Assembly: GCA_016280845.1 (NCBI GenBank)
Contig: JAEEHO010000138.1
Span: forward strand, 1 to 35,448
DNA length: 35,448 nucleotides
Source of the DNA: Paludibacteraceae bacterium
GTDB lineage: Bacteria; Bacteroidota; Bacteroidia; Bacteroidales; Paludibacteraceae
Reading direction: 5' to 3'
The notes under the pieces are model-generated. The model did not search any database, was not told the origin of the DNA, and was given only the letters and a program-made list of their open reading frames with translations. Shown here piece after piece: positions 1 to 35,448 of this stretch; within the stretch, counting starts at the first letter, position 1, and every line of letters starts with the position of its first letter. The position numbers were made by a program, and so were the translations under genes.

Positions 1-1
1 C

Positions 2-1570
2 AAAGTCAAACCAACCTCCTCTTATGTAAGAGGAACAGAAATTAAAATTCGCGGTACTGGTTCTATTTCTGCCGATGTGCGTTACAGCAAAGCCCGCACA
101 ATGGCTACCGCAGATATGGTGTACGCGGAAGAAGAGGTCGCTATGGAAACCGTCATGGATGCCGATCCGTCGATGGCGGTAGTCGGCTATGGCTATAGCG
201 GAAAGAAAGAAGTAGTTAGCAATGCCATTTCTGCCGGCAAACTGACAGCGGGTGAAGTCAACGATTTTGCACGTTGGAATTACTGGCAGCATGTGCTCGG
301 CGAAACACACAAACAATATATAGACGACTGGCGTATATTGGCGCAAGACCGTTATGTGGTACAAGTGACCAACCGCAACGGCTATCCTTTTGCCAACATC
401 CCTGTCAATCTAATAGATGCACAAGGCAACACGCTCTATCAAGCCGTGACGGACAACACCGGCAAAGCTGAGTTGTGGAATAATTTGACGAATGGACGAA
501 AAGCGAAAGGCACTATAAAGGCGAAAGGCGAAAGGACGAAAGGCGAAAGTCTGCGAGTGATAGTGAATGGCAAGAAGTATTCCGCCAAGCCGTTTAGCGA
601 GGGATGCAATGCTATTGTGTTGGACGAAGCGTGCGAGGCACAAGACGGTGTGGATGTGTTCTTTATCTTCGATGCAACCGGTTCGATGGGAGACGAATTG
701 CGATACCTACAGGCAGAGATGCGCGATGTGATAGCGCGTGCCGAAGCGGCCACAGGCGGTTTGTCTATCCGCACAGGCGCAGTCGTTTATCGCGACCACG
801 GTGACCAATATCTGACACGTATCAGCCGTCTGACCAGCCGCATGTCCACCACACAGGCATTCATTGACAAACAGGAAGCAAACGGCGGAGGCGATTTTCC
901 GGAAGCCATTCCGGAAGCACTCATGGCAGCACTCAACAGCGCAGGATGGGACGAAAATGCGCGCACACGCATTGCGTTCCTAATATTAGACGCTCCATGC
1001 CATACCGATTCTGCCACTATTGCTCTACTACACGAACAAATACTGAATGCAGCCGCAGTGGGTGTGCGCATTGTGCCGGTCGTTTGCAGCGGTCTGGACA
1101 AAAGTGGCGAGTTGCTGATGCGCTCCATCGCACTGGCAACCAACGGCACATCGTTCTTCCTAACCGACGACTCAGGCATAGGCGAAACGCACCTCAAACC
1201 GACTACCGACAGCCTGAAAGTGGAACACCTGAACGATATGTTGGTTCGCACGATAGTGGAGTTCAGCTACATGCCCGATTGCACAGGTCATTGGAATGAA
1301 GAACAAATCAGTCAAGTGGACGAGCACTTTATTCCTAATCCATTCGATACGAAGGATTTAAGTCCGGAAGAGATAACCGAAAAAGACTCACCTAGCACGC
1401 TCTATCTCTTGGATATAACCGGTAAGTTGATCATGGTTTATCAAGGACGTTTGGAAGACGCGGGAGACGCACAATTGTCCAAACTGCGTTATCAACTCTC
1501 CACCGGTATCTATTTCGTCAAAGCCTTCTATGACGGCGAATGGCACACCAAAAAGATGTTGGTTCACTAG
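2..1570 (+). CDS. von Willebrand factor A (vWA) domain protein with T9SS type-A-like C-terminal sorting domain; 5'-truncated by window edge
   Basis: Frame of ORF 77..1570 stays open to base 2 (KVKPTSSYVRGTEIKIRGTGSISADVRYSK...), so the GTG at 77 is not the real start. MIDAS-like FIFDATGSMGDEL. C-terminus LYLLDITGKLIMVYQGRLED..LSTGIYFVKAFYDGEWHTKKMLVH is type-A CTD-like. Confidence 0.85.
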   Translation, partial: KVKPTSSYVRGTEIKIRGTGSISADVRYSKARTMATADMVYAEEEVAMETVMDADPSMAVVGYGYSGKKEVVSNAISAGKLTAGEVNDFARWNYWQHVLGETHKQYIDDWRILAQDRYVVQVTNRNGYPFANIPVNLIDAQGNTLYQAVTDNTGKAELWNNLTNGRKAKGTIKAKGERTKGESLRVIVNGKKYSAKPFSEGCNAIVLDEACEAQDGVDVFFIFDATGSMGDELRYLQAEMRDVIARAEAATGGLSIRTGAVVYRDHGDQYLTRISRLTSRMSTTQAFIDKQEANGGGDFPEAIPEALMAALNSAGWDENARTRIAFLILDAPCHTDSATIALLHEQILNAAAVGVRIVPVVCSGLDKSGELLMRSIALATNGTSFFLTDDSGIGETHLKPTTDSLKVEHLNDMLVRTIVEFSYMPDCTGHWNEEQISQVDEHFIPNPFDTKDLSPEEITEKDSPSTLYLLDITGKLIMVYQGRLEDAGDAQLSKLRYQLSTGIYFVKAFYDGEWHTKKMLVH

Positions 1571-1621
1571 AGTTACAGAGGCACTATAAAGGCGAAAGAC
1601 ATAGGTAACGAAAGCAAAATA

Positions 1622-1653
1622 AACGAACGCCAACTTTGCAGTCGGCGTTCGTT
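1622..1653 (+). terminator. Hairpin downstream of vWA gene (AACGAACGCC / GGCGTTCGTT)
   Basis: Perfect 10-bp inverted repeat with 12-nt loop about 50 nt after the stop; no long T-tract. Confidence 0.5.
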
Positions 1654-1884
1654 GCATTACATGTAAAGTGAATATTTCAGTTCTTATTTTCCGTAATATT
1701 ACGAAAGTTTCGAAACAATAAAAATTCACCCATCGTTTCGAAACATGCCACACACTCACAAAAGCACATTTGCAATAGCAAAGTCGGTCATTCTGAATAG
1801 TTTCGATATTTCGAATGATTCTTTCCAAATAGTTTACTATTACGCTTTCAAAAACTATTTCGATATTTTTTCAGAACAAAAGTC

Positions 1885-1915
1885 TTGGTAGTTTCGAAAA
1901 AAAGCAGTAATTTTG
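1885..1915 (+). promoter_or_regulatory. Bacteroidetes-type promoter (-33 TTG at 1885, -7 TAATTTTG at 1908..1915)
   Basis: TAnnTTTG consensus with a 20-nt spacer, about 90 nt upstream of the ATG at 2008. Confidence 0.6.
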
Positions 1916-2007
1916 CACCGCATTTCGTTGCAAAGTATATTTTGCAAAACGGCGCAACAATGCTTTCAGGTATATTATTGCACAATTTAATGGCAAAGGG
2001 CAAAAAA

Positions 2008-3534
2008 ATGAAAAGATTCATATTCACAAGTTTAATTTTATTCTTTGCGCTGGTGGTTAACGCAGGCAATACGAGTTGCCGCTACACACCGGACAACACC
2101 ACCATCTTCAAAAACCCGGAACGCGGCTATACGGAAGAGTTGAGCAAAAAAGTCTCCGCAAGCAGCAATCATGTTGTCGTAGGCAACGTTAGCGATAGTT
2201 GGGGCAACAGTAACAAAAAGACCTTGGCACTTGTGTTGTATAATTTCAACAAATTCAAGGCTCAAGAACTTCCGGAAGAGATTCTCACCGGTTTTGACGA
2301 GGATATGGCAGAATTGCGTAAGTACGGACTGAAGTGCGTGCTGCGTTTCGCTTATACCGAAAGCCAGAGCGACAATGTGGATGCCACGCCGGAATGGGTA
2401 GACAAGCACTTGGAGCAACTGAGTCAGCACCTGATTGACAACGCAGATGTTATCTATACCATCGAAGCCGGATTCGTCGGCTCGTGGGGCGAATGGTACT
2501 ACACCAAGAACTACGGCAACGAGAGCCAACATATGAATGCCAACCGCCGAAAGGTGATTGAGTCGCTTTTCAAATACGCTCCGACTGATCGTTTCATTCT
2601 TTTCCGTTACCCGATGCTCAAGACTGAGTATCTGAGCGACAAAAACCCGCTGACTGAGTCCGAAGGATTCAGCGGCACAATCAAAGCACGTATGGGTTGC
2701 CACAACGACGCATTCCTGAACAACTGGGGCAACGATGGTACTTATGCCAGCAACAGTAAAGACGACGATCCGAAAGTTCGTCAGTATATTGCCACCGAGA
2801 CGCTCTACGTGCCGAACGGCGGTGAAACGAATGTGGAGGAGGATGATTTGGCAGAGAAAGTATATACCAAAGCGCCATCAGAAATGAGCAAATACCACTG
2901 GTCGTTCTGCGGTCAATCGTACGCAACCCAAGTTACCAGACGCTGGAAAAACAGCGGTATTTTCGACACGCTGAATGTTCATATGGGTTATCGCTATAAC
3001 CTGATAAACGGTTTGTACAGCGACAAGGCTGCTCCCGGCGGCAAGGCCAACATCACCATCCTTGTTCGCAACGTGGGCTATGCTCCTATCTACAACGAGC
3101 GTCCGGTGTATATCGTACTGAAAAACAGCAGCAATACCTACTCTATCAAGTTGCAAGCTGACCCGCGTCGCTGGTTGCCTAACGGCTACTACAGCAACAT
3201 CAACGAGCAGATAACCATACCTGACAATGTCAAGGAAGGCAAATACAAAATGTATCTGTGGATGCCGGACAAATACGAGTCGATTGCTAACGACCCGCGT
3301 TACGCAGTCCGCATGGCCAACAAAGACCTATGGGATGAGAATACCGGTTACAACGATTTGAAGGCAGAAATAACCATTTCCAAATCCGCCTCAAAAGACC
3401 CGGGAAATCTGCCGGAAGGAATAGAAGAAACGAATGACGGTCTGCAAGCAGCCCGTCCATGCAAGGTACTGGAAAACGGTATCTTGTTTGTTGTGATGCC
3501 TGACGGACGCAAATACAACGTGATGGGGTATTGA
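2008..3534 (+). CDS. Secreted DUF4874/DUF4832-like protein (TIM-barrel-like, putative glycosidase-related)
   Basis: Start reassigned to ATG 2008 (MKRFIFTSLILFFALVVNAG signal peptide), in frame with ORF 1885..3534. NPERGYTEE, VLRFAYTES and IEAGFVGSWGEWYYT motifs; short C-terminal motif VLENGILFVVMPDGRKYNVMGY. Confidence 0.8.
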   Translation: MKRFIFTSLILFFALVVNAGNTSCRYTPDNTTIFKNPERGYTEELSKKVSASSNHVVVGNVSDSWGNSNKKTLALVLYNFNKFKAQELPEEILTGFDEDMAELRKYGLKCVLRFAYTESQSDNVDATPEWVDKHLEQLSQHLIDNADVIYTIEAGFVGSWGEWYYTKNYGNESQHMNANRRKVIESLFKYAPTDRFILFRYPMLKTEYLSDKNPLTESEGFSGTIKARMGCHNDAFLNNWGNDGTYASNSKDDDPKVRQYIATETLYVPNGGETNVEEDDLAEKVYTKAPSEMSKYHWSFCGQSYATQVTRRWKNSGIFDTLNVHMGYRYNLINGLYSDKAAPGGKANITILVRNVGYAPIYNERPVYIVLKNSSNTYSIKLQADPRRWLPNGYYSNINEQITIPDNVKEGKYKMYLWMPDKYESIANDPRYAVRMANKDLWDENTGYNDLKAEITISKSASKDPGNLPEGIEETNDGLQAARPCKVLENGILFVVMPDGRKYNVMGY

Positions 3535-4187
3535 TGATGGAAAAGAAGTTTGACACGGTAGTCTTTGATTTAGGCGGAGTGCTGATTGACTTGGACGTGC
3601 CGCGATGTGTCGGTCACTTCAAGCGTCTAATGGGTGAAGCGAATGTGCGCAACGTGTTGGGAATAGATGACGAAGGGGAAGGAGTGGTTGCCGTGAGCGC
3701 GGCTACACGTCAGTTGATGCACGACTACGAATACGGCAATATCAGCACCGAGGATTTTCTAGACAGTGTTTGTAGTTATTGCCATCCCGGCACAACGACC
3801 GACGATGTGCGTGCAGCTTGGATGAGCATGTTGGCCGAACTGCCACAAGAACGGCTGAACTACATCGCCGATTTGCGCAAAGCGGGATACAAGACATATC
3901 TGTTGTCCAACTCGAACGAGATGCATTGGGATTACATCTTCGAACAATACCACTTGAGTGAGTACTTCGACGGCATCTACGCTTCCCATCATTTGCACAT
4001 GGCCAAGCCGAGCCAAGAGATATTTGAGTTTGTCGCCCGTGATGCCAAGATTGATTCCTCGCAAACTATCTACGTGGACGACTTAGACAAGAATCGCGCT
4101 GCCGGAGAGAAATACGCCAACTGGCAGACATGTGAATCAGTAGAGAAACTAAAAATGGAAATAGAAGGATTAAGAAAAAGCATTTAA
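3534..4187 (+). CDS. HAD-superfamily hydrolase (subfamily IA-like)
   Basis: VFDLGGVLIDLD (motif I), YLLSNSNEMH (motif II), KPSQEIFEF (motif III), YVDDLDKNRAAGE (motif IV). Start codon overlaps the upstream stop (TGATG). Confidence 0.88.
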   Translation: MMEKKFDTVVFDLGGVLIDLDVPRCVGHFKRLMGEANVRNVLGIDDEGEGVVAVSAATRQLMHDYEYGNISTEDFLDSVCSYCHPGTTTDDVRAAWMSMLAELPQERLNYIADLRKAGYKTYLLSNSNEMHWDYIFEQYHLSEYFDGIYASHHLHMAKPSQEIFEFVARDAKIDSSQTIYVDDLDKNRAAGEKYANWQTCESVEKLKMEIEGLRKSI

Positions 4188-4199
4188 CCCAGTTATAAG

Positions 4200-5285
4200 A
4201 TGAAAGACATTTTGAATCAGTTCGCCATCCGGAATGAGGTGGCTGACCCGGAACCGCTGAAAATCGGTTTTATCAACGAGTCGTATGTCGTGCGTGCAAA
4301 ACGCCCGGGTGAGAAATCGTATTTCTTGCAGCGCATCAACCACCATATCTTTCAGAATGTGGAAGGTTTGCAGCAGAATATTCAAAAAGTGACAGACCAT
4401 ATTCGCCGGAAGTTGCAAACTGCCGGTGAGACTGACATAGAGCGTAAAGTGCTGGAACTGGTTCCGACCAAGGACGGAAAGCTCTATTATAAAACACCGG
4501 AAGGCAATTATTGGCGTGTCTATGTACTTATCGAAAACGCCACTTCGCAGGAGAAAGTGACACCTAAGTCGGCTGAACTGACGGGCGAGGCGTTCGGTCG
4601 TTTCCAGTGCCAGTTGGCAGACCTGCCTTTTGATGAGTTGTGCGAGTCAATTCCTAACTTCCACAACATAGAGTTCCGTCTGCAGCAATTGGACGAAGCG
4701 ATTGCAGCTAATCCGGTCGGCCGTAAAGGTTACTGCGCAGATGTCATAGCAGCCATCAATAAACGCCGCGAAGAGATGTGTCTGGCGGAGCGTTTGTTCC
4801 GCGAAGGCAAACTGCCGAAACACATCAACCACTGCGACACCAAGGTTAACAATATTCTTTTTGATGAAGCAGGTCGACCTATTTGCATCGTTGATTTGGA
4901 TACCGTGATGCCTGGCTTTGTGCTGAGCGATTTTGGAGATTTCATGCGTACTGCGGCTAACACAGGACTCGAAGACGACACAAACCTAGACAATATACGA
5001 GTCGATCTGGAGATTTTCGAGGCCTACGCACGCGGCTATCTCAAACAGGCAACCTTCCTTACCGACTTAGAGAAGGAATTGCTGCCTTACGGCTGCCGTT
5101 TGCTGAGTTACATGCAGACCGTGCGCTTCTTCACCGACTACCTGAACGGTGACACGTACTATAAGATTCAGTACCCCGAACACAATATAGTTCGCACCCG
5201 CGCGCAACTGCGCCTGCTCGAGGAACAAGAGAAAGTAGCCGAGCAGATGAAGGCGATAATTCACAAATTAGAGAAGAATGGTTAA
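4200..5285 (+). CDS. nahK: APH-family phosphotransferase, N-acetylhexosamine 1-kinase (NahK)-like
   Basis: HCDTKVNNILFDEAGRPICIVDLDTVMPGFVLSDFGDFMRTAANTGLEDD, FFTDYLNGDTYYKIQYPEHNIVRTRAQ: strong resemblance to bifidobacterial NahK; substrate not proven. Confidence 0.75.
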   Translation: MKDILNQFAIRNEVADPEPLKIGFINESYVVRAKRPGEKSYFLQRINHHIFQNVEGLQQNIQKVTDHIRRKLQTAGETDIERKVLELVPTKDGKLYYKTPEGNYWRVYVLIENATSQEKVTPKSAELTGEAFGRFQCQLADLPFDELCESIPNFHNIEFRLQQLDEAIAANPVGRKGYCADVIAAINKRREEMCLAERLFREGKLPKHINHCDTKVNNILFDEAGRPICIVDLDTVMPGFVLSDFGDFMRTAANTGLEDDTNLDNIRVDLEIFEAYARGYLKQATFLTDLEKELLPYGCRLLSYMQTVRFFTDYLNGDTYYKIQYPEHNIVRTRAQLRLLEEQEKVAEQMKAIIHKLEKNG

Positions 5286-5868
5286 GTGGCTTTTGGTTAT
5301 GATATTACTAATAGATAAGGTCAACTGGCCAAGTGCCTTCCCGGAAGCGCCGGAAGCAAGTGTGGAAGTTACGAACGACCACGAATTTCTATATTTGAAA
5401 TATAAAGTGAAAGGTGCGCAACTGCGCGCTGTAACGACTGAAGATCAGGGGCCTGTATGGGAAGACTCATGTGTGGAGTTCTTTTGTCAGGTTCCGGGAG
5501 ACAATTGTTATTTCAATTTCGAAACCAATTGTATCGGTGCCATGGTTGCTTCGCGCCGCCGCGGCAGAGCCGAAGATGTGCAGCCCCTCTCTCCGGAAGA
5601 AATGACACAAATCAAGCGACATTGCACCTACCCGCGCAAAGCGATAGAGGAACAAGACGGCTTATTCGAATGGACTGTAGATCTGCAGATTCCGCTGGTG
5701 CTTATCTTCCGCGAGCACGAGCCGCAGTTTCCACAGAAGCTGTTTGTCAACTTCTACAAGTGCGCAGACAAGACAAAGAAACCACACTTCCTCAGTTGGA
5801 ATCCGATACCTCTTCCGAAGCCCGATTTTCATTGTCCGGAGTACTTTGGAGAGATAGTTTTGAAGTGA
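5278..5868 (+). CDS. Carbohydrate-binding family 9-like (CBM9-like) protein
   Basis: NDHEFLYLKYKVKG..VWEDSCVEFFCQVPGDNCYFNFETNCIGAM..., SWNPIPLPKPDFHCPEYFGEIVL typical of CBM9-like Bacteroidales proteins. ORF start overlaps the kinase end; a downstream start (e.g. the ATG at 5299) is possible. Confidence 0.7.
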   Translation: MVKWLLVMILLIDKVNWPSAFPEAPEASVEVTNDHEFLYLKYKVKGAQLRAVTTEDQGPVWEDSCVEFFCQVPGDNCYFNFETNCIGAMVASRRRGRAEDVQPLSPEEMTQIKRHCTYPRKAIEEQDGLFEWTVDLQIPLVLIFREHEPQFPQKLFVNFYKCADKTKKPHFLSWNPIPLPKPDFHCPEYFGEIVLK

Positions 5869-6008
5869 AAGAAAAGACTGCTTTTTCGAAATATTGCGAA
5901 ACGGGCATCGAAACATACATTTAACACGTTTTCATAGGGTTAGATGGCAGTTTCAATTTTATGTTAAACAACATAGCAAAGACAAACAAATATTTTATAT
6001 TTATGTTG

Positions 6009-6016
6009 TAATTTTG
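6009..6016 (+). promoter_or_regulatory. Bacteroidetes -7 element TAATTTTG upstream of agaS-like gene
   Basis: TAnnTTTG match 43 nt before the ATG; -33 element not clear. Confidence 0.5.
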
Positions 6017-6058
6017 CAGTGCGAATATTTTTTTAATTAACACATATACAATCAATCA

Positions 6059-7180
6059 ATGGCAACTTCATTTACATTCGATGAAATTCATCAGCAACCG
6101 GCTATGTGGCGCAAAGAGCTGCAAGCATTGCTGAGTGCAAAAGCTGAAATCAGTGCATTCATGCACAAGTACCTTACCCCGGAAACCGACATCGTTTTGA
6201 CAGGTGCCGGCACTTCGGCTTTTATCGGTGACGCTCTGGCACCGGTTATGCGTGGCATGTGGCGCAATGTACGTGCCGTAGCTACGACAGATTTGATCAC
6301 CCACGCAGACTGCCTGCTCGATGCAGAGCGTCCGTTGCTGCTCGTCAGCTTTGCTCGTTCGGGTAACAGCCCTGAGAGCGTTGGCGCAGTAAACCTGGCT
6401 AACAAACTCTGCAAGAAAGTAGCTCACGTCTACATCACTTGCAACAAGAACGGAAAGTTGGCACAGCAGGCTAAGGGCCAGGACAACATCCTGTTGCTCC
6501 AGTTGCCGGAAGAGACCGACGACAAGTCGCTGGCTATGACCAGCAGTTTCTCCACTATGCTGTTGACCTGCATCATGCTCGGTAACATCGACACTCTGGA
6601 GAAAGATGCAGAGAAATTGGAGAACACCGCTAAGAACGCAGAGGCTGTTATCGCTAACTACGAGAACAGCCTGAAGGCTATCGCTGAGCGTCCGTTCGAG
6701 CGTGGTGTATTCTTGGGTTCGGGAGCACTGAAGGGTATTGCAGAAGAGTGCCACCTGAAGTTGCAGGAGTTGACCGATGGTGCAGTAGTCTGCAAATTCG
6801 ACAGCTTCCTCGGTTTCCGTCACGGCCCGAAGGCTGTTGTCAACAACAAGTCGCTGGTTGCATACTTGATGACTGACGAGGAGAAGACTCAGCGCTACGA
6901 GCGTGACTTGGTTCGCCAAGTGGACGGCAACAACAAACCGGTTGCACAGATCATCGTTATCGCAGGTCAGAAGCCGGCATTGGATGGCGTTAATGCAGAC
7001 CTGATTGTAGCAATGCCTCACGGCAGCGCCGAGACCGGTGCTTACGGAATCGTTTCGTACGTATTGGTTGGTCAGTTGCTCGGCTACTACGCTTCGCTGG
7101 CACACAACTTGACTCCGGACGCTCCGTCGGTAAGCGGTAACATCCACCGTGTGGTAGAAGGCGTAACCATCTACGAATAA
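6059..7180 (+). CDS. agaS: SIS-domain sugar isomerase/deaminase, AgaS-like (galactosamine-6-phosphate deaminase / tagatose-6-P ketose-aldose isomerase family)
   Basis: TGAGTSAFIGDALAPVMR, LLVSFARSGNSPESVGAVNLA, FLGSGALKGIAEECHLKLQELTDGAVVCKFDSFLGFRHGPKAVV: AgaS signature. Confidence 0.85.
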   Translation: MATSFTFDEIHQQPAMWRKELQALLSAKAEISAFMHKYLTPETDIVLTGAGTSAFIGDALAPVMRGMWRNVRAVATTDLITHADCLLDAERPLLLVSFARSGNSPESVGAVNLANKLCKKVAHVYITCNKNGKLAQQAKGQDNILLLQLPEETDDKSLAMTSSFSTMLLTCIMLGNIDTLEKDAEKLENTAKNAEAVIANYENSLKAIAERPFERGVFLGSGALKGIAEECHLKLQELTDGAVVCKFDSFLGFRHGPKAVVNNKSLVAYLMTDEEKTQRYERDLVRQVDGNNKPVAQIIVIAGQKPALDGVNADLIVAMPHGSAETGAYGIVSYVLVGQLLGYYASLAHNLTPDAPSVSGNIHRVVEGVTIYE

Positions 7181-7219
7181 ACCAATTCACAAACTCGAAA
7201 TTCAAAATTATTAGATATC

Positions 7220-8449
7220 ATGGCAAAGACTGAAAATATCCTCCGCGTAATGGAGGAAAGAAAAAAAGCAACCGGAGTTCCGATGACCCTGTTCGCAGCA
7301 TGTCCTAACTCCTTGTCAGTAATCAAGGCTTCGTTTCGCGCAGCTAAGCGTAACAACTCGCCGATCTATTTCGCTACCACTTTGAACCAAGTGGACTGCG
7401 ATGGCGGTTACACCGGCATGACTCAGGCTGAGTTCACCAAGATTTTGGCTCGCGAAGCTGCAGCAGTACACTACACCGGTCCGTACGTAGTAGCTATCGA
7501 CCACGGAGGTCCATGGTTGAAGGACAAGCAGTCTATCGAGCGTTGGGACACCGAGCGCGCTATGGACGGCGTTAAGAAGAGTTACGAAGCTGCTATCTTG
7601 GCCGGCTACGACTTGATTCACGTTGACCCGACTGTAGATATCTTCCTGCCGAAGGGTGAGATCATCGATATCCACGTAGTAGTTAAACGTACTGTTGAGT
7701 TGATCAAGCACGCTGAGGACTTCCGCAAGGCTCACAACATCGCTCCTATCTCGTACGAAGTAGGTACCGAGGAGGTTCACGGCGGTCTGGCAGACGAGAA
7801 GACTTTCGATACATTCCTCGAGGGCTTGAAGCAAGGTCTGCATGAGGTAGGTCTGGACGATATCTGGCCATGCTTCATCGTAGGTAAGGTAGGTACCGAC
7901 CTGCACACCACCTTCTTTGATCCGGAGGTAGCACGCAATCTGACCGCTAAGGTTCGTCCTTACGGTAGCTATATCAAGGGTCACTACTCTGACGATGTAG
8001 AGAACCCGGAGGATTATCCGAAGGCAGGTATGGGTGCTGCTAACGTAGGTCCTGAGTTCACTATGAACGAGTACGATGCTCTGGCAGAACTCGAGGAAGA
8101 GGAGAAGAAACTCTTCGCAGAAGGCAAGGTTGCTCAGTTGAGTAACATGACCCAAGTGCTGTGGCAGTGCGTTTACGAGTCCAACCGTTGGAAAAAATGG
8201 TTGCACGGCGAGGAAGTAGGCAAAGACCTGAAGGACTGCACACCGGATCGCCAGTTGTGGCTCGTTAAGACCGGTTGCCGTTACATCTGGCAGAAGCCGG
8301 AAGCACTGGTTGCACGTCAAACATTGTATGATAACCTCGAGCGCCTCGGCATCCACGCTGAAGAAGTAGTGCTGATGCGCATTGAGCATAACATGGATAA
8401 GTATTACAACGCGTTTAATATTGTTAACCTCAACGACTACTTGAAGTAA
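7220..8449 (+). CDS. kbaZ: D-tagatose-1,6-bisphosphate aldolase subunit, KbaZ/GatZ-like
   Basis: RVMEERKKATGVPMTLFAACPNSLSVIKAS..., TTLNQVDCDGGYTGMTQAEF, VVAIDHGGPWLKD, HVDPTVDI, YEVGTEEVHGG: GatZ/KbaZ-like family. Confidence 0.82.
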   Translation: MAKTENILRVMEERKKATGVPMTLFAACPNSLSVIKASFRAAKRNNSPIYFATTLNQVDCDGGYTGMTQAEFTKILAREAAAVHYTGPYVVAIDHGGPWLKDKQSIERWDTERAMDGVKKSYEAAILAGYDLIHVDPTVDIFLPKGEIIDIHVVVKRTVELIKHAEDFRKAHNIAPISYEVGTEEVHGGLADEKTFDTFLEGLKQGLHEVGLDDIWPCFIVGKVGTDLHTTFFDPEVARNLTAKVRPYGSYIKGHYSDDVENPEDYPKAGMGAANVGPEFTMNEYDALAELEEEEKKLFAEGKVAQLSNMTQVLWQCVYESNRWKKWLHGEEVGKDLKDCTPDRQLWLVKTGCRYIWQKPEALVARQTLYDNLERLGIHAEEVVLMRIEHNMDKYYNAFNIVNLNDYLK

Positions 8450-8454
8450 CAATT

Positions 8455-9855
8455 ATGAAAACGAAATTCTATCTATTAGCAGTAATCGCATGCGCCCTGG
8501 TTCTTTTGGGTGCATGCGGTTGCGGCCGTACAATTACACAGACAGAAGATCCGGATAAACCTAAAAACGACACCACCAAGGTTGAGGAAAAGCCGGATTT
8601 GAGCAAAATCAAGCAATCTGTACTCGTAACCGATGACTGGGTTTGGAGCAAAAAACCGCAGATCACGGTACATATAGAAAACCCGAACAAGGTTGCTGTC
8701 AAACTGGGTGTAAAAGTAAAAATCAGCACCGACAGCAAGCAGAATATTGCTGAAATAGTTGACAGCGTGGATATCGCTGCTAATGGCAAGGTGGATCACA
8801 TTATGACCACAAGCGAGAACCTCGAACCGGGTATCTATCGCGCTATTTGTTTCGTCAATGGCAAGAATGCGCGCTCGTTCTACTTCGCTATCGATCCGTT
8901 CGATATCAAGTCGGAACCGGACATGCAACCGGACTTTGACGCATTCTGGCAAGCAGCCAAAGACCAACTGGCTGCAGTGAACATGGATGCCAAACTGACA
9001 GAGATACCAGAGAAGAATTCATCGACACGCAAAGTGTATCTGGTAGAGATGTATTCCGTGCCCGATGGTCTGGAGGGTGAACCTGTAAAGATTCGCGGAT
9101 ACTACTGCGAGCCGCAGGATGGTCAGAAACACCCGGTTATTCTCCATTTCTACGGCTACGACACAGCCGGCAGCAAGGCTAAATGCGAGTGCCCGTCAGG
9201 CGGTTCGTCCAACTATGCAGAGTTCTATCTCTCCCACCGCGGACAATACCTGAACAACCGTCCGGCTTCAACCAAAAACCCTGGTGTAGAAGAAGATTGT
9301 ATCAATGTCTACAACTCGGACTGGTTCGCATTTAATTTCGGAGACAAGAACAGTTACTACTACCGCGGTGCATTCATGGATTGCGTACAGGCCGTTCGTT
9401 TTATGGCTACACGCTCTACCAGCGATATGACCAAGTTGTTCGCCGAGGGTTCGTCGCAAGGAGGCGCTCTCAGCTATGCTTGCGCAGCACTGAGTGACTA
9501 TCCGTTTACCGCCATTGCTGCGAATGTTGCCTTCTTAGGCGACTTTGCAGAAGCAATGGAGATTGGCGGTTTAGCAGCAGAGATTTCCAAGCGATGCAAA
9601 GGCTCGATGTCAACCGAGGATATGCTTACATTCCTCTCCTATTTTGACACAAAGAACATGGCCACTCGCATCTCATGTGCTGTGATGGGAAGTAGCGGAT
9701 TGCAGGACGATGTTTGTCCGCCTCGCACGAACGTGGTGCCTTTCAATAATTTGAAGACACCGGCTTCGGAAAAGAAGTACATGTGGGGCCCAGAGATGGG
9801 TCACGACTATCCGAAAGGATGGAACGCAATGGCATTCTTCAAGGAAAGAATGTGA
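8455..9855 (+). CDS. Acetyl-xylan-esterase/cephalosporin-C-deacetylase-like (AXE1 family) secreted lipoprotein
   Basis: Signal peptide plus lipobox-like ALVLLGACGCG. FAEGSSQGGALSYACAAL (GxSQGG nucleophile elbow), FDTKNMATRISCAVMGSSGLQDDVCPPRTN, GPEMGHDYPKG: AXE1-like alpha/beta hydrolase. Confidence 0.82.
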   Translation: MKTKFYLLAVIACALVLLGACGCGRTITQTEDPDKPKNDTTKVEEKPDLSKIKQSVLVTDDWVWSKKPQITVHIENPNKVAVKLGVKVKISTDSKQNIAEIVDSVDIAANGKVDHIMTTSENLEPGIYRAICFVNGKNARSFYFAIDPFDIKSEPDMQPDFDAFWQAAKDQLAAVNMDAKLTEIPEKNSSTRKVYLVEMYSVPDGLEGEPVKIRGYYCEPQDGQKHPVILHFYGYDTAGSKAKCECPSGGSSNYAEFYLSHRGQYLNNRPASTKNPGVEEDCINVYNSDWFAFNFGDKNSYYYRGAFMDCVQAVRFMATRSTSDMTKLFAEGSSQGGALSYACAALSDYPFTAIAANVAFLGDFAEAMEIGGLAAEISKRCKGSMSTEDMLTFLSYFDTKNMATRISCAVMGSSGLQDDVCPPRTNVVPFNNLKTPASEKKYMWGPEMGHDYPKGWNAMAFFKERM

Positions 9856-9905
9856 TTGTACAAATAGATAGTATTTTGGTGTAATCATTTAACCCGTTAA
9901 CCACA

Positions 9906-10853
9906 ATGAAAAAGTTTGATATAATTGCTTTAGGTGAGTTGAATGTTGATCTGATTCTCAATCAAATAGAGGGAGAACCGGAGATCGGAAAAGAAAAGTT
10001 CGCAAAACAGATGACATTGACTCTGGGTAGCTCGACAGCTATTTTTGCAGCCAATGCAGCTGCGTTGGGAGCAAAGGTTGCTTTCTGCGGAATGATCGGT
10101 AATGACAGTTTCGGTGACTTGGTAGAAACAAGTTTAAAGAAAAAGGGCGTAGATACCAGTTACCTGATTCGTCAGGACAAACATGCTACCGGTGCTACCA
10201 TCTGCATGAGTTATGACGAAGACCGTGCTAACCTGACTTATCAGGGTGCAATGGATTTCATGTCGTTGGACGATATCAATCCGGAGATCTTCAAGGAGAC
10301 CAAGCATATTCACATCTCGTCTATCTACATGCAGAGTGGTGTTAAGCGCGATCTGATGAAGATTCTTGAGTTGTGCAAAGAGAACGGAGTTACCACTTCA
10401 TTGGACACCCAGTGGGATCCGGAGGAGAAGTGGGATTTGGACTACAAAACCATTCTGCCGATGCTGACTGTCTTCATGCCGAACGAAACCGAATTGAAAT
10501 TCTTGACGCATAGCGAGAATCTGGAAGAGGCGATTGAAAAGATTCGCCCGTATGCCAACGCAGCCGTTATCAAATGCGGCAGCAAGGGTTCTATCTTGAT
10601 GCGCAAAGATCAACCGGCAAGGATACAACCGGCATTGCTGAACAAGCACGTAGTGGACTGCATCGGAGCAGGCGACTCATTCAACTCCGGCTTCATCACC
10701 CGTCTCGCAGCCGGCGATCCGTTGGACGTTTGTCAACAATATGGCAACATGACCGGTGCAGTTAACACTACCGCAGCCGGCGGAACAACCGCCTTCACAT
10801 GCCGTGAGGACGTAGAGAAAATCGGTCGCGAACGTTTCGGATGGGGAAAATAA
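9906..10853 (+). CDS. PfkB-family carbohydrate kinase
   Basis: ALGELNVDLILNQIEGEPEIGKE, GMIGNDSFGDLVETSLKKKGVDT, and C-terminal signature VVDCIGAGDSFNSGFITRLAAG. Confidence 0.9.
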   Translation: MKKFDIIALGELNVDLILNQIEGEPEIGKEKFAKQMTLTLGSSTAIFAANAAALGAKVAFCGMIGNDSFGDLVETSLKKKGVDTSYLIRQDKHATGATICMSYDEDRANLTYQGAMDFMSLDDINPEIFKETKHIHISSIYMQSGVKRDLMKILELCKENGVTTSLDTQWDPEEKWDLDYKTILPMLTVFMPNETELKFLTHSENLEEAIEKIRPYANAAVIKCGSKGSILMRKDQPARIQPALLNKHVVDCIGAGDSFNSGFITRLAAGDPLDVCQQYGNMTGAVNTTAAGGTTAFTCREDVEKIGRERFGWGK

Positions 10854-10855
10854 CA

Positions 10856-13384
10856 ATGAAACGTACTTTTCATATAGTAATACTATGCGTAGCAGCGGCG
10901 CTTCAAGCGTCCGCTGCTACGTGGTATATCCGAACCGATGGTTTGGATGGTAACGACGGCCGTTCGTGGGAAAACGCACAAGCAACTATTCGTTTGGGTA
11001 TTGACAACTGCCGCCCGGGTGACACCTTGCTGGTTGAAGCAGGTGTATATTACGAGGGAATTTCTATTAAAGAAGGTATTAAGATTTTTGGTGGATGCAC
11101 TGCATTTGAACCATTTAACCGCAAACGCAACCATGAAGACAAAACAATTCTTGATGGAGAAGGATTAGGTACACGTTTGATTACAACAGACGCTGATTGT
11201 ACCAAACCTACCGTTATCGAGGATTTTGTTCTTCAAAATGCGCGCCACGACCAACGAGGCGGTGCAGCATGGTTGAAAGGAAAAGTCCGCATGCGTCATT
11301 GCATCATCCGCGGATGTAGCGGTTTGCAATGCGGTGGCGTACTTATCAAGGGAGATCTACCTGAAGCCTCTGCTCTGGGAGCAGAATTGGAAGACTGCCT
11401 TATATACAACTGTTCCGCAACAGGTCATGAGTGGCCGGACGCAGGCGGAGTTGCTAATTTTGACGGAACACTGACTAATTGTATTATAGCCAATTGCTAT
11501 GGAGACCGTTATGGCGGCATTCACTCCGAAAGTTCCGTATATGACTGCATATTCTGGGGCAACAAAAACGAATATGGTTTCGTTGACCCGTCTAACTACG
11601 TTTCAGACGAAAGCATTTCGGGCACTAGTCGCGCCGATGAAGGTTTTGAAGACCATTTCTTCAAGAAACCGTGGTTGTCGTCAGACAATGAAGCGGAGGA
11701 TGGTCCTCATTTCCGTGATCCATCCAGTTTCGTAGGTGTACCTATCACAGATGCAGAGCAGGCCATCATGCTGGCAGCTGACTATAGCGTTGGACCTGCC
11801 ACACATCGTATCGCATCAATGCCGCCGGCATCTCCGCGTGCGAATATTCCTACAGATTTGATTTCATTCCCGTGCGAGAAACGCATAGGAAACACAACAT
11901 ATCGTTCTGCCGATTACACTGTTCCTTCTTTTATTGCATTCCTGCTAGACAAGAAGGCTAAATTAGTATCCAAAGAACAACCATACAATATGGTAGCAAC
12001 CATCAATGGTGATCCTATGACCCGGATGGGTTTCTGTTGGTTTACCAACGAAGGTATCACAGAAGGTAAAGTTCAGCTGGTGGCAAAAGCAAACGCTACC
12101 GCTGCGGACTTTACAGGCGATGCAGTTATTAGTGTAACAGCAAACGCAACTACAACAGCTCCTTTGCACTACGCAATATCGACTTCGGGGATTCTCAAAG
12201 CTGCACGTATTGACAAAAACACTGCCTTCCGTTATGTAAGCCACAAAGCACTTGCAGAAAACCTGAAACCGGGCACAGATTACTCATATCGCGTAGGTTA
12301 TGATGGTCATTGGAGTGACATTGCTCATTTCCGCACAGCGGACACACAACAGGGCGAGTTTTCTTTCATCTATATGACGGATAGCCATATTCAAAATCAA
12401 GAATATGTAGACGCTGCGCGTCTGTGTGCAGAGGCTGTTGCCAAGAATGAGAAGAACGCTCGTTTCTGCGTGTTCCCGGGTGATTTTGTGGATACTGGTA
12501 CGGACAATAACTCCGAGTGGGAGTGGGAGCGTTGGTTTGACGAGGTTATGAAACCCATCATCACACAGATGCCTATCGTGCCGACAGATGGTAACCACGA
12601 TGACTCGCCGTTATTAAACTACACATACCATTTCAACACCGACACTACGTTCAATCTCGAAACCAAAGTGCGCCCGCAGTTCGCAGGTATTAACTATAGT
12701 TTTAGTTACGGCAATCTACAATTGATTGCATTCTCCGAGCAAGATTTTTGGCGCGGAGAATATGACTACGAGACTCTTACATCCGAATACCTTGAGCGTG
12801 ACTTAGGCGGTTGGTTCCGTCGTCAGGTAGCAAAAGCACCAAATGCACAATGGCGCGTAGGATTGGTACACAAGAATCTGTTCTCCGGATCGGACCATCA
12901 ACGTGACAAAGAAACGCCGTTACTCCGCGCTACCTTGCTGCCAGTAATGAAAGACTGCAAAATAGATATGGTTTTACAGGGACATGACCACACGTATGAG
13001 ATTATCGGTCCGGTAGATCCTGATACGCGCAAGCCTATTCTGTCTGCAATCTCACAGCGTGAAGTAGTACCGGCATCAATGCCAAGCAATATCACCGGAT
13101 ACAAAAACGGTACATATAACGTCAAAAACGGCACGTTGTACTTTATCGGTGCTACTTGTGGAGCTAAACGTTATACCCCGCTGACTCGCGAAGAAATGGA
13201 TGCATCGAAGCACATCCACAAGATAGACAACTATTTTGATCTCTTCACAGGTATGTTCGGCCAACCGGGCGCACCGAGTTACACTCGTGTAACCGTGAAG
13301 AAGGATCACTTGTTGTTGGAGTCCTTCAAGGTATTAGAGAACGGAAAAACAGAATTGTTTAACACCATAAAAATAACACACTAA
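10856..13384 (+). CDS. Secreted right-handed beta-helix + Fn3/PAP-N-like + calcineurin-type metallophosphoesterase (member 1; no C-terminal motif)
   Basis: Start at ATG 10856 (MKRTFHIVILCVAAALQASA). TWYIRTDGLDGNDGRSWENAQATI beta-helix start; MPE motifs YMTDSHI, VFPGDFVDTG, PTDGNHDDS, LVHKNLFSG, QGHDHTYE. Confidence 0.87.
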   Translation: MKRTFHIVILCVAAALQASAATWYIRTDGLDGNDGRSWENAQATIRLGIDNCRPGDTLLVEAGVYYEGISIKEGIKIFGGCTAFEPFNRKRNHEDKTILDGEGLGTRLITTDADCTKPTVIEDFVLQNARHDQRGGAAWLKGKVRMRHCIIRGCSGLQCGGVLIKGDLPEASALGAELEDCLIYNCSATGHEWPDAGGVANFDGTLTNCIIANCYGDRYGGIHSESSVYDCIFWGNKNEYGFVDPSNYVSDESISGTSRADEGFEDHFFKKPWLSSDNEAEDGPHFRDPSSFVGVPITDAEQAIMLAADYSVGPATHRIASMPPASPRANIPTDLISFPCEKRIGNTTYRSADYTVPSFIAFLLDKKAKLVSKEQPYNMVATINGDPMTRMGFCWFTNEGITEGKVQLVAKANATAADFTGDAVISVTANATTTAPLHYAISTSGILKAARIDKNTAFRYVSHKALAENLKPGTDYSYRVGYDGHWSDIAHFRTADTQQGEFSFIYMTDSHIQNQEYVDAARLCAEAVAKNEKNARFCVFPGDFVDTGTDNNSEWEWERWFDEVMKPIITQMPIVPTDGNHDDSPLLNYTYHFNTDTTFNLETKVRPQFAGINYSFSYGNLQLIAFSEQDFWRGEYDYETLTSEYLERDLGGWFRRQVAKAPNAQWRVGLVHKNLFSGSDHQRDKETPLLRATLLPVMKDCKIDMVLQGHDHTYEIIGPVDPDTRKPILSAISQREVVPASMPSNITGYKNGTYNVKNGTLYFIGATCGAKRYTPLTREEMDASKHIHKIDNYFDLFTGMFGQPGAPSYTRVTVKKDHLLLESFKVLENGKTELFNTIKITH

Positions 13385-15144
13385 TGAAAACAAAGAATTT
13401 ATTTTATCCGTTGCTGTTAGGCAGCATGATGTTTGCTTCTTGTAAGCCGGAAATAGTAAATCCGCCAACTCCACCAGAAGAAGACACAACCCAAGTTTAT
13501 GTTCCTAAAACTGAAGTTGAAAAAGTTGACTCGGCCTACCAGGCGAAAGATTACACCGTACCCAGTTTTACACAACTTTGCATTGCAAAAGAAGCTGCTC
13601 GCGCAAATATGACAGCAGAAAATCTTGCCTTGATGTACGAAAAGGTCAGCCTATTGGTTGGCAAAGAAGAACCATACAATATGGTTGCTACCATCAATGG
13701 CGATCCTAAAACTCGCATGGGTTTCTGTTGGTTTACCAATGATAGTATCTTAGATGGTGAAGTTCAATTAGTCGCAAAGGAAGATGCTACCGAGGAAGAT
13801 TTTGCTAGCAGTGCCATCACTATACCTGCTACAGCAAAGCAAACCAAAGCTCTTCGATATTGTGGTATCTGCTCATATATCGTAGCACACTCAGGTATTG
13901 CAAAAGGAGAAAAGTTCCGTTATATCAGCCATAAAGCTTTAGCAGAGAATCTAACCCCTGGGACAAACTATTCATGGCGCGTAGGATATGAAGGTCATTG
14001 GAGCGATATTGCCCATTTCCGTACCCAAGATGCAAGCCAAGGAGAATTCTCTTTTATTTACATGAGTGATAGCCATATCATGAACCCAGACTACGTTTCC
14101 TACGCACGCCGTTGCGCTTTGGCTGCAGTAAAGACGGTTCCTGAGGCTCGTTTCTGTGTATTCCCTGGTGACTTTGTAGAAGATGGAACTATTGCCAATA
14201 GTGAGTGGGAATGGGAACGTTGGTTTGAAGAGTCGTTGGAACCGGTCATAAAGCATATGCCAATTGCTCCTACCGACGGAAACCATGATGATAGCCAAAA
14301 TTTGAATTACACCTACCACTTCAACACTAATAATGATTTCTCTCAAATCAACAAAAGAGCACAGTTTGAGGGAATCACATATAGTTTTACTTATGGCGAT
14401 GCATTATTTCTTATCTTCTCAATGCAAGATTTTTGGCGTCAGGACTATAGTATGGTAGATTGGACTTCTATTTATTTAAGTGATGTTAGCAAATGGTTCC
14501 GTCAGGAGACAGCAAAGAATCCTAACACAAAGTACCGCATTTCATTATCACACTTCAATCTCTTCTCGGGTTCGGACCACTCTACAGATGAGGATCCTCC
14601 TTTGTTCCGTCATTGCATGTTACCAACAATGAAGGCTTGCGAAATTGATGTCGCTCTTCAAGGACATGATCACACATATGAAGTTATTGGTCCCGTTAAT
14701 CCTGACAATTGTACTCCTATCTTGAGTGCTATTTCAGACCGAGAAGAAGTTGCAATTGACGCTGAAAAGAATGTAACCGGCTACAAAGGAGGAACCTATT
14801 GCACCGATGATGGTACGCTCTACTTTATTGGTGCGACTTGCGGCCGCAAACGTTACTATCCCCATGATCGTGCACGCATGGAGAAAGACTATGCCGCAAC
14901 TCCAGAAGAGTTAAAGAAGGGTAAACATGACGTAGAGAACTATTTCGATCTCTTCACTGGCATGTTTGGACAACCGGGAAGACCATCTTTTACAAAAATC
15001 ACTGTAAAGGACGATTGCATTGAATTTAACTCATACACAGCTGATAACGATGAGGGAGACGTAACTCTCTTCAATACCATGCGTGTAGTTCGTACCAAGG
15101 CGCACACAACACCTGCATTGTCAATGCCTGCATACAAAAAATAA
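13384..15144 (+). CDS. Lipoprotein Fn3/PAP-N-like + metallophosphoesterase (member 2; lacks beta-helix)
   Basis: MKTKNLFYPLLLGSMMFASCKPE (lipobox FASC). MPE motifs YMSDSHI, FPGDFVEDG, PTDGNHDDS, LSHFNLFSGSDH, QGHDHTYE. Start overlaps upstream stop (TAATG). Confidence 0.87.
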   Translation: MKTKNLFYPLLLGSMMFASCKPEIVNPPTPPEEDTTQVYVPKTEVEKVDSAYQAKDYTVPSFTQLCIAKEAARANMTAENLALMYEKVSLLVGKEEPYNMVATINGDPKTRMGFCWFTNDSILDGEVQLVAKEDATEEDFASSAITIPATAKQTKALRYCGICSYIVAHSGIAKGEKFRYISHKALAENLTPGTNYSWRVGYEGHWSDIAHFRTQDASQGEFSFIYMSDSHIMNPDYVSYARRCALAAVKTVPEARFCVFPGDFVEDGTIANSEWEWERWFEESLEPVIKHMPIAPTDGNHDDSQNLNYTYHFNTNNDFSQINKRAQFEGITYSFTYGDALFLIFSMQDFWRQDYSMVDWTSIYLSDVSKWFRQETAKNPNTKYRISLSHFNLFSGSDHSTDEDPPLFRHCMLPTMKACEIDVALQGHDHTYEVIGPVNPDNCTPILSAISDREEVAIDAEKNVTGYKGGTYCTDDGTLYFIGATCGRKRYYPHDRARMEKDYAATPEELKKGKHDVENYFDLFTGMFGQPGRPSFTKITVKDDCIEFNSYTADNDEGDVTLFNTMRVVRTKAHTTPALSMPAYKK

Positions 15145-15158
15145 GTAAACGTTAAGAA

Positions 15159-17420
15159 ATGCAACGTTCGATTCTAATACTCACATTGTCTGTGCTGCCG
15201 ATATTAGCGGCAGCGGGCGTTGTGAGTGTCACTCCAGGCGGAAGCAACCGCATAAAAACTGCGGCTGCTTCCGCTGCTTCCGGAGATACTCTGATGCTTA
15301 GTTCCGGTGATTATACCGAAACAAGCACAATAGAACTCTCCAAACCCCTGGCAATCATTGCAACAGAGGGCGCAAAACCTATTCTAAAAATGAGCGCACG
15401 CCTTCAAACCAAAACACAATTGATTCTGAAAGGACTTACTCTAATAGGAAACACTCAAGAGGCTGTACGTCTTGTGGCAGCAGAGAAAGATACGTTAGCA
15501 TCATTACACATGGCGAATTGTACGCTAAGTGGATACACAAGCAAATTCATTCGCGCGTACAACGAGGATAAAACAATTCCGTATATTGATAGTATCAGTA
15601 TTGATAACTGTATCTTCAATATAGAAGGTTCGTCCGTGCGCACAGTGCAAGCATCAAAAGCCGACAGACAACTACGCCATTTCAAACTGACTCGTTCTAC
15701 TTTTAACGGTGGCAGCGGTACAGAACGTATCATCTATATTAGTTCTGCTGAAGGCGCAACGATTGAATCTGCAGAAATAGACCATTGCACGTTCTTTAAC
15801 TCTATTGCTCCGCGCGCCATCTATTTGGCAAACATCGATGGAGCGAGAGTCTGTAACTGCATTTTGATGAATGTATCTGCGATAGATGGGAACCAAGGAT
15901 TTTGTCTGTATGGTAAAAATTCCTCGATTACACACTGCATAGCCTACAATGCGCCGGTATACGGTTCGCTCGGTAGTGTCACAAAGGTATATAACCGCAA
16001 TCCTCGATTTATGAATGCAGCAGCAGGAGACTTCCGACTCTACGCCAATTCTCCCGCAATAGGCAAAGCAACGGATGGATCCAATATCGGAGATCCGCGT
16101 TGGGAAGTGACAAGCGAAGTGTACAATGACCCGAATGAACCTTACATTCCGTACAAGAAACCTTATTCGATGGCGCCGACAACTAATTCAGTTAAGATTC
16201 TTTGGCAGATGAATGAAGAAGACAAACCTACCGAAGCAACTATTCGCTATGGTATTAATCGTGATAACCTTGATATGCAGATAACGAGTAGTGAGGGGTG
16301 GAATGTCGAGGATGAAGGTTACATGCATATCATCACACTGACTAGTCTGCAACCTTTCACTCGCTATTATTTCACGGTAGGCGATGGAACGCGTTGGTAT
16401 GCAGACACATGCAGCACCAAAACCGCTCCGGAATTAGGGACTGCATTCCGAATCTTTACTATCTCTGATATCCACGGCAATGCGCACAACAATTGGGCAA
16501 ATATGCAAGATACTATTTGTGCGTTGAACCCGGATATCAGCCTTATGAATGGCGATTTTGTTAGTAGCAAAGGTAATGACCGCAATTGGAACAAGTACTT
16601 CTTTACTCCGGGTGCACAGTTTCTGTCGCAAGTCCCATTGATGTCTTCAGTCGGCAATCATGAAACTGGCGACCCGTTCACATATCGATGGGCTTCCTAT
16701 TACGATTATTTTCATCAATTCAGTCATGGCACCCCAGAGGATACAATCAAGGACCCGCGCGGAGAAGCTTATTTCCATTTTACATATGGCAATGCTGATA
16801 TTGTAATGTTGAACCTCAACGGAGATCCATCTTCCCCAGATTTTTTGCCGGGCAGTAAACAGTATGAATGGGCTGATTCCGTCCTAAATACTTGTGATCG
16901 CCCGTGGATTATCGTTTGCCATCATGTGGGTGTGCATACCACCGGCTATCACGGGCAGTGGGCTGACGAACCTCGACAAATGGGAACGTTATTTGAGAAG
17001 TATGCAAAACAAGGAAAGCGTATAATATCTTTGTCGGGTGATGATCATTCGTTTGAGCATCTATATAAAGATGGTGTACACTACGTACGCCCGGGTTGTG
17101 GCCGCGACGCCAACTATGACCAGCAAACACAGTTGAATGATTATCGCTACTCATTATTCTATCGCCGCACATCTTGCTTCTCGCTGCTTGATATGGCAGC
17201 AGATGCATCAACCATTGATCTCACCGCATGCGATTCGGTCGGCAATATTTTCTATACCTACCGTTTCATGTTGGATGGCAGTGATCGAACTCCTATTGCA
17301 GAAACAATAGTTAATAGTACTTGCCCAAAAAAGGTACTCATTGATGGAAATATAATGATCCATCGCCCGGATGGACAGTTATATTCGGTAGTCGGAATGG
17401 CTATACGAAGAAAGGAATAG
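15159..17420 (+). CDS. Secreted beta-helix + Fn3 + divergent metallophosphoesterase (member 3) with short C-terminal motif
   Basis: Signal peptide MQRSILILTLSVLPILAAAG; GDTLMLSSGDYTETSTIEL beta-helix; TISDIHG, MNGDFVSSKG, SSVGNHETG, VCHHVGVHTTGYHG, SGDDHSFEHL; C-term VLIDGNIMIHRPDGQLYSVVGMAI. Confidence 0.83.
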   Translation: MQRSILILTLSVLPILAAAGVVSVTPGGSNRIKTAAASAASGDTLMLSSGDYTETSTIELSKPLAIIATEGAKPILKMSARLQTKTQLILKGLTLIGNTQEAVRLVAAEKDTLASLHMANCTLSGYTSKFIRAYNEDKTIPYIDSISIDNCIFNIEGSSVRTVQASKADRQLRHFKLTRSTFNGGSGTERIIYISSAEGATIESAEIDHCTFFNSIAPRAIYLANIDGARVCNCILMNVSAIDGNQGFCLYGKNSSITHCIAYNAPVYGSLGSVTKVYNRNPRFMNAAAGDFRLYANSPAIGKATDGSNIGDPRWEVTSEVYNDPNEPYIPYKKPYSMAPTTNSVKILWQMNEEDKPTEATIRYGINRDNLDMQITSSEGWNVEDEGYMHIITLTSLQPFTRYYFTVGDGTRWYADTCSTKTAPELGTAFRIFTISDIHGNAHNNWANMQDTICALNPDISLMNGDFVSSKGNDRNWNKYFFTPGAQFLSQVPLMSSVGNHETGDPFTYRWASYYDYFHQFSHGTPEDTIKDPRGEAYFHFTYGNADIVMLNLNGDPSSPDFLPGSKQYEWADSVLNTCDRPWIIVCHHVGVHTTGYHGQWADEPRQMGTLFEKYAKQGKRIISLSGDDHSFEHLYKDGVHYVRPGCGRDANYDQQTQLNDYRYSLFYRRTSCFSLLDMAADASTIDLTACDSVGNIFYTYRFMLDGSDRTPIAETIVNSTCPKKVLIDGNIMIHRPDGQLYSVVGMAIRRKE

Positions 17421-17454
17421 AAATACTTTTTTGTTTAACCCAATACCTAATCGT

Positions 17455-20400
17455 ATGAAGAAATTTTTTCTCTCATTGACGCTGTGCATTGTCAGTCTAT
17501 ATGCGTCAGCAACTATTTACTACGTCAGTCCTTCGGGCAATGACGACAACAACGGCACGAGTTGGTCTTCCGCCAAAGCTACCATCTCTGCAGCAATCAC
17601 TGCCTCTAAATCAGGCGACGAAGTACGTGTTGCTGCCGGCACTTACAACGAGGCCATTACCGGTAAAAACGGTGTCAGTATCCATGGCGGTTACAACCCC
17701 TCGACGGATGCGCGCGACATCGATGCCTTGAGGTCCATCGTTGATGCTACCGGTCAAAACAAACCAGCTCTCAAATTCGCAGCATGCTCGTCCATAACCT
17801 ATGTTGATGGACTTGTGCTACAGAACGCAGAACACACCACAAATGGCGGAGGTGCTAATATCGGAGCAAATGTTGTTCTGGATCACTGCACCATTCGCAA
17901 TTGTAAGGGTGCCGCCGGTGGTGGTATCTATGCAGTAGCCAGCAAAGAAGATGCCCCAGCTCTTATCAAAAATTGTATCATTGAATTGTGTGAATCAACT
18001 AGTGATGGTGGCGGTGTTTTCTTGTCTGCATTTGCCATTATGGATGGTTGTATCGTTCGCGGTTGTGATGGTAAATATGGAGCAGTTGTTGTCGGTAACG
18101 ATCAAAACAACCCGGGATGTATTCTACGCAATACTGTTATTCACAATAACTCTTGCACTATAGCCGGCTGGCCTGCTTCTGGCGGCATATACAATCGTAC
18201 AGGAGGTTTGGTACAGAACTGTACAGTATGCAATAATTTTAGTGACGGAGGAGGCGGTTACGCCGGAATTCACTCTGAGGGAAGAGTTAACAACTCTGTT
18301 TTTTGGGGCAATCAGACTGTAGAAGGGTTCGTAGACCCGGTTAACTACATTGGCTCTTCAAATAGTTTCAACAACTATGGAGACCAAGGATTTGGTACGT
18401 TTACCTATAACAAAATGTCGTTGGACAACACAGCTGATAAAGGTCCTAAATTCAACAACCCGACAACCTATATCGGTAAACCTAGCAATGCGGGAGAGAT
18501 TGCCGCAATGCAGAATGCAGATTTTTCTTTGACTAAGGGATCATACCTTATTGACAAAGGTAGAGCAAACGTGGCTCCTGAAACAGACATTCTCGGTGTA
18601 GCACGCCCCATCGGTCCTAAACCGGATATCGGTGCCTATGAGTTCGATCCGGATGCCCCAATGATAGCCGTAACCGGGTTGTCTATCTACGAGGATTCGG
18701 TACATATTATTATGGGTCAAACAGGCGGTGTATCACCTATTATTACTCCGTCTAACGCAAGCAACAAACGCCTTACATGGCGTATTGACAACACGACTAT
18801 AGCAACAGTCAGCACTAATGGTGCCATCACGGGTGTAGCAATAGGTAAGACTCTTGTACATGCCACTACCGTGGACGGTAATTTCAGTGCGACAGCAGTG
18901 GTGGACATTCTGCCTATTCCGCCTGTTAAGTATCCGGATGAAGTAGTAGCGGCTGACTCACTCTACAAGATTGAGGATTACACCGTTCCGAGTTACATCC
19001 CATTCTGGGCAGCCAAGGAAGTTGCGCGTATCGACAGTCTCTCGGCCACATCGGAGGAAATTGCTTCGATAGCCGGCAAGGTTGAGGCGATGAATGCCGC
19101 TATCGCACAATTGGTGGCTAAAACCGAGCCGTATAACATGATCGCCAATATCAATGGCGATCCTACTACGCGCATGGCATTCTGCTGGTTCACCAATGAA
19201 GGAATCACTGACGGAAAGGTACAAATCGTGGCTAAGGCTGACGCTACTGCCGCTGACTTTGACGACACCGGAGTTATCGAAATTGATGCGACACCAACAA
19301 CAACCAAGCCGCTCAACTATGCTGTTTCCACTTCTGGTATTATCACCTCCACCCACATGAGCGCGAAACAGAAATTCACCTACGTCAGCCACAAGGCTTT
19401 GGCTACTAATTTGACCCCGGGAACTGCCTATAGTTGGCGTGTCGGTTACCCCGGTCACTGGAGTGATATCGCTCAATTCCACACCAAGGATGCAGAGCAG
19501 GGCGAATTCTCGTTCGTCTATATGACTGATAGTCATATCATGAATCAAGAGTACGTTGATAACGCACGTTGGTGCGCAGAGGCTGTAGCCAAGACCGCAG
19601 CCGATGCTCGTTTCTGTCTCTTCCCGGGTGACTTTGTAGAGACTGGCGAAAGCGGTAACTCTGAATGGGAATGGGAACGTTGGTTCGAAGAGTCTATCAA
19701 ACCAGTTATCATGAAGATGCCTATTGTGCCGACCGACGGTAACCACGATGATAGTCCGAATCTCAACTACAACTACCACTTCAATACCGACAATGCGTTC
19801 AATCTGACAGCGAAAACAAAGCCCCAATTTGACGGAATCACCTATAGCTTCGAGTACGGTGATGTGTTGTTCCTCGTTTATTCGCTCCAAGACTGGTGGC
19901 GCGCAAGCGGCAGCAGTGCATCTACACGTCGTTCCAGCTATCTGTCCACCGACCTGAAGAACTGGTTCTATGACCAAGTTGAGGCACACCCGAATGCTAA
20001 GTATCGCGTCACTTTGGCACACAAGAATATTTTCTCCGGTTCGGGACACTCGATTGATGACGAGACTCCGATGTTCCGTGATATCATGTTGCCTATCTTC
20101 GCTGACTGCCAAATCGACTTAGCTATCCAGGGTCATGACCACTGTTACGAGGTAATCGGTCCGGTTAACCCTTGGAAGCGTACTGCCATCACTGATGCTA
20201 TTTCTGACGTTGAAACAGTCACTGCCGGTTCGGATACGAATATCACCGGCAAGAAGGGTGGTACTTATGTTGTAGATGATGGCACATTATACTTTATAGG
20301 TGCCACTTGCGGTCGCAAGCGTTATTCACCATATAGCCGCGCTACTATGGAAAGCAACATAAACAAACACCATGTAGAGAATTATTTTGACTTGTTTACC

Positions 20401-20688
20401 GGTATGTTCGGTCAACCGGGTGCTCCTTCGTTTACCAAGTTCACCGTAAAGAGTGATTGCATCGAGATTAACTCCTATACTGCAGATAGCAATGGAGATG
20501 CCACTTTGCTCAACACGATGAAAGTAAAGCGCACAAAGGCACACACTCCTCCTACCGCTATCGAGAACGTGAACTCCTTCGCTACTCGCGATGGCGAGAA
20601 ATTTATCCAAGACGGACAAATATTTATTCGCATCAACGGCATGATATACAACATGCTTGGCGAAAAAGTTGAATCATTTAACCAATAA
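17455..20688 (+). CDS. Secreted beta-helix + BIG2-like + Fn3/PAP-N-like + metallophosphoesterase (member 4) with short C-terminal motif
   Basis: Start reassigned to ATG 17455 (MKKFFLSLTLCIVSLYASA). YYVSPSGNDDNNGTSWSSAKATI; LTWRIDNTTIATVSTNGAITGVAIGKT (BIG2-like); YMTDSHI, FPGDFVETG, PTDGNHDDS, QGHDHCYE; C-term KFIQDGQIFIRINGMIYNMLGEKVE. Confidence 0.88.
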   Translation: MKKFFLSLTLCIVSLYASATIYYVSPSGNDDNNGTSWSSAKATISAAITASKSGDEVRVAAGTYNEAITGKNGVSIHGGYNPSTDARDIDALRSIVDATGQNKPALKFAACSSITYVDGLVLQNAEHTTNGGGANIGANVVLDHCTIRNCKGAAGGGIYAVASKEDAPALIKNCIIELCESTSDGGGVFLSAFAIMDGCIVRGCDGKYGAVVVGNDQNNPGCILRNTVIHNNSCTIAGWPASGGIYNRTGGLVQNCTVCNNFSDGGGGYAGIHSEGRVNNSVFWGNQTVEGFVDPVNYIGSSNSFNNYGDQGFGTFTYNKMSLDNTADKGPKFNNPTTYIGKPSNAGEIAAMQNADFSLTKGSYLIDKGRANVAPETDILGVARPIGPKPDIGAYEFDPDAPMIAVTGLSIYEDSVHIIMGQTGGVSPIITPSNASNKRLTWRIDNTTIATVSTNGAITGVAIGKTLVHATTVDGNFSATAVVDILPIPPVKYPDEVVAADSLYKIEDYTVPSYIPFWAAKEVARIDSLSATSEEIASIAGKVEAMNAAIAQLVAKTEPYNMIANINGDPTTRMAFCWFTNEGITDGKVQIVAKADATAADFDDTGVIEIDATPTTTKPLNYAVSTSGIITSTHMSAKQKFTYVSHKALATNLTPGTAYSWRVGYPGHWSDIAQFHTKDAEQGEFSFVYMTDSHIMNQEYVDNARWCAEAVAKTAADARFCLFPGDFVETGESGNSEWEWERWFEESIKPVIMKMPIVPTDGNHDDSPNLNYNYHFNTDNAFNLTAKTKPQFDGITYSFEYGDVLFLVYSLQDWWRASGSSASTRRSSYLSTDLKNWFYDQVEAHPNAKYRVTLAHKNIFSGSGHSIDDETPMFRDIMLPIFADCQIDLAIQGHDHCYEVIGPVNPWKRTAITDAISDVETVTAGSDTNITGKKGGTYVVDDGTLYFIGATCGRKRYSPYSRATMESNINKHHVENYFDLFTGMFGQPGAPSFTKFTVKSDCIEINSYTADSNGDATLLNTMKVKRTKAHTPPTAIENVNSFATRDGEKFIQDGQIFIRINGMIYNMLGEKVESFNQ

Positions 20689-20694
20689 AACTGT

Positions 20695-23600
20695 ATGAAA
20701 AAAACATTTCTACTGATGACTGCTTGTGCCATGGCATTGAGCGCATCTGCTGCTAATCATTTCGTCAGTCAGACAGGCGGCAATGATAGCAATGATGGCT
20801 TGTCCTGGGCTACTGCCAAGCAAACAGTAACGAGTGGTTTCGCTGCGTGTGCGGACGGAGACACTCTGTTTATCGCCGCTGGTACGTACAATGAGTGCGT
20901 ATCCGTTAAAAGCGGTTCGTTTGTCTCAATGATGGGCGGCTACAATGCCGCAACCGGTATGCGCGATCCGGAAGTGTTTCAAACCATCCTGGATGGAGAT
21001 GGACTTGGCAAAGTGCTCATTAGTATTGATGCCGAACCGACCATTCCTCTGCTCTATGACGGTTTGACCCTACAAAATGCGGAGTACGCATCATCCGGTA
21101 GTGCTATCATTATGCGCGGAAAAACTACGGTGAACAACTGTATTATCCGCAATTGTACATCCATGGGAAGCGGTGGCGGTATCTACGTCAACATGGCTGC
21201 TAACGACCTATCTTCCGTAATCAGCAATTGTATCGTTGAGTTGTGTTCCGCCAATAGTTCGGGTGGTGCTATTCACAATACGGGAGCGATTATTGAAAAT
21301 TGTATTATTCGCGGTTGTATAGGTACCTATGGTTCTATTGTCCTCCGTGGAGGTATAGTAAGAAACTGCGTATTTTATAACAACTCAGCATTGGAAGGCA
21401 GTTGGCCTAACTCAGGTGGTGTATATAACCCGGCAGGCGAAGTGTACAATTGTACTTTTGCCAACAACTGGGGAGCACAATATGCAGGTATTCACTCTAA
21501 TGGTCCGGTTTATAACTCTGTTATGTGGGGTAACAAACCTGAAGAAGGATTTGGCGATCCAGAAAACTACATCGAGGGTGGAACGGCAATCAACAACATA
21601 GCAGATCATGGATTCCATGATGACTCAAAGGATTGTCCAGATCCTTTCCTCAGCTTATCTCTCAATGAGGATAACAACGCAGAAGATGGTCCGCACTTCG
21701 TAGCTCCGACCAATTTTGTCGGTGTTCCTAAAAATGCTGCAGAGATTGCTATTATGCAAGCTGCCGATTGGTCAATCGAGGCAGGTTCGTACCTGATAGA
21801 CAAAGGTAATGCAGAGAAAGCACCGGCTACCGACCTCACCGGAATGATTCGCCCGAAAGGTGACGGCATTGATGTGGGAGCCTATGAATATGACCCGAAT
21901 GCTCCGATCATTGCGTTGGAAAGCTTCAATATCTACCAAGACTCTGTCTTTATCAACGCAGAGAGCATGGCCGGTCTGGGTGTTATCTTTACTCCGCGCA
22001 ATGCTACTAACAGAAAACTCAATTGGACCAGCGATAATACTGCCATTGCAACTGTGGACAACCATGGTACCATAACCGGCGTGAGCGAAGGTATAACCAT
22101 CATTCGTGCGGTAAGCCAGGCTAACGGAGAACTCAAAGACTCCGTAGTAGCTGTCATCAGTCCGAAGCCGCCGGTATATTATCCCAGAGAAGTGTTGGCT
22201 GCAGATTCTCTCTATAAGATAGAAGACTACACAATCCCTTCGTATACTCCGTTCTGGGTAGCCAAAGAGGCTGCGCGTATTGATAGTTTCTCGGCTACGG
22301 CAGAGGAAATTGCCTCGATTGCCGATAAGATTGTCGCAATGAATGAGGCAGCAGCCAAGTTGGTAGGCAAAGAGGAACCATATAATATGGTAGCCAATAT
22401 CAATGGCAACCCACGTACCAATATGGCTTTCTGCTGGTTTACCAACGGTGGTATAACGGAAGGTAAAGTACAAATCGTTGCCAAAGAACATGCTACAGCA
22501 GCAGACTTTTCCGGAGACAATGTACTCACCTTGAATGCCGAAGCTACGACTACCGTGCCTTTGCGTTATGCAGTTTCCACTTCCGGCCTGCTCAAAGCTA
22601 CCGGTATGAGCAGCAAGACTGCGTTCACCTATGTCAGCCACAAGGCTTTAGCAACCAAGTTGACTCCGGGAACAGCCTATAGTTGGCGTGTAGGATACGA
22701 AGGCCACTGGAGTAAGATCGGACACTTCCGCACACAAAATGCAGCGCAAGGAGAATACTCGTTCATCTACATGACCGATAGCCACATCCAAGATGCAGAA
22801 TATGTAGAGTACGCACGCTGGTGTGCAGAGGCTGCAGCCAAAGAGGCTGCGGACGCTCGTTTCTGCCTCTTCCCTGGTGACTTTGTAGAGACCGGTACTG
22901 CCGCTAACTCTGAGTGGGAATGGGAGCGCTGGTTTGAGGAATCAATCAAGCCTGTTATCATGAAGATGCCTATTGTGCCGACCGATGGTAACCATGATGA
23001 TAGCCCGTTGCTCAACTACGATTACCACTTCAATACAGACTGGACTTTTGCTCAAGACGCATTTACCAAGCCACAATTCAGTGGTATCACATATAGTTTT
23101 GTATATGGCGATGTATTGTTCCTGGTTTATTCACTCCAAGACTGGTGGCGCGCTCAGGGCAGTAGCGATGAAACAATGGTTTCCAGCTATCTGAGCACCG
23201 ATGTAAGAAACTGGTTCCGCCGCGAGATAGAGAAACATCCGAACACTAAGTATCGTGTAACTCTCTCCCACAAGAATGTATTCTCCGGTTCCGGTCACTC
23301 TAAAGACAGCGAGACTCCGTTGTTCCGCGAGATTATGTTGCCTATCTTGAAGGAATGCGAGATTGACCTTGCTATCCAAGGCCACGACCACTGCTACGAA
23401 GTAATTGGTCCGGTTAATCCTGATACCCGTACTGTTGTTGAAGGTGCAGTAACCGATTTGGATACCGTTCCGGTTGATGCTGTAATGAACATGACCGGTC
23501 GCAAAGGGGGAACCTATTGCACGGATGATGGTACATTGTACTTCATCGGCGCTACCTGTGGACGTAAACGCTACGAGCCGTATAGCCGTCAGAAGATGGA

Positions 23601-23937
23601 GGATAACAAAGCAAGCCACAAAGTGGAGAACTACTTTGACCTCTTCACTGGTATGTTCGGCCAGCCGAAGGCCCCTTCGTTTACCAAATTCACTGTAAAG
23701 AACGATTGCATCGAACTAAACTCCTATACTGCCGATGCGAACGGAAACGCTAGCCTTCTCAACACGATGAAGGTGGTACGTACCAAAGAGCACACCGTTC
23801 CGTTCTTGGGTATAGGCAATGTCAATGCGGAAATGGTTGAGGGTGAGAAGTTCGTTCATAATGGACAACTATACATCCTCAAGAACGGTCAGATCTACAA
23901 TGTACTGGGTCACAAAGTAGAGCAATTGGAGCAATAA
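20695..23937 (+). CDS. Secreted beta-helix + BIG2-like + Fn3/PAP-N-like + metallophosphoesterase (member 5) with short C-terminal motif
   Basis: Close paralogue of member 4 with the same motifs; C-term KFVHNGQLYILKNGQIYNVLGHKVEQ. Confidence 0.88.
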   Translation: MKKTFLLMTACAMALSASAANHFVSQTGGNDSNDGLSWATAKQTVTSGFAACADGDTLFIAAGTYNECVSVKSGSFVSMMGGYNAATGMRDPEVFQTILDGDGLGKVLISIDAEPTIPLLYDGLTLQNAEYASSGSAIIMRGKTTVNNCIIRNCTSMGSGGGIYVNMAANDLSSVISNCIVELCSANSSGGAIHNTGAIIENCIIRGCIGTYGSIVLRGGIVRNCVFYNNSALEGSWPNSGGVYNPAGEVYNCTFANNWGAQYAGIHSNGPVYNSVMWGNKPEEGFGDPENYIEGGTAINNIADHGFHDDSKDCPDPFLSLSLNEDNNAEDGPHFVAPTNFVGVPKNAAEIAIMQAADWSIEAGSYLIDKGNAEKAPATDLTGMIRPKGDGIDVGAYEYDPNAPIIALESFNIYQDSVFINAESMAGLGVIFTPRNATNRKLNWTSDNTAIATVDNHGTITGVSEGITIIRAVSQANGELKDSVVAVISPKPPVYYPREVLAADSLYKIEDYTIPSYTPFWVAKEAARIDSFSATAEEIASIADKIVAMNEAAAKLVGKEEPYNMVANINGNPRTNMAFCWFTNGGITEGKVQIVAKEHATAADFSGDNVLTLNAEATTTVPLRYAVSTSGLLKATGMSSKTAFTYVSHKALATKLTPGTAYSWRVGYEGHWSKIGHFRTQNAAQGEYSFIYMTDSHIQDAEYVEYARWCAEAAAKEAADARFCLFPGDFVETGTAANSEWEWERWFEESIKPVIMKMPIVPTDGNHDDSPLLNYDYHFNTDWTFAQDAFTKPQFSGITYSFVYGDVLFLVYSLQDWWRAQGSSDETMVSSYLSTDVRNWFRREIEKHPNTKYRVTLSHKNVFSGSGHSKDSETPLFREIMLPILKECEIDLAIQGHDHCYEVIGPVNPDTRTVVEGAVTDLDTVPVDAVMNMTGRKGGTYCTDDGTLYFIGATCGRKRYEPYSRQKMEDNKASHKVENYFDLFTGMFGQPKAPSFTKFTVKNDCIELNSYTADANGNASLLNTMKVVRTKEHTVPFLGIGNVNAEMVEGEKFVHNGQLYILKNGQIYNVLGHKVEQLEQ

Positions 23938-23958
23938 CAAATCAAAATCAATTAAATC

Positions 23959-26091
23959 ATGAAAAAAGTATTGTATCTTTTCGTTGCTATGCTGGTGGCG
24001 TTGGCAGCGAATGCAAAAGTGATCAATATCAACTCAGATACAAAAGATGCGCTACGTGTCGCAGTGGCAGGCGCGGTAACCGGAGATGTTATCGTTATGG
24101 CAGAAGGCACATATGTAGAGTCCAATAGTGATTACATCGCTTTCACCGGTAAGAATGTAACGGTAATGGCAGAAAAAGGCGCCGAAGTAATTGTGGTTCC
24201 ACAAGTACCTATTCGTTTGAAGACAGGTGCACGCGCTGAGTTTATTAACATCAAGTTCGATTGCGGCCATCTAAGCGACAAGGCTTCTTATTCCGAGATT
24301 ATTGTTCCGGCAGATGGTACAGCAGACAAAAAAGTGATTTTGGAAGGCTGCGAATTCTATGGTTGGAAACAGAAAAGCAATGCTATTATTCACACCAGAA
24401 CCGACAGACAATTGGACTCGATCGTCATCAACAACTGCTATTTCCATGACAATCTTTACAATTGTATTAGCTTAAAATATGCAAGTGTTGTCGGAGTAAG
24501 TATTACTAACAGTACGTTCGCCAATATCACTACCGATGCTTCAGGTCCGGATGCTGGTACTATTGATATCCGCGCAACAACCGGTCCGGTTCGCATTGAC
24601 CACTGCACTTTCTACAATGCACAAGCTAAGAATACTGATTACGGAGCAATTGGTAAGATCATGACAAATGATGCTATTGTTTCCAACTGTGTCTTCGCTA
24701 TGCCGAAAGACACTGCGGGTATAAGAACCATCAGCATGGTCGGAGGTAGTGCAAACAACTGCCTCGTATATAACTACCAAGACAAAGAGGGTTACGGAAT
24801 TGCCAGCACGGTTACCGTTGACTCCGCAAGCTTTATTCTCGGCAAAGACCCGCTCTTTGTGGATGCTGCTAACGGGGACCTGCGTATCAGTGCCGGTTCA
24901 CCGGTACTGGGTGCAGGAACAGGAGGTTCAGACCTCGGAGACCCGCGTTGGATTCCGCAAATCAACTATTACCTCATCGGTAATATGAACAATTGGGAAC
25001 TGAATGCAAACTATATCTTGGAACAAAATCCGGAGAACGATGCAGAATACACCATTCCTATGATGATGCTCCTCGGTGATGAGTTCAAGATTACCAAGTC
25101 CGATGGAATCACTATCAATGAAGCAAACAGTTATCCAAGCGGTGTCGATAAGAAATATCAGGTTACAGCTTCGGGTGAATATACCGTTCGCTTCCGTCCG
25201 GACGGACAAGGCGGCGAAGGCTGGTTGGATGGATATCTCTATGCACAGCCTGCAGACTTAGGCCCATGGGAAGCTTGGTTCGGAAATGCCGTTGTACAAG
25301 AGAAGAGTTCTTATCTCATCTATGACTCTGCTGTCAACAAGATTACTGCACATATTCGTTCTGACAAGAACACCAAGGCTAAGATCAAATATCACGGTAT
25401 TGCTGCCGAAGCTGGCAAATGCTACCGCATTGCATTCAAGATGAAGGCTAACCGTGAGCTCAATGGCATCACCCTCATATGGCAGGAAGACAATACGGAA
25501 CCCGCTATTAACGAGAATCGAGCAATAGGCTTGAACGAGGACGAAGAATTTATCTACGAAGAGATAGTTTCCGGCGCTGCAGGAAACGGTATTCTTCTGT
25601 TCGACTTCGGAGTAGTCAGCAAGGGTGTTATTATTGAGATCTACGATGTTGCTATTGAAGAAGTAGAATGTCCGGCTCCTCCTACATACTACCTCGTTGG
25701 TTCAATGACCGATTGGGCTGCACAAGAGGAATACAAGTTTACAGCAAGCGAATCGGTAGAAGGTGAATATATCCTGAATACTACTCTGGAGGCTGGCTGC
25801 GCTATCAAGGTTGTAGGTATATCTGAGATCAAAGAGACCTGGTATCCTGGAGGCTTTGACAGCGAGTACGTAGTGGATGCTTCACATGCAGGAGAAACCA
25901 CTGTTTACTTCCGTCCGGCAGGTAACCCGGAATGGGCTGCATTTGGTGGCTACTTCTATATGGATGCAAAACAGGGTATCGACCATGTTGAGGCAACCGC
26001 AGAGCAAGAGAAGTTCATTCGTGACGGTCAGATGTATATACTGATTGACGGTCAGGTATATAATACTCTCGGACAGAGAGTTGCCCAATAG
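23959..26091 (+). CDS. Secreted beta-helix (DUF4957/DUF5123-like) protein with SusE/F-like and CBM-like C-terminal modules; no MPE domain
   Basis: Signal peptide; VININSDTKDALRVAVAGAVTGDVIVMAEGTYVES; two YYLIGNMNNW / YYLVGSMTDW modules; C-term KFIRDGQMYILIDGQVYNTLGQRVA. Confidence 0.78.
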   Translation: MKKVLYLFVAMLVALAANAKVININSDTKDALRVAVAGAVTGDVIVMAEGTYVESNSDYIAFTGKNVTVMAEKGAEVIVVPQVPIRLKTGARAEFINIKFDCGHLSDKASYSEIIVPADGTADKKVILEGCEFYGWKQKSNAIIHTRTDRQLDSIVINNCYFHDNLYNCISLKYASVVGVSITNSTFANITTDASGPDAGTIDIRATTGPVRIDHCTFYNAQAKNTDYGAIGKIMTNDAIVSNCVFAMPKDTAGIRTISMVGGSANNCLVYNYQDKEGYGIASTVTVDSASFILGKDPLFVDAANGDLRISAGSPVLGAGTGGSDLGDPRWIPQINYYLIGNMNNWELNANYILEQNPENDAEYTIPMMMLLGDEFKITKSDGITINEANSYPSGVDKKYQVTASGEYTVRFRPDGQGGEGWLDGYLYAQPADLGPWEAWFGNAVVQEKSSYLIYDSAVNKITAHIRSDKNTKAKIKYHGIAAEAGKCYRIAFKMKANRELNGITLIWQEDNTEPAINENRAIGLNEDEEFIYEEIVSGAAGNGILLFDFGVVSKGVIIEIYDVAIEEVECPAPPTYYLVGSMTDWAAQEEYKFTASESVEGEYILNTTLEAGCAIKVVGISEIKETWYPGGFDSEYVVDASHAGETTVYFRPAGNPEWAAFGGYFYMDAKQGIDHVEATAEQEKFIRDGQMYILIDGQVYNTLGQRVAQ

Positions 26092-26114
26092 TGGAACACT
26101 CATATGTGACATTT

Positions 26115-26158
26115 TTGTTCGCTGTGTCCGTCTCTCAAAAGGCGGGTGCAGCGAACAA
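26115..26158 (+). terminator. Intergenic hairpin (TTGTTCGCTG / CAGCGAACAA), copy 1 of a repeated element
   Basis: Perfect 10-bp stem 24 nt downstream of the stop; similar element at 33020..33059. Confidence 0.5.
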
Positions 26159-26204
26159 TATGTTCTCAAATTATTTAATATAAAAACAACCAATTAAAGT
26201 GCTT

Positions 26205-29200
26205 ATGAGAAAAATCGTACTGATTTTAACTATTTGTGCATCGACGCTGAATGCGCTTGCAACTACTTATTACGTCAAACCTGACGGAAACAACAACAAC
26301 GATGGTAAAAGCTGGAGCAAAGCCAAAAAGACTATTAGCGGTGCTCTCGGGTCTGCAACAGTGGGAGATGAAATTCATGTAGCTCAAGGTACCTATAACG
26401 AGCAATTGAGTTTGGCAGATGGCGTTGCTATTAAGGGAGGTTACAACACTTCCGATGAGAGGAATATTGATAAGTACCAAACTATCATTGATGGTACCGG
26501 CATTGCTTCTACATCGTATCTTATAGTTCGGTATTTGCCGAAAAACGCAACTTATGTAACGAATCCTATACTGCTTGAAGGTTTAGTCATTCAGAACTCG
26601 AATAGCAGTGCATGGGGAACGGGAACTCTATTCCTTCGTGGAAATATGACCGTCAACCGTTGCCATTTTCGTAATTGCAAGAGCACCAACACCGATCCGG
26701 GCGCCGGAGCTATTTATATAGAGAATGATGATGCACCCAATGCTGCTATTGTAAGCAATTGTATTTTTGAATTGTGCGAAGGCTACAAGAGTGCTGCTAT
26801 ATATAATAACCATGCAAATGGTACAATTGAGAATTGTATATTCCGAGGTTGCACAGGAACTTACGCAGTTGTGCGTAACTATAAAGCAGGAGGCATCGTC
26901 CGCAACTGTTTGTTTCACAACAACACTATCATCGAATCCAGTGCAAAAGGAGCTGTTGAGAACAACGGTTTGATGATTAACTGCACCGTATGTAACAACT
27001 TTTCTACAGGATACGCCGGAGTAACCACTAATTCCGGAGGTAAAACCTATAACTGTGTATTCTGGGGTAACAAAGCTGCAGATGGTTTCACTTCGGCGGT
27101 CAACTATATATCCAGCAGTAGCTCGTCGAGCCACAACGTAGCCGACGAGGGAACATCGTCAAGCAAGTTCTTGAGCCTCTCTTTGGCTGCCAACAACTAC
27201 GATGCTGCCGGTCCCAATTTCGGCAACCCGACGGCTTTCGTTGGTGCACCGACCACTGACGCAGAAAAAACGGCTATGCAGAATGCCGATTTCTCGCTGA
27301 CCGCTGCTTCGACAGCGCTGCTGAACAAAGGGACGAGCACTAACGCACCGTCCACCGATATCAACGGCACTGCACGTCCTAAAGAAAACGGCTATGATAT
27401 CGGTTGCTATGAATACGATCCGAACGCTGCAAGCGTTGCGCTACAAGGAATACAGATTATGCAAGATACCCTCTATGTATCAATAGGAGCATCGGGTGCT
27501 TTTACCGTAATCTATACTCCGGGCAATGCGACCAACAAGCAACTGAATTGGACCATTGACGATACGTCTATTGCTACCATCAACGGAGGTCTCGTTACCG
27601 GCGTTACGGTTGGTAAGACCAAAGCACATGCAACTTCTGTTGATGGAGGATTCACTGATGAAGCAGTTGTAGTAATCCGTCCGAAAGCTTATCCGCATGA
27701 AGTGTTGGACGCTGATGCCAACTACCACATCGAAGATTATACGGTGCCTACGTTCATCGAGTTCCTTGTAGCAAAAGAGAATGCACGTATCGACAGTTTC
27801 ACTTGCAAGGACATGAGTATCATCACTGAGAAACTGGCTATCTTTGCAGAGAAAAAAGCTAACCTGAAGAGCAAATATGAGCCGTACAATATGATTGCCA
27901 ACTTCAATGGTGATCCTAAGACCCATATGGCTTTCTGCTGGTTTACCAACGGTGGTGTCACCAACGGTAAGGTTCAGTTGGTAGCAAAGGCTAACGCCAA
28001 GGCTACGGATTTCTCCGGTTCGAATGTTATTGAGGTTAACGCTACGGCTACTACCACTAACCCACTCCACTATACGCCTATTCAGCCGACCGAGAGTGAG
28101 AAGTATGATATCTGTACTGCAGCAGGACTTCCGCGTGACCAGTACTTCACTTATGTCAGCCACAAGGCGCTGGCCGAGAACCTGACTCCGGGAACAACGT
28201 ACAGCTGGCGTGTAGGCTACAGCGGCCACTGGAGCGAGATAGGTCAATTCAAGACGAAAGACGCTAACCAAGGCGATTTCTCGTTCATCTATATGTCGGA
28301 CAGCCATATTCAAGACTACGAATATATTGAGCAGGCACGTCAGTGTTCAGAGGCTGCCGTTAAGAACGAGAATAACGTCAGCTTCTGCGTCTTCCCGGGT
28401 GACTTTGTAGATACCGGTGGAGAGACCAACTCGGAATGGCAGTGGGAGCGTTGGTTCGAAGAATCGACCAAACCGGTTATTATGAAGATGCCGCTTGTGG
28501 TAACCGACGGTAACCACGATGACAGCAAATTGGACAACTACGACTACCACTTCAATACCGACTGGGGTTTCTACAACGGCGCACAAACCAAACCGCAGTT
28601 CAAAGGAATCACCTACAGTTTCGTCTATGGCGATGTACTATTCCTGGTTTACTCGCTGCAAGACTGGTGGCGTGCCAAGGGTAGTAGCGACAAGAACATG
28701 GTCTCCAGTTATATCACTACCGATATCCGTAATTGGTTCCTGGATCAAGTTGCTGCTTATCCGAACACCAAGTATCGCGTAACACTTGCCCACAAAACGA
28801 TCTTCTCCGGTGCCGGTCACCACGTAGATGACGAGACTCCACTGTTGCGCGAATTGATGTTGCCTATCCTGAAAGAATGCCAAATTGACTTGGCTATCCA
28901 AGGTCACGACCACTGCTACGAAATCATCGGCCCGGTTAATCCGGACACGCGTACCGTTGTAAGCGGTGCTGTCAGCGGTGTTCAGACTGTTTCTACAGGT
29001 GGAAAAAACGAGAATATGACAGGTAAAGCCGGGGGTACATTTACCACAGACGAAGGTACCGTTTATTTCGTAGGTGCTACTTGCGGTCGCAAACGCTACT
29101 CTCCTCGCACCCGCGCTAAGTTGGAAGAAGAATATACTACCGACGCAAGCATATTGTTCGATGGCAAGCACCATAACGTGAATAACTACTTCGATCTCTT

Positions 29201-29483
29201 CACCAGTATGTTCGGTCAACCGGGCGCACCGAGCTACAGCCGTTTCAATGTATCGAGCAACGGTATCGAAATCAAGTCGTACAAGACAGACGAATACGGT
29301 AACTCGACACTCTATAACACTGTCAATATTGTAAACAGCAAGCAACCGTCCGTGACCACCGGACTGGAAAATGCAGCGACAGACAGAGAGTTCCGCGGGG
29401 GTGAGAAATTCATCCGTGACGGACAACTATATATCCGCATTGACGGCGAGACATACAATGTCTTCGGTCAGAAAGTAGATTGA
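26205..29483 (+). CDS. Secreted beta-helix + BIG2-like + Fn3/PAP-N-like + metallophosphoesterase (member 6) with short C-terminal motif
   Basis: Start reassigned to ATG 26205 (MRKIVLILTICASTLNALA). YMSDSHI, FPGDFVDTG, VTDGNHDDS, LAHKTIFSGAGHH, QGHDHCYE; C-term KFIRDGQLYIRIDGETYNVFGQKVD. Confidence 0.88.
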   Translation: MRKIVLILTICASTLNALATTYYVKPDGNNNNDGKSWSKAKKTISGALGSATVGDEIHVAQGTYNEQLSLADGVAIKGGYNTSDERNIDKYQTIIDGTGIASTSYLIVRYLPKNATYVTNPILLEGLVIQNSNSSAWGTGTLFLRGNMTVNRCHFRNCKSTNTDPGAGAIYIENDDAPNAAIVSNCIFELCEGYKSAAIYNNHANGTIENCIFRGCTGTYAVVRNYKAGGIVRNCLFHNNTIIESSAKGAVENNGLMINCTVCNNFSTGYAGVTTNSGGKTYNCVFWGNKAADGFTSAVNYISSSSSSSHNVADEGTSSSKFLSLSLAANNYDAAGPNFGNPTAFVGAPTTDAEKTAMQNADFSLTAASTALLNKGTSTNAPSTDINGTARPKENGYDIGCYEYDPNAASVALQGIQIMQDTLYVSIGASGAFTVIYTPGNATNKQLNWTIDDTSIATINGGLVTGVTVGKTKAHATSVDGGFTDEAVVVIRPKAYPHEVLDADANYHIEDYTVPTFIEFLVAKENARIDSFTCKDMSIITEKLAIFAEKKANLKSKYEPYNMIANFNGDPKTHMAFCWFTNGGVTNGKVQLVAKANAKATDFSGSNVIEVNATATTTNPLHYTPIQPTESEKYDICTAAGLPRDQYFTYVSHKALAENLTPGTTYSWRVGYSGHWSEIGQFKTKDANQGDFSFIYMSDSHIQDYEYIEQARQCSEAAVKNENNVSFCVFPGDFVDTGGETNSEWQWERWFEESTKPVIMKMPLVVTDGNHDDSKLDNYDYHFNTDWGFYNGAQTKPQFKGITYSFVYGDVLFLVYSLQDWWRAKGSSDKNMVSSYITTDIRNWFLDQVAAYPNTKYRVTLAHKTIFSGAGHHVDDETPLLRELMLPILKECQIDLAIQGHDHCYEIIGPVNPDTRTVVSGAVSGVQTVSTGGKNENMTGKAGGTFTTDEGTVYFVGATCGRKRYSPRTRAKLEEEYTTDASILFDGKHHNVNNYFDLFTSMFGQPGAPSYSRFNVSSNGIEIKSYKTDEYGNSTLYNTVNIVNSKQPSVTTGLENAATDREFRGGEKFIRDGQLYIRIDGETYNVFGQKVD

Positions 29484-29489
29484 TAATAA

Positions 29490-29531
29490 CGGGCACTCCC
29501 AAACTCTTCCTAACGATTGAGGGAGTGCCCG
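29490..29531 (+). terminator. Hairpin CGGGCACTCCC / GGGAGTGCCCG
   Basis: Perfect 11-bp inverted repeat 7 nt after the stop of member 6; loop ~20 nt; no strong T-tract. Confidence 0.55.
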
Positions 29532-29566
29532 TCTATTACTAAACACACACTAAAAAACAATAAGCA

Positions 29567-29671
29567 ATGAAAACTCATTTAGCCTTATTATTCGCTTATT
29601 ATCCGCAACGGCAATAATATATCCGCATAGACGGCAAGACGTACAACGCGCTTGGCGAGATTGTGGAATAA
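29567..29671 (+). pseudogene. Relic of a further array member: start-like codon plus intact C-terminal tail YIRIDGKTYNALGEIVE*
   Basis: 29618..29671 translates to YIRIDGKTYNALGEIVE-stop, matching the family C-terminus (YIRIDGKTYDVLGQEVK in member 7). It is preceded by ATG AAA ACT CAT TTA GCC... (MKTHLALLFAYYPQRQ*) and a stop; the rest of the gene is absent. Confidence 0.7.
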
Positions 29672-29715
29672 ACAATATTTTTTTCATTTAATTTTAATTA
29701 CTAATTACAAAAAAC

Positions 29716-32700
29716 ATGAAACGATTGTTTTTATTATTGACGGTCTGCGCATCTGCGTTGTACTCGTCAGCCGGTTATCGTTATGTCAGCCAAACAAGCG
29801 GTGACAACAACAATGATGGACTGTCGTGGGCGACAGCCAAGAAAACTATTACGGCAGGTATCGGTGTAGCCTCGTCAGGCGACAGTGTGCTTGTCGCAGC
29901 CGGCACCTACAATGAGAGTGTCAGCATGGTAGACGGTGTTGCCATTCTTGGAGGTTACAACGCTGCAACCGGCGAGCGCGACATTGACAAATACGAGTCC
30001 ATCGTGGATGGTACAGGTATTAGTTCTAACTTGGTTGTTAAGTACTCACCAAACCCCGAAGTCCGCATTCTTTTTGAGGGTTTTACCGTTCAAAATGCCA
30101 ACAATGCACAATGGGGTTCGCCAACTATCTATCTGCGCGCCAACATAACTATTAACCGCTGTCACATTCGTAATTGCAAAGCGAATGACACAGATACCGG
30201 CGCAGGCGCTGTCTATATTGACACAAAAGCAGAGACTAACCCTCCCGCAATCATCAGCAATTGTCTCATTGAGTTTTGCGAGGGATCGAAGGGTGCAACC
30301 GCTATCTACAACAAGGGCGGTATTATCGAGAACTGTATTATCCGCGGTTGTACAGGCGAACGAAATGTTATCCGCAACTATAACGCAGTCAGCACTGTTC
30401 GCAACTGTCTGATATACAACAACACCATCATCGGAACCGGAAGCCGAGGCGCTATCGAGAACAACAAGGGTCTGGTGGTAAACAATACCGTTTGTAACAA
30501 CTACGCTCCTGACTACGCAGGTATCAAGGGCGACGAGAGCGGCAAGAACTACAACAATATATTCTGGGGCAACAAGTCCGCTGACGGATTTGGAGAGGCA
30601 ACCAACTATATATCGAGTGGCAGTGCGTCGAGCCATAACGTAGCAGACCAGGGTGTTGCCGAGAGCAAGTTCCTGAGTGTCTCGCTGGCAACAAACAATT
30701 TCGCAGCAGACGGTCCGAACTTCAGCAACCCGACTTCGTTTGCCGGTGCGCCGACATCTTACGCAGACACTATCGCTATGCTGAATGCCGACTTCACTCT
30801 GACGGCTGCTTCGACCGCACTGTTGAACAACGGTTTGGCATCCCAAGCACCGGAGACAGACATCAATGGCACAGCACGTCCGATTGGAGAAGGTGTAGAT
30901 ATGGGTTGCTACGAATATAACCCGGGTGCGGCTGCTGTTGCGCTGACAGGAGCAACTATTCTGCAAGATACGATCTGGGTATCCGTGGGCACATCGGGCG
31001 CATTTGCCGTGCTGTTTACTCCGTCTAACGCTACCAACAAGCGCACCAACTGGACCATTGACGATGAGACTATCGCTACCATCAGCAACGGTTTGGTTTC
31101 CGGTGTAAAGGTTGGTACTACCGTAGCACGCATGACTTCGGTGGACGGTAACTTCACCGACACCGCAGTAGTGGTTATCCGTCCTTGGATCTTCCCGAAC
31201 GAAGTGCTGGCTGCCGATACACTCTACAAGATGGGTGAATATACCATTCCGTCATTCATCGAGTTCCTCGTTGCCAAGGAGGAAGCACGTATCGACAGTT
31301 TGACATGCAAGGACCTGAACGTCATCAGCGAAAAACTGGCCGCTATGAATGCTATGATCGGTAAACTCAAAACTAAGGAAGAGCCATACAACCTGATTGC
31401 CAATATCAACGGCGATCCTAAGACGCACATGGCGTTCTGCTGGTTTACCAACGAAGGTATCAAAGAGGGCAAGGTGCAACTTCTGCCGAAGGCTAATGCG
31501 ACCGCAGAAGACTTTGCATCGATAAACGGTGTGATCACCGTTCCGGCAACAGCCACCACTACTGTTCCGTTGCACTACACTCCTATTCAGCCAAGCGAGA
31601 GCCCGAAGTACGATATCTGTACCGCAGCCGGTCTGCCACGTAATACCTATTTCACCTACGAGAGCCACAAGGCTTTGGCAGAGAACCTGACACCTGGTAC
31701 AACCTACAGTTGGCGTGTCGGCTTCGACGGTCACTGGAGCGCTATCGGTCAATTCAAGACACAGGCTGCCAACCAAGGCGATTTCTCGTTCATCTATATG
31801 TCGGACAGCCACATCCAGGATGCAGAGTACATCGAATATGCCAATATGTGTGCAAAGGCGGCAGCCAAGAACGAGAAGGATGTGAATTTCTGCCTCTTCC
31901 CGGGTGACTTTGTAGATACCGGCGATGAGACCAACTCCGAATGGCAATGGGAGCGTTGGTTTGAAGGAGCCATCAATCCTGTGCTGATGAATATGGCAGT
32001 AGTGCCGACGGACGGTAACCACGACGACAGCCCGCTGGACAACTACGACTACCACTTCAATACCGACTGGGGTTTCTACAATGCTGCACAAACCAAGCCG
32101 CAGTTTAAGGGTATCACCTATAGTTTTGTTTACGGTGACGTCCTCTTCCTCGTTTATTCGTTGCAAGACTGGTTCCGTAGCGAACCGGGCGAACATCCGG
32201 AGACATCGATGAAATCAGACTACCTCAAGAACGATGTACGCAACTGGTTCGTACAGCAATGTGCTGCACACCCGAATGTTAAGTACCGTGTGACACTGAG
32301 CCACAAGAATATCTTCTCAGGCGCCGGTCACCACTTGGATTCAGAGACTCCGGTATTGCGTGAAATGATGTTGCCTATTCTGAAGGAATGTGAGATTGAC
32401 CTGGCTATCCAAGGTCACGACCACTGCTACGAAGTGATCGGCCCGATCAACCCGGACACACGTAAGGTGGTAGAAGGAGCAGTAGCAGACGTACAGACTG
32501 TTGCCGTTGAGTCGGAAAAGAATGTTACGGGTAAATCCGGCGGTACGTTTACTACAGATGACGGAACACTCTATTTCATCGGAGCAACCTGTGGTCGCAA
32601 GCGCTATTATCCGCACAACCGCAGCAAACTGGAGAGTGAGTACACCACCAATACCTCCATCTTGTTCGACGACGAGCACCATAACGTAGAAGGTCTGTTT

Positions 32701-32991
32701 GATTTGTTCACCAGTATGTTCGGTCAGCCGGGCGCTCCGAGTTACAGCCGCTTCAATGTGACAAGCGAAGGAATCGAAGTTAAGTCCTACACCACAGACG
32801 AAGAAGGCAACTCTACTCTGTACAACACGATCAATGTGAAACGTACCAAACCGCACACTATTCCGCAGGGTTTCGAAAACGTATCGTCCGAAACCAATGT
32901 TCGCAATGGTGAAAAGTTCATCCGTGACGGAAGGATATACATTCGCATAGACGGTAAGACATATGATGTGCTTGGTCAAGAAGTAAAATAA
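29716..32991 (+). CDS. Secreted beta-helix + BIG2-like + Fn3/PAP-N-like + metallophosphoesterase (member 7) with short C-terminal motif
   Basis: Close paralogue of member 6. YMSDSHI, FPGDFVDTG, PTDGNHDDS, LSHKNIFSGAGHH, QGHDHCYE; C-term KFIRDGRIYIRIDGKTYDVLGQEVK. Confidence 0.88.
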   Translation: MKRLFLLLTVCASALYSSAGYRYVSQTSGDNNNDGLSWATAKKTITAGIGVASSGDSVLVAAGTYNESVSMVDGVAILGGYNAATGERDIDKYESIVDGTGISSNLVVKYSPNPEVRILFEGFTVQNANNAQWGSPTIYLRANITINRCHIRNCKANDTDTGAGAVYIDTKAETNPPAIISNCLIEFCEGSKGATAIYNKGGIIENCIIRGCTGERNVIRNYNAVSTVRNCLIYNNTIIGTGSRGAIENNKGLVVNNTVCNNYAPDYAGIKGDESGKNYNNIFWGNKSADGFGEATNYISSGSASSHNVADQGVAESKFLSVSLATNNFAADGPNFSNPTSFAGAPTSYADTIAMLNADFTLTAASTALLNNGLASQAPETDINGTARPIGEGVDMGCYEYNPGAAAVALTGATILQDTIWVSVGTSGAFAVLFTPSNATNKRTNWTIDDETIATISNGLVSGVKVGTTVARMTSVDGNFTDTAVVVIRPWIFPNEVLAADTLYKMGEYTIPSFIEFLVAKEEARIDSLTCKDLNVISEKLAAMNAMIGKLKTKEEPYNLIANINGDPKTHMAFCWFTNEGIKEGKVQLLPKANATAEDFASINGVITVPATATTTVPLHYTPIQPSESPKYDICTAAGLPRNTYFTYESHKALAENLTPGTTYSWRVGFDGHWSAIGQFKTQAANQGDFSFIYMSDSHIQDAEYIEYANMCAKAAAKNEKDVNFCLFPGDFVDTGDETNSEWQWERWFEGAINPVLMNMAVVPTDGNHDDSPLDNYDYHFNTDWGFYNAAQTKPQFKGITYSFVYGDVLFLVYSLQDWFRSEPGEHPETSMKSDYLKNDVRNWFVQQCAAHPNVKYRVTLSHKNIFSGAGHHLDSETPVLREMMLPILKECEIDLAIQGHDHCYEVIGPINPDTRKVVEGAVADVQTVAVESEKNVTGKSGGTFTTDDGTLYFIGATCGRKRYYPHNRSKLESEYTTNTSILFDDEHHNVEGLFDLFTSMFGQPGAPSYSRFNVTSEGIEVKSYTTDEEGNSTLYNTINVKRTKPHTIPQGFENVSSETNVRNGEKFIRDGRIYIRIDGKTYDVLGQEVK

Positions 32992-33019
32992 TAAAGGCCG
33001 TTGTTCATTATAATCTTTT

Positions 33020-33059
33020 GTTCGCTGTATTCGCTCTAAGTGGGGCGGGTACAGCGAAC
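33020..33059 (+). terminator. Intergenic hairpin (GTTCGCTGTA / TACAGCGAAC), copy 2 of repeated element
   Basis: 10-bp perfect stem just downstream of member 7. A second perfect 10-bp stem, CTTTTGTTTC (33059-33068) / GAAACAAAAG (33077-33086), follows immediately. Confidence 0.5.
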
Positions 33060-33157
33060 TTTTGTTTCGAAAGGCGGAAACAAAAGGTTTAAAACGAAAG
33101 GTTTTTAATGTTCTACAGCATAAAACGGGGCAAAATGGCATAAATTTTAATTTTTAA

Positions 33158-33189
33158 TTTGCGTATATTAAGATAAAGTATTATCTTTG
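33158..33189 (+). promoter_or_regulatory. Bacteroidetes-type promoter (-33 TTTG 33158..33161; -7 TATCTTTG 33182..33189)
   Basis: Consensus TAnnTTTG with a 20-nt spacer, about 90 nt upstream of ATG 33281. Confidence 0.65.
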
Positions 33190-33280
33190 CAACCGAAAAG
33201 AGGAAAAAGTTTTGTTTTTAAAACGATAACCATATTTTTCATTTAACCCAATTATTTAAACTAATAAAAATTCTAATCTT

Positions 33281-34345
33281 ATGAAGAAAATTTTTTCACT
33301 TTGCGCTACGCTGATTGCAGCGCTGGCAATGAATGCTAATGAAATTAACATCCAGCCAGGTCACAATGCTCTTAAGACCGCTATCACAGGTGCTTCTGCC
33401 GGAGATGTCATCATCCTTGCGGATGGTGAATATACAGAGGATGGAGACTTCGATTTGAAGAATCTCACGATCCAGGCTGCAGAAGGAGCTCACCCTGTAA
33501 TTAAACACACCTACTATTTTAAGATAGAGAATGGAGAGAGTGTGACGATTAAAGGCATTAAATTTGACGGAAGTACTTCAACAGACCACTGCCTTCGTTC
33601 ATATACTAACTCAACAGGAACAGAGGACGTGACATTGATTGACTGTGAGTTCACCGGCTATACCAAAGGCTATATAGTTTATACGCAACGCGCTAACAGA
33701 AGATGGAATTCTGTTACCATTCGTAACTGCTATTTTCATAATAACAAACGCAGTGCGATTTATATTACTAACGAGTCAGGTGATAATCAGTCTTGTAATG
33801 CACTAACCATAGAAAACTCCACTTTTGCCAATTTTGAAGAGGCGTATGATGTTATATATTATAATGCTCCAGAAGCAGAACACACTACTTCTCTGAGCAT
33901 AGATCATTGTACTTTCTATGGTCATCCGAAGCGAGCTATTTATTGGCAAAAGTCTGAAAATATTGCAGTAAGCAATTGTATTTTCTCTCAGTCGGCTGAA
34001 AATACCTATAAGTCTGTAGAATGCGTAGGTGGTACGATTTCGAATTGTCTTTCTTATAATACTGCAGGTTATAGTTCAGAAGCAACCAGTACGGATAATA
34101 TTACAGGTGATCCTCAATTTGCAGATGCAGCTAATGGCGACTTGACTTTGGCAGAGACTTCTCCTGCAATCAACGCAGGTACCGATGGTAAGACTCTGGG
34201 TGACTCTCGTTGGTATCCGAAGACCGGAACCGGTATCAGCAACAATACTGTAAGCGCAAAGGCTGTTAAGTTCATTGAGAACGGTCAGCTCATCATCATG
34301 AAGAATGGTGTTAAATATGACATCACCGGCGCTATCGTAAAGTAA
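33281..34345 (+). CDS. Secreted stand-alone right-handed beta-helix protein (DUF4957/DUF5123-like) with short C-terminal motif
   Basis: Signal peptide MKKIFSLCATLIAALAMNA; GHNALKTAITGASAGDVIILADGEYTEDG; C-term KFIENGQLIIMKNGVKYDITGAIVK. Confidence 0.82.
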   Translation: MKKIFSLCATLIAALAMNANEINIQPGHNALKTAITGASAGDVIILADGEYTEDGDFDLKNLTIQAAEGAHPVIKHTYYFKIENGESVTIKGIKFDGSTSTDHCLRSYTNSTGTEDVTLIDCEFTGYTKGYIVYTQRANRRWNSVTIRNCYFHNNKRSAIYITNESGDNQSCNALTIENSTFANFEEAYDVIYYNAPEAEHTTSLSIDHCTFYGHPKRAIYWQKSENIAVSNCIFSQSAENTYKSVECVGGTISNCLSYNTAGYSSEATSTDNITGDPQFADAANGDLTLAETSPAINAGTDGKTLGDSRWYPKTGTGISNNTVSAKAVKFIENGQLIIMKNGVKYDITGAIVK

Positions 34346-34374
34346 TATAGTTCCTCCAAAAGGGAGAAAACACA

Positions 34375-34404
34375 AGCGACTCGCATATGCGGGTCGCTTT
34401 TTTT
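34375..34404 (+). terminator. Rho-independent terminator
   Basis: AGCGACTCGC-ATAT-GCGGGTCGCT stem (one G-T wobble) followed by a T-tract, 30 nt after the stop of the 33281 gene. Confidence 0.85.
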
Positions 34405-34503
34405 GTGGTACTATTGAACCCTAAAGAAAAGATTAATCAATTAAAGTGTCCAAAAAACGGGGTACACAACATGTGTTCTTACGAGTTGATCAGCATAATA
34501 TAT

Positions 34504-34569
34504 CGTTTATCTAACGTATATGTATCGTGTATCTATCGTATATCTATCGTGTATCTATCGTGTTTGTCT
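34504..34569. repeat. 11-bp tandem repeat, 6 imperfect units (CGTGTATCTAT consensus)
   Basis: CGTTTATCTAA CGTATATGTAT CGTGTATCTAT CGTATATCTAT CGTGTATCTAT CGTGTTTGTCT read directly. Confidence 0.85.
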
Positions 34570-34632
34570 CGGGATTAACAGCAGACAAGAGGCAGAAAAA
34601 AAAGGAGAGAGGAAAAGGGAGAGTATCACCTC

Positions 34633-34727
34633 GCTCGCGGAACTCGCGAGCACAGAACAAACTAGCCCCGACACCCCCCGACCCCCTTTTGAAGGGGGAG
34701 AATGGGGAGCGGCGATTGACAATCGCC
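34633..34727. repeat. Cluster of palindromes/hairpins
   Basis: GCTCGCG-gaact-CGCGAGC (34633-34651), CCCCCTTTTGAAGGGGG (from 34682), GGCGATTG-a-CAATCGCC (34711-34727). Confidence 0.7.
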
Positions 34728-34746
34728 TGAAACAAAAGAAAAGAAG

Positions 34747-34902
34747 CCGCCCGAATCCGCCTCGCTAACGCCAAGGCTCACGTGACTGCGGGGAGACCCC
34801 TTGTATGACGTTTTCGCCTTGCGCTACGCTCTCCCCACCGAGTGCACTTTGTTAGCGCTCGTCGAGGCCCCCAGTTAAGATGGCGGATACAAAAGCGGGC
34901 GG
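34747..34902. repeat. Nested inverted-repeat element (~156 bp), possible MITE or structured RNA
   Basis: CCGCCCGAATCCGCC (34747) vs GGCGGATacaaaagCGGGCGG (34882); CGCTAAC (34763) vs GTTAGCG (34851); GGGGAGA (34790) vs TCTCCCC (34830), in nested order. Confidence 0.6.
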
Positions 34903-35000
34903 AATTAAGAATGAAGAAAGAAGAAAGAGAGGCGGGAGGGCGGTTAGATAAAAAAACAATACATAATTATTGTCTATTTAGTCAAAAAATTCAAACATTA

Positions 35001-35032
35001 TTTGTTTGTTTCAAAAAAAAGCAGTAATTTTG
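35001..35032 (+). promoter_or_regulatory. Bacteroidetes-type promoter (-33 TTTG 35001..35004; -7 TAATTTTG 35025..35032)
   Basis: Consensus elements with a 20-nt spacer, 82 nt upstream of ATG 35115. Confidence 0.65.
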
Positions 35033-35114
35033 CGCGGTTGTTTGCGTAGAAAGAAGAAGGAAGCAAATTCAAAAACGGCATTCGTCCGTAAATATTAATT
35101 AAAAGAACAATTTT

Positions 35115-35448
35115 ATGAAGAAGATTTTATCTTTATTAACGGCCATGTTCTGCGCCGGTTGTTTGCTTGCGCAAAAATTCGGAGATCTGCAGATTCCGAG
35201 TGTAGAACACGGCATCATCAGCGTCACGCGTGGTGATTCAGCGCTTAGTAGCGGTGACACCGTCCGCGTAGGCGAGACACTCACCATCACCTACTCCGCC
35301 ACCAATCCGTGGTTCGTTGTAGGCGATGACACTCTCAGTTTAACGCTCACAGACGAGATGATTTCGGGTGGGCCAGTTGTAGAATTAGATTTAACTTCCC
35401 AAGGTTGGACCCCAGTAGGCGGCGAAAAAGAGTATTGTAGTTATACAA
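35115..35448 (+). CDS. Secreted protein of unknown function, 3'-truncated by window edge
   Basis: ATG 35115: MKKILSLLTAMFCAGCLLAQKFGDLQIPSVEHGIISVTRGDSALSSGDTVRVGETLTITYSATNPWFVVGDDTLSLTLTDEM..., open to window end; signal peptide with ALAQ-type cleavage context. Confidence 0.75.
   Translation, partial: MKKILSLLTAMFCAGCLLAQKFGDLQIPSVEHGIISVTRGDSALSSGDTVRVGETLTITYSATNPWFVVGDDTLSLTLTDEMISGGPVVELDLTSQGWTPVGGEKEYCSYT

Follow-up and report, generated by a model that had tools for sequence, protein, structure and literature searches.

The tandem array of phosphoesterase genes in the window (the whole stretch of DNA analysed here, 35,448 nucleotides of a rumen Paludibacteraceae genome) belongs, with good support, to a polysaccharide utilization locus (PUL), and we give about even chances to its being the surface phosphoesterase module with which this PUL harvests galactosamine from a phosphate-bearing glycan. 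What the analysis establishes directly is which domains the array proteins carry, that their metal-ligand positions are intact, that they bear export signals, how the operon is built, and that the genes are conserved in linkage and occur together across genomes.

Composition and history of the array

The array spans positions 10841-34345 on the + strand and consists of nine open reading frames, seven encoding phosphoesterases (PF00149) and two encoding only a beta-helix (Table 1), in agreement with a sequence-only reading of this DNA; it forms the middle part of a larger gene cluster beginning at least at 3531. For g1, the second in-frame ATG (10856), taken as the start in that reading, is just as plausible as 10841. 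In a Pfam scan, seven of the nine array proteins matched PF00149 above cut-off and exactly four carry Big_2, which agrees with the BIG2-like modules of the earlier reading, and the scan added a domain which that reading had overlooked, PF16656 (Pur_ac_phosph_N; PAP-N), immediately N-terminal to the catalytic domain in all seven phosphoesterases. Because 7 of the 11 PF00149 matches in the 2.84 Mb genome fall within this single 35 kb contig, the clustering is far beyond chance. The earlier picture of one array of like enzymes holds for six copies, which form a single family (50-66% mutual identity), but not for g3, whose catalytic part is only ∼20-22% identical to the others. An assembly artefact, raised as a concern by the sequence-only reading, is ruled out by the limited identity of the paralogs and by the recurrence of the PfkB-g1-g2-long gene order in independent rumen Paludibacteraceae MAGs.

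Table 1. Features of the window, with coordinates in the whole stretch and supporting evidence.
Feature	Position	Strand	Evidence
HAD-family hydrolase, possible phosphatase	3531..4187	+	PF00702 60.9 bits; immediately 5' of NahK-like kinase
N-acetylhexosamine 1-kinase-like (NahK-like), APH fold	4200..5285	+	PDB 4wh1/4ocj NahK, E 3e-65
CBM9-family protein	5278..5868	+	PF16011 178 bits
AgaS-type SIS sugar-phosphate isomerase/deaminase	6059..7180	+	TIGR02815 368.8 bits (cut-off 529.2); PDB 3odp E 1e-77
GatZ/KbaZ-like tagatose-bisphosphate aldolase component	7220..8449	+	PF08013 116.6 bits
Acetyl-xylan-esterase-like (CE7-type) lipoprotein	8455..9855	+	PF05448 149 bits; PDB cephalosporin C deacetylase/AXE E 1e-33; lipobox LLGAC read in sequence
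PfkB sugar kinase	9906..10853	+	PF00294 167.6 bits
g1: signal peptide, shortened beta-helix, PAP-N, phosphoesterase	10841..13384	+	PF16656, PF00149 over cut-off; Beta_helix sub-threshold
g2: lipoprotein (FASC lipobox), PAP-N, phosphoesterase; without helix	13384..15144	+	Pfam; lipobox
g3: PL6-type helix (DUF4957/DUF5123), PAP-N, divergent phosphoesterase (GDDH), sorting tail	15159..17420	+	
g4: beta-helix, Big_2, PAP-N, phosphoesterase, sorting tail	17431..20688	+	
g5: beta-helix, Big_2, PAP-N, phosphoesterase, sorting tail	20695..23937	+	
g6: PL6-type helix (DUF5123, PF17161), C-terminal modules, sorting tail; without phosphoesterase	23959..26091	+	
g7: beta-helix, Big_2, PAP-N, phosphoesterase, sorting tail	26199..29483	+	
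Decayed sorting-tail remnant of lost gene, between g7 and g8	29601..29670	+	83%/47 nt to g7 tail, 74%/72 nt to g4 tail; tail profile match at 29612-29668, stop inside
g8: beta-helix, Big_2, PAP-N, phosphoesterase, sorting tail	29716..32991	+	
g9: PL6-type helix only, sorting tail	33281..34345	+	DUF4957, DUF5123, Beta_helix

This is indeed a tandem expansion, though largely an old one: in the tree, three paralog clades (g1, g2, and long) predate the split of the species compared, and, of the array members, g5 lies nearest the long gene that is standard in related species. The further suggestion of diversifying substrate recognition is only weakly supported, since the helix also varies more than the catalytic part among orthologs (mean identity 51% vs. 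68%) and the window paralog pairs lie only 0 to 1.6 s.d. below the all-pairs trend; strong helix diversification among the paralogs is thus not convincing.

The phosphoesterase domain, helices and export

The calcineurin-like motifs (DxH, GD, GNHD/E, H, and GHxH) are all present in six copies, and the claim that these blocks are preserved fails only in g3, where GDDH replaces GHDH. The metal-ligand positions (D695, H697, D729, N766, H767, H859, H897, and H899 in g5 numbering) are invariant in 51 relatives. The AlphaFold model of g5 is confident (pLDDT 88.3), and its nearest solved structures by Foldseek are purple acid phosphatases and PhoD: the top matches are plant enzymes, namely purple acid phosphatases and a purple acid phytase of wheat (E 4e-17), with Bacillus subtilis PhoD (2yeq) matching more weakly (E 1e-13). 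A PDB sequence search found no solved structure related by sequence to an array phosphoesterase.

With the purple acid phosphatases and phytase of plants (PF16656 followed by PF00149), the array proteins share the order of an FN3-like PAP-N domain and a metallophosphoesterase, but they carry DxH and GDxxE/D/S motifs and have the catalytic part fused to a beta-helix and Big_2. Specifically, the six-member family has DSH rather than DxG, and GDFVE or GDFVD rather than GDxxY, the motif whose tyrosinate ligand gives purple acid phosphatases their color. These enzymes are therefore PAP-like rather than PAPs, given that the PAP-N domain and the fold are present but the DxG/GDxxY ligands are changed, and true purple acid phosphatases are ruled out on motifs.

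The array proteins have a signal peptide and either a lipobox or a surface-sorting tail, which bears out their earlier description as secreted. The tail is absent from g1 and from its orthologs (0 of 37), and the g2 orthologs bear either a lipobox or a tail (among the tail-bearing ones, where a simple lipobox pattern gave false positives, the calls were made by eye). The T9SS sorting domain (TIGR04183/PF18962) had no match in g4, g6, g8, or g9. In homologs from two other loci (L080 and L081), a TIGR04183 domain ends the protein at the position of the window tail; the tail recurs throughout the genome, where it has 73 matches at E ≤ 1, and the T9SS protein SprA is encoded there as well. The tail looks like a variant of the T9SS tail. 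Together, these features support secreted phosphoesterases that are predicted to be catalytically complete and to carry carbohydrate-type modules.

The closest solved fold to the g9 model (pLDDT 84.9) is the PL6 alginate lyase BcAlyPL6. A profile of the g6/g9 family aligns with residues 428-744 of this protein, its second helix, and scores only 8.9 bits against the first. These helices thus resemble the beta-helix that comes second in two-domain PL6 alginate lyases (BcAlyPL6, AlyGC) and is not catalytic, and they align poorly with the N-terminal helix, which bears the catalytic arginine (R241 in AlyGC; Lys/Arg pair). Because the catalytic helix is hardly matched, PL6 lyase activity is unsupported for g6 and g9, and a binding or structural role is likelier.

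The probable galactosamine PUL around the array

The probable galactosamine PUL surrounding the array, which had gone unnoticed in the earlier reading, is the most informative about function. Upstream of the array are the NahK-like kinase, CBM9, AgaS, GatZ, CE7-like lipoprotein, and PfkB genes; the downstream half, as seen in relatives, contains AgaR, an amidohydrolase, GH36, and SusC/SusD. In the genome of the window itself, the window contig (C205) ends before these five genes, which occur on a separate contig (C308) whose sequence past AgaR does not run back to the array, so that adjacency on the SusC/D side is seen in the relatives and not in this genome. In those relatives, SusC/SusD, secreted carbohydrate-active enzymes, and a regulator occur together on single contigs. 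PULs of Bacteroidota likewise cluster SusC/SusD with secreted hydrolases, genes for monosaccharide catabolism, and a regulator of their own, but here phosphoesterases in tandem (typically three, in the window seven) take the place normally held by glycoside hydrolases. Among the papers searched, we found no characterized PUL of such make-up, and no beta-helix/metallophosphoesterase or teichoic-acid PUL.

The linkage is conserved: PfkB was seen in 47 relative loci, and in all but one of these (46) the next gene, on the same strand, is an array phosphoesterase; AgaR neighbors the array at 42 of the 71 loci. SusC was found in 36 of these 71, GH36 in 39, and the amidohydrolase in 37, with many of the others cut by contig ends. 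Among 178 genomes of the genus (raw counts that ignore kinship), 68 have the phosphoesterase and 72 have GatZ, with both in 68 and GatZ alone in 4, and GH36 occurs in 70, 67 of them in common with the phosphoesterase. Depending on the genome, the phosphoesterase genes sit between PfkB and AgaR, between AgaR and AgaS, or beyond SusD, and three distinct positions in the same PUL argue against a single frozen chance insertion. Two PULs with the AgaS-GatZ-PfkB core (L105 and L106) have no phosphoesterase; the array is therefore not required for galactosamine use itself. A second PUL type (L081) comprises an ECF sigma factor, FecR, SusC/D, two DUF4832 proteins, two helix-phosphoesterases, and a GH31 enzyme, and L086 has a similar layout of DUF4832 and phosphoesterase. 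In Barnesiella, a single long homolog is surrounded by housekeeping genes, those for biotin synthesis included, and lies outside any PUL.

The sugar assignment follows the aga pathway of galactosamine/N-acetylgalactosamine catabolism (AgaS, PfkB/AgaK, GatY/GatZ, and AgaR), with which the locus shares its enzyme set and regulator family; SusC/D import here replaces the PTS, and the NahK-like kinase is extra. The AgaS, tagatose-6-phosphate kinase, tagatose-bisphosphate aldolase, and AgaR kinds are all present, with the AgaS, KbaZ/GatZ, and AgaR models below their curated cut-offs (AgaS as in Table 1; KbaZ 90.3 bits, cut-off 707; AgaR 249.9 and 258.6 bits, cut-off 260). A GatY-type class II aldolase lies in the operon of one genome only (G086), and the genome of the window has a partial GatY match (44%) located elsewhere. 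NahK-like kinases yield sugar-1-phosphates and AgaS-type enzymes use 6-phosphates, which leaves the route inside the cell not quite complete. The GH36 on C308 matches FpGalNase (E 2e-52), the blood-group-A enzyme of Flavonifractor plautii, a GH36 alpha-galactosaminidase acting on the deacetylated A antigen. It retains eight of the nine named FpGalNase active-site residues, including C513 and D532, which distinguish FpGalNase from alpha-galactosidases; Y464 is not conserved. On these residues it is predicted to be an FpGalNase-type alpha-galactosaminidase, here with an Amidohydro_2 lipoprotein encoded beside it.

Proposed role and alternatives

We infer both the presence of phosphate on the glycan and the action of the array phosphoesterases upon it, as well as the sequence of events given here. 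The helix and Big_2 modules would hold the polymer at the cell surface or in the medium, while the PAP-fold domains would remove phosphate groups or cleave phosphodiester links, with g3, g4, g5, g7, and g8 acting externally, g2 at the outer membrane, and g1 in the periplasm. The CE7-like lipoprotein may strip O-acetyl groups, and GH36, perhaps with the amidohydrolase, would free alpha-galactosamine. SusC/SusD would take in the products, which the NahK/PfkB kinases, AgaS, and the GatZ aldolase component would pass to glycolysis under AgaR control. We give less than even chances to a further reading, in which proteins of the helix-(Big_2)-PAP-like kind would form a new glycan phosphoesterase family and the PUL would serve an undescribed phosphorylated galactosamine polymer (e.g., teichoic-acid-like or capsular, from other rumen microbes), with several phosphoesterases handling it in different compartments of the cell.

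A narrower form of the main explanation is that PhoD-like enzymes depolymerize phosphoglycans made by other rumen microbes, whether capsular or of teichoic-acid type, by cutting their phosphodiester backbone, making the locus a microbe-eating system. B. subtilis PhoD degrades wall teichoic acid and is among the structural matches of g5, and Firmicutes walls and capsules include GalNAc-bearing, O-acetylated phosphopolymers, for which the PUL offers an esterase, an alpha-galactosaminidase-like GH36, and hexosamine catabolism. We nevertheless regard it as unlikely, as the PhoD match is weaker than those to PAPs, glycerol/ribitol catabolism genes were not seen in the locus, and the substrate is itself an assumption. 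Scavenging of phosphate or phytate, by secreted PAP-like phosphatases or phytases acting on plant inositol phosphates in the rumen, would make the placement in the PUL incidental; phytate is abundant in ruminant feed, the best matches of the g5 model are to phytase and plant PAPs, and the Barnesiella homolog sits outside a PUL. This is somewhat less probable still: the defining PAP ligands are altered, linkage to and co-occurrence with a galactosamine PUL that has an AgaR-type regulator are near-perfect, and the helix and Big_2 suggest that the substrate is polymeric, not small and soluble.

Least probable, and in our judgment improbable, is that the phosphoesterases trim the cell's own surface phosphoglycans and that the PUL targets phosphate-free host mucin or A-antigen-like alpha-GalNAc. 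The existence of periplasmic and lipoprotein copies and the resemblance of GH36 to FpGalNase are consistent with this, and the g5 model weakly matches two beta-helix enzymes, GH110 (blood group B galactosidase) and GH136 (lacto-N-biosidase). The TM-scores of these two helix matches are 0.09 and 0.17 by query length, however, and the likeness means little beyond a common fold. Moreover, the repeated insertion of phosphoesterase genes into the PUL suggests that they serve it.

Phosphate groups on glycans obstruct many glycoside hydrolases, and to our knowledge secreted phosphoesterases that act on glycans are few. With phosphoesterases in the main place and ties to the release and use of galactosamine, this conserved rumen PUL provides a defined gene set and a short substrate list, and its GH36 partner supplies further relatives of an enzyme that has been investigated for converting blood groups. 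If the proposed role of the array as the surface phosphoesterase module is correct, it would point to a new enzyme family acting on a phosphorylated amino-sugar polymer, and to such a polymer, possibly from microbial cell walls, as a source of both carbon and nitrogen in the rumen.

Architecture and history of the array

The nine open reading frames lie head to tail between 10841 and 34345 on the + strand, with gaps of -1 to 21 bp between the first genes (the first five gaps) and of 107, 232, and 289 bp at the end. ORF calling and Pfam analysis bear out the sequence-only reading of a same-strand phosphoesterase, beta-helix, and Big_2 array, including seven phosphoesterases (PF00149 above cut-off) and four genes with Big_2, although its domain list lacked the purple acid phosphatase (PAP) N-domain, PF16656, present in 7/7 phosphoesterases. 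The other two genes encode beta-helix proteins, both with DUF5123 and the second alone with DUF4957 and Beta_helix. In this genome (2.84 Mb in 375 contigs), 7 of the 11 PF00149 matches fall on the window's contig alone.

Features of the window
Feature	Coordinates	Description
VWA-domain protein	2-1570	canonical T9SS tail at end
DUF4832/DUF4874	1885-3534	
g1	10841-13384	phosphoesterase
g2	13384-15144	phosphoesterase
g3	15159-17420	phosphoesterase
g4	17431-20688	long
g5	20695-23937	long
g6	23959-26091	helix only
g7	26199-29483	long
g7-g8 interval	29484-29715	terminator-like hairpin, then collapsed gene (start codon joined to frame-broken sorting tail)
Decayed sorting tail	29601-29670	between g7 and g8
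g8	29716-32991	long
g9	33281-34345	helix only

The catalytic part of g3 is only 20-22% identical to those of the other six phosphoesterases and, judged by sequence, g3 is not their close kin. Trees of the catalytic part contain three old clades: g1, g2, and the long genes (beta-helix, Big_2, PAP-N, phosphoesterase, and sorting tail). The four long genes fall into three lineages (g4; g5; g7 with g8), and the nearest relative's locus, L050, shares g4 and g7 with the window. The decayed tail marks the loss of a gene from the g7-g8 interval, so copies in the array are gained and lost over time. Across all long proteins, mean identity is 51% for the helix, 61% for PAP-N, and 68% for the catalytic part; the helix is thus the least conserved part, and the window's paralogs are not strongly set apart from other long proteins. 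Diversifying substrate recognition, as proposed earlier, is a possibility. In one genome from a different genus, three phosphoesterase matches occur inside a single 1698-aa open frame (G338:C269:6307-10881), a different way of multiplying this domain.

The AlphaFold model of g9 (pLDDT 84.9) has PL6 alginate lyases as its closest solved structures. Since the g6/g9 family profile aligns with BcAlyPL6 residues 428-744, the second, non-catalytic helix, helices of this type more likely serve in binding or as structural elements than as lyases. The glucoamylase starch-binding domain 1ac0 is another match of the g6-family profile (E 7e-5), so the C-terminal half of g6 probably contains a CBM20-like module.

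Genomic setting

Directly preceding the array on the same strand are genes for HAD, a NahK-like kinase (E 3e-65 to NahK in the PDB), CBM9, an AgaS-type SIS protein, a GatZ-like protein, a CE7-like esterase lipoprotein, and PfkB, which g1 overlaps by 13 bp (start 10841) or follows by 2 bp (start 10856). Of 71 loci taken from public genomes, most of them rumen Paludibacteraceae MAGs, 47 show PfkB, and in 46 of these an array phosphoesterase comes immediately after it. The standard array of these relatives comprises three genes, g1-g2-long, usually with a helix gene next, and on its 3' side are AgaR (opposite strand), Amidohydro_2 and GH36 lipoproteins, SusC, and SusD. In these loci the array is part of a polysaccharide utilization locus (PUL). 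The window's genome encodes the latter five on a second contig, C308, where GH36 and AgaR are 80% and 84% identical to those of the relative L064. VWA-domain proteins, 35% identical to each other, are located near each half of this split PUL (on C308, at L104 10928-12127); from ∼13064, 6937 bases of L104 are N.

Within the genus, the phosphoesterase occurs in 68/178 genomes and GatZ in 72/178; both are present in 68, and none has the phosphoesterase without GatZ. GH36 is found in 70/178, 67 of which also have the phosphoesterase (raw counts, uncorrected for phylogeny). More telling than these counts are the three alternative PUL positions that the phosphoesterase genes take by genome: between PfkB and AgaR, in the AgaR-AgaS interval (L113), or beyond SusD (L111, L109/L110). 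Because loci L105 and L106 have the PUL core without a phosphoesterase, the module is an addition that the PUL does not require.

At family level, the phosphoesterase was found in only 4/33 sampled genera, nearly always as a single copy outside the window's genus. A second PUL type (L081: ECF sigma, FecR, SusC/D, two DUF4832, two helix-phosphoesterases, and GH31) is a further association. DUF4832/DUF4874 proteins repeatedly adjoin helix-phosphoesterases in unrelated gene orders (the window, L111, L081, and L090), and may be partner glycan enzymes. In Barnesiella genomes (L080, L082, L084), a single long helix-phosphoesterase lies amid housekeeping genes, not in a PUL; that of L080 has a TIGR04183 T9SS tail.

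Catalytic domain and export

The sequence-only reading called for structure prediction of all nine proteins, and the result for g5 agrees with its phosphoesterase assignment: the AlphaFold2 model of g5 (51 input sequences, mean pLDDT 88.3) is closest to wheat purple acid phytase, plant PAPs, and PhoD among solved structures; sequence searches with the phosphoesterase part found no solved structure at all. Metal-ligand positions are all kept in the six related copies, and an alignment of 51 relatives shows no variation at D695, H697, D729, N766, H767, H859, H897, and H899 (g5 numbering); g3 has GDDH in place of GHDH. True PAPs carry the hallmarks DxG and GDxxY, whereas the array enzymes have DxH and GDxxE/D at these places, and are therefore PAP-like, not PAPs.

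A common tail, EKFIxDGQxYIxxDGxxYNxxGQxV, ends g3 to g9; a search of the genome with the tail profile gave 73 matches at E≤1, ∼50 of these at E≤0.005. The genome encodes the T9SS protein SprA, and homologs in other taxa (L080, L081) have the TIGR04183 T9SS domain where the window's proteins have the tail. A lipobox is present in g2. Among 39 full-length g2 orthologs, reading by eye shows no proper lipobox followed by a linker in the 13 with the tail, but one in nearly all tail-less sequences (Fisher P = 7e-4 with a crude lipobox pattern), and lipid anchor and tail thus look like alternative surface routes. With a plain signal peptide, no tail, and 0/37 orthologs carrying one, g1 is probably periplasmic. 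These predicted localizations derive from sequence.

Harvested sugar and proposed role

Several features make galactosamine or N-acetylgalactosamine the likely harvested sugar. The AgaR score is 249.9 bits (258.6 for L105), with a model cut-off of 260; GH36 matches FpGalNase, a blood-group-A galactosaminidase (E 2e-52); and one relative's operon (L105) holds a GatY-type class II aldolase. PMC11762096 names nine active-site residues; when these were mapped onto the genome's own GH36, W317, D346, D347, W387, K461, D463, C513, and D532 were conserved and only Y464 differed; C513 and D532 are among those differing from alpha-galactosidase (PMC11762096). AgaS and GatZ score below their equivalog cut-offs.

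The best-supported reading is that the array serves a galactosamine-glycan PUL as its phosphoesterase module at the cell surface. The phosphoesterases would remove phosphate from the glycan or cleave its phosphodiester bonds, after which GH36 and its partners could act and SusC/D would import the products; we infer the phosphate on the glycan, the reaction type, and the order of steps. Teichoic-acid-type depolymerization would be a specific form of this phosphoglycan reading, while phytate scavenging and remodeling of the envelope or of host glycans are rival roles.

In the literature searched, which left most subscription journals outside its coverage, no description of a phosphoesterase-dominated galactosamine PUL was found. 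The individual domains are ordinary; what stands out is their combination in such a PUL, which is kept in ∼40% of this rumen genus.
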